From the NCBI GenBank assembly GCA_963402885.1, contig OY727095.1, forward strand, positions 14,513,001 to 14,577,000: DNA of 64,000 nt, read 5' to 3'. This document shows positions 1 to 64,000 of the stretch, in pieces. The notes under the pieces were generated by a model. That model worked only from the letters and a program-made list of their open reading frames with translations. It made no database searches and was not told the origin of the DNA. Numbering within the stretch: the first letter of the stretch is position 1; each line of letters opens with the position of its first letter. Origin of the DNA: Antedon bifida (lineage: Eukaryota; Echinodermata; Crinoidea; Comatulida; Antedonidae). A program made the translations under genes and the position numbers.

Positions 1-159
1 TAACTACCGTAGTTATTAATACAAACAAATAGCAACATTATTATCATCAGTATCATTTTATCCCCATCAAACACCTATTTGCTGCTGTCATACCCCATCC
101 CCTTATAAATTTGATTAAAAAAAATGTTTTTCATTTATCAAATTATTATTTTACTTTAA

Positions 160-677
160 AGACGTACTGTCCCCTGAAAAAAATAATTCTTAACAATTTT
201 CTTTTAATATGCAACTTTAATGTCACATAATAGTTATCCATTTTGACCAAAAATTGGATAGAAAAAAATGTATTTACCTGAAGAAACTGTAATTTAAAGC
301 AAAAAATAGTCAAATTGGTCTGATTTAATAATAATAATAATATCCTGGATTTATATAGCGCCTAATGTTGTGAAACCTTATTATCCCAGTCATTTTTTGG
401 ATCAAACACGTATGGAAACATACTCCCATGATGCAGCTAGTAATCAGCGCAAAGTTGTGTCTTGATCTAACCGGGTTCCCATTTATACACCTGGATGGAG
501 AGAGGCAAACGTAAGTAAAGTATCTTGCCTAAGGATACAAGCAATGCAGCGAGAGTTGGATTCGAACCTCGATCTCCAGTCAGTAGTCGAACGTCCAACA
601 CACTGCGCCACACGCCCTTCACACTGTGCCACATTTAATTAATCTTCATTTTTCATGTTTTTGGGGACAATACATCT
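160..677. mobile_element. TTAA-flanked MITE, copy 1, interrupted by a SINE
   Basis: The ends are AGACGTACTGTCCCC at the left and the near-complement GGGGACAATACATCT at the right, directly bordered by TTAA at 156-159 and 678-681. Two related copies lie at 5931-6261 and 20336-20658 with the same ends and TTAA borders. There is no coding capacity, so this is a non-autonomous element. A TTAA target duplication is known for piggyBac and Kolobok elements; which of them mobilised it is not decided here. The copy is split at 323-639 by a SINE insertion, and without that insert it is about the same size as the other two. Confidence 0.8.
330..632 (-). mobile_element. tRNA-derived SINE
   Basis: Read on the minus strand, the head (about 632 to 550) resembles a tRNA with an A-box-like region (TGGCGCAGTG) and a clear B box, GGTTCGAATCC (complement at 558-568). 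The tail ends in GGCGCTATATAAATCCAGGA followed by a TTA/ATT microsatellite at 330-341. It is bordered by the 7-bp direct repeat ATTTAAT at 323-329 and 633-639, and it interrupts a MITE whose unbroken sequence is visible at 6207-6225. This is therefore a retroposed short element transcribed by RNA polymerase III; the family name is not known to me. Confidence 0.82.
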
Positions 678-935
678 TTAACATGTTTATAGCTGCAATA
701 TACACTTTGAAACAATAAGATTGTAGGGGCATCTCTAACTGTCCTGTCCACAACTAAATACTGTATCAATATTTGAAAAAACTCCACTTTTTGTTCCCAT
801 ATCCTACCCATCAAAATGTGTATGCTAATTATGTAACTTTAGATATCTAAACTGTAATCATATAAAAATAGTAAGCATGTCTGTCTGTCCATTTTCAAAT
901 AGTAAGAGCAATTGGTTTTCAATATGACAAATAAA

Positions 936-3900
936 TGAGTACACAATTGACAACTGAGTTACAGCTTCAATATGTTGACAACTGTCTACTACAGCATTGA
1001 GTACACAATTGACAACTGAGTTACAGCTTCAATATGTTGACAACTGTCTACTACAGCATTGAGTACACAATTGACAACTGAGTTACAGCTTCAATATGTT
1101 GACAACTGTCTACTACAGCATTGAGTAGACAATTGACAACTGAGTTACAGCTTCAATATGTTGACAACTGTTTACTACAGCATTGAGTACACAATTGACA
1201 ACTGAGTTACAGCTTCAATATGTTGACAACTGTCTACTACAGCATTGAGTACACAATTGACAACTGAGTTACAGCTTCAATATGTTGACAACTGTCTACT
1301 ACAGCATTGAGTACACAATTAACAACTGGGTTACAGCTTCAATATGTTGACAACTGTCTACTACAGCATTGAGTACACAATTGACAACTGAGTTACAGCT
1401 TCAATATGTTGACAACTGTCTACTACAGCATTGAGTACACAATTGACAACTGAGTTACAGCTTCAATATGTTGACAACTGTCTACTACAGCATTGAGTAC
1501 ACAATTGACAACTGAGTTACAGCTTCAATATGTAGACAACTGTCTACTACAGCATTGAGTACACAATTGACAACTGAGTTACAGCTTCAATATGTTGACA
1601 ACTGTCTACTACAGCATTGAGTACACAATTGACAACTGAGTTACAGCTTCAATATGTAGACAACTGTCTACTACAGCATTGAGTACACAATTGACAACTG
1701 AGTTACAGCTTCAATATGACAACTGTCTACTACAGCATTGAGTACACAATTGACAACTGAGTTACAGCTTCAATATGTAGACAACTGTCTACTACAGCAT
1801 TGAGTATACAATTGACAACTGAGTTACAGCTTCAATATGTTGACAACTGTCTACTACAGCATTGAGTACACAATTGACAACTGAGTTACAGCTTCAATAT
1901 GTTGACAACTGTCTACTACAGCATTGAGTACACAATTGACAACTGAGTTACAGCTTCAATATGTTGACAACTGTTTACTACAGCATTGAGTACACAATTG
2001 ACAACTGAGTTACAGCTTCAATATGTTGACAACTGTCTACTACAGCATTGAGTACACAATTGACAACTGAGTTACAGCTTCAATATGATGACAACTGTCT
2101 ACTACAGCATTGAGTACACAATTGACAACTGAGTTACAGCTTCAATATGTAGACAACTGTCTACTACAGCATTGAGTATACAATTGACAACTGAGTTACA
2201 GCTTCAATATGTTGACAACTGTCTACTACAGCATTGAGTACACAATTGACAACTGAGTTACAGCTTCAATATGTTGACAACTGTCTACTACAGCATTGAG
2301 TACACAATTGACAACTGAGTTACAGCTTCAATATGACAACTGTCTACTACAGCATTGAGTACACAATTGACAACTGAGTTACAGCTTCAATATGTAGACA
2401 ACTGTCTACTACAGCATTGAGTATACAATTGACAACTGAGTTACAGCTTCAATATGTTGACAACTGTCTACTACAGCATTGAGTACACAATTGACAACTG
2501 AGTTACAGCTTCAATATGACAACTGTCTACTACAGCATTGAGTACACAATTGACAACTGAGTTACAGCTTCAATATGTAGACAACTGTCTACTACAGCAT
2601 TGAGTATACAATTGACAACTGAGTTACAGCTTCAATATGTTGACAACTGTCTACTACAGCATTGAGTACACAATTGACAACTGAGTTACAGCTTCAATAT
2701 GTTGACAACTGTCTACTACAGCATTGAGTACACAATTGACAACTGAGTTACAGCTTCAATATGTTGACAACTGTTTACTACAGCATTGAGTACACAATTG
2801 ACAACTGAGTTACAGCTTCAATATGTTGACAACTGTCTACTACAGCATTGAGTACACAATTGACAACTGAGTTACAGCTTCAATATGTAGACAACTGTCT
2901 ACTACAGCATTGAGTACACAATTGACAACTGAGTTACAGCTTCAATATGACAACTGTCTACTACAGCATTGAGTACACAATTGACAACTGAGTTACAGCT
3001 TCAATATGTAGACAACTGTCTACTACAGCATTGAGTATACAATTGACAACTGAGTTACAGCTTCAATATGTTGACAACTGTCTACTACAGCATTGAGTAC
3101 ACAATTGACAACTGAGTTACAGCTTCAATATGTTGACAACTGTCTACTACAGCATTGAGTACACAATTGACAACTGAGTTACAGCTTCAATATGTTGACA
3201 ACTGTTTACTACAGCATTGAGTACACAATTGACAACTGAGTTACAGCTTCAATATGTTGACAACTGTCTACTACAGCATTGAGTACACAATTGACAACTG
3301 AGTTACAGCTTCAATATGATGACAACTGTCTACTACAGCATTGAGTACACAATTGACAACTGAGTTACAGCTTCAATATGTAGACAACTGTCTACTACAG
3401 CATTGAGTATACAATTGACAACTGAGTTACAGCTTCAATATGTTGACAACTGTCTACTACAGCATTGAGTACACAATTGACAACTGAGTTACAGCTTCAA
3501 TATGTTGACAACTGTCTACTACAGCATTGAGTACACAATTGACAACTGAGTTACAGCTTCAATATGACAACTGTCTACTACAGCATTGAGTACACAATTG
3601 ACAACTGAGTTACAGCTTCAATATGTAGACAACTGTCTACTACAGCATTGAGTATACAATTGACAACTGAGTTACAGCTTCAATATGTTGACAACTGTCT
3701 ACTACAGCATTGAGTACACAATTGACAACTGAGTTACAGCTTCAATATGACAACTGTCTACTACAGCATTGAGTACACAATTGACAACTGAGTTACAGCT
3801 TCAATATGTAGACAACTGTCTACTACAGCATTGAGTATACAATTGACAACTGAGTTACAGCTTCAATATGTTGACAACTGTCTACTACAGCATTGAGTAC

Positions 3901-4389
3901 ACAATTGACAACTGAGTTACAGCTTCAATATGTTGACAACTGTCTACTACAGCATTGAGTACACAATTGACAACTGAGTTACAGCTTCAATATGTTGACA
4001 ACTGTTTACTACAGCATTGAGTACACAATTGACAACTGAGTTACAGCTTCAATATGTTGACAACTGTCTACTACAGCATTGAGTACACAATTGACAACTG
4101 AGTTACAGCTTCAATATGATGACAACTGTCTACTACAGCATTGAGTACACAATTGACAACTGAGTTACAGCTTCAATATGTTGACAACTGTCTACTACAG
4201 CATTGAGTACACAATTGACAACTGAGTTACAGCTTCAATATGTTGACAACTGTTTACTACAGCATTGAGTACACAATTGACAACTGAGTTACAGCTTCAA
4301 TATGATGACAACTGTCTACTACAGCATTGAGTACACAATTGACAACTGAGTTACAGCTTCAATATGTTGACAACTGTCTACTACAGCAT
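936..4389. repeat. 62-bp tandem satellite array, about 56 monomers, with higher-order structure
   Basis: The monomer is 62 bp and begins GAGTACACAATTGACAACTG. Monomers differ at a few diagnostic places: TTG, TAG, ATG or a 3-bp deletion after CAATATG; GTACAC or GTATAC near the start; and TGTCTA or TGTTTA near the end. The order of these variants repeats after 20 monomers: 1681-2849 matches 2912-4080 with an offset of 1231 bp. The monomer holds TTGACAACTG twice, each followed by a TACAGC box, so it probably grew from a unit of about 30 bp. No transcript or gene is evident inside. The array ends sharply at 4389. Confidence 0.97.
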
Positions 4390-4898
4390 GTCAAGCTAAA
4401 CAAACATGAGTTATTATTTACATACATAATACTGGCATTGCATTACCCACTTTATTTCATTTAATGATTTCTTTTTTCTTTTGTCCTTTTTTGGTCAATT
4501 ACACAATTTCCTTGAGGCAAACTAAAAAGTCTAATTTTCATTTTTGATTCTTTTTATAAAATCAATAAAAGAATTTGGAATGGTAATAAACTGAAATTTG
4601 TAAAGTTCTGTTTTAAGAAAGCTGTATTTCACAAAAATCCTTAAATCAATGTTGTCGTTTCATCTGACAAGCATGGCTGAATTTTTTGAGGGGAAAATAT
4701 TTTTTTTGTTTATTTGGTTTTTTATAAAAAAGGGGTGGTGGAAGCGGATTGTGAATTTGACTTAGATGGCAATAACTCCCTAGATCTTTAGTGATTTGTC
4801 ATTGTGTCAAAACTCCCTTAGGCTTTCACATCTTTATAATTTCACATCTATCTTCAATATTATCCATACAATGCCTTTAAAATGTATGAAATCTACTG
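4390..4898. other. AT-rich spacer, no feature recognised
   Basis: Single-copy looking AT-rich sequence between the satellite and the possible 3' end of a small minus-strand gene. AATAAA-like hexamers in minus orientation (TTTATT at about 4451 and 4712) could serve that gene as polyadenylation signals, but nothing else is supported. Confidence 0.4.
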
Positions 4899-5743
4899 TT
4901 AGATTGGTGAATTACTATGTACTGTTTTTCTGTCATCTGTTGCATTTTTTGACTGAGTAAGAGACTTGGTCACTTTCTTATGTACACACCAGATACTGCA
5001 GCCACCAACAGCAGTTAATCCATCATATATACAGTAACTACCAACCAGTAATCTAAAAGAGAAAATATTTCATAAATCCTCATCTTTTTAAAAATATTGC
5101 TTTCTATTTTGTTTTCATTTAAAGTTGTTTTAAAATACTGCAAATGACTACAACAAAAAGCATTTTATAGGTTTTGTAATAGGAAAAAAGACAACTGATT
5201 TCTTACATTTTGAAACTTTATTAGTCTTTTAATAGAAAAACAGTGCATGACATTAGAAACAAATTTAAAGTTAAATACTATACCTTATAACAACTTGCAA
5301 CGTCTCTTTTTCTTTCGACTAGAAATAACAAGGTACAATTAGATAATTAAAATTCTAATAAAGTATTAACATTAAAATTGTTGTTTCTTTCAATTTGATT
5401 GTGTTCAAACAATCGTGTTGAAATCGAATAACGTAGACTAGAAAACAGGCTTTAGTTGATTAGCACCAGCCCTGTATTGACCTTGACGAGAGCCACTAGA
5501 CAGTGTTTACTTATGCTTTGGTAATCCTGTCTGCCTTTGTGGGGAGGCAGAGAGTAATCTTTTTCTTTTTTATTGATTTTGTTTTCTTTTAATTGTTTTT
5601 TTATACATTCTATATGGCAAAATAAATGAAATAAAAATAAAAGTTTAATGTATTCTGTAAATCACACACACAAAGTGCCAATTTATTAACAAAATTAATT
5701 TGATCAAATAACAGTACATATGTGGAAAATACTTACCCGCCAT
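4899..5743 (-). CDS. possible small three-exon gene for a 62-residue membrane protein
   Basis: Proposed coding exons on the minus strand are 5743-5737 (ATGGCGG, donor GTAAGT), 5311-5284 (donor GTATAG) and 5052-4899 (after a TCTCTTTTAG acceptor; stop TAA). Together they give 189 nt, exactly 62 codons plus stop. The protein starts MAEKETLQVV and has one hydrophobic segment (about residues 11-35, including LLVGSYCIYDG and AVGGCSIWC). A basic HKK follows, then a polar Ser/Thr-rich tail. One membrane helix with a cytosolic tail is the natural reading. I do not recognise the family. The middle acceptor (after CGAAAG) is a second choice: the better-looking upstream TTTCTAG acceptor leads to a stop after 17 residues. 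It could equally be the 3' part of another gene, and it needs transcript support. Confidence 0.4.
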
Positions 5744-5930
5744 GATGCGTACCTGAAATAACAACAAAACTCATTAAGTAATAGATATAGTGAGAAATAA
5801 TTAAACAATTAAACACCCTAACCCTTAATAAAGTATGAACACAGTTAAACCTAAAACATTTAATAGTATGTTAAAATTAAATAAATTTGATTAAATAAAA
5901 AATAAATAGTTTGGATGTTTGTTGATTTAA

Positions 5931-6261
5931 AGATGTATTGTCCCCCTGAAAAAATATTTTTTTTAAATTTTTTTTGTTGAATATGCCATTTTAATGTCAC
6001 TAATAGTTATTGACTTTGACCAAAAATTGGATAAAAAAAAAATTATTTACCTGAAAAAACTGGAAGTTCAAGCGAAAAATGGTCAAATTGGCTGGCAGCC
6101 AATGGATTTTTGGTTGAATTTAACCATTTTTATAAGTAAAAACATATTTTTCCGTTTTTTTTCTACGGAAGTGATTTACTTTTTTAAAACTACATAATAA
6201 CCTATTCAAAGTCTGATTTAATTAATCTTCATTTTTCATGTTTTTGGGGGACAATACGTCT
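5931..6261. mobile_element. TTAA-flanked MITE, copy 2
   Basis: Ends AGATGTATTGTCCCCC and GGGGGACAATACGTCT, with TTAA at 5927-5930 and 6262-6265. This is the uninterrupted relative of the element at 160-677 and carries the empty site of the SINE found there. The 67-residue open frame inside is a by-product of AT-rich sequence and is not called. Confidence 0.82.
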
Positions 6262-6740
6262 TTAAGTATATGCTATACGATAACTGCTGACTATTACATA
6301 GAAACTTTCATATAAACTTTAAACGAACATTTGTGATAACATTTTGGAAAGTTTAATTATCTAAGCTGATACTGTGTGAACAATAAGCAACAAACAGGAT
6401 TAATGTATAATGTCTACTTGAAAAAGAAATGAACGGAATAGATTTGGAGAAAGTCAAAGAAAAACTTTAACTTCAAGTAATTTTAAGGTTGCCGGATAAA
6501 TATAGATTTTAATCAATTTAGATTAAACCCTACATAAACAACTACAATCACTTAACAATGAAAGGTAATAAATATTTCTAGCCTATTTTAATATTGTATA
6601 CAAAAAAGTGATAATAAAATGCCAATTGTCACTAAGTCAGACTCCTGGCTAAATATCAACAGTAATATATTTTTTTGCTGTAGAGTGTTGCTCTAGTGCC
6701 TTGATAGTTACCTTGACATTCACCTGTGTCAGACGAAAGG
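6262..6740. other. spacer, no feature recognised
   Basis: AT-rich sequence without convincing exons or repeats. A TTTTTTTGCTGTAG stretch near 6665-6680 resembles a plus-strand splice acceptor before the minisatellite, but the sequence after it soon meets stops in the frame used by the repeat. Confidence 0.3.
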
Positions 6741-6958
6741 CCTGCACCTGAAGACACACCTGCACTTGAAGACACACCTGCACCAGAAGACACACCTGCA
6801 CCAGAAGACACACCTGCACCAGAAGACACACCTGCACCAGAAGACACACCTGCACCAGAAGACACACCTGCACCAGAAGATGCGCCTGCACCAGAAAACA
6901 CACCTGTACCAGAAGATGCGCCTGCACCAGAAGCCACATCTATACCAGAAGACATATA
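6741..6958. repeat. 18-bp minisatellite, about 12 copies, open in several frames
   Basis: The unit is CCAGAAGACACACCTGCA. Because 18 is a multiple of three and the unit lacks stops, long frames run through it on both strands. One plus-strand frame (6726-6965) would encode an acidic proline-rich PEDTPA repeat; a minus-strand frame would encode Ser-Gly-Ala-Gly-Val repeats. The copies at the 3' side are more diverged. No start context, splice sites or homology allow a firm choice, so it is annotated as a repeat rather than a gene. Confidence 0.85.
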
Positions 6959-6965
6959 TACTTAA

Positions 6966-7907
6966 GACTTATTTAGAATAAATCTAATTATGTAGACTAC
7001 TTGGTGACTTCTTGTTTGTTTTTTTTTTCATTCTGTGTAGGTGGATGCTTCCGTGAAAGGTCAAGGTCACAACCTACTATAAATGTTTTCTTTATATATC
7101 CTGCCAGGCCACACTTTTAAACTGAAATTTGGCCAAAATTATCCATCATAAGGTAATTCAATTTTGAACAGGCAGGGTCAAATGTCAAAATTGACAAAAA
7201 AAACTATTAAAAAAAATAATTAAAGAAATGATTAAAAAAGACTCCCTTCTTCAGCCCAATTTGAGGCAGGATTTCAACCATGGAAAATTCACATTAATTT
7301 GTTATGCAGTGCAATTAGGCCAAATTACCTTACTGAAAAAACAAACCACTTTTCTCAGGGAGAGATTTTAATGTGTAGGAAAATTATATTGTAGGTGGAG
7401 TTTTGCATTCTCTAGTTTCAGTAAGTTATTAATGGGATAGGCAGAAGTCACATAATCTAAACTTAAGTTTATAAAAGTGCCCGGCTGCATAAATTGGCAT
7501 GAGGTGGTGATGGGTACGCTGTCAACCTGTGGCTTTCTTATACAACTTAATGATCCTCTTGCAATAGTAAAGATCTGAATCAGCCCCAGAGTCGGTCTTT
7601 TGACCCTCAAATGGTATGCTGGGCTTTACAGGAATTATGAGGCATTCACAAATTTAAAATGCAGATTATTATTATGTTCCAAAGGTTTGAGTCAATCTGA
7701 TTTATAGGGATAACATCATGGAATACAAACATACTTTTCAGTTCAGCTCATTTTTCATTAGACTCATTGAGCATATTATTGTTATTTTACTAACTTGTCA
7801 TCAATTCAGCTGAATTGCCATTTAACCGAATGTTGGTTGATATCCTTAATCAACTATAACAGCAGACAGAAAGGGACATCCTAATAATTTGAATCTGCCT
7901 AAAATGT
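6966..7907. other. spacer, no gene recognised
   Basis: No repeat structure or convincing exon. The less AT-rich stretch 7380-7620 is open on the minus strand for 80 codons, but its product resembles nothing I know and it lacks good splice signals. If the Roco gene to the right continues past the transposon, its last exons would have to lie here or further left; I could not find them. Confidence 0.35.
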
Positions 7908-7911
7908 TTAA

Positions 7912-8660
7912 GAGTGCTTGTCACCAAAAATCAGACATATTCGTAATTTAGTGGCAAGGGTCAAAATTTCGAATTGGCTCATATTTTGCACATTGGTAGA
8001 CCTTGATGTAAGTAAACCTGATGTGTAGTTTGTTTGGTAAAATATCGCTTAGTTTTCGAGAAAATCGAAAAATAACGATTTTCGGCCAATTTTGTTAATT
8101 TTTGGTGTATAATTTACATTAAGTTTAACAGCCTCTGTAAGCCAAACGTAGCTACCTAGCGTTTAAATATTTTACACTTATGTTAACTAGCATCTTGACA
8201 ATAATTAAGTAAAGTTTCAAAAAATTTGATGAAATTCTAAGATTTTTACTAATTAATTACTAATTAGCATATATAAAACTCTTAAAAAGTAGGGTAAAAA
8301 CAAACGCGTTTTTTTTCATGTGCGACGAATTTTTTTTTAATAAAAAAATCATCAATCTAAAGTTTAGATACTAATATTTATGAATCAAGTAAAACAAATT
8401 TGGGGAAACTTATTTGCGCTCCGCGCCAGAGCCACAAATTTGTAAGAAATTCAAAGATTTTATCTGTCGGCAAGATCAATCGGATGTACCTATTGTTCTC
8501 TATTTACATATTTAAGGTAAATTTTACTATGAGAAACAAACTTTAAAGGTAAACTGAAAGGTCCTGAATAATTTGGATTTACGTTTTAATATAAACACAA
8601 ACTAAAAATAAATTTCTAGTAAAATTTAAACGACTAACCCATGATGAAATTAAGCAATTA
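7912..8660 (+). repeat. left terminal inverted repeat of the 6.66-kb transposon
   Basis: Matches the complement of about 13821-14571 over roughly 750 bp with scattered differences. Shared blocks include GTCACCAAAAATCA at the tip, a GGCAAGGGTCAAAATTTCGAA box, a TTTGCGCTCCGCGCCAGAGC box and the inner AAATTAAGCAATTA boundary. Such long arms probably hold transposase binding sites and could fold the single strand into one large hairpin. Confidence 0.9.
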
Positions 8661-8698
8661 CTATCTGAGCTCAACATTATAACTCGCTTAGCTTCATC

Positions 8699-8860
8699 AA
8701 GCCTGTTATGTTTTCCACAAGGTGAATTTATTCTCGCGAATTGAACATTTTTTGCATGCGCAGTTTATTTTTATCAACAACGTGTTCCATTGGGCGTGCG
8801 CGTATACGCGAAAATGTTTGATTTGCGCGAATAATTTCGCCTAGTGGAAAACAGGCTTTA
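8699..8860. mobile_element. small palindromic element nested in the transposon
   Basis: About 160 bp with inverted ends: AAGCCTGTTATGTTTTCCAC at the left and GTGGAAAACAGGCTTTA at the right, continuing inward as AAGGTGAA.TTATTC.CGCG and its complement. It lies just inside the left arm and has no counterpart inside the right arm, so it looks like a later MITE insertion. The target duplication is unclear. Confidence 0.55.
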
Positions 8861-8886
8861 CAACATAATTTTCTTATCTTCTCATA

Positions 8887-9287
8887 TAGGGAGTTTTCGC
8901 ACGAGCACGTTAACGCTATTTTCCAAGCTCCGCCCACTTTGTAAACAACTTGATCTGTGCGTGCGCAAGCATTACGAAAAACTTTAGTTACGTGCGTCAA
9001 GAACCTTATTTCTGAAAAATAGCGTCAATGAAAAACGTTAACCAAAACATGATTAAACATGCCTGGCTAGGCTTAGTCTCTAAACCCAAGGTATTCCGTG
9101 ATTTGTGTCAATACTTGTGGCGTATGTTGCGTGCGCTACACATGTGTTGCGTTCTACACTTCCCGTCGAAGCGCGAAATCAAAACGAGCAAGTACGTTAA
9201 CGCAAGTGTTCGCTGAACTCTGTTGTTATGCAAATGAGTAGAATGGTGACAACCGTTAACGTTCATGTGCTCGTGCGAAATTTCCTA
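8887..9287. mobile_element. second palindromic MITE nested in the transposon
   Basis: A 401-bp segment whose left end reads TAGGGAGTTTTCGCACGAGC and whose right end is the complement of TAGGAAATTTCGCACGAGC. It is flanked by ATA on both sides (8884-8886 and 9288-9290), a possible 3-bp target duplication. The interior is less AT-rich and non-coding; open frames of 60-90 codons inside are not supported. Confidence 0.6.
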
Positions 9288-9342
9288 ATAATTCGTGGCC
9301 TAAACAATAAATTATTGTTTTACCATTGTTTCACCCCTTCGC

Positions 9343-9348
9343 TTTATT
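9343..9348 (-). terminator. possible polyadenylation signal of the transposase gene
   Basis: TTTATT on the plus strand is AATAAA on the minus strand, about 120 bp beyond the stop codon at 9465 that ends the SAP-like tail. Position and orientation suit the transposase transcript. Confidence 0.45.
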
Positions 9349-9464
9349 AAAAATTTACAGAACGCGACTTAAAATACTAAGAATTTAGACAACAGAATCG
9401 TCCCACATATTAAATTGTTATTTTAAAGAATTCTCACAGACACAGTTTTACCTTCGTTGCTACC

Positions 9465-9836
9465 TTAATCAATCGAGCAACTGCACGTGGAAACCAGCTT
9501 TCCCAGCAAATCAATGTATGGCTTCTTGCGCTTTATGGTTATATCTGTGGTATCAAGTTCAAGAGAAGTACACATTTCTTGCAACATTGGCAAAGAGAAT
9601 CTGGAGAGTTTTTCTTGAGCTTTCAGTTCACAAATATTATGCCTTTCAAACATTATTGGATGCTGCAAGCCTATTGTGTCCAGTACGGTTTGCGACAAAA
9701 TTTGAATTTCTCTTTCTTTTTCCGTTTTTGAATCGTCTCCATTTTCTTGAACTTCGTCACCATCTTCAATACTATCGTAATCATCATCTTCGTCATCATC
9801 ATCATCATCATGAACGGCTGCATCTGTCCTCCTTTT
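9465..9836 (-). pseudogene. C-terminal acidic and SAP-like extension of the transposase, cut off by one in-frame TAA
   Basis: Directly after the stop TAA (9839-9837) the same frame stays open for 123 more codons to the next stop at 9465. It encodes KRRTDAAVH, a run of Asp/Glu (about 9810-9770), a charged stretch, and then a segment of about 45 residues containing LSRFSLPMLQEMC and KRKKPYIDLL. That last part has the helix-turn-helix spacing of a SAP DNA-binding motif. An unselected frame would not be expected to keep 123 codons open with this domain-like content. So either the TAA is a recent nonsense change (or sequence error), or the stop is read through or spliced around. Confidence 0.65.
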
Positions 9837-12800
9837 TTAAGCTAAGCGTGAGAAAAAACTTGCAATCTGCTGTGCTGTTAAAAATTCACTCTTGCTAAAT
9901 AGATGTGAACCATCGCTGTGCCTGGCCGATCTCATCTCTCGTGAGACATCACATGGATCAGCTTTCTGTCCTGTCTGCTCTCCAACGTCAAAAACATCAA
10001 TAAGGTAGGTTTTCTGTGGAACAGAAAATCGGGTTTTTTTTGCAGAGGACTTTAACGCCCAGCCCATTTGCAGGTCGGGGCCAATGTCAAACCGTGGCAA
10101 ATCGTTGGTTCTTGTTGGTTCTGGATTTTTAGAAGTACCCTCTTCTAGTTGTGTTGCGTATAATTTCATTGCCCTGTCATATAGTGTTTCATGTTCTAGT
10201 GCGTTCTTGTGATTTTCATAATCTAAGTGTTTCTCTAGGGAAGAGTATCTCTGATATGACCTAATGCAACCTTGTTCGCGACAAAAGAACAGTTTGCTGG
10301 GGGTGCCAGGACTTTCTTCACTTTCTATTTGTTCGTCGTCATTTATATCAGCTTGTTCTTCATGAGATGTCTTGGCTTGTATTCTTGCTTTTACTGTAAT
10401 AAATGATACTTGATTTTGATCAGACGTTGTATCCTTGTTATGAATTAAATTGGGTAGTTTCGAGGGCACACAGAATTTACTCAAAAGTAGATTTTGTCCT
10501 GCACCAATACCATACGCCATCCACACCTTCATGGACCTGCTTCCGAACTCTATGTTGTTGATGTGACTCACGCCTTTCCATTTCCCTGCTGCACAAATAG
10601 TACCAGTAGGTAAAGCACAAACTATGACTTTCACTCCAGGAATGCCTCCAAAGGACTCAATTGCTGCCTTCATCTGCTCTGGATTTTCAATATCTTTTCC
10701 TGAATTAAGATATTTATTCATGTGATTTTTGATATGAGGGTCCGAAAAATCAATACGTCGGATTTTGATCTTCGTTTCTTTCGCTATCTTTGGTAACGAG
10801 AGTAATGTTAGGGCAGAGTGGTAGCATCCTGCATTATCTTGACGCAGATACACAGAGTGTATATCGGGTGCAATAGATGGCAGCTGCCTCAACACATCGT
10901 CGATGATTGCCACAACAGTAGTACTATCCTGACTGCAAGATTTAAAAATATGCACAAACGTAAGCATCTGTACCTCTCTATCTTTATTCTTTTTCGTCAA
11001 GACCGTTATGTGCCACGGAAGTCCACGCTTTCCAAACCAGTCTCTTTGGCTTTCGCGGTATTTACGTGGTACAAACTTCATCGCCCAGTCTAAAACAATT
11101 AGGGCACAACCAGGATTCAAATCTCCTAAAATATCATGTCGTGCAGCGTCTTGGTTAATGGATCTTAAGATATGCGCCTTCCACGTCTCGATGTCTTGGA
11201 CTGACCGTGTAATTACGTACTCCATGTCATCTTTTTCTTCAGAAGAGCAGCGCACTTCGTTTAAAGCTTCAAGAATTTCAGACAAAGCTTCTGGAAATAT
11301 ACGACATCTGTCACATCTTGCATTGTGGTCATGATCACAGACAGTCTGGTAATATTTGTCTTCGCAAGAACTAAGAGCATACGCCCTACAATGATCGGCA
11401 ACTTCAGAATGGTTAGAAATGTGAATCTGCAATAATATATAAAAGGAATTGTATAAAAAATGTAATTAGTCTTGAATGTTTCTTACATGCTTTACTGAGC
11501 AACATACAACGCGCTACTTTGCCTTTTTTATTATATTGTTTTTCTATTTATACTGTAGCAGTTATCAAGATATTTAAACAAGATTGTTATTACCTTATAG
11601 TCACCTTTTAGGTAGCGCTTGGCATCTTTAAGTTTTTGGTTTGTTTGTTTGGCCCAAGTCAAACCCATTTCATAGCAATCTCCCAGCTTATCAACGATGT
11701 TCTCCAGGTCATCGAAGGCTTTTCCACCATTGGCAGAGATATAATCAAGGCCCTGTAAGGATTTGCGTACAGAAGCAGAACAAACACTGAGAACTCTACG
11801 CAATGTACTGCGGCTCATAGGTTGAAAATTCTTCTCTTGACAGTAACTCTCGTATTGAAGAATACATTGTTCTGGGATAAGATTACGCACAACATTTGGG
11901 ATTTTTATAACTCTGTCTGTAGAAAGTTTTAGAGTTTTTTCTCCAAATGGCAAGTCTTGTATAACTTGAGAACTTGTTATAAAGGTAACAAAGTGGTCAA
12001 TTTTCCCTGGCTGTAGGCATACTCTAGTGTTCTTTAGAGGTTGAATTACAGAACCTCTACCATGTAACAATAAATGGTGTTTGGCCACGTTAAAACGGTA
12101 TCTAGTCAAGTTAGGTATCCATTTCTGCAGTTCCTTGAAGGTAACCTTATCAACCATGATCGATAAAATCTGACGTCTTGTACTCCAGTGGTTAGTATGA
12201 AGATAGCATTCTGATAGAGCATCTAATAGAGAAGAATCGGTTCTTTCGTCAGCTTCTGTGGTTTTATCACTTGATAAGCCTTCAAGTAGAGTAGTCGACT
12301 GACCAGGTGCGATTTCTTCCAGGCACATAGAGACAACTTGACGAGCCTTGCGCATGTGGAAACGTTTAGTACGGTCTGAAACTTGCTCCAGCGGTGCAGA
12401 TAAAGGATATCTAATTGGACTGACGTCCCTTGAATTGAGAAATGCATTTAATTTTTCTCTTGGTGTAGATTGAATTGATTCATCTTCTGAGGTAGCTGAA
12501 GCAAAAGTTGGATCGCAAAATTGATATAGGCTCATTTGAGTATCCATAACATCACACGCCGGTGTTTGACAAGTTGGAGTGGCTAATGACATGTAAAACT
12601 CATCCTTATTACTTTCCTGAAAATAAGAATAATATTGGTAAAAAATTACTACTGACTTTGATTCAATTATTGACGCACTGATTCGTGATATATATAAAAT
12701 GATGATGACAATGGCAGGGAATGCAGAAAATATACCTCCTACCACCAACATCCGAAAAAAAATGAACAAAGTAACATGAAACACATTATTTACTTAATCT

Positions 12801-13496
12801 TTCCGCCAATAAATGCGTATTCATAAATGTCATACTGTACGGTATTTTTTAACTTACAGTTGTTAGTGCGCTCATCTGATCGACGAGACTAGGGTTATTT
12901 GTTTCAGTGTTCGAGGTTACAGGTAACAATGACTTCAGCATCTTACGGCAAGTTGAACAGATACCTGATAAAAAGCGTAAAAACATTTACTTACAGGGTT
13001 TTGTTTAACAGTTTAAATTACATTAAATATATAAAAATATAAAAATTAAATTATATTTACCTGAACCAACTTGCAGGAAAGTTCCTGTTTTCTTTAATAT
13101 TAGTTGCGAATCTTCTTTGCTAATACCCCTATCGCACTTGGGTCCCTTTCCTTTGCTTTGGATGTGATTAGAGAGATCAGGCGGCACTCTACATCTGTTG
13201 TTATTTCCTCGAGACCAACCTAAGCCAAGTTCCGATCGATGCAAGGGACAAACAGTCCAACTATGTATATCAGCGGGCAAGGTAAACATGGCTGCTCGAC
13301 TAAGAATTAGGTCTACCTCACTATCGATGCCCGTAAACCTAAACATGTGTCTGTGTGCAGCGATTTCCTTCTGGCATGCTTGTAAAGGTAGGACTTCAGT
13401 GCTCTGTTTGCGGTCTTTTCTATCGAATCCACAAGCTCCGCCAACAACCGATTTAAAAGAACATGAAATCTCCATCTTGTTTGAACTTAAAGCCAT
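9837..13496 (-). CDS. transposase-like protein of the TTAA transposon, four exons, about 1051 residues
   Basis: Exons on the minus strand are 13496-13061, 12964-12858, 12616-11594 and 11426-9837, all with GT donors and AG acceptors. They sum to 3156 nt with no stop before TAA. Exons 1-2 encode a Cys/His-rich N-terminus (CPLHRSELGLGW, CRVPP, GICSTCRKML) suggesting zinc binding. Exon 3 is a 341-residue charged region with several DNA-binding-like helices. Exon 4 holds the likely catalytic core: IVLDWAMKFVP, then YLRQDNAGCYHS, with acidic residues further on (AAIESFGG) that could complete a DDE/D triad. A C2H2-type finger follows (CREQGCIRSYQRYSSLEKH). The product would bind the long arms and insert at TTAA. 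The start is taken at MALSSNKMEISC; an upstream in-frame stretch exists but lacks signals. The superfamily name is uncertain. Confidence 0.75.
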
Positions 13497-13820
13497 CAGA
13501 CAATAAGTATATATAAAAATTATTTTCAACACGTCTTTACATTGTAAGACATAAACTAAAATGGATAACAATTCAGTTCCGTTGTCAACGCCAATGAAGA
13601 TATCGTTGTCTGTCGAATATATGCAGTAAAGTGTTTTGTCTACTGTGGTTAATGTTTTGAAACATTCTCGCTGAGTAAGTTCGACCAGGTTCGACAAACA
13701 GGAAAACGATAACAAGTTAAAACAAAATGTGTTTTTCAGTTTTATCCTATAAACTATGAGAGGATGGAATAATTTATAATAATGTGGTTTGACAAAGAAT
13801 AAGCGAGTGATTTTTAGTTA

Positions 13821-14571
13821 ATTGCTTAATTTTGTATATTGATTAGTAATTGAAATTTTACCAGAAACGTATTTTTAGTTTGTGTTTAAATTGCAACTTA
13901 ATTCAAAATTATTCCAGGAACTTTCAGTTTATCTTTCAATTTTGTTTCGCGTAATAAAAGTTTAGCTCAAAGCGACTTAGATTGCTAAATAGATAACAAT
14001 AGGTGCATCTGATTGATCTTGCCGACAGATAAAATCTTTGAATTTCTTACAACTTTGTGGCTCTGGCGCGGAGCGCAAAATAGTTTCCCCAAATTTTTTT
14101 TACTTGATTCATAAATATTAGTATCTAAACTTTAGATTGATGATTTTTTTATTTAAAAAAAATTCGTCGCACATGAAAAAAAACGTGTTTGTTTTTAACC
14201 TACTTTTTAAGAGTTTTATATATGCTAATTAGTAATTAATTAGTAAAAATCTTTAAATTTTATCAAATTTTTTGAAACTTTACTAAAATATTGTCAAGAT
14301 GCTAGTTAACGTAAGTGTAAAATATTAAAACGCTAGGTTGCTACATTTGGCTTCCAGAGGCTGTTAAACTTAATGTAAATTATACACCAAAAATTAACAA
14401 AATTGGCCGAAAATCGTTATTTTTCGATTTTCTCGAAAACTAAGCGATATTTTACCAAACAAACTACACATCAGGTTTACTTACATCAAGGTCTACCAAT
14501 GTGCAAAATATGAGACAATTCGAAATTTTGACCCTTGCCACCTAATGTTTGATTTTTAGTGACTGGCTCTC
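13821..14571 (-). repeat. right terminal inverted repeat of the 6.66-kb transposon
   Basis: Complement of the left arm at 7912-8660; the tip reads TTTTTAGTGACTGGCTCTC before the TTAA at 14572. Promoter elements of the transposase gene probably lie in or just inside this arm, upstream of the first exon at 13496. Confidence 0.9.
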
Positions 14572-14579
14572 TTAATTTG

Positions 14580-15202
14580 TTACAGTACTTTTACTTGATT
14601 GTAGTGTACTACAGTATGTACTAATGTATGTATGTATGTAACTAAAAACAAATAAACCAACCAACCATCAATGAAAATCTTCCTAGCCATTGTCATTCCA
14701 TTTTGTTCTAAAACTTTAAGAAACTCAACCAACTTTGTGAAATCCTTATCAATGATCCCTCTATGTTCAAAGTCCATAATCATACTCCAGCTGTCTTGAT
14801 ATGTCTTTACCAATATATTGTTAAATAACCTGGCAAGTGTTGATACTTCATCCTCTTTAAGTTCTACTCCCAGTTGATAAACCTTCTGTCTGAAAGGTGT
14901 CAACATTGATACTACATGATCCTTAATATCTTTTGGAGGTTGATTCTCAACGTTTGACTGGAAGCCAAATTGCTTGGTTACTGTTATTGTGTCATATAGA
15001 ATAGTAAGGTTTGATGGACTCAAACTTCCTGAGGCTCTTAAATCCTGTAGCAGATCCCAAACACTTCTAGCTCTTTCCACCTCTACATTCGATTTTGAAA
15101 GATGGTCTTTGTATAAAACTTTCAATATTTTGAGATATCCAAGTCCATCAAACCATGCTGCTGTATCAGTTAACAGTTGCAGGAATTCATTCTCTGAGAT
15201 TT
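14580..15202 (-). CDS. Roco gene last recognised exon: two death-effector-like domains
   Basis: After a TTTTTCATTCCAG acceptor the exon encodes two helical death-fold domains. The first runs from NEFLQLLTDTAAWF through YLKILKVLYKDHL to SGSLSPSNLTILYDTI, with the spacing of a death-effector domain including the usual G.LS..NL turn before the last helices. The second runs from MLTPFRQKVYQLGVEL through EVSTLARLF to HRGIIDKDFTKLVEFLKVL. Tandem DEDs are known from caspase-8-type proteins and cFLIP. The conserved RxDL motif of many DEDs is not obvious, so death domain is an alternative for either copy. The frame runs to TAA at 14580 through a hydrophobic tail that partly translates a TACA-type microsatellite; a weak donor (GATG|GTTGGT, 14666/14665) could end the exon earlier. 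The 6.66-kb transposon begins 9 bp beyond the stop. Confidence 0.8.
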
Positions 15203-18200
15203 CTGGAATGAAAAAATGAGTATGATACCATCAATATAAGTACACACAAAAAAATTTGAAATAATGAGAGAGAGGGAGTTCTTCTTAAAGAAATTAGTAG
15301 AGTAATAGTATTACCCAAATATTATTTATAGTAAATTTAACATACCTTGATTTGAACCGGATGTCCCAACATCATCCGCTGTAACAAATGAAATAATGAT
15401 AAAACAATAATTCATTCCATACTATATGCTAGGATGCAAGCTATGACAGATCATGTTATCACAAATGTAACTGTTGTTTTATAGGCAACAATTTACTTTT
15501 GTGAACACCACATTTAGCAGGTATTGTCACTGCAGAGTGACATTATTGCTATTATATATTGATTCTGATAGTACTACTACTGGTAAGAGGAATGAAGATA
15601 TCACAGCTAATAGAAGCATGTTGTAACAATGTACAGATTATCAACAATGATTCTGATAGTACTACTACTGGTAAGAGGAATGAAGGTATCACAGCTAATA
15701 GCAGCATGTTATAACAATGTATAGATTATCAATAATGATTCTTATAGTACTACTACTGGTAAGAGGAATGAAGGTATCACAGCTAATAGCAGCATATTGT
15801 AACAATGTATAGATTATCAATAATGATTCTGATAGTACTACTACTGGTAAGAGGAATGAAGATATCACAGCTAATAGCAGCATGTTGCAACAATGTATAG
15901 ATTATCAATAATGATTCTGATAGTACTACTATTGGTAAGAGTAATGAAGATATCACAGCTAATAACAGCATGTTGTAACAATGTATAGATTATCAATAAT
16001 GGTTATATTGTACTACTACTGGAAGAGTATTATCAAATATGTCTATTTTCAAATAAGGTACAATATCCTCTTTCTCTATTCTATAATTATTTAAACATGT
16101 CACATTTTTTTGCACAAATAAGTCACAAATTTTTTATAGAACATAAATAGCCTTTTGTTTTTCAGTTTCCTGTGCTGTAGGGATGAGTGGGAGTCCTTCA
16201 TGAAGAAAGTAGTGTATTAATGAAAATGTACTTTAATAAAAATAAATTTATTAAATGACTCTTACATTCAAACAGCCGCTTGTAACATTCGATATCCATT
16301 GTAACAGACTTGCCAGTTTCTGTACACGTTAACTTCCTGCATTGGAAATCTTTAAGAATTTGAAAATGCTTTTTGTCTAATTGATCACTACACTGACAAG
16401 GAATGCATCTCTTGAATGATATCCCCCTTCTACCACCATCTTTAGATTGCTCGAATGACTTCTCAACTGTTGACAAAACCTGAAGATATAAATTTAATGT
16501 TGATAAATTTAACAAATATGAAAGCATCAATGATGCAGTAGCTCACAATGCAAGACATTTTATGTAATGTGAGGCAGGCAATGTTTTCAGATTTATGGTG
16601 TAAATCTGAAAACTTAATTGGGAATAAATCTTTTAATAGGCAGATACATATTAAAATTACTTACTAATTCAATTACAAAAATAAAAGAGAACATGAATGT
16701 AATTTGTTTACGCTGTTTACGGTTCTACTCCGTGTCCAAAGTTGGATCACCGCCTTTTTAAATGATCTAGCTTCCCGGGCCTAACATTCGTCACTGACTT
16801 ACGATGGATAAATTTAATAAAAAATAGGTGTGTTATAAAATAAATAATGAATGTTTTGTATTCGTTGAATGGAGAGAATATGTTATTCATTGACTGCTCT
16901 ATTTTCGGCTCTGCTTTGTTAAAAATAGTGCAGTCAATCTTTCAACTCATAAAATATTCTTACCATCCATCTCATAAATATTCATTATTATACTATACAA
17001 TGCAATGTTGGAAAGTAATATGTAATTGGTTTTTAAAATCAGTATACATTGTAAATATGCAGACATTTTCAGACATCAAGCAAACATGACAAAAAATTGA
17101 GGAGAAAACTTTCTACGTGTATTTTCATAAACTACCTCCAAACAGATAGATAACGTAACTGGTATAGATACATACCAATTTACATGCTTCAGCTGAAGGT
17201 TCCTCATTACTCGTTTCATCAAAAGAATCTGTTCTTTTAATAGCCATCTAGAAAGTAAAAAATAGATGTAATGTTTTGTTATCAGAATTTAGTTTTGGTT
17301 TTATATGCATTTAAAGTAGATTCTGACATGACAGATCAGGGAAAGACTAAGCAACAATATTTAACTTTCATAATTTAGTGATATTTATTAAACATTAGAG
17401 ATTATATATTACCTTTAACAAGAACTTTCGCTCATCATTCTTAGTAATAAATTTGTCAAGAGACAAAGTCACATGATGATTTTCGTCGAGGTAAAGTTCT
17501 GCATAATTACATGCGAGTATTGGGTTAACTCCTTCCTTTTGAAATTTGTTAAGGAATTCAATAATTAAATACGGAAACAATACGTCTGGCAGATATCCCT
17601 CAAAGTCGTAATAGATAGGCCTGCTGATAGATTGTGAATCATCAGGTACTTGTCTCACTTGACTTGTCTTGATAGCAAGTCGCAGTGGTACAAAAAAGGA
17701 TCGTTTTCCAACTGATTTCTGAAATTGTTAATTCGTAACAATGCCATTTAGATTACTTATTATTACAAACTAAAGATACTCTATCATTTAGACATTTTCA
17801 CTAGAAAGTTTATTCAAACTTTGTCTGAACATTTAAATCCAAACTATTAGAATAATACTTTTTATTCTAAATCTTACATGCATCAAATGAAAGATTAAAG
17901 AAACATAACCTACTATAGATGTACTTGCCACATCTTGGCTGTTGGTTGTCTTTCTCTCACATATGAAACCGAATTGAATCATCAGTGCTACAAGGAACTC
18001 AAAATTCTTTCCGTCATCAACTTTACTATCTTTCCATAATTTTCGCAACAAGTCTTCTTCCAGTATGCCTTTGTCAAGCTTATCAAAAGATCTTCTAAAT
18101 TTAGCGGCCTAAAAAAAACACCAACTATCAACCATGTATCGTATTTTGTGTTTATAACAGTTGTGAGGATGACGGAAATAGATACAGTAAGCATTTAGAA

Positions 18201-21200
18201 TATGAATGAACCATGTGTTGGTATACTACAGTATTGTGGTTTAACCCTTTCACTGTGCGTAACATTGAGACAGGTAATTTTTAATAAATTGCAAAAACCT
18301 TTTGTTAAAATTTTTGTGGTGGGTAAAAGGTTGGTCTACATTTTGGAGTAAAAAAATGGTAATATGCATAAATGACATCATTACAGAAGATGATATTAAA
18401 AAATATAGAGGTCGCATGTAGTGCAGGAAAATAGTTTAATACCATACCCAGTAATGATAGTTATATGCAGTTGGACGACATGTTTATACCCTGTAATACT
18501 GGGCACACACAGTGAAAGGGTTAAACCGTGAAATGACTCCAAGTTAGTTTGCTATTCACTTTTATAGCTTCAATTATAATAGATTGAAAGCAGAATATTA
18601 AAAGTGAAATAATTAAAACTTGTAAAAAAATTACAGTAAATTGCAAATGATGCCTTACAGCATACTTTTTATTTTATCTATAGAAAATGTTAAGCATCTC
18701 TATCAAATAATATCAACGACAAATTCTTTGCTAAGGAATAATAAATTACACAGAACAGGAGTAATTATACTACAGTAACACGTTTTTACAATGCAAGACA
18801 TTACATGAGTCTACTTACGGGATATTTTGGGGGAACCACAGTTACAAATTTCGTGACAATTTCAACCAGCCTCAATGGATCTAGCACGACTTTATCCCTT
18901 AATAATTTGTTGTCAGGCATGTAAACAATTTCACCAAGATCGTACAAGAAGTTAAGCAGGACTGATTTGTATTTTTCTTTTTCAACAATACCATTCTTAC
19001 TTTTCAGAATTTTGATCTAAAAGAAATAATAATAAGTATTATTCAGAATAAAAAAAAAATATGAAATCATATTCAGTTTTTGTAACATGTGGGTATTACA
19101 TGAAAAAATAGTTTTAAATATTGAATTTCAATGGCTAATTACCTTATTATTTTCAAACACACAATTTATAAATAAAACAATGGCAGCAAATATCTGAGAT
19201 GAAAATATGATTTTGGATATTGTAATCTAATTATCTATAGACATTTTTTAATTAAAGGGTACTTATATTTAGAAACGTTAACTTTTTTATTTTTAGATAC
19301 TTGCGACTTAATATTAATATAATTTTTCTGAAAAAAAGAACAAAACAAAACAAATAACATTTACCTCTTCTAAAGGACACAAAGAAAAGGAGGGCTGTTT
19401 TTTTCCTCTTAGATGATGTAAATCACATCGAAAACGCATCCACTTTAAAGGAAAAGGCTTTTCTAAAGCTTTCATAAGTTCATCAATAACTTGTTTGAGA
19501 TCACTAAAGCTCTTATCTGTAGTTGGTTGGCTGTTTTCAATGGCAAAATATTTGTGGTAGACATGATTTCCATATGATTTTGTTTTAAGCACATCTTGAA
19601 TAATTTTAAACACCTTTTCTGCCTGTTTGTAAATAATTTTATAACAGTTTACGCCTATATCATAATAAGAATGTGTCAATTTTGTAATTTATCTAAAGTA
19701 ATATTTAAAAACAGTTACAACTGCAATGTATCTTTGGTTGTGGCTATTTATAATAATATAGAAACAAAAGAAGAATTACCTCATCATTTTGCTGTTCTTC
19801 AGTGTCACCAAGCTTACCCTTATGTGTACCCACAATAAGGATAGTTGGTTGGTCAACTTCATTTTCCTCATCTTCTTTCACAATACGACTATGAGAATAA
19901 ACTGACAGGATGTAAGATAATATGAACTGGAGATTGGTCCAATGATGTTGAAATTTCCTCTGAAAAAAAATTACAGAACAATTAACCACAGTTAAACTTG
20001 AAATGCTTAGTTTTTAAAAACATTATCTGGAAGGTATGAAATATTAAATCTTTTATAATAGTTAAACTGTTCTTATAAATTAGAAGACTTGTTCAATCAC
20101 AATGCCTTACTGCTGCCATGCTCTAGAAATACTTACTCCAGTTGAATCAATGAAAGTAGCAAGATCATCCAAGGGTTTACTGAGATCAAACACAACAATA
20201 TATAGTGCTTGAAGTGTCATGAACATCTGCAAAAATATTTAAATATTGACTGATTTTAATCAAGAATATTAAAATATTCTTGAAGGCCTTCTGATAACAT
20301 ATGAACAAATATTATTTTTAATATATGGACCTTAAAGATGTATTGTCCCCCAAAAACATGAAAAATGAAGATTAATTAAATCAGAATTTGAATATTTTGT
20401 TTTTTAAAAAAAACTTAATCACTTCCATAGAAAAAAAAACGAAAACAAATAATGTTTTCACTTATAAAATGACAAAATATAAAAATCCATTGGCTGGCAG
20501 CCAATTTGACCATTTTTTGCTTTAAATTACATTTTGTCAGGTATATACATTTTTTTTTTATCCAATTTTTGGTCAAAGTGGATAACTATTATGTTACATT
20601 AAAATGGAATATTCAAAAAAAGATTTTTTAAGAATTTTTTTTCAGGGGACAATACATATTAATATAATAAAGACTTTCATAAAGGTAAGAGGTAAAGGTA
20701 TTAATAGTTGTCCCCAAGCTTAACTGGAAAGTGAGGAAATTCAGATTAGGCCCTCCACTGACCAACAGCAGCCAGCAGTGCAGCGCCCACCAGATCAGAA
20801 CACCGGGAGACGACCAACTATACATTGGCCATACAATCAATGCAAACTATACAGAAACCAACTTACCCGATGTAGACCATGGTAGATTAATTGTCCCCCA
20901 TGGTCCCAGATGTTGAATGTTTCTTCCAAAACCTCCTCCTTATTTTCCTCAACTTCCTTGATTACATCCTTATCTAATTGTTGATCTGTATCAAATGGAA
21001 CAGCTTGAGTAGCTGCATCAGCACCTGTAGTGGAAACAAGTGTTTTGGTCATTCCAAAAATGGCGTCACAAGCATCATTATTTTAATATTTTAATTTATC
21101 ATAGTTAATCAGTCAGTTAAAAAAGTTACTATGAGTATAGTTGTCTTCATTATCATCATAGTGAGCTTTCTTACCGGGATGGTGAGCGAAAGGGGACGGT

Positions 21201-24200
21201 AGATATGAAAGGATACGGTAATACATACAAAATATTAATCTGCACTTTTGTATATGCCCAGTATATATTTATGTATATTATATAGTGGGTGTAGACTGTG
21301 AATTCACTTTGATTCTTCTAGCTTCATAAAAAAAATAAGCAAGTTTGAAAGCCCATTTTACGGTTTTAATTAGTTCATCTTTTTTTAACATTGCTAATTA
21401 AGAAACTTATCAAACATGCCCACCAAGCCTGCATGTACAGAGTCTGTGGATGATGTCTATGAGGGGGATGGCCGCCGCCAAGTTTTCTCTAATTGTTACA
21501 CAAATAGGTTGCCTCTAAGTTATAAATCTGATAACATAATTGTATACTTCTTTAGTTACATTAAACTGGAAAATCGAATTAATAATCTAATTCACATAAC
21601 TATGAACTTAATATGACAGATATTGCAAACTGATAATTGCAAGACTTATTTATTAGTGCTTTTACTACAAAAATGTAAGAATAAATAAAATTTAAGAGAA
21701 AGTTACATACCATCATTTTTGTAATCATTGTTGTCATCAGTTTTGTAATCATCATTGTTATCATCATCAACATCTGTAGGTGGTTTCATGTCAATCTACA
21801 CATAAAATAAAAACAATAAATGGATATAAAAAAGAAATAAATGTTTATTCAAGTTAAATACAGTATTGTTTACAATTTAATATAAGAGAAAACTAATATT
21901 ATTTACTCTTAAACAAAAAACCAAATAATTTTTTTAAGTAAATTGGATTAAAAAAGAAAAAAAAATGAAAAAGCTGCTCATAATGCCTCATTGATTCATT
22001 TAGAAAGAAAGCCTAAGTGACTGGTTTGCAATAGTCCTGTAGGTGCTACTTTATTCATTTTATGTTGTTATTACACTATTATTGACATACGTTTACAGTT
22101 TTCTTTTTTCTCAATTTGTCAGTGACCATTTTTGTATACTGTTTTAAAGGATTACCTAGAGAAAAAAGACATTTGCACATATTATTACAGCAGATACATT
22201 GATAGGTGACAATAATTGATTGATTAATTAAAGTAAAATTACAATTACAGTACATCAACAAACAGTAGCTTGCGTTAAAGGATAATAACAAGGATTGTAA
22301 AGTACGTATGTGAAAATATGACACCACACTTACTGAAGTTGTATGCATTTACTAAATTCCATTCGGCCTGTTTGTGTCTATGATAATGAGATAAATATTG
22401 TTACATAGCCTATGATGATGGGAAGAGTAATTGCTAATTTTTATTCATGTTTACCACTATCAGATTTAGCCTCTTTCCATGTTGTGCTTGCTGTTCTTAT
22501 CACTGCTATTCCATTTGTAATGTTGTGTTCTTTCTCAAACCTGAGATATATATAATAATTTGAAATGTCAGTCATTTTTAAGTGCTGTAAAATGCCATTT
22601 TCTCTTTTTAATTATAGATAACAGTAGTAGTTATACATTTTAAATCAGTTATTTAGTCAACAATTAAAATTATCTTTTTTTTAAACTACAAAGTTAAAAT
22701 TTATTACTTTGTTCTATAGACAATTTGTAATTAGGTAGTACCTGCATGTATTTTGTAATGTCAATTTTACTTTCCATCTAGTACTTACATCTTTCCAAGA
22801 CAGGCATTTATGAGGCATGTTTTACCCACTCCTTCCTGTCCAATCACCTTAAGCATTCCAAGGTTGACTTTGACAGATCCTTCTTTCAAAGCTTCATTGT
22901 ACGCTTCCTGATACTCTAATTCACGAGCAGCAATATCAGTTGAAAAATCTGAAAATTGATTAAGATTTGTAGAACATCTGGAGTAATTAAAGTCAACAAC
23001 AAAAATCAACGATCAAGCAAAAATTTAGCAAGCATGCCACATAAATTTACAAAATAGTTCCATTCCATTATTACAGTATTTTGGATGGAAACAATCAACT
23101 GATTGTTTCATTTATGATAAAAAAATCTCTCCATTTGTTATCAGTTGCACACTTTTCGACTTTATTTATAGCGTTTAATTCTCTTTTTACTAAAATCCCA
23201 TTTTAATCACAATTCTGGTAAATTATACTGTATATTAGATACAATCATAAAACATACAGCAGCTCTTATGATTCTTAAACTCACCACTCTCTGGCTTAAG
23301 AAGTTTTGTTTTCTGTTCGTCAATTGTCTGTTTCTGAAATTGTGTTTGAAATTGCTCATCAGCAGTACTTGGTGAATCTAAAAAAATACCCAAAACAAAA
23401 ATATTACATATTATATATTTTCATAAAAAAACACTATATTAAAAGTCACAGCTTGGCAAAACTCTTGAAGTGTCATATGGTATCTTAAAAAAAAAATGGG
23501 TTTTTTTTCAATAGTATAAGGTTATATAAAGGCTCTGTGTGATGCAAAGCCTTACCACCGCTTGTGGGTGACTATATACAAGCAATCGACTTAAATGAAA
23601 ATGGTAAACCTCATTCATTCTGGATACTATTATAATAATAATAAAGTATATTTTTAACTAAAATGTATACAGTTAACAACTACAGTTATTAATTATGTCC
23701 TAAAAAAAATTGTGAAACTAAAACTTAAACATATAGACGTTATGCAACGTTTTTTTGACAGCGACCCTGAATCTAAATCGTTTCTAGCAACATACGGTTG
23801 ATTAGGATGGTTTCACTGGGTAAAGTGAAAATAAATTAATCCTGATATGAATAACTGGTATGATTCAGAATTTGGCAGTAGGAAATGCGATTAAAAACAT
23901 CTATTGTAAGTTTTCAATATGCTTTGAACTTTTTGAATGTTTTTATTTATATTATGTTTTATGACCAGTAACCAATTTTGTTTTTATACCTGTTTGTCAA
24001 AACACAATAAAGATAACTCGAGCCCCACCATTATTAGCGCATGTAAAAATATGAAACTCATTAACGCTCATATTTGAATGTTCAATTGGAATACAACAAG
24101 GGTCACCCCTGCCATCATCTCTATTTAATATATTTATGAATTACTAGCTAAATCAAAATAACAAAAATACCATTCAGGGATTGCTTTATAAACCATCTGC

Positions 24201-27200
24201 TATATGCTGATGATTTATTACTATTCGCAGACACAGAAAAGGCTTACAAAATTTAATAATTATATTAGAAATATTTTGTGACACATGGGGTCTTAGAAAT
24301 GTAAATGTAAACAAATAAAAAATAATGGTATTTAAAAAAGGTGAAAAATTAAGAAAATATGAAAAATGGTATTACATAAACATTCAAATGGAAGTTGTTA
24401 AATCGTATACTTACTTGGGAGTGGTTTTCAATTCAAATGGTCAATGGAATAACACAATTGAACACAATTGTGAAAAAGCAAATAACGCACTATTTACAAT
24501 CAAGTCAGTCATTACAGCAAAACAAAATATCTACCAGAGAATATATGGAACCACATTTTTGACATCAAAGTTTACCAATTTTAATTTACGGGAGTGAGAT
24601 ATGGGGCTTTTCGAATTTATCACAAATTGATCATTTACATACACGTTTTTTAAGATTTATTTTAGGCATTGGAAACAGCACACCCAGCGTGGCTGTCGGA
24701 TCAGAATTAGGCAGACTATCCTTAAAACATTGATTGCTTTATTTCTATTATTCATTATTGGTTACAAATCATTGAAATGGATAAAAATAGATTTCCTTTT
24801 AAATGTTACATGTTTCAACTAATAGAAATGAACATTGTTGGGCTAAACAAGTGAACGATTTGCTTTGTTCCACTGGCTATGGCTACGTCTGGTACAATCA
24901 GAAAGTTGAGAAGAGTTTATTAATGATTTTAATAAACTTTATAATATTAAACCGTGAGCTACTTAGGTAGTGCATTGTTTCTCTCATTGGTTATCCGCAC
25001 TTGGCGGATAACCCCTTGTTATTGTCAGGATCTTTTTTTTTTTTCTATCTTATTCTTCTTTCTTTCCCAGAATGTTGTCAGCAGCGTATCTCTAATACTT
25101 GTCAACATAAGATTATATAACTTTGTCAGAAGATTGACCTCTAACTGTAGATATGCAAGAAACTTCGTTTTATGATTTTAGTTTTGCGCAACGTGACTTA
25201 CGCGCGATTTTATGAATTTTAATGATTAATCATAGATTAAAAACCAAAAGTCATTTTGTATTGAAACTTAGTGAAAATTTAAGTTATATCATTAAGCGCA
25301 AACTTTCTATGGATTAAAAATGGCATGTTTCACAGAAAGTTACGTTAAAATTTCAAAATGCGAAAAATCAATTTCTAATCAACTTTCTACACGTTTCATG
25401 ACATTTTGAGCATATAAAAAATTCCCACGAACGCGCAAATTTTTACGCGCGCGTGCGCATGTGCCGTTAAAAACATACTTTTTTCGCGTGATTTATGTTT
25501 TTCCAGCCTTTTCTAGTAATTTTACCAACTTTTAAACAATTGCGCCTTAAAATCACGTCATACGAGCACGTGGAATTGGATAATTTGCACGCGTTTTTGA
25601 TGAAAAAGTTCAAAAATTCGTCAAAATTATGCCTTTTTTTAAACAGTCATAGATTCTAAACTACATTATGAAGTTTATTTTTTATTACATATTATTTCTT
25701 TTTCATTTTTTTTTCATTTCATTTATTTCACTATCATCATCGCAGCCTTAGCTGAATTACAAAGATATTTACATTTTCTCAATATTAAAATTTGTATAAA
25801 AGTATAAAACCAATGATAATTATATATAAAAAAGGAGGCAATTTACACAAGAAATACAATACAGGAACATTCAACAAGTTTAGCATTAAAATATTAAAAT
25901 AGAAACTAGAATTTAATTCGTCACTTTGACGAATTATAGGTGATCATTTTTATCATTTTAATGAAATTAACATTTTTTAAACATGCACGTACGTTGATGT
26001 ACGCCATCCTATGACATGATGCATAAACACTTATAGCGCTGAGTTGTACCTATTATGTGTCATATACAGTATGTACAGTATATACTGTATATCTATATAC
26101 AGTGTAGCATAGGTGAAATTATGGGACCCACATCGTGTTCTAATTTTTTGGTATGATGGAATTATCAAAATAAACTCGAAGATGACAATTTCGAAAGATA
26201 ATGAATTGAGCAAATAAATATAAGGATTGGAAGAGAATTTGACACGTAGAAGCGCAATGCGCGCTCTTTGAAATTTGATTAACTACGACTAATGAAATTT
26301 AAAAACTACTTTTTAACTTCAACTGGCCATATGATAACATCACAACATCCGATAGGCTTAATTTTTATATGAATTCATATCTACATTTCATCAGCTTTCA
26401 TAATAAGTTATAATCTTCAAGGTTACCTTTAATTCTGAAGAGCTATAAGATATTCAAATGTATGGTGTAGCTGAAATTACACGATCTAGTTTATTCAAGT
26501 TTTTACGCGTGATGACGTCATCAAAATAAAAATGTTGACAACTCATGAGAAAGATAATTAATTGAGCAAGCACATACTAAAATTTCTGCAAAAATCAGGC
26601 TCAAATAACGGAGATGCGCTCTATTGAATGTGATAACCCACACAAAAAGATAAAAATTACTAATTTTTAAATTGAAGTGGCCATTTGATGACGTCATACC
26701 ATTTTGTACGTCTAATGTGTACATGAATATGTATCTACAACCCAATGGCTTCCCGAATAAGTTAAAAAAATTCGGAGCTGACTCAAATTTGGTGAATGTA
26801 CTAAGGATGGTGAGTAGAATGCGATTTGTATAAAAAATTGCAATTTTTACGCTTTGTAAGTATCGCGCGCGCAAAATATTTTTTTTGCGCAGTAATTTTT
26901 TGAAACACGCAAATGGCCTAATTCATGCTCTAAATTGATTAAAACGTAATTTTGAGCTTTTTAAATTTTTAATGCGCGATTCCACGCGCTTGACCCTACG
27001 TGCGCGTGCATTTTTATTCGCTAATATGTTTACCCTTAACCTGAAGTTTACGTGTAGTGAATTTCATTAATATGTGATAATTAATTATGGAGATGTGATT
27101 TATAATGTGATTTCACAAAATGGCGTATAATTGACGTCACAGATGAGTGATCACGCTGAAAAGCTTATTAGGACTAAATTAAAGTATTTGAAAGACATTC

Positions 27201-30200
27201 TGAAATTTTGGTAATCATTGGCATTAAACTTTTTGAGATATTTGTTACACAAAATCTGTACAGAAAGAAATTGCAAAGAAACATTTTTTTTTTACAAAAA
27301 CAATTTCTCACTAGAATTTAATTCGTCACTTTGACGAATTATAGGTGATCATTTTTATCATTTTAATGAAATTAACATTTTTTAAACATGGACGTACGTT
27401 AACATACCATCGTAAAAGTTGATGTACGCCATCCTATGACATGATGCATATACACTTATAGCGCTGAGTTGTACCTATGTGTCATATACAATATGTACAG
27501 TATATACTGTATATCTATATACAGTGTAGCATAGGTGAAATTATGGGACCCACATCATGTTCTAATTTTTTGGTATAATGGAATTATCAAAATAAACTCG
27601 AAGATGACAATTTCGAAAGATAATGAATTGAGCAAATAAATATAAGGATTGGAAGAGAAATTGACCCGTAGAAGCGCAATGCGCGCTCTTTGAAATTTGA
27701 TTAACTACGACTAACGAAATTTAAAAACTACTTTTTAACTTCAACTGGCCATATGATAACATCACAACATCCGATAGGCTTAATTTTTATATGAATTCAT
27801 ATCTACATTTCATCAGCTTTCATAATAAGTTATAATCTTCAAGGTTACCTTTAATTCTGAAGAGCTATAAGATATTCAAATGTATGGTATAGCTGAAATT
27901 ACACGACCTAGTTTATTCAAGTTTTTACACGTGATGACGTCATCAAAATAAAATGTTGACAACTCATGAGAAAGATAATTAATTGAGCAAGCACATACTA
28001 ACATTTCTGCGAAAATCGGGCTCAAATAACGGAGATGCGCTCTATTGAATGTGATAACCCACACAAAAAGATAAAAATTACTAATTTTTAAATTGAAGTG
28101 GCCATTTGATGACGTCATACCATTTTGTACGTCTAATGTGTACATGAATGTGTATCTACAACCCAATGGCTTCCAGAATAAGTTAAAAAAATTGGGGGTC
28201 ACCTGCCATTCTGAAGAGTTATATTCATTTTAAAAAGGCCTTATTTTTCACAATTTTCAGCACTTTGATGCAATTAATTTGCGCATTTTGTCATTTTTAA
28301 CCTGCTCGTATAGCGTTATTTTAAGTCGGAACTGACTCAAATTTGGTGAATGTACTAAGGATGGTGAGTAGAATGCGATTTGTATAAAAAATTGCAATTT
28401 TTACGCCTTGTAAGTATCGCGCACGCGAAATATTTTTTTTGCGCAGTAATTTTTTGAAACACGCAAATGGCCTAATTCATGCTCTAAATTGATTAAAACG
28501 TGATTTTGAGCTTTTTAAATTTTTAATGCGCGATTCCACGCGCTTGACCCTACGTGCACGGGCGTTTTTATTTGCTCATATTTTTACCCTTGACCTGAAG
28601 TTTACGTGTAGTGAATTTCATAAATATGTGATAATGAATTATGGATATATGATTGATAATGTGATTTCACAAAATGGCGTATACGTGACGTCACGGATGA
28701 GTGATCACGCTGAAAAGCTTATTAGGACTAAGTTAAAGTATTTGAAAGACATTCAGAAATTTTGGTAATCATTGACATTAAACTTTTTGAGATATTTGGT
28801 ACACAAAATCTGTACAGAAAGAAATTGCGAAGAAACATTTTTTTTTACAAAAACAATTTCTCACTAGAATTTAATTCGTCACTTTGACGAATTATAGGTG
28901 ATCATTTTCATCATTTTAATGAAATTAACATTTTTTAAACATGCATGTACGTTAACATGCGATCGTAAATGTACGCCATCCTATGACATGATGCATATAC
29001 ACTTATAGTGCTGAGTTGTACCTATTATGTGTCATATACAATATGTACAGTATATACTGTATATCTATATACAGTGTAGCATAGGTGAAATTACGGGACC
29101 CACATCATGTTCTAATTTGTTGGTATGATGGAATTATCATAATAAACTCGAAGATGACAATTTCGAAAGATAATGAATTGAGCAAATAAATATACGGATT
29201 GGAAGAGAATTTGACACGTAGAAGTGCAATGCGCGCTCTTTGAAATTTGTATACATTTGACGAAAGAGAGAAAAAAACTACTTTTTAACTTCAACTGACA
29301 ATTTCATAATGTCACAACATCCGATAGGCCTAATTTTTATATGAATTCATATCTACATTTCATCAGCTTTTATAATAAATTATAATCTTCAAGGTCACCT
29401 TTAATTCTGAAGAGCTGTAAGATATTCAAATGTATGGTGTAGCTGAAAATACACGACCTTGGTTTTTCAAGTTTTTACGCGTGATGACGTCATCAAAATA
29501 AAAATGTTGACAACTCATGAGAAAGATAATTAATTGAGCAAGCACATACTAAAATTTGTGCAAAAATTGGGTTCAAATAACGGAGATGCGCTCTATTGAA
29601 TGTGATGACCCACACAAAAAGATAAAAATTACTAATTTTTAAATTCAAGTGGCCTTTTGATGACGTCATATCATTTTGTACGTCTAATGTGTATATACAT
29701 TTATATCTACAACTCATTTGCTTCCATATTAAGTTAAAAAAATTGGGGGTCATCTTCCATTCTGAAGAGTTATATTCATTTTAAAAAGGCCCTACTTTTG
29801 ACCATTTTTAGCACTTTTGTACAATTAATGTGCGCATTTTGTCATTTTTAATGTGCTCGTATAGCGTTATTTTAAGTCTGAATGGACTCAAAGTCGGAGA
29901 ATGTACTAAGGATTATGAGTAGAATGTGATGTGTACATCAAATTTTATTTTTTACGCTTTTTAAAAATCCCGTGCGCAAAAACATGTTTTTGCGCAGTAA
30001 TTTTTTAAAACACGCAAATGGCCTATTTCATGCTCTAAATTGATCAAAACTTAATTTTGAGCTTTTTAAAATTTTAACGCGCGATTCCACGCGCATGACC
30101 TTGAAACGCGCGAGTTTTTATTTGCTAATATTTTTACCCTTGACCTGAAGTTTACGTGTAGTGAATTTCATTAATATGTGATAATGAATTATGGAGATAT

Positions 30201-33200
30201 GATTGATAATGTGATTTCACAAAATGGCGTATACGTGACGTCACGGATGAGTGATCACGCTGAAAAGCTTATTATGTCTAAGTTAAAGTATTTGAAAGAC
30301 ATTGTGTAATTTTTGTGATCATTGACATTTAACTTTTTGAGATAATTGTTACACAAATTTGTACAGAGAGAAATAAATAATAAGAATAAGAAGAAGAATA
30401 AAGATTTGATACAATAACAATAGGTGATCATTTTATTCTAAATGATCACCTAACTAGAATTTAATTCGTCACTTTGACGAATTATAGGTGATCATTTTTA
30501 TAAATTTATTGACATTAATATTTTTTAAACATGCACGTATGTTAACATACGATCGGAAAATGTTGATGTATGCCATCCTATTATACGCTTATAGTGCTTA
30601 GTTGTGCCTATTATATGTCATATCACATTATGTACAGTATACTGTATATCTATATACAGTGTAGCATTGGTGAAATTACGGACACACATCATGTTCTAAG
30701 TTTTTTGCACTGATGACATTATCAAAATAAACTTGTGGATACCAATATCGAAAGATAATGAATTGAGCAATAAAATATAACAATTAGAAGAAAATTTGGT
30801 ACGTAGAAGCGCGGTGCGCGCTCTTCAAAATGTGTATAACTTTGACGAAAGAGATGAAAAAACTACTTTTTAACTTCAACTGGCCATATGGTAACTTCAT
30901 AACATTCGATAGGCTTAATTTTTATATGCATTCATATCTACATTTTACCAGCTCTCATAATAAGTTATAAACATCAAGGTCAACTTTAATACAGAAGAGC
31001 TGTAAGGTATTCAACTATACGTTGTAGGTGAAATTACGTAACCACCGTTATTCAAATTTTAAGACGTGATGACGTCATCGAAATGAAAATATTGGCAACT
31101 CATGAGTAACATAATTGGTTGAGGTAGAATATATTGAAAATTTAAAAAAAATCGAGCACAGATAAGCGAGTTACGCTCTGTTGAATATGGTGGTCTATGA
31201 CAAAATGGGAAAAAACCCTATTTTAAAAATTCATGTGGCCAAATGATGACGTCATACCATTTTGTACGTCTAATGGGTATATACATTTATATCTACAACT
31301 CATTAACTTCCATAATAAGTTAAAAAAAATGGGGGTCATCTTCCATTCTGAAGAGTTATATTCATTTTAAAAAGGCCTTATTTTTTACCATTTTTAGCAC
31401 TTTTGTACAATTATTGTGCGCATTTTGTCATTTTTAACGTGCTCGTAAAGCGTTATTTTAAGTCGGAATGGACTCAAATTTAGTGAATGTACTAAGTAAG
31501 ATCACTAGGATGCAATTTGTATAAAAAATTGGTATTTTTTAAGCTTTCTATGTACGCACGCGCAAAAACACGTTTTTGCGCAGTAATTTTTTAAAACACG
31601 CAAATGGCCTAATTTATGCTCTAAATTGATCAAAACGTAATTTTGAACTTTTTAAATTTTTGACGCGCGATTTCACGCGAATGACCTTGAAACGCGCAAG
31701 TTTTTATTTGCTAATATTTTTACCTTTACCTGAAGTTTACGTGTAGTAAATTTCATTAATATGTGATAATGAATTATGGAGATATGATTCATAATGTGAT
31801 TTCACAAAATGGCGTATAAATGACGTCACGGTTGAGTGATCACGCTGAAAAGCTTATTATGACTAAGTTACAGTATTTGAAAGACATTGTGAAATTTTGG
31901 TAATCATTGACATTTAACTTTTTGAGATATTTGTTACACAAAAAGTGTACAGAAAGAATAAAAAAAATAAAAAACTAGAATTTAATTCGTCACTTTGACG
32001 AATTATAGGTGATCATTTTTATCATTTTTATTGACATTAATATTTTTAAACATGCACGTATGTTAACATACGATCGGAAAATGTTGATGTATGCCATCCT
32101 ATTATATACGCTTATAGTGCTGAGTTGTGCCTATTATATGCCATATACATTATGTACAGTATATACTGTATATCTATATACAGTGTAGCATTGGTGAAAT
32201 TACAGACACACATCATGTTCTAATTTTTTTGGTATGATGACATTATCAAAATAAACTTGTGGATAACAAGATCGAAAGATAATGAATTAAGCAATAAAAT
32301 ATAACAATTGGAAGAAAATTTGGCACGTAGAAGCGCGGTGAACGCTCTTTGAAATTTGTATAACTTTTATGAAAGAGACAAAAAAACTACTTTTTAACTT
32401 CAACTGGCCATATCATAATGTCACAACATCCGATAGACTTAACTTTTATATGAATTCATATCTACATTTCATCAGCTTTCATAATCAATTATAATCATCA
32501 AGGTCACCTTCAATTCTTAAAAGCTGTGAGATATTCAAATTTACGGTGAAGGTCAAATTACACAACCTACGTTATTCAAGTTTTTACGCGTGATGACGCC
32601 ATCAAAATAAAATGATGGCAACTCATGATAAAGATAATTAATATAGCAAGCACATACTGAAATCTGAGTGAAAATCGGGCTCAAATAACGGAGATACGCT
32701 CTATTGAATGTGATAATCTACAAAAAAAGATAAAAAATCCTAATTTTTAAATTCAAGTGGCCATTTGATGACGTCACAAAATGTTGTACATCAAATGTGT
32801 ACATGAATTCATCTCTACAACTCAGTAGCTTCCATAATAAGTTAAAAAAATTGGGGGTCACCTTCCATTCTGAAGAGTTATATTCATTTTAAAAAGGTCT
32901 TATTTTTTACCATTTTTAGCACTTTTGTACAATTAATGTGCGCATTTTGTCATTTTTTAACGTGCTCGTATAGCACTATTTTAAGTCAGAATGGACTCAA
33001 AATCGGTGAATGTACTAAGAATTGTGAGTAGAATATGATTTATACATCACATTTTATTTTTTACGCTTTCTAAGATTCGCGTGCGCAAAAACGTGTTTTT
33101 GCGCAGTAATTTTTTGAAACACGCAAATGGCCTAATTCATGCTCTAAATTGATCAAAACTTAATTTTGAGCTTTTTAAATTTTTAACACGTGATTTCACG

Positions 33201-36200
33201 CTTATGACCTTGAAACCCGCAAGTTCTTATTTGCTAATATTTTTACCCTTGACCTGAAGTTTACGTGTAGTGAATTTCATTAATATGTGATAATGAATTA
33301 TGGAGATATGATTGATAATGTGATTTCACAAAATGGCATATAAATGACGTCACGGTTGAGTGATCACGCTGAAAAGCTTATTAGGATTAAGTTACAGTAT
33401 TTGAAAGATATTGTGAAATTTTTGTGAACATTGACATTTTACTTTTTGAGATAATTGACACACAAAATCTGTACAGAAAGAAATAAAGCGGAATAAGATT
33501 TCATACAATAACAATAGGTGATCATTTTATTCTAAATGATCACCTAAAAAAATAAAGATTTCATACAATAACAATAGGTGATCATTTTATTCTAAATGAT
33601 CACCTAACTAGAATTTAATTCGTCACTTTGACGAATTATAGGTGATCATTTTTATCATTTTAATGAAATTAACATTTTTTAAACAAGCATGTACGTTAAC
33701 ATACGATCGTAAAAAGTTGATGTACACCATCCTATGACATGATGCATATACACTTATAGTGCTGAGTTGTACCTATTATGTGTCATATACAATATTGTAT
33801 ATCTATATACAGTGTAGCATAGGTGAAATTACGGGACCCACATCGTGTTCTCAATTTTTGGTATGATGGAATTATCAAAATGAACTTGAAGATGACAATT
33901 TCGAAAGATAATGAATTGAGCAAATAAATATAAGGATTGGAAGAGAATTTGACACGTAGAAGCGCAATGCGCGCTCTTTAAAATTTGTATAACTTCGACT
34001 AAAGAAATTTAAAAACTACTTTTTAACTTCAACTGGCCATATGATAACATCACAACATCCAATAGGCTTAATTTTTATATGAATTCATATCTACATTTCA
34101 TCAGCTTTCATAATAAGTTATAATCTTCAAGGTCACCTTTAATTCTGAAGAGCTATCAGATATTCAAATGTATGGTGTAGCTGAAATTACACGACCTAGG
34201 TTATTCAAGTTTTTACGCGTGATGACGTCATTAAAATAAAAATGTTGCCAACTTATGAGAAAGATAATTAATTGAGCAAGTACATACTAAAATTTTTGCA
34301 AAAATCGGGCTCAAATAACGGAGATGCGCTCTATTGAATGTGATAATCCACACAAAAAGATAAAAATTACTAATTTTTAAATTCAAGTGGCCATTTGATG
34401 ACGTCATACCATTTTGTACGTCTAATATGTATATATATTTATATCTACAACTTATTGGCTTCCATAATAAGTTAAAAAAATTGGGGGTCACCTGCCATTC
34501 TGAAGAGTTATATTCATTTTAAAAAGGCCATATTTTTTACCATTTTTAGCACTTTTGTACAATTAATGTGCACATTTTGTCATTTTTAACGTGCTCGTAT
34601 AGCGTTATTATAAGTCGGAATGGACTCAAAGTCGGAGAATGTACTAAGGATTGTGAGTAGAATGTGATGTATACATCAAATTTTTTTTTTTACGCTTTTT
34701 AAAAATCGCGTGCGCAAAAATGTGTTTTTGCGCAGTAATTTTTTGAAACACGCAAATGGCCTATTTCATGCTCTAAATTGATCAAAACTTAATTTTGAGC
34801 TTTTTAAAATTTCAACGCGCGATTTCACGCGCATGACCTTGAATCGCGCGAGTTTTTATTTGCCAATATATTTTAGCTTGACCTGAAGTTTACGTGTAGT
34901 GAATTTCATTAATATGTGATAATGAAATATGGAGATATGATTGATAATGTGATTTCACAAAATGGCGTATACGTGACGTCACGGATGAGTGATCACACTG
35001 AAAAGCTTATTATGTCTAAGTTAAAGTATTTGAAAGACATTGTGTAATTTTTGTGATCATTGCCATTCAACTTTTTGAGATATTTGTTACACAAAAAGTG
35101 TACAGAAAGAAGAATAACAATAACTAGATCTTAACTCGTCACTTGAGGACGAGTTTGGTTATCCGCCCGCAACAAACGTATCTTGCGCATTCAAGTACTT
35201 TTCAATCATGACTTTTCCAAAAAGTAGCCTATTCGAAAATAAAACTCCCTTTCAGAGTAATAAGCAAATAAATCCTTTTATTTAATTATTTTCCCGTGAC
35301 GGGATTCGATCCCGGTACCTCTGATACCAAAGTCGGTTGCACTACACATCGAGCCATATGAGCACCTGCTGAAGAAAATCCGAAGAACAATTACTCGTTC
35401 ATTCGGTATGTCGTGAACCCCTCGATGCAAGTTGATTATTACCTATCAAACTAAATCATAATTTTTACTATAATGAAATCTTCACACATTTTAAACAGTA
35501 ACATATTATGAAAGTTCATACTTTCAAGTTTTATATATTAAAATGTGAAGTAAAAAGATAAACGTTATGTTTATTGTTTTGCTCTTTGAAAATGTTAGTG
35601 TTTGTTTGATGATCAAAATTTCAAAAATTATATTTAATATGCACATAATGTAGCCATCAAACACGTTTTAGCATTCAAGACTATAATAAATCAGACCTAT
35701 GATTCATACACTGCAAGAAAATAAAATAAAAAATGGGGGTAACCTTGCATTCTGATGAACTGTATCGTTTTTAAAAGTAGACATATTTTGCAACATTTTC
35801 ACAATTATTAGACATTTTACGTGCGCAACCAGTCATGTTTAACGTGCTCGTGTAACGCCATTTCCAGTTGAATAGTGAATAAAATAACGCAAAATTGTTA
35901 ACTGAAGTTTGAAAAACACAGTCTATGCAAAATAAAGGCTCATACGCGTTCCCTGCGCCGTGCGCGCGTGAAAATGTGCGCATCTGGTGGGAATTTTTTA
36001 AACGCTTAAAATGACCTGAAACGTGCGCTAATTTAATCAGAAAATGATTTGAAGCATTTTAAAATTTCAAACGCCGTTTACGCGCGCACTTTCTAATGTT
36101 ACAAAATTCGGTAGCGATAAAACAGTTTACAATTGATGTGAAGCAACCGTGGTTGAAAATTTCGTTAAAAAATATTTATTTGTTTCCAAGTTATGATCAA

Positions 36201-39200
36201 TTTAAGAATTTCAGAAATTCGCGCGTAACTTACGCTACGTGGCTCTGACAGCGTCCAAAAGCTTCGCAGTACAACTTCAGTTAAATGTCTAAATGTTTAC
36301 AAAGTTACAACATGTTATGTTAACACGTTGCAGAGAAAAGCTGAACACAACAAGTGGCGGAAATATGGAAGAATAATAAAAAAAAGAAACACTACAATTC
36401 CAAGGGCTTATCCGCTTGAGGCGGATAACCAAAAAGAAACACTACAATTCCAAGGGCTTATCCGCTTGAGGCGGATAACCAAAAAGAAACACTACAATTC
36501 CAAGGGCTTATCCGCTTGAGGCGGATAACCAAAAAGAAACACTACAATTCCAAGGGCTTATCCGCTTGAGGCGGATAACCAAAAAGAAACACTACAATTC
36601 CAAGGGCTTATCCGCTTGAGGCGGATAACCAAAAAGAAACACTACAATTCCAAGGGCTTATCCGCTTGAGGCGGATAACCAAAAAGAAACACTACAATTC
36701 CAAGGGCTTATCCGCTTGAGGCGGATAACCAAAAAGAAACACTACAATTCCAAGGGCTTATCCGCTTGAGGCGGATAACCAATAAAGATTTTGTACAATA
36801 ACAATAGGTGATCATTTTATTCTAAATGATCACCTAAAAAAAACACCAAAAAGGACCAATAAGAATTGCATAGCTGTACTGGGTGGTATATAATGATTAT
36901 TCATTTAGAAGCGAGATAAGGTATGGTATTGCACTTTTTCTATATCTTTCAACTCTGCATTTGGGTTGTTGATACTTTACACGTCTTAGTTTCATGTTAC
37001 TTACATTCTTCACTGGAAACCATTTTCCAAAATGAATACTTTTTGAACAATTCAGAGCAAACTTATAGCATAGATTACGCCTTCTATCAGATAAAGTGTC
37101 TAAAGAAAGATCATTGAGTGCTTGGTCATAACATATGTAGTCATTACACAATATTATTCTGCAAGCCCTTTTTTGGACAGATTCTATCATATCACTTTGT
37201 TTCTTAGTGAGACTAGAATGCCATACTGGGACAGCATATTCAACACTTGGTCTTATGTAACTCTTAAATACATCTACAAGATCAAATTTCGGAAGATTGA
37301 ACTTTCTTAATCTACACAATATATGCAGACGTCTGCTGGCTTTGGATACAATTTCTTTAACATTACGGTCCCATTTGAGGTTGGCTTGTATCCATAAACC
37401 TAGTAACTTAGTTTCATTAACGATTTCAATTGTAGCATTACCAATCAAAAGGGGTTCATGTTCATATTGATTTCTTTGAAAGTTAAAATACATAGTTTTA
37501 CATTTAGTTGGGTTAAGTTTTAGTTTGTTTTCATTAGACCATACATTCAGTAAAGCAACATCATTCTGAATTGAGGAAATTTCATCCTTTTTTACTATCT
37601 GTCCTATGCACAAATCATCTACATATTTCCAAGTTTTACATGGCGAGTCTTGCACGGCATCATTAATTAGAGCAAGAAAGATCATAGGCCCAAGGAGTGT
37701 GCCTTGAGGGACGCCACATGTTAGATTAACACTCATTGATAATGTGGATTTATAGCGTACTTGTTGGGTTCTGTTTGACAAAAAGCTAATTAACCACGGT
37801 ACAATTTCAGGTCTACAGCCAAGTGTTACTAATTTAGAAACTGCTATTGTGTGGTCAACACAATCGAATGATTTACTAAAGTCAGTTAAAACTAACTGAC
37901 CAACAGATTTGGGAATGTTACTACCTTCATAGAACACATTTAGTAGATCAACCAAATTATGGGTTGTAGAAAAGTGTTTACGGCAACCATATTGGTTGTT
38001 ATCAAGATTTTTCTCGATATCTGTTAAGAGCCATTTTTTAATGAAGCCCTCAGCTACCTTAGCATATTATGGAAGTTGATGAGTTGTAGATATAGAATCA
38101 TGCATCGATATGGCTAACCGGACATTGTGACGTCATCGTATGGCCATTCGAATATAAATTATATTGTCTAGGCCAAGCAATTATCTTTCGCATGATATAC
38201 CATTTTAAAAATTGTGATGACGTCATCATGTCCAAAAGCGTCAATAACTTGGGTCACTTATTTTCACCTATTCTGCACTGTATGTAGTACGTATACAATA
38301 TATAGTGTAAACTGTATATACTTAGACGTGACACAAAATAGAGAGCGCACTAACATTTTTTCAATGGCATAATCGTTTTTCTGTGCGTAATATTCTAACG
38401 TATGACGTGCACGTGGCGTTTGCGCTGCGGATAACCTAACTCGTCCATAGTGACGAGTTCAAATCTAGTTTTATTATAAATTACCATAAAACGTACATTT
38501 AAGACAAGGAATAACCTGGTTTAATGTTTTTAAAGTAATATATATGCATTATTTTTACAAAACGTAGATATTTGTAGGGAATGGGTCTTTGAAATATATT
38601 TTTAACTCTTACATAATGGTTTAATCTTGTATGTATTGGATAAGAAAGTTCCTTAGCATATACAAGTTTGTTAAACATTGTCATACATTACTATCAGTTT
38701 TTGTTCTGTATTCTCAACCTTTTTTAGTAGGCCTACACCAAGCCAAGGATAAATATTTGCAATTCAATTCAATTCATTAAATGCAATATTCAATAGATAT
38801 TGAATAAATATTCTCCACACTATTAAAAATACATAAAATAATAATTATATAAACTTGTAAGATAATAATTAATAAAACATAGTATGTGTGGAAGGAAACC
38901 TTGTAAGTATAAAACTTTAAGCCTAGGCTCCCAGAAAAAAGTAACAAGTTGGAAAGAAAATGAAACAAAATATGAATGCAATATTCTATTATTCTGTGTG
39001 TAAGTACTCTACTGAAGCTCATTAATTCATAACAACTTTTACAATTATTTAAGCGTTTATGCTCAAATATTACTTATTATTTTGTGCCTATTTGTATGGG
39101 AAGTCGTAAGATAATACAATTGTAGGAGCCAAGGTAAAATACATGATACGTATGATGCTTAATTTTACATACAGAGAAATAGTATTCTTAAGCTGGCTTA

Positions 39201-42200
39201 AAAATGTGTGGAGAAAATTCATTCATCATGGAAACAAAAAATGGGATTTAACAAGAAAATTAGATTTTTATATTCAATATTTATCTCCTCCTATCGTAAA
39301 TTGTTTGCCTCGAATGCGACTACAAATTTTAAATAATAGCATTATATATAAAATAGATTACATTTAAAAAAAACAAAAAAATATTCTACATTTACATATA
39401 TATGCAAATTAATAATGTTCAAATATTCCTTAATAATGTGCATCCCCTTTTGATAATATCATTGCCTATTTGTCTATACATTTTTATTAATTTTATTAAT
39501 TTATTTTTTGTATGTCTTTGTAACTAGTTTATAGTGGGCCTACTATCACAAGCCCCTTGGGGTTTCTTGGAGGTCCCTTCCATCTTCATTAATAGATTTA
39601 TTATTCTTTATTTTTGTTATGTGTATTGTTTTGATGTATTGATGAATAAGTAGATTGATTTGATTTGAAAAAAGACCTTCTAAAAAAAAAGTAAAGTGTG
39701 GCCTAATTTATTCAATATTTTTATTTCAAAGGAATTTTGAAGTTTACGTTTTTGTGTTCCTTTTATCGCAATTGACAAAATCATTTTTCTAATTTATTTG
39801 CATTTATTTCCAAATCATAAAAAATAAGGTTTTTACATCTTGCAACATATCACAACTTTCATGTTTACTACTATCTCAGTGGATTATTTAATCTATTGCC
39901 ACCTAAACCTGTTAATCATATATCATTTAATGCTTATTTTCTAGTTTTGATCTGGACATTCTTCTTCACTTGATGAGAAATCAAATCTTTATCGTTTGTA
40001 ATGAAAACTAGTTGATTCCAAAATTTTAATAATTAAAATTTCACTTACTTTTAAAGAAGTTTAAAATTTCAGTTTTTCTTTGGTCCCTTGTCTGCCCGTT
40101 ATTTTCTAAAACTGAGACAGGTGTATTTCCATCCTATTAAAAAAATGGGTTTAGTTATTAGTAGTTTTGAGAAATTATTGATATACAATATAACACACCT
40201 TCATTACGCATCACATACATACAGTATTATATCATGGCTCAAACATTTACCATCTAGAGATTGGATGAAAGAGCATCACGTAATAACACGTAGATTTACT
40301 ATTTTTAACATTGGTTGTAAATTAGGACGTAAATACAAATTACTATTTGCCAATAAATGACATCAATTTGTACAGTGCGCCACCTATAACTCCTGTATCC
40401 AAACCAAAACTTAAGCGCTGCCGTTTATAGTCTACCGCCTTCAACATTGAAAGATGGAGGAGAGATAAATTGAATAAAAGTTTACTTTGGAACAGTAGGT
40501 AGATGTGTTAAAATGTTTGAGTCATAATTTAAAACAACAAATAGTTTTACTATAAACTTTCAAAGAAAATAATATTTGGATACTATCCAGATACAAATGA
40601 AATATTAAAGCAACAACACATTACAATTATAGTTGACTTATAAATGAATATCTAAATCAAAACAAACTTGTTAGAATGTGCTATGTGTAAAAAGAGAAAA
40701 AGGTGAAAAAAATCAAACACTTGAGAATTCCATATCTGTAAGTCTGATTAAATCTGCTCTTTGAGGTAGTAATACTATTGATTAATATGGAGGCTAATTG
40801 ATACTGAAGTTGAAGTTTATAAATACGGATAACAATAAAATGTGAAATTGTCCTGACAATTCTTTGTAAGCCTACATTACCCTATTTTGCAATGCTGCAG
40901 ATGTACCATATATGAGACAATACAGTAAAAATTACTGCTAAATAATGTGGTAAACCAGAACAAAATAGAATGGTTTACCAAATCAGATGTACAGAATAAT
41001 AGCCTATTACACTAGCAAATCCCTGTACACTACCTTATTTTGCAATGCTACTGGTGCCCCATGCTGAACGAGACAAGTCACTATTTTTAAGGTAGGTGCC
41101 CATAGCAAAAAAAATTAATAGATTTAAGTAGTCGTAAGTAGAAATAGCTCTATTTTTAGTAGCCCTAATAGTTTTTAAGTAGACCTTTTTATCTCACCTA
41201 CTAAGAATTTTAACTCAATGAGTCAACGATGGAATGACTACTTCTCAGCTATATAAAATAGATAGTTGATTAATAGTTACTGGCTATTAATTATTTGTTA
41301 ACAGTCTATTGATAGGTTATTGGTAGCCCTAGTATAGCTATTATAAGTAGACAGTTGATAGATATGACACTCATAGATTTCTAATAGCTATCTGGTAGTC
41401 TATCTATTGTATAAAATAGATAGTTTATTAACAGTTACTGGCTATTATCAGTTTGTTTATGTCTATTATTAGGTTGCTGGTAGCCCTTTGTATAGCTATT
41501 ATAAGTAGACAATAGATAGATGTATACAACTGTGTTACTCACAGATTAAACATAGTGAAAAATCTATCTAACACTATTAGTGGGGGTTTTGAATTATGCT
41601 AATGAGGTAAAACCTATTAGGACCTATCTAAAATCTGCCTAAAATCTACTTATTAGTAGGTACCTTAATAGGTAATAGAGCTATATCTATTAAGGCGATA
41701 ACTTATAAGGCTAATAGATATAGAGCTATATCTACTAAGACTTTTTGTTATGGGTGTATATACACTCCACGTTTATGAATGTAATGGAGTGTCACCATCC
41801 TGGAAAGGAATCATAATCATGATGTTTATAAATACTGACAACAGACATGTGAATTGTTTTTTGTCAAAATAAACAACAATTACAATTAATGTTAGCCTAT
41901 TACACTAGCAAATCCCTATGTACATTACCTTCTTTTGCAATGTTGCTGGTGTATAATACTGACAACAGACATTATGTGAAATTGGTTTTTTTTGTCAAGC
42001 CAAACCATAGCAAGAATTACTGCTAAATAATGTAAATAACTATAATGTAAATAACTATCTTGAAACACTTAACGATATCGATTGGTCTGTTGTCACTAAT
42101 AATGTCGATGTAAATATCGCGTGGTTAACTCTTAAAGATATCATCATTAAGGTGATCGACTCAATAGCGCCAATAAAAAAAGTTAGACTTAAACAAAACA

Positions 42201-45200
42201 TAGCACCCTGGTTTACCTCCGAAATTGCCGATAAAATCAAAGTAAGAGACACACTTTTAAAACAATTCAAGAAAGATAAATCTAATCTAGATATATACAA
42301 ATATTATTGTGCCTCTAGGAACAAAGCTCAGCGGCTGATCAAAAAAGCTAAATCTAATTATTTTCTCAATAAGATTGATGAAAATAAAGACAACCCTAAA
42401 AAATTATGGAAAACCCTCAAACAGCTCGGATACGAGAAGAAATGTAAAACAAACACTAAAATCGTTCTCGATGACAATGGTAAACAAACTTTCTGTCCAA
42501 AAGGCGTTGCCTCTCGTTTTAATGAGTTTTTCACGAATGTTGCGTCAACACTCGTCAAAAAACTCCCAAAATGCATAGGTTTTTTCACCATGTCCACTAA
42601 CGATCTTCTTAAATACTACGTTAAATTAAAAGGAAAAATGTTTAAGCTAGAGCCTGTTACCATAGAATTTGTTAAAACTCAACTCGAAAGCCTAAATGTA
42701 ACCAAAAGCGTCGGTCTAGATAATATTCCCTCAAGATTCTTACGTGACGGTGCGATAATCTTGGCTGAACCGATAGCTCATATCATTAACCTTTCGTTTA
42801 AAACTAATTGTTTTCCTCATGATCTTAAAACTGCTAAAGTTACCCCTCTATTTAAGAAAAATACTAGAACAAATGTTGAGAATTATCGGCCGATTAGTAT
42901 TCTGCCTACGGTATCTAAGATTCTTGAAAAATCTGTAGCTATACAAGTTGAAAGGTATCTTTCCAAAAATAATATACTTTATGCCTATCAATCCGGTTTT
43001 CGGCAGGCCCATTCAACTGAAAGCAACCTCATAAATCTCATCGACGGTTTAAAAAACAATAAGTCCAAAGGCCTTCTTACTGGAATGGTTCTAATTGACT
43101 TACAAAAAGCTTTCGATACCGTCGATCATGTGATTTTAATTAACAAGCTAAAATGCATGGGTTTTAAGTGTACTGACTGGTTTCAATCTTATCTCGCTAA
43201 CCGCACACAAGTTGTCAGTGTGAATGGTACCTGCTCTGAACCTCTTATAGTTACTCATGGTGTACCGCAAGGTAGCATCTTGGGCCCTATTCTTTTTCTA
43301 TGTTATTTAAATGATATTGCTTCTTGTATTGATTCTGATGTTCAATTATTGCTTTATGCTGATGATTCTACGATTCTGTATTCTCATCACGATGCCACCA
43401 AAATCGCTCATAAATTAAGTACTGTCCTAGCTAAGTGCCAGGACTGGTTAACTGAAAACAAATTATCTTTACATGTTGGCAAAACCGAAAGTATTATCTT
43501 TGGTAGCAGAGCGAAGCTTAACAAAGTAAAAGAGTTTTCTGTAGAATTAATGGGCCGTAGAATCAAAAGTACTAAGCAAGTTAAATATTTGGGTATTGAT
43601 TTAGACCAATATGTATCATGTGATATCATTGCAACTAGTGTTATCAGTAAAGTTAAGTCAAGGTTGAAGTTTTTACATAGGCAAAGTTCGTGCTTGAATA
43701 AAAAATGTCGTAAACTATTAAGCACTGCTTTAATACAATGTACATTTGACTATTCTGCCTCGGCATGGTACGGCGGTGTCAATAAGAATCTTAAACATAA
43801 ATTACAAACTGCCCAAAACAAGATGGCACGTTTCATTTTAAATGTTGGTCCGAGGTCTCACATAGGTGCCAAAGAGCTTTCCGATCTTGGGTTTCTTAAT
43901 GTCAGCCTCAGAAATAAGTTTTTAAGATTAAATTATGTTCACAAAATTCGTTATAACTTTAATACGCCTTCTTTCCTTAAGGATAACTTTTTGTTAATTT
44001 CTGATCATCACAACCATTTCACCAGGGGTACAACATTTAATTTTGTCACTCCTAAGGCTACTGGCGTTAATGATACGACTTTTTATTTCTTAGGTATCCG
44101 TGACTGGAACAGGCTCCCCAATTCACTCAAATCAATACAAAATAATGCAACCTTCAAAATAAAACTTAAAGAATATTTTAATAATGAACAGCTTGGTATT
44201 TCAGTTTAATTAAGCTATTTTTAATATTGTTTTTTTGATGTTTTCTTGTCTTGTATGTATTTTCTTGTTTTTTCATTTTTACTGAGTCATACTTAACGAT
44301 AATTGTACTAGGCCCAACCACTCACTTTTCAGTCATTACGGATTGGACCCCATTGGAAATAAGTTTACTTTTTTGTCGACTTAATGGGTTATCCAGGTAT
44401 TCTTTTTATACATTGTATATTTTAACTTTTATGTATGAATATCAAATAAAATCAATCAATCAATCAAATGTGGTCAATAATCCTAATTGACATGATTGAT
44501 AAATGAGAACAAAATAGAATATATTACCATGGATCAGATCTAGTGATTGTTAGCCTATTACACTAGCAAATCCCTGTACATTACCTTATTTTGCAATGCT
44601 ACTGGTGTCCCATGCTGAATGAGACACATCACTATTTCTAAGGTAGGGTCTCTACTCCACAGATAGTCATGTAATGGAGTGTTCCCATTCTGGAAAGGAA
44701 TCGTAATCATGAAGTTTATAAATACTGACAACAGACATTATGTGAAATTGGTTTTTTTTTTGTTAATACAAACAACAACAATTACTGCTAAATAATGTGA
44801 TAAAATCCAAATTATCATTATCGATAAATGAAAACAACATATAATATATTACCATGGATCAGATCTAGTGATTGTTAGCCTATTACTTAATGTAAGTAAT
44901 CATTAAAATCTACTTACTGTACAATATCAATCACAAAATTTGAACATTAATAAAATACATATTTCATAAAATTGTACAAACAAATGTTTAGATGTTAACA
45001 ATATGAGGCCAATAAGCAGTTTAATGAATTTACATATAAATTTAGGTAATGGGAAATTTCAGTAAATTAAGTGCAACTTCTAGAATTTTTACTCAATGGT
45101 AGAGAAAGTTGGTACATACTTTCAGTACTGATTTTTAACACCCAATAACCAATATCATAATTAAGTTGAGATAAATATTAAATAATAACGATTAGAAAAA

Positions 45201-48200
45201 TTAGGTTAAACAATTTGCCTTGGTGAAGATCATATCATATCATGAAGCCTTATACCATCCCATCATCAAATGTACCAAGACAGGAATTTGGTGAACAATA
45301 CCATGCAATAAACAAAATTAAGGTAATTCTCAGGATGACAATTAATTATATTTGACTACATAAATTCCATAATTTATTTATTTATTTGTTTTGTGTACAG
45401 TGCGACTTAGACAATTTAAATAAAAAAGATAAGAGACGGAACTTTTCTTAAAAACATTCAGTTTGAAAAGAATAATTTCATATTACCTTTCTTTTTGAAA
45501 TTGCATTGCTAAAACAGTTTTAGATTTGGAAACTAAACATTATTTACATTTTTCTTTAAAAGTTTTGCACAAAAAGATCCTAGGTTGGAAAAGTATGTTT
45601 TTAAGGCCATGTTGATAATTAGCTGGATAGACTGACAGAAGCATTTTTTTATAAGGTAAGGGAAGGAGCAGATTATTAACAATTAATAATTCTTTTAAAC
45701 TGAAATCCAATTCTATTAATTTTTTTAACATAAACATTTTTTTATTTGTTATTTTATTATTAGTACAAACAAATGTTGAGATATTAAAAATATGAGGCCA
45801 ATATAATAGGCAGTTTAATGAACTCATATATAAATTTAGGTAATGGGAAATTTCACTAAATAAAGTGCAACTTCTAGACTTTTTACCCAATGATAGAAAA
45901 ATTGGTACATACTTTTGGTACTGATCTTGACCACCTAATGAAAACCAGTATACTAAGTTGAGTTAGATATTAGATATTGATGTTTAAAACAAATTTATTT
46001 ATTTGCCACAATGAAGATCATATCATATCATGAAGCCTTATACCATCCCATCATCAAATGTACCAAGACAGGAATTTGATGAACAATACCATGCAATAAA
46101 CAAAATTAAGGTAATTCTCAGGATGACAATTATATTTGACTACATAAATTCAATCATATCTGTATTTATTTGCTTTGTTTACAGTGCGAGTTTTACTTAT
46201 TTAGGTGTAAGTTGTGTTCATAATTAGCTGGATAGACGGACAGATGCGTTTCTTTGTAGGGTAAGAGAGGGAGCAGTTATGTATTACACTAGCAAATCCC
46301 TGTACATTACCTTATTTTGCAATGCTACTGGTGCCCCATGCTGAATGAGACACGTCACTATTTCTAAGGTAGGTGCAGTATATCTACTCCCCAGATATGA
46401 ATGTAATAGAGTGTCACCATACTGGAAAGGAATCATAATCATGATGTTCATAAATACTGACAACAGACATTATGTAAAATTGGGTTTTTTTGTTATTACA
46501 AACAACAACAATTACTGCTAAATAATGTGTGCAACTTCTAGAATTTTTACTCAATGGTAGAGAAAGTTGGTACATACAAAATGTTTGCACAAAAATATCA
46601 TAGGTTGGGAAAAAATCTCTTTAAGGCCATGTTCATAATTAGCTGGATAGACTGATAGAAGAATTTTTTGTAAGGTAAGGAGCAGGTTATTAACAATTAA
46701 TAATTATTTTTTATTGAAATCAGATCCTAATAATTTTTTTAACATAACATTTTTTATTTTATTATTGGTCAATGTAGATGTCTGAATTTATTTAATATTT
46801 ACAATTAATTAGACCATTGTCAATCATTATCTTTACAGTACATATGACCAAATTTATAGTTGTTTTACGGTCAAAAATACGTAAAAAAAATTATATTGAT
46901 TCACCTGAACTGGTAAATAATGTGATAAAATCCTAATTATCATTATTGATAAATGAAAACAAAATAGAATATGGATCAGATCTAGTGATTGTTAGCCTAT
47001 TACTTAATGTAAGTAATCATTAAAATCTACTTACTGTACAATATCAATCACAAAATTTGAACATTAATAAAATACATATTTCATAAAATTGTACAAACAA
47101 ATGTTTAGATGTTAACAATATGAGGCCAATAAGCAGTTTAATGAATTTACATATAAATTTAGGTAATGGGAAATTTCAGTAAATTAAGTGCAACTTCTAG
47201 AATTTTTACTCAATGGTAGAGAAAGTTGGTACATACTTTCAGTACTGATTTTTAACACCCAATGAAACCAATATCATAATTAAGTTAAGATAAATATTAA
47301 ATAATAATGATTAGAAAAATTTAGGTTAAACAATTTGCCTTGGTGAAGATCATATCATATCATGAAGCCTTATACCATCCCATCATCAAATGTACCAAGA
47401 CAGGAATTTGGTGAACAATACCATGCAATAAACAAAATTAAGGTAATTCTCAGGATGACAATTAATTATAATTGACTACATAAATTCCATAATTTATTTA
47501 TTTATTTGTTTTGTGTACAGTGCGACTTAGACAATTTAAATAAAAAAGATAAGAGACGGAACTTTTCTTAAAAACATTCAGTTTGAAAAGAATAATTTCA
47601 TATTACCTTTCTTTTTGAAATTGCATTGCTAAAACAGTTTTAGATTTGGAAACTAAACATTATTTACATTTTTCTTTAAAAGTTTTGCACAAAAAGATCC
47701 TAGGTTGGAAAAGTATGTTTTTAAGGCCATGTTGATAATTAGCTGGATAGACTGACAGAAGCATTTTTTTATAAGGTAAGGGAAGGAGCAGATTATTAAC
47801 AATTAATAATTCTTTTAAACTGAAATCCAATTCTATTAATTTTTTTAACATAAACATTTTTTTATTTGTTATTTTATTATTAGTACAAACAAATGTTGAG
47901 ATATTAAAAATATGAGGCCAATATAATAGGCAGTTTAATGAACTCATATATAAATTTAGGTAATGGGAAATTTCACTAAATAAAGTGCAACTTCTAGACT
48001 TTTTACCCAATGATAGAAAAATTGGTACATACTTTTGGTACTGATCTTGACCACCTAATGAAAACCAGTATACTAAGTTGAGTTAGATATTAGATATTGA
48101 TGTTTAAAACAAATTTATTTATTTGCCACAATGAAGATCATATCATATCATGAAGCCTTATACCATCCCATCATCAAATGTACCAAGACAGGAATTTGAT

Positions 48201-51200
48201 GAACAATACCATGCAATAAACAAAATTAAGGTAATTCTCAGGATGACAATTATATTTGACTACATAAATTCAATCATATCTGTATTTATTTGCTTTGTTT
48301 ACAGTGCGAGTTTTACTTATTTAGGTGTAAGTTGTGTTCATAATTAGCTGGATAGACGGACAGATGCGTTTCTTTGTAGGGTAAGAGAGGGAGCAGTTAT
48401 GTATTACACTAGCAAATCCCTGTACATTACCTTATTTTGCAATGCTACTGGTGCCCCATGCTGAATGAGACACGTCACTATTTCTAAGGTAGGTGCAGTA
48501 TATCTACTCCTCAGATATGAATGTAATAGAGTGTCACCATACTGGAAAGGAATCATAATCATGATGTTCATAAATACTGACAACAGACATTATGTAAAAT
48601 TGGGTTTTTTTGTTATTACAAACAACAACAATTACTGCTAAATAATGTGTGCAACTTCTAGAATTTTTACTCAATGGTAGAGAAAGTTGGTACATACAAA
48701 ATGTTTGCACAAAAATATCATAGATTGGGAAAAAATCTCTTTAAGGCCATGTTCATAATTAGCTGGATAGACTGATAGAAGAATTTTTTGTAAGGTAAGG
48801 GAGGGAGCAGGTTATTAACAATTAATAATTATTTTTTATTGAAATCAGATCCTAATAATTTTTTTAACATAACATTTTTTATTTTATTATTGGTCAATGT
48901 AGATGTCTGAATTTATTTAATATTTACAATTAATTAGACCATTGTCAATCATTATCTTTACAGTACATATGACCAAATTTATAGTTGTTTTACAGTCAAA
49001 AATACGCAAAAAAAATTATATTGATTCACCTGAACATATAAAAAAAGTAGATTTTTTTGTTCATTAAGAAAATTAAAGATGTATGTTATGTGATAGGTAA
49101 CTGTACACTTTAAATCAGTTATCATAAATCATATATAACTATTTAGTTACTATTTTTATTTGGTTTGTTACATCAAATTTGATTTTTGTTAATGTGCTTA
49201 CTTTTTTCTCTCATTAAATGGTTTACCACAGCATATCTATATAATGTTAGCCGACACACTAGCAAATCCCTGTACATTACCTTATTTTGCAATGCTACTG
49301 GTGCCCCATCCTGAATGAGACACGTCACTATTTCTAAGGTAGGGTCTCCAATCCACAGATACTTATGTAATAGAGTCATCCCATTCTGGAAAGGAATCGT
49401 AATCATGAAGTTTATAAATACTGACAACAGACATTATGTGAAATTGGTTTTTTTTTTGTTATTACAAAAACAACAATTACTGCTAAATAATGTGATAAAA
49501 TCCTAATTATCATTATTGATAAATGAAAACAAAATATAATATATTACCATGGATCAGATCTAGTGATTGTTAGCCTATTACTTAATGTAAGTAATCATCA
49601 AAATCTAATTACTGTACAATGTCAATCACAAAATTTGAACGTTATAAAATAAATATTTCATAAAATTGTACAAACAAATGTTCATATATTCAAAATATGA
49701 GGCCAATAAGCAGTTTAATGAATTTATATATAAATTTACGTAATGGGAAATTTCAGTAAATTAAGTGCAACTTCTAGAATTTTTACCCAATGGTAGAGAA
49801 AGTTGGTACATACTTTCGGTACTAATTTTTAACACCTAATGAAAACCAGTGTACTATATTGACGATCAAAACAAATTTATCATTTGCCTCGATGAAGATC
49901 ATATCATATCATGAAGCCTTATACCATCCCATCATCAAATGTACCAAGACAGGAATTTGGTGAACAATACCATGCAATAAACAAAATTAAGGTAATTCTC
50001 AGGATGACAATTATATTTGACTACATAAATTCCATCATATCTGTATTTATTTGCTTTGTGTACAGTGCGACTTAGACAATATTCAGTTATTTACAAGTTT
50101 ATGTATTCGAGAACCATCTGTGGGCACTTATACTAGTATGTAAAATTTTAACTGGCAACTTTAATAGAATCATTTTTTCCAAAAAGTCGTCAGATAAGAT
50201 ACTGCACTGTTTGAAAAGAATAATTTCATATTTTTAGATTTTGGAAATCACTATAAACTAAAGATTATTTACATTTCTCTTCTTTTTGTGCAAAATGTTT
50301 TCACAAAAAGATCCTCGGTTGGAAAAGTATTTTTTTAAGGCCATATTCATACTGTATGTGATAGATTGACAGAAGTATTTTATTGTAAGGGAGCAGGTTA
50401 TTACCAATTAATAATTCTTTTTTATTGAAATCAGATTCTATTGTTTTAACATAAACATTTTTTAGTTTGTTATTTTATTAATAGTCAATGTAGTTGTCCC
50501 ATTTTATTTCGTATTTACAATTAATTAGACCATTGTCAATCGTTATCTTTAAAGTACATACAGTAATAATGAGCAATTTATATTTGTTTTACGGTCATAA
50601 AAATGTAAATAACATTGTAGATTACTATTAGGAAGATTTTTCATTGAGAAAATAAAAGATTTATGTTATTTGACAGGTAACTGTACACTTTAAATCAGTT
50701 CATAAATCAAATGAACTATTTAGTTTTGTATTTGGTTTGTTGTAATCAAGTCTTTACTTTTTCTCTCATTTTAACATTTTTCACAAAATCATGTTTTGTA
50801 TGCTTCATTTAGATTCTGCTAAGCTTTGATTTATTTATATTATTTTTAGCCTAATGTGGTTGATCAGTACATGCAGGTTATACCTCCATCATCAGTGTGT
50901 ATTTATATTATTATTTTTAGCTTAATGTGGTTAATCAGTACATGCAGGTTATACCTCCATCATCAGTGTGTATTTATATTATTATTTTTAGCCTAATGTG
51001 GTTAATCAGTGCATGCAGGTTATAGCCCCATCATCAGTGTGTATTTATATTATTATTTTTAGCCTAATGTGGTTGATCAGTACATGCAGGTTATACCCCC
51101 ATCATCAGTGTGTATTTATATTATTATTTTGAGCCTAATGTTGTTAATCAGTGCATGCAGGTTATACCTCCATCATTAGTGTGATATTGCAAAATAATTG

Positions 51201-51656
51201 TAATTCATTATATAAAAAAATGTTATAATAACTAATAAAGAAAATTACATTCTCTATAATTTTAAACTTTAATTAAAAGAATTTCTTCTTTGATAATATT
51301 ATAAAAATAATGTACATCTTGTTTTAAATACCTTATTGATAGATTTCACAAGATCTGGTTGCGTCTTACAAATTTGTTTAATTGTTTGCAAATCATTGTT
51401 GGACAACAAAGCTTTTTCTAATTTGTTCCTGTTAAAATGTAAGAAATAATGAATTATTACATTATTTTATGAAAATGACGATTGATGGAAATAATAATAT
51501 GATGAGAATGAGCCCTTTAATTGTAATATTTATGATTTCATAATTTTTTAAGAAAGTTTTAAAGTATTGCTAACTATTCAAACATTTTAATCTGGTTATT
51601 TTTGTTGGATTTGAAAAAAAAAAAACGTACCTTTCCATTTCATACAGTGTGTTCAT
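14580..51656 (-). CDS. Roco-family gene: ankyrin repeats, ROC GTPase, COR, tandem death-effector-like domains
   Basis: Twenty-three exons between 51656 (ATG) and 14580 (stop) join in one frame of 3456 nt, about 1151 residues; every GT/AG junction agrees in phase. Order: N-terminus (residues 1-41), five ankyrin-type exons (42-213), linker, ROC with P-loop GQEGVGKT (281-288), WDHGGQ (G3, about 416-421) and VGTHKGK (G4 region, about 503-508), COR (about 520-838), a Cys-containing segment (863-933), then two DED-like domains (about 949-1025 and 1040-1115). Roco proteins are intracellular signalling GTPases in which COR couples dimerisation to nucleotide state. DED modules recruit death-fold adaptors or initiator caspases, so an apoptosis or innate-immune role is likely (inference). 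DAPK1 has a comparable ANK-ROC-COR-death order but with a kinase, which is absent here. The 3' end is uncertain: a weak donor at 14665 could lead to further exons. Confidence 0.85.
15346..15378 (-). CDS. Roco gene 33-bp micro-exon between the Cys segment and the DEDs
   Basis: TTGTTACAG acceptor and GTATGT donor. It encodes DDVGTSGSNQ, a flexible acidic/Ser-Gly linker, with 2 leading and 1 trailing bases that complete codons with both neighbouring exons. Confidence 0.7.
15560..16025. repeat. 88-bp intronic minisatellite, about 5.3 copies
   Basis: Copies begin TGATTCTGATAGTACTACTA at 15560, 15648, 15736, 15824 and 15912, with a degenerate sixth at about 16000. It lies in the Roco intron between 15379 and 16265. 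Minus-strand frames of 62 codons inside two copies are produced by the repeat itself. Confidence 0.93.
16266..16479 (-). CDS. Roco gene exon: Cys-containing segment after COR
   Basis: Encodes 71 residues with CIPCQCSDQ, a CRKLTCTETGK stretch and a final C, after TATATCTTCAG and before GTAAGA. Several spaced cysteines could bind metal or form a small beta domain. Similar Cys segments follow COR in other invertebrate Roco proteins as far as I recall, but the domain has no name I can give. Confidence 0.75.
17176..17247 (-). CDS. Roco gene exon: 24-residue acidic linker
   Basis: TTACTTTCTAG acceptor, GTATGT donor, phase 0-0; encodes MAIKRTDSFDETSNEEPSAE and four more residues. It joins COR to the Cys segment. 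Its first codon is ATG, which may be coincidence. Confidence 0.7.
17413..17718 (-). CDS. Roco gene exon: C-terminal part of COR
   Basis: A 102-codon, phase 0-0 exon. It contains RSFFVPLRLAIK, IYYDFEGYLPDVLFPYLII and FLNKF, matching the COR pattern of a strand followed by a hydrophobic Pro-rich loop and helix. COR dimerises and regulates the ROC GTPase. Confidence 0.85.
17914..18108 (-). CDS. Roco gene exon: middle of COR
   Basis: A 65-codon, phase 0-0 exon with FDKLDKGILEEDLLRKLWKD and LVALMIQFGFIC. This is the winged-helix-like piece of COR (W....... LL.LM..F..C). Acceptor TTTTTTTTAG, donor GTAGGT. Confidence 0.85.
18245..18520. mobile_element. piggyBac-type MITE in a Roco intron
   Basis: A 276-bp element with TTAA at 18241-18244 and 18521-18524. 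Its ends are CCCTTTCACTGTG and CACAGTGAAAGGG; inverted repeats starting CCC next to TTAA are characteristic of piggyBac elements. It has no coding capacity, so it was moved by a transposase encoded elsewhere. Confidence 0.8.
18819..19016 (-). CDS. Roco gene exon: N-terminal part of COR
   Basis: A 66-codon, phase 0-0 exon containing LLNFLYDLGEIVYMPDN and VVLDPLRLVEIVTKFVTVVP, the most diagnostic COR stretch (FL..LG.I.Y......L.D.VVLDP..L). Acceptor TTCTTTTAG, donor GTAAGT. Confidence 0.88.
19365..19622 (-). CDS. Roco gene exon: ROC end and ROC-COR junction
   Basis: An 86-codon, phase 0-0 exon. It contains HKYFAIENSQPTTDKSF, a helix with DLKQVIDELMKAL, and FPLKWMRFRCDLHHL. The F-I/L-N and P.KW.RF...L motifs mark the passage from the last ROC helix to COR. 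Acceptor TTACAAACAG, donor GTAAAT. Confidence 0.86.
19780..19959 (-). CDS. Roco gene exon: ROC G4 region
   Basis: A 60-codon, phase 0-0 exon with HHWTNLQFILSYILSVYSHS and ILIVGTHKGKLGD. VGTHK is the usual ROC G4 position, but the aspartate of the canonical [NT]KxD is not at its normal place (THKGKLGD). Guanine specificity may therefore be altered or supplied differently. Confidence 0.86.
20137..20226 (-). CDS. Roco gene exon: ROC beta strand after G3
   Basis: A 30-codon, phase 0-0 exon: MFMTLQALYIVVFDLSKPLD and DDLATF. LYIVVFDLS is the hydrophobic strand that follows switch II in Ras-like folds. Acceptor TTTTTGCAG, donor GTAAGT. Confidence 0.85.
20336..20658. mobile_element. TTAA-flanked MITE, copy 3, in a Roco intron
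   Basis: Same family as 160-677 and 5931-6261 but in the opposite orientation: AGATGTATTGTCCCC at the left, GGGGACAATACAT at the right, TTAA at 20332-20335 and 20659-20662. One end is mutated near the border. Confidence 0.78.
20690..20855. other. unrecognised GC-richer intronic segment
   Basis: A stretch around 20740-20830 is clearly richer in G and C than the intron around it, directly downstream (minus strand) of the exon 20867-21024. It lacks good splice sites and is not needed for the reading frame. It may be a piece of a short repeat; I cannot name it. Confidence 0.3.
20867..21024 (-). CDS. Roco gene exon: acidic insert and ROC G3 motif
   Basis: The first 36 residues are acidic and lysine-rich (DKDVIKEVEENKEEVLEE), then TFNIWDHGGQLIYHGLHR. 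WDxGGQ with a following YH..H is the switch II signature of ROC domains. Acceptor TTCCACTACAG, donor GTAAGT. Confidence 0.88.
21711..22540 (-). CDS. Roco gene, three small exons of the ROC domain (switch I side) and an Asp-rich insert
   Basis: Exons 22540-22455, 22155-22091 and 21795-21711. The first gives FEKEHNITNGIAVIRTAS, the switch I region (the ITNGI.V pattern is common in ROC). The second is basic (KMVTDKLRKKKTVN). The third is strongly acidic (DVDDDNNDDYKTDDNNDY). Phases 1-1, 1-0 and 0-1 fit their neighbours. The last two exons and the start of the next form an insertion of about 80 residues between G1/switch I and G3 that typical ROC domains lack. Confidence 0.8.
22789..22948 (-). 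CDS. Roco gene exon: ROC P-loop
   Basis: Acceptor AATTTTCAG, donor GTAAGT. Contains an amphipathic stretch (AARELEYQEAYNEALKEGSV), a strand (KVNLGMLKVIG) and the Walker A motif GQEGVGKTCL, which binds the GTP phosphates. It supplies residues about 245-298 of the protein. Confidence 0.9.
23285..23377 (-). CDS. Roco gene exon: Gln-rich linker between ankyrin and ROC parts
   Basis: A 93-nt exon (2 + 30 codons + 1) encoding SPSTADEQFQTQFQKQTIDE and a short basic end. The two leading bases need one base from the previous exon, and the ankyrin exon ending at 40049 leaves exactly one. This phase match is the main evidence that the two halves are one gene across a 16.7-kb intron. Confidence 0.75.
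24061..24960 (+). pseudogene. decayed LINE reverse transcriptase fragment
   Basis: Plus-strand pieces of a reverse transcriptase in several frames: a QGSPL-like box near 24095, LLYADDLLLFADTEK near 24198-24240 (YADD catalytic box), WGLRNVNVNK, and an open piece at 24325-24597 with SYTYLGVVFNSNGQW. Many stops and frameshifts separate them, so it is an old dead copy in the large Roco intron. The motifs fit the L2/CR1 side of non-LTR elements. Confidence 0.75.
24993..25690 (-). mobile_element. family B repeat element, inverted and 5'-truncated
   Basis: Begins with the family B 3' hairpin (GGTTATCCGC-ACTTG-GCGGATAACC) and a poly-T run, which are the complement of 62486-62536. It then continues as the complement of the family B interior (GCGCGTAAGTCACGTTGCGC, as at 60948-60968). 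The 5' portion is missing. A LINE-like 3' tail in minus orientation (GTGAAATAAATGAAATG) follows at about 25700-25740. Confidence 0.75.
25906..35127 (+). mobile_element. head-to-tail array of six family A Helitron-like units
   Basis: Units start after CTAG at 25906, 27311, 28864, 30454, 31975 and 33608; the array ends at the CTAG of 35124. Each opens with a hairpin (stem AATTCGTC/GACGAATT, loop ACTTT) followed by ATAGGTGATCATTTTTAT. Each then has a core of about 177-bp subrepeats carrying TGACGTCA, and a variable AT-rich tail. Units 3 and 5 end in one and two copies of a 3' hairpin whose stem is AGGTGATCATTT/AAATGATCACCT, then AACTAG. Units are 1.4-1.6 kb. There is no transposase. Hairpin ends, CTAG termini and tandem arrays are features of non-autonomous rolling-circle elements of the Helitron/Helentron group (inference). 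Confidence 0.75.
33484..33605 (+). repeat. duplicated family A 3' hairpin
   Basis: Two tandem copies of a roughly 60-bp tail: ATACAATAACAAT, then the AGGTGATCATTT...AAATGATCACCT hairpin, separated by an AAAAAATAAAG run. Single copies occur at about 30423-30451 and 36806-36835. Confidence 0.9.
35293..35364 (-). other. tRNA-like sequence, probably part of a SINE
   Basis: On the minus strand it has a good T arm (CCGGGATCGAATCCCG, B-box consensus) and an A-box-like TGGCTCGATG region about 35 bases earlier. The acceptor ends do not pair (GTGCTCA against CACGGGA), so it is unlikely to be a working tRNA gene. It interrupts a family B element, as expected for a tRNA-derived SINE. Confidence 0.5.
36381..36780. 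repeat. 50-bp minisatellite of eight identical hairpin units
   Basis: Exactly 8 x 50 bp with no difference between copies that I can see. Each unit contains a palindrome (TTATCCGC-TTGA-GCGGATAA) preceded by ACTACAATTCCAAGGG. It is an amplified 3' end of the family B element. Confidence 0.97.
36781..36838 (+). repeat. family A 3' hairpin attached to a family B tail
   Basis: AATAAAGATTTTGTACAATA, then AACAAT and the AGGTGATCATTT...AAATGATCACCT hairpin, directly after the last family B 50-bp unit. The element therefore has a mixed end. Confidence 0.85.
36840..38065 (-). pseudogene. 5'-truncated LINE reverse transcriptase
   Basis: A long open frame (37955-36897, with in-frame coding back to about 38063) encodes the palm and thumb of a non-LTR reverse transcriptase. 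Motifs: LVLTDFSKSFDCVDH (motif A), GVPQGTLLGPMIF (motif B), KYVDDLCIG (motif C, YVDD) and ETKLLGLWI, then the RRLHILCRLRKF and SYIRPSVEYAVPVWHSSL thumb typical of LINE elements. The endonuclease and fingers are missing, so this is a dead-on-arrival copy. It sits between a family A hairpin and an inverted family B 5' end. Confidence 0.85.
38066..38468 (-). mobile_element. family B element 5' end, inverted
   Basis: Read on the minus strand it starts CTAGATTTGAACTCGTC, forms the 5' hairpin (stem AACTCGTC/GACGAGTT, loop ACTATG) and continues AGGTTATCCGC and into two TGACGTCA-bearing subrepeats. It is cut by the LINE at about 38065. Confidence 0.75.
38469..40048. other. intron sequence of the Roco gene, with a probable LINE 3' remnant
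   Basis: Mostly AT-rich unique-looking sequence. 39530-39670 (from TAGTGGGCCTACTATCACAA onward, ending in a TGATTTGATTTGA run) has the look of a plus-strand LINE 3' end. A short open piece on the minus strand at 39985-39956 could act as an alternative terminal exon after 40049, but its phase does not fit. No other feature is supported. Confidence 0.35.
40049..40133 (-). CDS. Roco gene exon: last ankyrin-type repeat
   Basis: An 85-nt exon after TTTTTTAATAG with donor GTAAGT; encodes DGNTPVSVLENNGQ and QRKTEILNFFK. The DGNTP start and the hydrophobic end match an ankyrin repeat, although TPLH has become TPVS. It begins in phase 0 like the other ankyrin exons but ends in phase 1, feeding the linker exon at 23377. 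Confidence 0.8.
40881..40902 (-). pseudogene. remnant of an ankyrin exon
   Basis: Only the exon end GCATTGCAAAATAGG and its GTAATG donor remain. Flanking intron sequence still resembles that beside the intact ankyrin exons. Not coding. Confidence 0.6.
41034..41799 (-). pseudogene. ankyrin exon split by a MITE and carrying a stop
   Basis: The 5' part (41799 to about 41755) reads DGDTPLHS then TAA. The 3' part (about 41098 to 41034) still ends in the usual ...ALQNK with a GTAGTG donor. A 656-bp MITE separates them. Both lesions remove it from the coding set, and the copy is phase 0-0, so skipping it keeps the gene in frame. Confidence 0.85.
41099..41754. mobile_element. MITE inserted in an ankyrin exon
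   Basis: Ends CCCATAGCAAAAA and TTTTTGTTATGGG are inverted repeats, with similar sequence continuing inward. The interior is rich in TAATAGCTAT-like words and contains a direct repeat of about 120-150 bp (from about 41254 and 41411, starting TATAAAATAGATAGTT). A target duplication of about 2 bp (TG) is possible. It has no coding capacity. Confidence 0.75.
41929..41951 (-). pseudogene. remnant of an ankyrin exon
   Basis: CACCAGCAACATTGCAAAAG followed by a GTAATG-type donor; the rest of the exon is deleted, since the sequence jumps to the intron part starting TATAATACTGACAACAG. Confidence 0.65.
42040..44467 (+). mobile_element. 5'-truncated non-LTR retrotransposon (CR1/L2/jockey type)
   Basis: The open frame runs from about 42050 to 44209 (about 720 codons; no natural start because the 5' end is missing). 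It covers the end of the endonuclease-RT linker (IAPWFTSEIADKIK), the complete reverse transcriptase (NYRPISILPTVSKILEK, MVLIDLQKAFDTVDH, GVPQGSILGPILF, LLYADDSTILY, KYLGIDLD) and the C-terminal thumb region ending NEQLGISV. A 3' untranslated region and a (TCAA)n tail close it at about 44467. It lies inside the ankyrin-exon region of the Roco gene on the opposite strand. An undamaged frame suggests recent insertion, but without the endonuclease it cannot move itself. Confidence 0.9.
44585..44689 (-). CDS. Roco gene ankyrin exon d
   Basis: 105 nt, phase 0-0, acceptor TTTCCAG, donor GTAATG. Encodes NGNTPLHDYL, then a helix LEIVMCLIQHG and TPVALQNK. TPLH and the LIQHG..V...N pattern are classic ankyrin-repeat features. 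Of the copies, this one is closest to the ankyrin consensus. Confidence 0.86.
44794..46912. repeat. tandem segmental duplication, copy 1 (about 2.12 kb, with ankyrin exon c)
   Basis: Matches 46913-49036 with an offset of about 2117-2120 bp and only scattered single-base and small indel differences. The unit carries one ankyrin exon, its flanking introns and two copies of a shorter 780-bp repeat. More diverged relatives lie at 49.3-50.7 kb and 40.8-42 kb. Confidence 0.92.
46311..46421 (-). CDS. Roco gene ankyrin exon c
   Basis: 111 nt, phase 0-0, acceptor TTTCCAG, donor GTAATG. Encodes YGDTLLHSYL, then a short insert RYTAPT, LEIVTCLIQHGAPVALQNK. Essentially identical to exon b (one visible base difference), so the two repeats in the protein are near-identical neighbours. 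Confidence 0.85.
46913..49036. repeat. tandem segmental duplication, copy 2 (with ankyrin exon b)
   Basis: Second copy of the 2.12-kb unit described for 44794-46912. Junctions follow CACCTGAAC in both copies. Confidence 0.92.
48431..48541 (-). CDS. Roco gene ankyrin exon b
   Basis: 111 nt, phase 0-0, twin of exon c with one changed base (a G/R difference in SYLxSRY). Two extra codons relative to exons a and d sit in the turn after the first helix. Confidence 0.85.
49281..49385 (-). CDS. Roco gene ankyrin exon a
   Basis: 105 nt, phase 0-0, acceptor TTTCCAG, donor GTAATG. Encodes NGMTLLHKYLWIGDPT and LEIVTCLIQDGAPVALQNK. First ankyrin repeat of the protein, directly after the N-terminal exon at 51428. 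Confidence 0.86.
50830..51183. repeat. 71-bp minisatellite, about 5 copies
   Basis: Copies begin near 50830, 50900, 50971, 51042 and 51113 and share CATGCAGGTTATACC followed by TCCATCATCAGTGTG. It lies in the Roco intron between exon a and exon 2. Confidence 0.92.
51332..51428 (-). CDS. Roco gene exon 2: N-terminal helical segment
   Basis: 97 nt after CATTTTAACAG with a GTATTT donor. Encodes NKLEKALLSNNDLQTIKQIC and KTQPDLVKSINK, an ankyrin-like capping helix pair. It ends in phase 0, as required by the ankyrin exons that follow. Confidence 0.8.
51631..51656 (-). CDS. Roco gene exon 1 with the start codon
   Basis: ATG at 51656 begins MNTLYEME, and the last two bases plus the first of the next exon give Arg; donor GTACGT. 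In-frame stops lie upstream, and a possible acceptor (ATTTTCAG near 51713) suggests an untranslated first exon further right. ATG choice is reasonable, not proven. Confidence 0.65.
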
Positions 51657-51789
51657 TTAACAATTATTAATACTGATAGCTTCTAGTGTAAAAGTAAGCC
51701 TACACATTCTGTTCTGAAAATATGAAAGGTAAAACATAATTAATCAGACATAAACCTTTGCATTAAAGGCTACAACAATTAAATTGCAC

Positions 51790-52075
51790 CTGTATGCTGG
51801 CATTACTAAATGAAGATGACCTGTATGCTGGTGTTACTGAATGAAGATGACCTGTATGCCGGTGTTACTGAATGAAGATGACCTGTATGCTGGTGTTACT
51901 GCATGAAGATGAACTGTTTGCTGGTGTTACTGAATGAAGCTGACATGTATGCCTGTGTTACTGAATGAAGCTGACATGTATGCCTGTGTTACTGAATGAA
52001 GATGACCTGTATGCTGGTGTTACTGAATGAAGATGACCTGTATGCCAGTGTTACTGAATGAAGATGACCTGTGTA
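51790..52075. repeat. 31-bp minisatellite, about 9 copies
   Basis: Unit GATGACCTGTATGCTGGTGT followed by TACTGAATGAA, with variants (GAAGCTGACATG, GCC/GCT). It lies upstream of the Roco start codon. Confidence 0.9.
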
Positions 52076-52079
52076 TTCC

Positions 52080-54090
52080 AATTAGTAAAAAGGAACTGAT
52101 TATGTTGATAATGTGACACTAATGTGACCATTTATAATGATAAAAAGTTCAATATAAGTGCATTTATACAGAAAACTAACTAATAAATTTATATAATTAT
52201 TCTATTGAGTTCCTGCTACACAATTTGTTATCAGATAATCTTAGAGATTTAATATTAAGCATTGTATTTCAATGTTCAACAATGATAATAAAGATAATGA
52301 ATCCAATTAGTAAACCTTTTAAACATCACAGATTTCGTTGTACAACACTACAATCTCTATTTTAGTATATATATATATAGTGATTGTGATAAAAGGAAGT
52401 GATGCTAATGATATGATGCATTAATTCTGATGGAGATATTATATTTGCACAGTGATAATGAATACAGTGAACTTGTCAATACACAGCAGCAGTTTATCAT
52501 CCATTCTGATTATATTTGATGAATGTGCTTTCTTATAAAAAAAAGTGTGTATTACTAATGTCTTCAGTATGAATCTTCAACATATAATAAAGAGATACTT
52601 TGTTTTTTAACTAATACTTATTTATTTCTGTCTTTAGGCCTACGTTGCTCTGTGAAATATGAGATATTTAATATTAACATTGTATTCTAATGTTCAACAA
52701 GGATAATAAATAGAACACACAGCAGTTTATTACTGTTCGGTACAATCACATTTTTTTTGGTTATATTTACGAACAGTGATAATAAACTTTGTCAATAGTC
52801 AGTCAATATTGTACACACCAAAGTGATAATAAATAGGATGAACTTTGAATATCTTTATACTAATACCATTTTATTACAACATATCCATACAAAGATTAGT
52901 TGCCCAAATATTAGACTTTCCCCAAGTCTGTAGTTATTCTCTTTTTTTTTATGTTAGTCCACCAGTCAGCGTTTTGATTTTTGTGCTTTTATATGTATGA
53001 AACGCCATTGTGGCAATTGTAGTGATTAGTCACACATGTAAATATATATGCAAATTACTGATTGTCATTGATTGAATAAAAACCTGACAATTGCTGCCTT
53101 TGCGCGAGTCAACATAATAGAAGCTAGTGTGTATACATTTTATAATTATCGGGCATTCCGATCTACTATACCAGTTATCTTTTTACTAACATTAAGTAAT
53201 TAGATCATTCTAGAACCTAGATTACCCAAATATCTGAAGTTACATTTACTAAATTAGGATAAGTAATTCAAAAAGAACACTCATTAGACAGATGTGTATG
53301 AAATAATTACAGAAATTGCTTGACATGAACTTAGAGAAAAAAAGAAAATAAAAAATTGACAAAATATTAATTTCAATGCAGGTGGAAAGTCAATTTGACG
53401 ATGATAGTTATTAAATTGTTAATGTCCAAAGTGTACTAAAGTACTCGATGCATGGAATACTTGTGAACATGCACAGTATTATGCCTAAAGTTAGACTGAT
53501 TTATTTTAAAATGCTTGTAATTACTTTTTTTGTTCTATTTTGTAATAACATATTGATTGATATTGATATCTAGTTATTTAGTATATTAACACCAATTACT
53601 TCATTAACTGGAATGTAATATTATACAACTAATATAAACACCCTGGTTTAAATTACTGATTCCAATATTTTGAAATACCCCCCTGGCGGATTTTACCGGG
53701 CTGAGAAGCGTTCAATCGGAATGGATAACAAGTAAAAAAAATAAAATAAAATACAAAGAAGGGATAGAAGAAAGAAAAAAAAAAAATATATTAAATAAGA
53801 ATAAAATATACGATATATGATATGGCTTCAAATGAGTCACAGTACAGTATGATGATCAAGTAAGATGATATGAAATACACAAAATCCTGACTGACAGCTC
53901 GTGGGAAGACGCACTGCTTATCAGTACATTAACATGCGATCAGTTGACTGTGGTTTTTGGAATCTCATACACAATTGTGACGCTGTGCTGTGCGTGTGAG
54001 GCCACCTTCAGCAAAACGAACGCATTTTCGTGGCTGGCTGTCGCTCCAATACTCAATCTTTTAGTCTTCTAACCGGAAAAATTACTACCT
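52080..54090. other. upstream region of the Roco gene, no gene recognised
   Basis: AT-rich with short repeats (an AT run near 52370). 53880-54060 is less AT-rich than its surroundings and could contain an untranslated exon or promoter of the Roco gene. No core promoter element stands out. Confidence 0.3.
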
Positions 54091-54093
54091 TTG

Positions 54094-54402
54094 CCAGGCG
54101 CGGATCCAATGTTAGATTGGGTTTTCAGTGTTCAAATGTTATGTCACCTGTGTTTTTAACGGTAGAAAATGTACGATCATTTTGCTGATTTCTGTGCAAT
54201 AAATGGGAGTGTTATTTCCAGGCCAACTACTACTAGTTGGAGGCGCCATTTATCATAAATTTTATGTGCGAAAGGGACCATTTCCGACGATCTAGGGGTG
54301 TCATTTACCAAAATTTGCTTTGCCACACCCCCCACCATGGGGGGGGGGGGGGGGGGGCTGTGGCTCAAGTACTTTGTGTCTGGAAGGATCAGCCCCTGTT
54401 TG
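54094..54402. mobile_element. possible MITE with a CAGG-type end and a long G tract
   Basis: The left end CCAGGCGCGGATCCA and the right end TGGAAGGATCAGCCCCTG are imperfect inverted repeats. GATCC-containing ends beside C- or G-rich tracts occur in many invertebrate DNA transposons. A run of 19 G lies at 54339-54357. Boundaries and family are uncertain. Confidence 0.45.
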
Positions 54403-54994
54403 CCCCTCCCTGACAAGACCCCCTTGTTATGCGGCTGCGTATTGTTTACACATCCACTTTATATTCTGTCAACTGTTAATTTTATTTATGAACAAAACAT
54501 GCAAGTGTTGGGATACAGCAAGTTAAAAACATAAAAAATGTAGGAAGATTCCTCCAAAAATGAGAAATTAATATGAATTTTATAAAATTTATAAATTTTG
54601 GAATGTAGGCCTATATCATTTATATTATTTATCATTTTTTCCAGAATATCAATAAATTATATATTGGGTACCTAACTGATTAAAAAAGCAGCCAATTCGA
54701 AACATGACCGATTTCAAACGCGGCCGTGGATTATCTGGTTATCTTGGGAAGCAGGACAGGGGCCTTCTGGCCAAATTAATAATATAACACTAACAGCAGA
54801 ACTTTATTTTCAGAGAGAATATGGGGTAGCACTACTAGGGATAAAGATGCAATAAAGCAAACATTTTGAACACATTGTCGAAAATGATCATTTTTTAGTC
54901 ACGCAAACGAGGTAAACAAGTTACGCCCTCTGTTGGCCGCTTGGCGAATGCACGAAATAAACAAGGTTTTCGAAGTAATAAATTGAATATAAAA

Positions 54995-56530
54995 CTAGAC
55001 ATGAAACTCGTCACTTTGACGAGTTAGTTATCCGCACAACGACAAACGCCACGTGCACGTCATACGTTGGAATATTGCACACAGATAAAGATTATGGCAT
55101 TATGACAAGAACTGAAGAATATGATATGCTGTTAGTGCTGAATTCTGTCAATTTGTGTCATATAGTATATACATGCAAAGAGTATAATCTGTATACATAT
55201 TACATACAGTGTAGAATAGGTGAAATTACGGGACCCGCCATTTATTCCAATTTTTAACATGGCGACGGTATCAAAATGAAACACTTAAATAGCAATTTCT
55301 GGAGGAAATTATCTCAGGAACAACATATTAACGTGTAGAAGAAATTTGAATACGTAAAATATAGATGCGCACCCTTTTAAATGTGATGAACTATTACGCA
55401 AAATATGAAAATACGACTTTTTTTATTCAACTGGCCATATGATGACGTCACAACATCCGATTGGCAAAATGTTTACATGAATTCGTATCTACAATCCAAT
55501 AGCTTCCAGAAAACGTTTTAATCGTGATTATCACATTTTATTCTTACGAGCTATTACAGATTAAAATTTACTGTAAAGATGAAATTAATGACCCACGTAA
55601 TTAAAATTTTTAGGCATGATGACGTCATAAAAATTAAAATATTTTTATTTCATGCTAAAGAAAGTTGATTGACCTACACAATATATAAATTTAGGAGAAA
55701 AAGGAATACAGATAAGCATGATGCGCTCCATTGAATGTGATGAGCAATAACGAAAGAGACAAAAATCCTATATTTTACATTCGTGTGGCCATACGATGAC
55801 GTCACAATGTTTTTTTAGCCTTATCGATGCATGATCCGATATCTACAACTCATCAACTTCTAGATTTTGTAATAAAAATAAACGGTTCACGGTTTACTTT
55901 AGAAACTATGACTGTTTAAAAAAAGACATAATTTTGACGATTTTTTAAGCTTTTTCATAAAAAACGCGCACGAATTGTCTAATTCAACGTGTTTGTATGG
56001 CGTTATTTAAACTGGAAAAGGTCTAAATTGTTTTCAAAATTTACTAGGAAAGACTTGAAAAATATAATTCAAGACAAAAAAAATATGTTTTTAACGCTAC
56101 GTGCGCACCGCGTGCGTAAAAAATTGCGCGCCCGTGGGAATTTTTGACATGCTCAAAATGACAAGAAACGCATAAAAAGTTGATTAGAAATTAATTTTGC
56201 GCATTTTGAAATTTTAAATGCGCATGCGCGCGTAACTTCTTGTGAAACATGCCATTTTTAATCCGTAGAAAGTTTGCCCCTGATATGACTTAAATTTTGT
56301 CAAAGTGTCAATACTAAATGACTTTTGGTTTTTAATCTATAATCAATCATTGAAATTCATAAAATTGCGCGTAAGTCACGTTGCGCAACTATAACGTCAT
56401 TCAAAAATAGGAGGTGCACAACTTCACGTAAATGCCCATATGTTGTCAAAGTTATGAAATGTTATGTTTACACATTTTAGAGAAACGTGACTCACAAAAA
56501 GGAAGGAAGGATCCAAGAATAATACAGAAA
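54995..56530 (+). mobile_element. family B unit X1
   Basis: Starts CTAGACATGAAACTCGTC, 5' hairpin AACTCGTC/GACGAGTT, then TAGTTATCCGC. The core has TGACGTCA at 55443, 55620 and 55797, 177 bp apart. The interior is rich in GCGCG words. There is no 3' hairpin at its end, only an AT-rich tail before the next CTAG. Nearly identical to X2 (58047-59585). Confidence 0.78.
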
Positions 56531-58046
56531 CTAGATTTGAACTCGTCACTTTGACGAGTTCGGGTTATCCGCGCAAATGCAACATGCAGATACTTTAAAC
56601 TATGAGCCTCGACAATTACTATGCCATCCTATGACATGAAATAAATATGTTTACAGTGCTGAATTGTACCTATTTTGTAGCATACAGCATATTACAGTAT
56701 TTACAGAATACACTGTATATGTTATACAGTGTAGCATAGACGAAATTACGAGACCCATCTTTTAAATCCAATTATTAACACGATGATGTCATCAAATTGA
56801 CATATAAACATAACTATTTTAGAAGCTGATTATCTAAATAATTACATTAATACAAATTTGAAGAATTTTGGGCACGTAAAAGTGAGATGCGCTCTCGTTT
56901 AAATGCAATGAACTTTTACGCAAGAGATGAAAATATGACTTTTTGAATTAAACTGGCCATATGATGACGTCACAACATCTAATTGGCAAAATATTCACAT
57001 GAATTCGTAACTAAAATCCAATAGCTTCCAGAAAACGTTTTAATCATGATTATCACTTTTTATTCTGACGAGCTATAACAGATTAAAATTTACTGTAATG
57101 ATAAAAATAAGTGCCCTACGTTATTTACATTTTTAGACATGATGACGTCATAAAAATTAAAATATTTTTAACTCATGCGAAAGATAGTTGATTGACGTAG
57201 ACAATAATAAAATCTCGGGGGAAATGGAATACGTATAAGCGAGATGCGCTCTGTTGAATGTGATGAGCAATAACGAAAGAGACAAAAATCCTATATTTTA
57301 CATGCGTGTGGCCATACGATGACGTCATAACATCCGAGAGGTGAAAATTCTGCATGAAATCATTTCTACAATTTATCTTCTTGCATAATAAGTTAAAAAA
57401 ATTGGGGGTCACCTTCGATCCTGAAGAGCTATAATAGATTCAAAATAGGCATTATTTTGACAATATTTTGTAACTTTTTAAACAAAAACGCACGCAAATG
57501 GTCTAAATCAACATGTTCGTATGACGTCATTTTAATTTGAAATGATGTAAATCTTTTTTAAAATGACTAAGAAAGGCTGTAAAATCATAATTCAAGAAAA
57601 AAACACATGATTTTCATGCTCCGTGCGCACCTTACGCGTAAATTTTTTCGCGCGCGTGGAAATTTTTGACATGCTCAAAATGTCATGATCAGCGTAGAAA
57701 GTTGATTAGAAATTAATTTTGCGCATTTTGAAATTTTAAATGCGCGTGCGCGCGTAACTTCTTGTGAAACATGTCATTTTTAATCCATAGAAAGTTTGCC
57801 CTTGATATGACTTAAATTTTTACCAAGTGTCAATACAAAATTACTTTTGGTTTATAATCTATGACCAATCATTGAAATTCATAAAATTGCGCGTAACTTA
57901 CGCTGCGCGACTCTAACGTCATTAAAAATATGGAGGTGCACAACTTCAGGTAAATGTCCATATAATGACAAAGTTATACAAAAGATATATTCACAAGCAA
58001 TAGGGGATATGCGACGCACAAAAATCCGGGAAAGAAAGAAGAATAA
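56531..58046 (+). mobile_element. family B unit Y1
   Basis: Starts CTAGATTTGAACTCGTC, then the hairpin and CGGGTTATCCGC. Same plan as X1 but more diverged, with TGACGTCA at about 56965, 57141 and 57319. Ends without a 3' hairpin. Confidence 0.78.
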
Positions 58047-59585
58047 CTAGACATGAAACTCGTCACTTTGACGAGTTAGTTATCCGCACAACGACAAACG
58101 CCACGTGCACGTCATACGTTGGAATATTGCACACAGATAAAGATTATGGCATTATGACAAGAACTGAAGAATATGATATGCTGTTAGTGCTGAATTCTGT
58201 CAATTTGTGTCATATAGTATATACATGCAAACAGTATAATCTGTATACATATTACATACAGTGTAGAATAGGTGAAATTACGGGACCCGCCATATATTCC
58301 AATTTTTAACATGGCGACGGTATCAAAATGAAACACTTAAATAGCAATTTCTGAAGGAAATTATCTCAGGAACAACATATTAACGTGTAGAAGAAATTTG
58401 AATACGTAAAATATAGATGCGCACCCTTTTAAATGTGATGAACTATTACGCAAAATATGAAAATACGACTTTTTTTATTCAACTGGCCATATGATGACGT
58501 CACAACATCCGATTGGCAAAATGTTTACATGAATTCGTATCTACAATCCAATAGCTTCCAGAAAACGTTTTAATCGTGATTATCACATTTTATTCTTACG
58601 AGCTATTACAGATTAAAATTTACTGTAAAGATGAAATTAATGACCCATGTAATTAAAATTTTTAGGCATGATGACGTCATAAAAATTAAAATATTTTTAT
58701 CTCATGCTAAAGAAAGTTGATTGACCTACACAATATATAAATTTAGGAGAAAAAGGAATACAGATAAGCGTGATGCGCTCCATTGAATGTGATGAGCAAT
58801 AACGAAAGAGACAAAAATCCTATATTTTACATTCGTGTGGCCATACGATGACGTTACAATGTTTTTTTAGCCTTATCGATGCATGATCCGATATCTACAA
58901 CTCATCAACTTCTAGATTTTGTAATAAAAATAAACGGTTCACGGTTTACTTTAGAAACTATGACTGTTTAAAAAAAGACATAATTTTGACGATTTTTTAA
59001 GCTTTTTCATAAAAAACGCGCACGAATTGTCTTATTTAACGTGTTCGTATGGCGTTATTTAAACTGGAAAAGGTCTAAATTGTTTTCAAAATTACTAGGA
59101 AAGACTTGAAAAATATAATTCAAGAGAAAAAAATATGTTTTTAACGCTACGTGCGCACCGCGTGCGTAAAAAATTGCGCGCCCGTGGGAATTTTTGACAT
59201 GCTCAAAATGACAAGAAACGCATAAAAAGTTGATTAGAAATTAATTTTGCGCATTTTGAAATTTTAAATGCGCGTGCGCGCGTAACTTCTTGTGAAACAT
59301 GCCATTTTTAATCCGTAGAAAGTTTGCCCCTGATATGACTTAAATTTTGTCAAAGTGTCAATACTAAATGACTTTTGGTTTTTAATCGATAATCAATCAT
59401 TGAAATTCATAAAATTGCGCGTAAGTCACGTTGCGCAACTCTGACGTCATTCAAAAATAGGAGGTGCACAACTTCACGTAAATGCCCATATGTTGACAAA
59501 GTTATGAAATGTTATGTTTACAAGTTTTTGAGATACGTGAGACACAAAAATGAGGGAGAAAGAAATAAGAAAAAAAAAAAAAAAA
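58047..59585 (+). mobile_element. family B unit X2
   Basis: Near-identical to X1 at an offset of about 3052 bp, with few substitutions; a poly-A run closes it at 59573-59585. Confidence 0.8.
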
Positions 59586-61218
59586 CTAGACATGAAACTC
59601 GTCACTTTGACGAGTTAGTTATCCGCACGACAAACGCCACGTGCACGCCATACGTTGGAATATTGCACACGGAAAAAGATTATGGCATTATGACCTGAAC
59701 TGAAGACTATGATATGTTGTTATTGCTGAATTCTATTATTTTGATTCATATATAGTATACACAGTGTAATCTGTATACATATCACATACAGTGTAGAATA
59801 GGGGAAATTACGGGACCCGCTATTTATTGCAATTTTTAACATGTTGATGGTTTTAAAATGAAACGCGAAGGTAGCAATTTTGGAAGGAAATTATCTCAGC
59901 AACAACATATTAACGTGTAGAAGAAATTTAAATACGTAAAATATTAATGCGCGCTCTTTTAAATGTAATGAATTATGACGCAAAAGATCAAAATACGAAT
60001 TTTTTTATTCAACTGGCCATATGATGACGTCACAACGTTGGATTGGAAAAATTTTCACATGAATTCGTATCTACAATCCAATAGCTTCCAGGAAACGTTT
60101 TAATCGTGATTATCACATTTTATTCTTATGAGCTATAACAGATTAAAATTTACTGTAAAGATAAAATTAATGACCCACGTAATTTAAATTTTTAGGCATG
60201 ATGACGTTATAAAAATCAAAATATTTTTAACTCATGCGAAAGATAGTTGATTGACCTAGATAATATTAAAATCTCGGAGAAAATGGAAGACGGATAAGCG
60301 TGATGCGCTCCATTGAATGTGATGAGCAATAACGAAAGAGACAAAAATCCTATTTTTTACATTTGTGTGGCCATACGATGACGTCACAACATCCGTAAGG
60401 AAAAAATTCTGCATGAATTCATATCTACAACATATCTGCTTACATATTAAGTTAAAAAACTCGGGGGTAACGGTTGATCCTGAGGAGCTATAATAGATTC
60501 AAAATAGGCATAATTTTGACAATATTTTGTAACTTTTGCAACTAAAACGCATGCAAATGGTCTAAATCAACGTGTACGTATGACGTCATTTTAATTTGAA
60601 ATGATGTCAATCTTTTTAAAAATGACTAGGAAAGGCTGGAAAATCACAATTTAATAGAAAAAAACATGATTTTCATGTTGCGTGCGCACTGCACGCGTAA
60701 AATTGTTCGCGCGCGCGGGAAATTTTGACATGCGCAAAATGTCATGAACGGCGTAAAAAGTTGATTAGAAATTAATTTTGCGCATTTTAAAATTTTTAAT
60801 GCGCGTGCGCGCGTAACTTCTTGTAAAACACGCAATTTTTAGTTAACTAAAAGTTTGCCCTTGATATGACTTAAATTTTCATAAAGGGTAAAAAAAAAAT
60901 TACTCTTGGTTTTTAAGCTATGATCAATCATTAAAAATCATAAAATCGCGCGTAAGTCACGTTGCGCAACTCTGACGTCATTCAAAATAGGAGGTGCACA
61001 ACTTCACGTAAATGCCCACATGTTGTCAAAGTTATGAAATATTATGTTTACACATTTTAGAGATACGTGAGCCACAAAAAAACGGGAAAGAAATAAGAAT
61101 AATACAGAAAAAAAATAATGATCCACTACAATAACAAGGAGTTATCCGCTACTAAGCGGATAACTAAAAAAGTAACAGGACGATTACAAGGAGTTATCCG
61201 CTACTAAGCGGATAACTA
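59586..61218 (+). mobile_element. family B unit Z1 with two 3' hairpins
   Basis: Starts CTAGACATGAAACTCGTC. The tail carries two 3' hairpins (GTTATCCGC-TACTAA-GCGGATAAC) at about 61140-61165 and 61190-61218. Its 3' two thirds match Z2 (62538 onward) at an offset of about 2953 bp. Confidence 0.78.
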
Positions 61219-62537
61219 ACTTATTTTGAGCACGTAAAAGTGAGATGCGCTCTCGTTTAAATGCAATGAACTTTTACGCAAGAGATGAAAATATGACTTT
61301 TTGAATTCAACTGGCCATATGATGACGTCACAACATCTGATTGGCAAAATATTCACATGAATTTGTATCTACAATCCAATAGCTTCCAGAAAACGTTTTA
61401 ATCATGATTATCACTTTTTATTCTGACGAGTTATAACAGATTGAAATTTACTGTAAAGATAAAAATAGGTGACCCACGTTATTTACATTTTTAGACATGA
61501 TGACGTCATAAAAATTAAAATATTTTTAACTCATGCGAAAGATAGTTGATTGTCCTAGACAGTATTAAAATATATGAGGAAATGGAATACGTATAAGCGA
61601 GATGCGCTCTATTTAATGTAATGAGCAATAACGAAACAGTAAAAAATCCAATATTTTACATTCGTGTGGCCATACGATGACGTCATAACATCCGAGGGGT
61701 AAAGATTCTGCATGAATTCATATCTACAACATATCTGCTTCTATATTAAATTTAAAAAATTGGGGGTAACGGTTGATCCTGAGGAGCTATAATAGATTCA
61801 AAATAGGCATAATTTTGACAAAATTTTGTCACTTTTGCAACTAAAACGCGCGCAAATGGTCTAAATCAACGTGTTCGTATGACATCATTTTAATTTGAAA
61901 TTATGTCAATCTTTTTTAAAATGACTAGGAAAGGCTGTAAAATCATAATTCAAGAGAAAAACACATGATTTTCATGCTCCGTGCGCACCTTACGCATAAA
62001 TTTTTTCGCGCGCGTGGGAATTTTTGACAAGCTCAAAAAGTCATAATCAGCGTAGAAAGTTGATTAGAAATTAATTTTGCGCATTTTGAAATTTTAAATG
62101 CGCGTGCGCGCGTAACTTCTTGTAAAACATGCCATTTTTAATCCATAGAAAGTTTGCGCTTGATATGACTTAAATTTTCAGTAAGTGTCAATACAAAATG
62201 ACTTTTGGTTTATAATCTATGATCAATCATTGAAATTCATAAAATCGTGCGTAACTTACGCTGCGCGACTCTAACGTCATATAATGAAGTTTCTTGCACA
62301 TCTACAGCTGCAGCCCAATCATTTGACAAAGTTATACAAAGTTACGTTCACAAGCAATAGGGGATATGCGACACACAAAAATCCGGGAAAGAAAGAAGAA
62401 TAACAAAGAAGATGAAAAAAAAGATATTTACAATCACATGGGTTATCCTGCAACTAAGTTGCGGATAACCAAAAAAAAAAAAAAAAAAAAAGATCCTGAC
62501 AATAACAAGGGGTTATCCGCCAAGTGCGGATAACCAA
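61219..62537 (+). mobile_element. family B unit Y2, 5'-truncated, with two different 3' hairpins
   Basis: Begins inside the unit at the point matching about 56865 of Y1, directly after the hairpins of Z1, so the 5' hairpin is missing. Its tail has one hairpin with a TGCAACTAAGTTGC loop region near 62459-62488, a run of about 20 A, and a second hairpin (GGTTATCCGC-CAAGT-GCGGATAACC) before AACTAG. Confidence 0.75.
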
Positions 62538-64000
62538 CTAGACATGAAACTCGTCACTTTGACGAGTTAGTTATCCGCACGACAAACGCCACGTGAACAT
62601 CATACGTTGAAATATTACACACAGAAAAAGATTATGGCATTATGACCTGAACTGAAGAATATGTTGTTATTGCTGAATTCTATTGTTTTGATTCATATAT
62701 AGTATACACAGTATAATTTGTATCCGTATCACATACAGTGTACATGTAGAATAGGTGAAATTACGGGACCCGCTATTTATTGCAATTTTTAACATGTTGA
62801 CGGTTTTAAAATGAAATGCGAAGGTAGCAATTTTGCAAGGAAATTATCTCAGCAACAACATATTAACGTGTAGAAGAAATTTTAATACGTGAAATATTAA
62901 TGCGCGCTCTTTTAAATGTAATGAACTATGACGCAAAATATGAAAATACGACTTTTTTTATTTAACTGGCCATATGATGACGTCACAACATCCGATTGGC
63001 AAAATTTTCACATGATTTTGTATCTACAATCCAATAGCTTCCAGAAAACGTTTTAATCGTGATTATTACATTTTATTCTTACGAGCTATAACAGATTAAA
63101 ATTTACTATAAAGATAAAATTAATGACCCACGTAATTTAAATTTTTAGGCATGATGACGTTATAAAAATTAAAATATTTTTAACTCATGCGAAAGACAGT
63201 TGATTGACCGAGATAATATTAAAATCTCGGAGAAAATGGAAGACGGATAAGCGTGATGCGCTCCATTGAATGTGATGAGCAATAACGAAAGAGACAAAAA
63301 TCCTATTTTTTACATTTGTGTGGCCATACGATGACGTCACAACATCCGTAAGGAAAAAATTCTGCATGAATTCATATCTACAACATATCTGCTTACATAT
63401 TAAGTTAAAAAACTCGGGGGTAACGGTTGATCCTGAGGAGCTATAATAGATTCAAAATAGGCATAATTTTGACAATATTTTGTAACTTTTGCAACTAAAA
63501 CGCATGCAAATGGTCTAAATCAACGTGTACGTATGACGTCATTTTAATTTGAAATGATGTCAATCTTTTTAAAAATGACTAGGAAAGGCTGAAAAATCAC
63601 AATTTAATAGAAAAAAACATGATTTTCATGTTGCGTGCGCACTGCACGCGTAAAATTGTTCGCGCGCGCGGGAAATTTTGACATGCGCAAAATGTCATGA
63701 ACGGCGTAAAAAGTTGATTAGAAATTAATTTTGCGCATTTTAAAATTTTTAATGCGCGTGCGCGCGTAACTTCTTGTAAAACACGCAATTTTTAGTTAAC
63801 TAAAAGTTTGCCCTTGATATGACTTAAATTTTCATAAAGGGTAAAAAAAAAATTACTCTTGGTTTTTAAGCTATGATCAATCATTAAAAATCATAAAATC
63901 GCGCGTAAGTCACGTTGCGCAACTCTGACGTCATTCAAAATAGGAGGTGCACAACTTCACGTAAATGCCCACATGTTGTTAAAGTTATGAAATATTATGT
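62538..64000 (+). mobile_element. family B unit Z2, running off the window
   Basis: Starts CTAGACATGAAACTCGTC with 5' hairpin and TAGTTATCCGC. Near-identical to Z1 over its second half. The 3' end is outside the window. Confidence 0.78.

Follow-up and report, generated by a model that had tools for sequence, protein, structure and literature searches.

The window examined here, a stretch of 64,000 nucleotides from the genome of Antedon bifida, carries two arrays of hairpin-bounded repeats on its minus strand. The initial annotation had described two repeat families with covarying ends in this DNA, and both are real: the family A motif AGGTGATCATTT occurs 14 times in the window, every time exactly even though one mismatch was allowed (shuffle mean 0.60, largest 3), the family B motif GGTTATCCGC occurs 32 times with at most one mismatch (shuffle mean 0.83, largest 4), and the hairpins and sequence of the repeats were checked by direct reading. 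What that annotation missed was a third ATIR class within the window (C, AGTTATCCGC), a fourth elsewhere in the genome (D, GGTTTTCCGC), which brings the classes found in this genome to four, and the apparent nesting of the elements in one another. All of them share the same plan. An element begins at a T with a palindromic ATIR in a 5' hairpin (its first letters are TAGG, TGG or TAG) and closes with an ATIR of matching class, followed by a 3' hairpin and CTAG/T; the 3'-ATIR ends about 32-33 bp before the element's 3' end. In the following list, 5X and 3X denote the 5' and 3' terminus of ATIR class X, and HINE marks a candidate non-autonomous Helentron.

24989..25013, plus: 5' hairpin, class B, with which a plus-strand B HINE begins
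25905..36836, minus: array 1, a HINE array; minus-strand order 5A, 5B x8, 3B, 3A, 5A 5A, 3A, 3A, 5A, 3A, 3A, 3A
25905..27309, minus: A1, class A body with 3' terminus, without a 5' hairpin of its own, CTAGT/GAGAAATTG junction; 3' end of array 1
27310..28862, minus: A2, class A body with 3' terminus, without a 5' hairpin of its own, joined by CTAGT/GAGAAATTG
28863..30452, minus: A3, uninterrupted class A HINE, 5' hairpin at 30421-30452
30453..31973, minus: A4, class A HINE body with 3' terminus
31974..33606, minus: A5, class A HINE after two 5' hairpins (33515-33546 and 33575-33606)
33607..35122, minus: A6, class A HINE body with 3' terminus
35123..36405, minus: class B HINE body and 3' terminus, with the outer A 5' hairpin on one side and the A6 body on the other
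36406..36780, minus: eight tandem class B 5' termini, 50-bp period, second hairpin arm imperfect
36805..36836, minus: class A 5' terminus, palindromic ATIR, outer 5' end of array 1
38063..38469, plus: apparent 3' remainder of the plus-strand B HINE begun at 24989, including its class B 3' terminus
54994..62535, minus: array 2; minus-strand order 5B 5B, 5C 5C, 3C, 3C, 3B, 3C
54994, 56530, 58046 and 59585, minus: 3' ends of array 2 (3C, 3B, 3C and 3C)
61140-61165 and 61192-61217, minus: 5C ends of array 2, class C palindromes
about 62441-62470 and 62511-62535, minus: 5B ends of array 2
62537..64000, minus: class C element with its 3' terminus at 62537, the body running past the window end

We read the class B HINE of array 1 as an insertion in the leader of A6, whose own 5' hairpin is probably the one at 36805-36836, and the flanks of A4, when joined across A5, give an uninterrupted copy (100%, 0 gaps). 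The eight clustered B hairpins constitute a 50-bp tandem repeat, and for them the perfect stem GGTTATCCGC/GCGGATAACC initially described does not hold, one arm being imperfect (GCTTATCCGC on the plus strand). Units without both ends do exist in array 1, in which six A bodies and one B body with an ACTAGA-type end stand against four A and eight B palindromic hairpins. The junction CTAGT/GAGAAATTG that introduces A2 and A1 occurs 15 times in identical form in the parsed stretches. Of the four possible pairings in array 2, only three are same-class and non-crossing, and within the window the 3C at 54994 is left unpaired. The plus-strand B HINE that starts at 24989 seems, from similarity to another stretch (L030) on both sides of its break, to resume at about 38063 and to end at 38469; the break of about 12.4 kb contains array 1 and a reverse-transcriptase-like ORF.

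The inner stem and loop GCAACGAAGTTGC are identical under the B, C and D outer arms, and the 3' hairpin with CTAGT is nearly alike across all classes. The repeat identical at both ends is 11 nt long in 65 of 66 class A pairs and 10 nt long in classes B, C and D, in which the 11th nucleotide often differs; the overall ATIR identity of 92 of 93 pairs is largely built in, the pairs being same-class by construction with an exact 8-nt 3' core required. Exact patterns searched genome-wide found the 3' hairpin with CTAGT 829 times on the forward and 724 times on the reverse strand (1553 together), the B/C/D palindromic 5' hairpin with leader 1086 and 1233 times, and the B/C/D ATIR followed by the 3' hairpin 1705 and 1585 times, respectively; each pattern run backwards as a control gave 0. 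Among the listed genome matches, the 5' hairpin arms were checked by script in 25 and by eye in the other 75. Class D as an exact palindrome had 0 genome matches; the real D hairpin has the predicted arms and a one-base bulge. A generic hairpin scan for 5' ends returned mostly chance hairpins and was replaced by another parse.

This parse of ends covered 24 further stretches besides the window. L001-L008, which overlap with these, were excluded, L041-L043, which served the partner questions, were not counted, and palindromes on the wrong strand were discarded, as were 5' calls whose leader was poor. Strands were assigned separately; of 258 ends, 8 are on the strand less used in their stretch. 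Because the loci were picked by query or end type (20 derive from A-family query matches, and L039-L040 were chosen for mixed C/D-type ends), the class frequencies are biased and the permutation results given below hold for the chosen loci. All 63 classified neighbouring 5'-to-3' ends were of the same class (34.0 expected from the margins), in comparison with 48 of 57 3'-to-5' neighbours (Fisher p 0.00086). Mixed A and B ends occurring as commonly as matched ones, the outcome that the initial annotation had set against its own proposal, were absent from these 63 pairs. In a second sample, drawn without recourse to any element query (contig C1 only, exact patterns, the first 30 3' ends displayed with their letters), 21 of 22 pairs were same-class and one was unlike, and 8 of the 30 3' ends had no 5' end within 6.5 kb; the single unlike pair may be a nested B whose 5' end is invisible to the exact pattern.

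Matching within an element follows from inheritance, and only concerted changes of class argue for a constraint. Such changes number at least five on the body tree, a figure that persists when two non-homologous rows are removed and when branches below 0.7 are collapsed. A B-class body is placed amid D-class bodies by a branch of 0.003, and the 5' end paired with it in the parse is likewise B. Matching is not sufficient for termination, because the 15 GAGAAATTG junctions point to composites carrying matching inner 3' ends that failed to terminate; 3A ends number 92 and 5A ends 76.

In ten multi-class arrays, 51 of 54 pairings can be drawn as same-class brackets that do not cross, a score reached by none of 2000 label permutations (mean 38.95, maximum 47), and the three missed pairings all fall in the window's own two multi-class arrays. 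L039-L040 alone gives 10 of 10 bracket pairs (5 of 20000 permutations) and L028-L037 alone gives 7 of 7 (156 of 20000).

An autonomous partner sharing these ends, which the initial annotation had proposed should be sought, does exist, with class B ends. Matches to PF14214 occur at 39 places in the genome, 38 of them above the cut-off and 11 in open frames of 3,003-3,182 aa; the 14 control genomes had none. One open frame on contig C11 encodes OTU and DUF6570 domains followed by Helitron_like_N, PIF1 and Exo_endo_phos, and is adjoined by GCGGATAACC, the hairpin and CTAGT. The alignments of two further loci, each some 9 kb away from RepHel matches, reach 98-99% and stop at its CTAGT point, a third (97%) stops before it, and the stretch from about 57 bp before that end point is common to many places. 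On contig C10, HINE-like sequence connects a B palindrome at about 7,589,597 with RepHel-linked sequence, and the aligned 3' end is at 7,574,066. One Helentron copy of about 15.5 kb has a B 5' end by direct reading and a B 3' end by 99% alignment. All ends seen on RepHel copies were of class B: partners with A, C or D ends were not found, and one RepHel flank on contig C16 gave no convincing end, its single hairpin call being chance-like. The classification as a rolling-circle Helentron proposed for these repeats is borne out by the class B ends of elements with a Rep, a PIF1-type helicase and an endonuclease. Very probably, then, the repeats are rolling-circle elements of the Helentron kind whose matched ends have changed together and which have inserted into each other, and we conclude with good confidence that the copies in the window are HINEs, on the minus strand in both arrays, nested and with class-matched ends.

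How the ends are matched can be pictured as follows. The protein domains suggest a rolling-circle mechanism in which Rep would nick one element end and the strand would then be displaced. The ATIR near the 3' end would pair with the 5' ATIR, or the same protein would read both, and the ATIR match together with the nearly class-independent 3' hairpin and CTAGT would mark the end for cutting. Because it is the ATIR match that would mark the cut end, a 5' end of one class could skip the 3' ends of another. Stacks of 5' hairpins would arise when an outer 5' end was copied along with an inner element. Of the earlier idea that a protein or a strand-pairing step recognizes matching ends, the class matching stands, and strand pairing is how the ATIRs might act. 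We suggest tentatively, as something rather short of probable, that the ATIR is a swappable nucleic-acid address: a single RepHel-endonuclease would recognize the nearly invariant 3' hairpin and CTAGT, base pairing of the 3'-ATIR with the 5'-ATIR would pick the end for cutting, and the enzyme would remain unchanged when the class switches. If so, an outer element would ignore the foreign ends inside it and the bracket arrays would be natural records of end matching.

It is also possible, with a chance not far below even, that the ATIR classes are read by different co-evolved Rep proteins, so that specificity would reside in the protein and not in strand pairing. This concerns the role of the ATIR only and is compatible with the Helentron identity. 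The RepHel matches vary in score and profile coverage, which means that several lineages may exist, and the B ends, the only ones seen on RepHel copies, also fit; against this stand the GCAACGAAGTTGC inner stem and loop common to the B, C and D outer arms, the near constancy of the 3' hairpin and CTAGT between classes, and the B-class body with its B partner on so short a branch among D-class bodies.

The arrays themselves appear, from their sequence, to be the product of nested self-insertion into a T-rich leader. The nested elements sit in this leader, mostly 50-78 bp inside the host element and in the same orientation, and in 11 of 18 testable cases joining the flanks recreated an uninterrupted copy (at least 95% identity and at most 3 gap columns), with 7 of the 18 failing. 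They are unlikely to be true tandem arrays, made by rolling-circle replication past a 3' terminator as tandem Helitrons are usually explained, in which the bracket order is secondary; neither the above-chance non-crossing brackets of the multi-class arrays nor the 11 restored leader flanks are predicted by such read-through. Bypassed termination has nonetheless been cited for tandem Helitron arrays (PMC4067079) and a review describes arrays in which numerous 5' ends accompany a single 3' end, arising from aberrant rolling circles (PMC12628747). Here, the surplus of 3A ends over 5A ends and the 15 identical junctions with GAGAAATTG would fit composites of several bodies that were copied whole, the eight B hairpins do form a tandem repeat of 50 bp, and A-only arrays cannot separate nesting from tandem copying by class.

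The orientation initially assigned to the repeats is probably reversed. Its "3' hairpin" is the palindromic ATIR at the minus-strand 5' terminus, and its "5' hairpin" is the minus-strand 3' hairpin, which has the second ATIR on its inner side and CTAG/T at the end. Only when read on the minus strand do a terminal ATIR, another ATIR inward of a hairpin and CTAG/T beside that hairpin agree with the layout published for Helitron2, so this is probably the strand of the elements, a reading that is well supported, not proven; it follows from it that RepHel runs antisense to the inferred element direction. It is quite improbable that the earlier orientation is correct and that the ACTAGA hairpin is the 5' end: only there is RepHel in sense, but the published arrangement (5'-ATIR at the 5' extreme, 3'-ATIR just inside the 3' hairpin), the CTAG/T end beside the hairpin and the strand bearing the T-rich target all fit the opposite one, and antisense RepHel has already been documented in a few such elements (PMC3627910, PMC4067079). 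As for the target, TT precedes 46 of 47 B, C and D 5' ends, T precedes the terminal TA in 75 of 76 class A ends and T follows 110 of 135 3' ends; insertion is between Ts in T-rich sequence, without target site duplication, at sites that all lie inside other elements. Crypton-, IS200/IS605- and MITE-like readings were dropped once the RepHel locus with the same 3' end appeared.

The kind of element is already known, and ATIR covariation has been noted, and a pairing role proposed, before (PMC3627910). In the account of Helitron2 by Bao and Jurka (2013; PMC3627910), hairpins are present at both ends together with ATIRs of 8-15 bp, the 5'-ATIR lying in the 5' hairpin 0-2 bp from the terminus and the 3'-ATIR immediately upstream of the 3' hairpin; two related elements show compensatory ATIR changes, ATIR pairing was proposed as the end-point signal, and RepHel is reversed in some elements. 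Our elements share the hairpins at both ends, this same ATIR placement, the covariation and, probably, the reversed RepHel; their 3'-ATIR, however, ends about 32-33 bp from the 3' end where 20-30 bp is given there, and they add four classes in one genome, repeated changes and nested arrays. Helentrons, as described by Thomas et al. (2014; PMC4067079), combine Rep, helicase and endonuclease, occasionally with OTU, and have non-autonomous derivatives (HINE/DINE-1); palindromic subTIRs in mite HINEs, a T-rich target without target modification and a reversed RepHel in one Drosophila element are reported there. The partner domains, the non-autonomous copies, the palindromic repeats, the 3' hairpin near the end, the T-rich target and, probably, the reversed RepHel recur here, whereas the 10-nt identical repeat of classes B, C and D falls short of the 11-bp family rule of that work, the 3' distance given there is 38-60 bp against our 32-33 bp, and that work treats tandem arrays as bypass. 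Canonical Helitrons (Helitron1; 5'-TC start, no 5' hairpin, CTRR end, A/T insertion) do not match: the CTAG end fits CTRR, but a 5' hairpin, TAGG, TGG or TAG starts and a T-rich target are found here.

The FoHeli Helitrons of Fusarium oxysporum (PMC5148889) likewise have ATIRs and multiple 5' termini, with self-insertion suggested as their source, and offer one nested case where several bracket-pairing multi-class arrays are found here. The tandem Helitron arrays of bats, silkworm and plants (PMC4067079, PMC12628747) are also clusters of adjacent elements, attributed in those reports to bypassed termination or aberrant circles, whereas our multi-class junctions look like insertions in a T-rich leader. 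Some apparent tandem Helitron arrays can be oriented nested insertions, which bears on annotation and on the origin of satellite DNA; no description of bracket-like nesting was found in the literature searched. How Helentrons define both their ends is a hypothesis in the literature searched (PMC3627910), and in this genome the match between the two ends of an element can be seen unusually clearly. Its four end classes, which are found on related bodies, its thousands of end motifs and its open partner frames make up a natural end-exchange set in which pairing can be set against protein recognition. What it adds to the Helitron2 work are the bracket arrays and the changes of class, five or more, on the body tree.

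The repeat motifs described in the initial annotation occur at the places named, and counts in the window put them far above chance. On the plus strand of array 1 (25905-36836), AGGTGATCATTT follows the ACTAGA hairpin, and other hairpins have the stems AGGTGATCATTT / AAATGATCACCT; family B follows the same plan with the word GGTTATCCGC. Array 2 (54994-62535) has an extra word, AGTTATCCGC (class C), at both element ends, and a fourth, GGTTTTCCGC (class D), was seen outside the window in the genome (315.6 Mb in 27 contigs, with the window on contig C8). In 14 of the 27 parsed non-A pairs the 5' palindrome is imperfect, its second arm having a bulge or mismatch. The genome pattern used for 5' hairpins permitted 16 arm combinations, and the 100 hairpins listed (25 checked by script and 75 by eye) comprise only the three matching ones.

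Which end is which is another matter. On the minus strand the repeats read T(A) plus palindromic ATIR (the short inverted repeat that carries the class word), T-rich leader, body, 3'-ATIR, hairpin CGTC...GACG and CTAG/T. This order matches the published Helitron2 layout, in which, according to the accessible text of PMC3627910, the 5' ATIR lies 0-2 bp from the 5' end within the 5' hairpin and its partner lies just upstream of the 3' hairpin. The 5' and 3' ends as initially assigned were therefore probably exchanged. The cost of this reversed orientation is that RepHel, the Rep-helicase polyprotein of the autonomous partner, becomes antisense, an arrangement on record for a few Helitron2/Helentron elements in the portions available of PMC3627910 and PMC4067079.

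The proposed covariation of the two ends is borne out by an end parse of the window and 24 other stretches, which gave 33 strand-wise arrays with 258 ends. Wherever a 5' end was directly followed by a 3' end, the classified neighbours agreed (63/63, vs 34.0 expected from the margins; 45 A, 8 C, 6 B and 4 D), and one additional class A 5' end precedes a 3' end of no class. From 3' to 5' end in the same arrays agreement was 48/57, a difference with Fisher p 0.00086, in which the copies are related and the events not independent. The 5' left arm was complementary to the 3'-ATIR over 10 nt in 92 of 93 parsed same-class pairs, 8 of the 10 positions being largely set by class-calling itself. In a second sample, the first 30 B, C or D 3' ends with letters on contig C1, which were not picked by element query, class-blind bracket pairing yielded 22 pairs, 21 of them same-class, and 8 of the 30 lacked any 5' end at a distance of up to 6.5 kb. 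The only unlike pair, 5C-3B followed by a 3C, may be what an overlooked nested B start would produce.

Ten arrays contain at least two classes. Of the 54 non-crossing pairings possible in them, 51 joined ends of like class, all three misses falling in the window's own two arrays; when 5' labels were permuted within arrays the mean was 38.95 and the maximum 47 (0/2000 reached 51). The clearest case (L039-L040, C1:9,947,001-9,964,000) runs, after a leading 3A, 5D 5A 5D 5C 3C 3D 5C 5C 3C 5D 3D 3C 3A 5C 3C 5C 5B 3B 3C 3D, which resolves into ten balanced pairs (reached by 5/20000 permutations); L028-L037 gave 7/7 pairings (156/20000). Successive 5' ends are spaced by 50-78 bp in 44 of 47 instances, seven of the 44 being the 50-bp B repeat, and so insertion goes into the T-rich leader. 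Among 27 nested cases, 8 directly precede another insertion and 1 has a GA junction, leaving 18 for flank joining: 11 matched an uninterrupted copy at >=95% with at most 3 gap columns, 1 matched at 94% without gaps, and 6 had 12-30 gap columns, partly differences in T-run length. The T runs make the exact breakpoint ambiguous. On the plus strand, a B HINE (non-autonomous Helentron) with its 5' end at 24989 and 3' end at 38469 appears split at ~25693/38063 by ~12.4 kb that contains array 1 as well as an ORF on the minus strand (36897-38066) judged by eye to be reverse-transcriptase-like; 24989-38469 thus seems to hold several insertion layers. Elsewhere in the window, a 732-aa open frame (42011-44209, plus) with reverse-transcriptase-like motifs recognised by eye is probably a LINE-type element, and there are five tandem arrays:

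936-4389: 62-bp unit, 56 copies, 97% matches
6741-6954: 18-bp unit
15556-16027: 88-bp unit
50829-51188: 71-bp unit
51788-52072: 31-bp unit

Some structures depart from the simple end rule. Class A totals 92 3' ends vs 76 5' ends in the parse, and 15 identical CTAGT/GAGAAATTG junctions, each marking a body that lacks a 5' hairpin of its own and follows a matching inner 3' end, occur in the parsed stretches on six contigs, with identity across the 15 of 0.847-0.991:

27310, minus: CTAGT/GAGAAATTG junction, end parse
28863, minus: CTAGT/GAGAAATTG junction, end parse
Outside the window: such junctions in comparison stretches L009, L010, L012, L013, L014, L023, L024, L025 and L028

Multi-body composites with an inner 3' end have apparently spread; because these junctions lie behind matching inner 3' ends, either termination at such an end can fail or the composites have another origin. 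A class B 5' terminus at 36406-36780 forms eight tandem 50-bp copies (99% matches) whose second hairpin arm contains a mismatch. These eight hairpins need slippage or re-mobilised nested 5' ends, as the available part of PMC5148889 suggests for the multiple 5' termini of Fusarium Helitrons.

At least five class changes are required on a tree of 125 bodies, each assigned the class of its 3' end (2 of the 125 rows are not HINE bodies), and still five without those two rows and with branches <0.7 collapsed. Class A is a single clade, and one B body, whose parsed 5' partner is likewise B, is surrounded by D bodies, on a branch of 0.003. The inner stem and loop GCAACGAAGTTGC is found with outer arms of classes B, C and D. 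The word has thus changed jointly on both palindrome arms and the 3'-ATIR, and more than once.

A profile search for Helitron_like_N (PF14214) gave 39 matches in this genome, of which 38 passed the cut-off and 11 fall within open frames 3,003-3,182 aa long, and 0 matches in 14 control genomes. One frame on contig C11 encodes OTU, DUF6570, a weak Herpes_teg_N match, Helitron_like_N, PIF1 helicase and then an endonuclease/exonuclease/phosphatase domain, which is the Helentron combination; in the Helentron polyprotein (L029, minus-strand ORF) the Herpes_teg_N match, besides OTU, reaches 32.7 bits. Past the N-terminal side of the C11 frame lies GCGGATAACC with the hairpin and CTAGT. A DNA query over this 3' end aligned at 98-99% with two other loci, each ~9 kb from a RepHel match, with the alignments ending ~1 base beyond CTAGT (query 1690); in a third locus (97%) the alignment ends at query 1605, and many places share sequence from ~1633 on. 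The copy on contig C10 begins with a B palindrome at ~7,589,597 and continues through ~1.06 kb resembling a HINE body into RepHel-linked sequence; its 3' end (7,574,066), placed by 99% alignment and not read directly, gives a length of ~15.5 kb. A HINE-like stretch is present in both C11 copies, where its inner 3' end has decayed, and in the C8 and C9 copies, where the inner 3' end has lost CTAGT. B-class 5' ends were nearby in 5/5 RepHel loci examined, among which one 3' end was read and two were placed by alignment. One Helentron copy holds a ~2-kb insert (L030 ~2560 to L032 ~547). The insert's ends, judged by eye, are inverted and resemble TGTACAGCCACATCAAAACCAGG, and its right part has further copies elsewhere in the genome; it looks like an unrelated DNA transposon. 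The evidence for the very probable Helentron/HINE identity is the anatomy of the ends and, in class B, also the ends common with a RepHel-endonuclease locus, so that the autonomous Rep-helicase partner initially foreseen has been recovered for that class.

As to what the ATIRs do, we infer a function in keeping with the proposal of Bao and Jurka (PMC3627910, in the text available) that the two ATIRs pair, thereby disrupting the 5' hairpin and defining where replication ends. Class-specific Rep proteins are possible; a protein would need to track every change, and the repeated joint changes of the word, beside a near-constant 3' hairpin and CTAGT, thus fit ATIR pairing. In the literature searched, as far as its text was accessible, we found no account of multi-class arrays that pair like brackets, nor of the leader as a common landing site. 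ATIR covariation, multiple 5' termini, self-insertion and HINEs themselves are already in print in the accessible portions of PMC4067079, PMC3627910 and PMC5148889.
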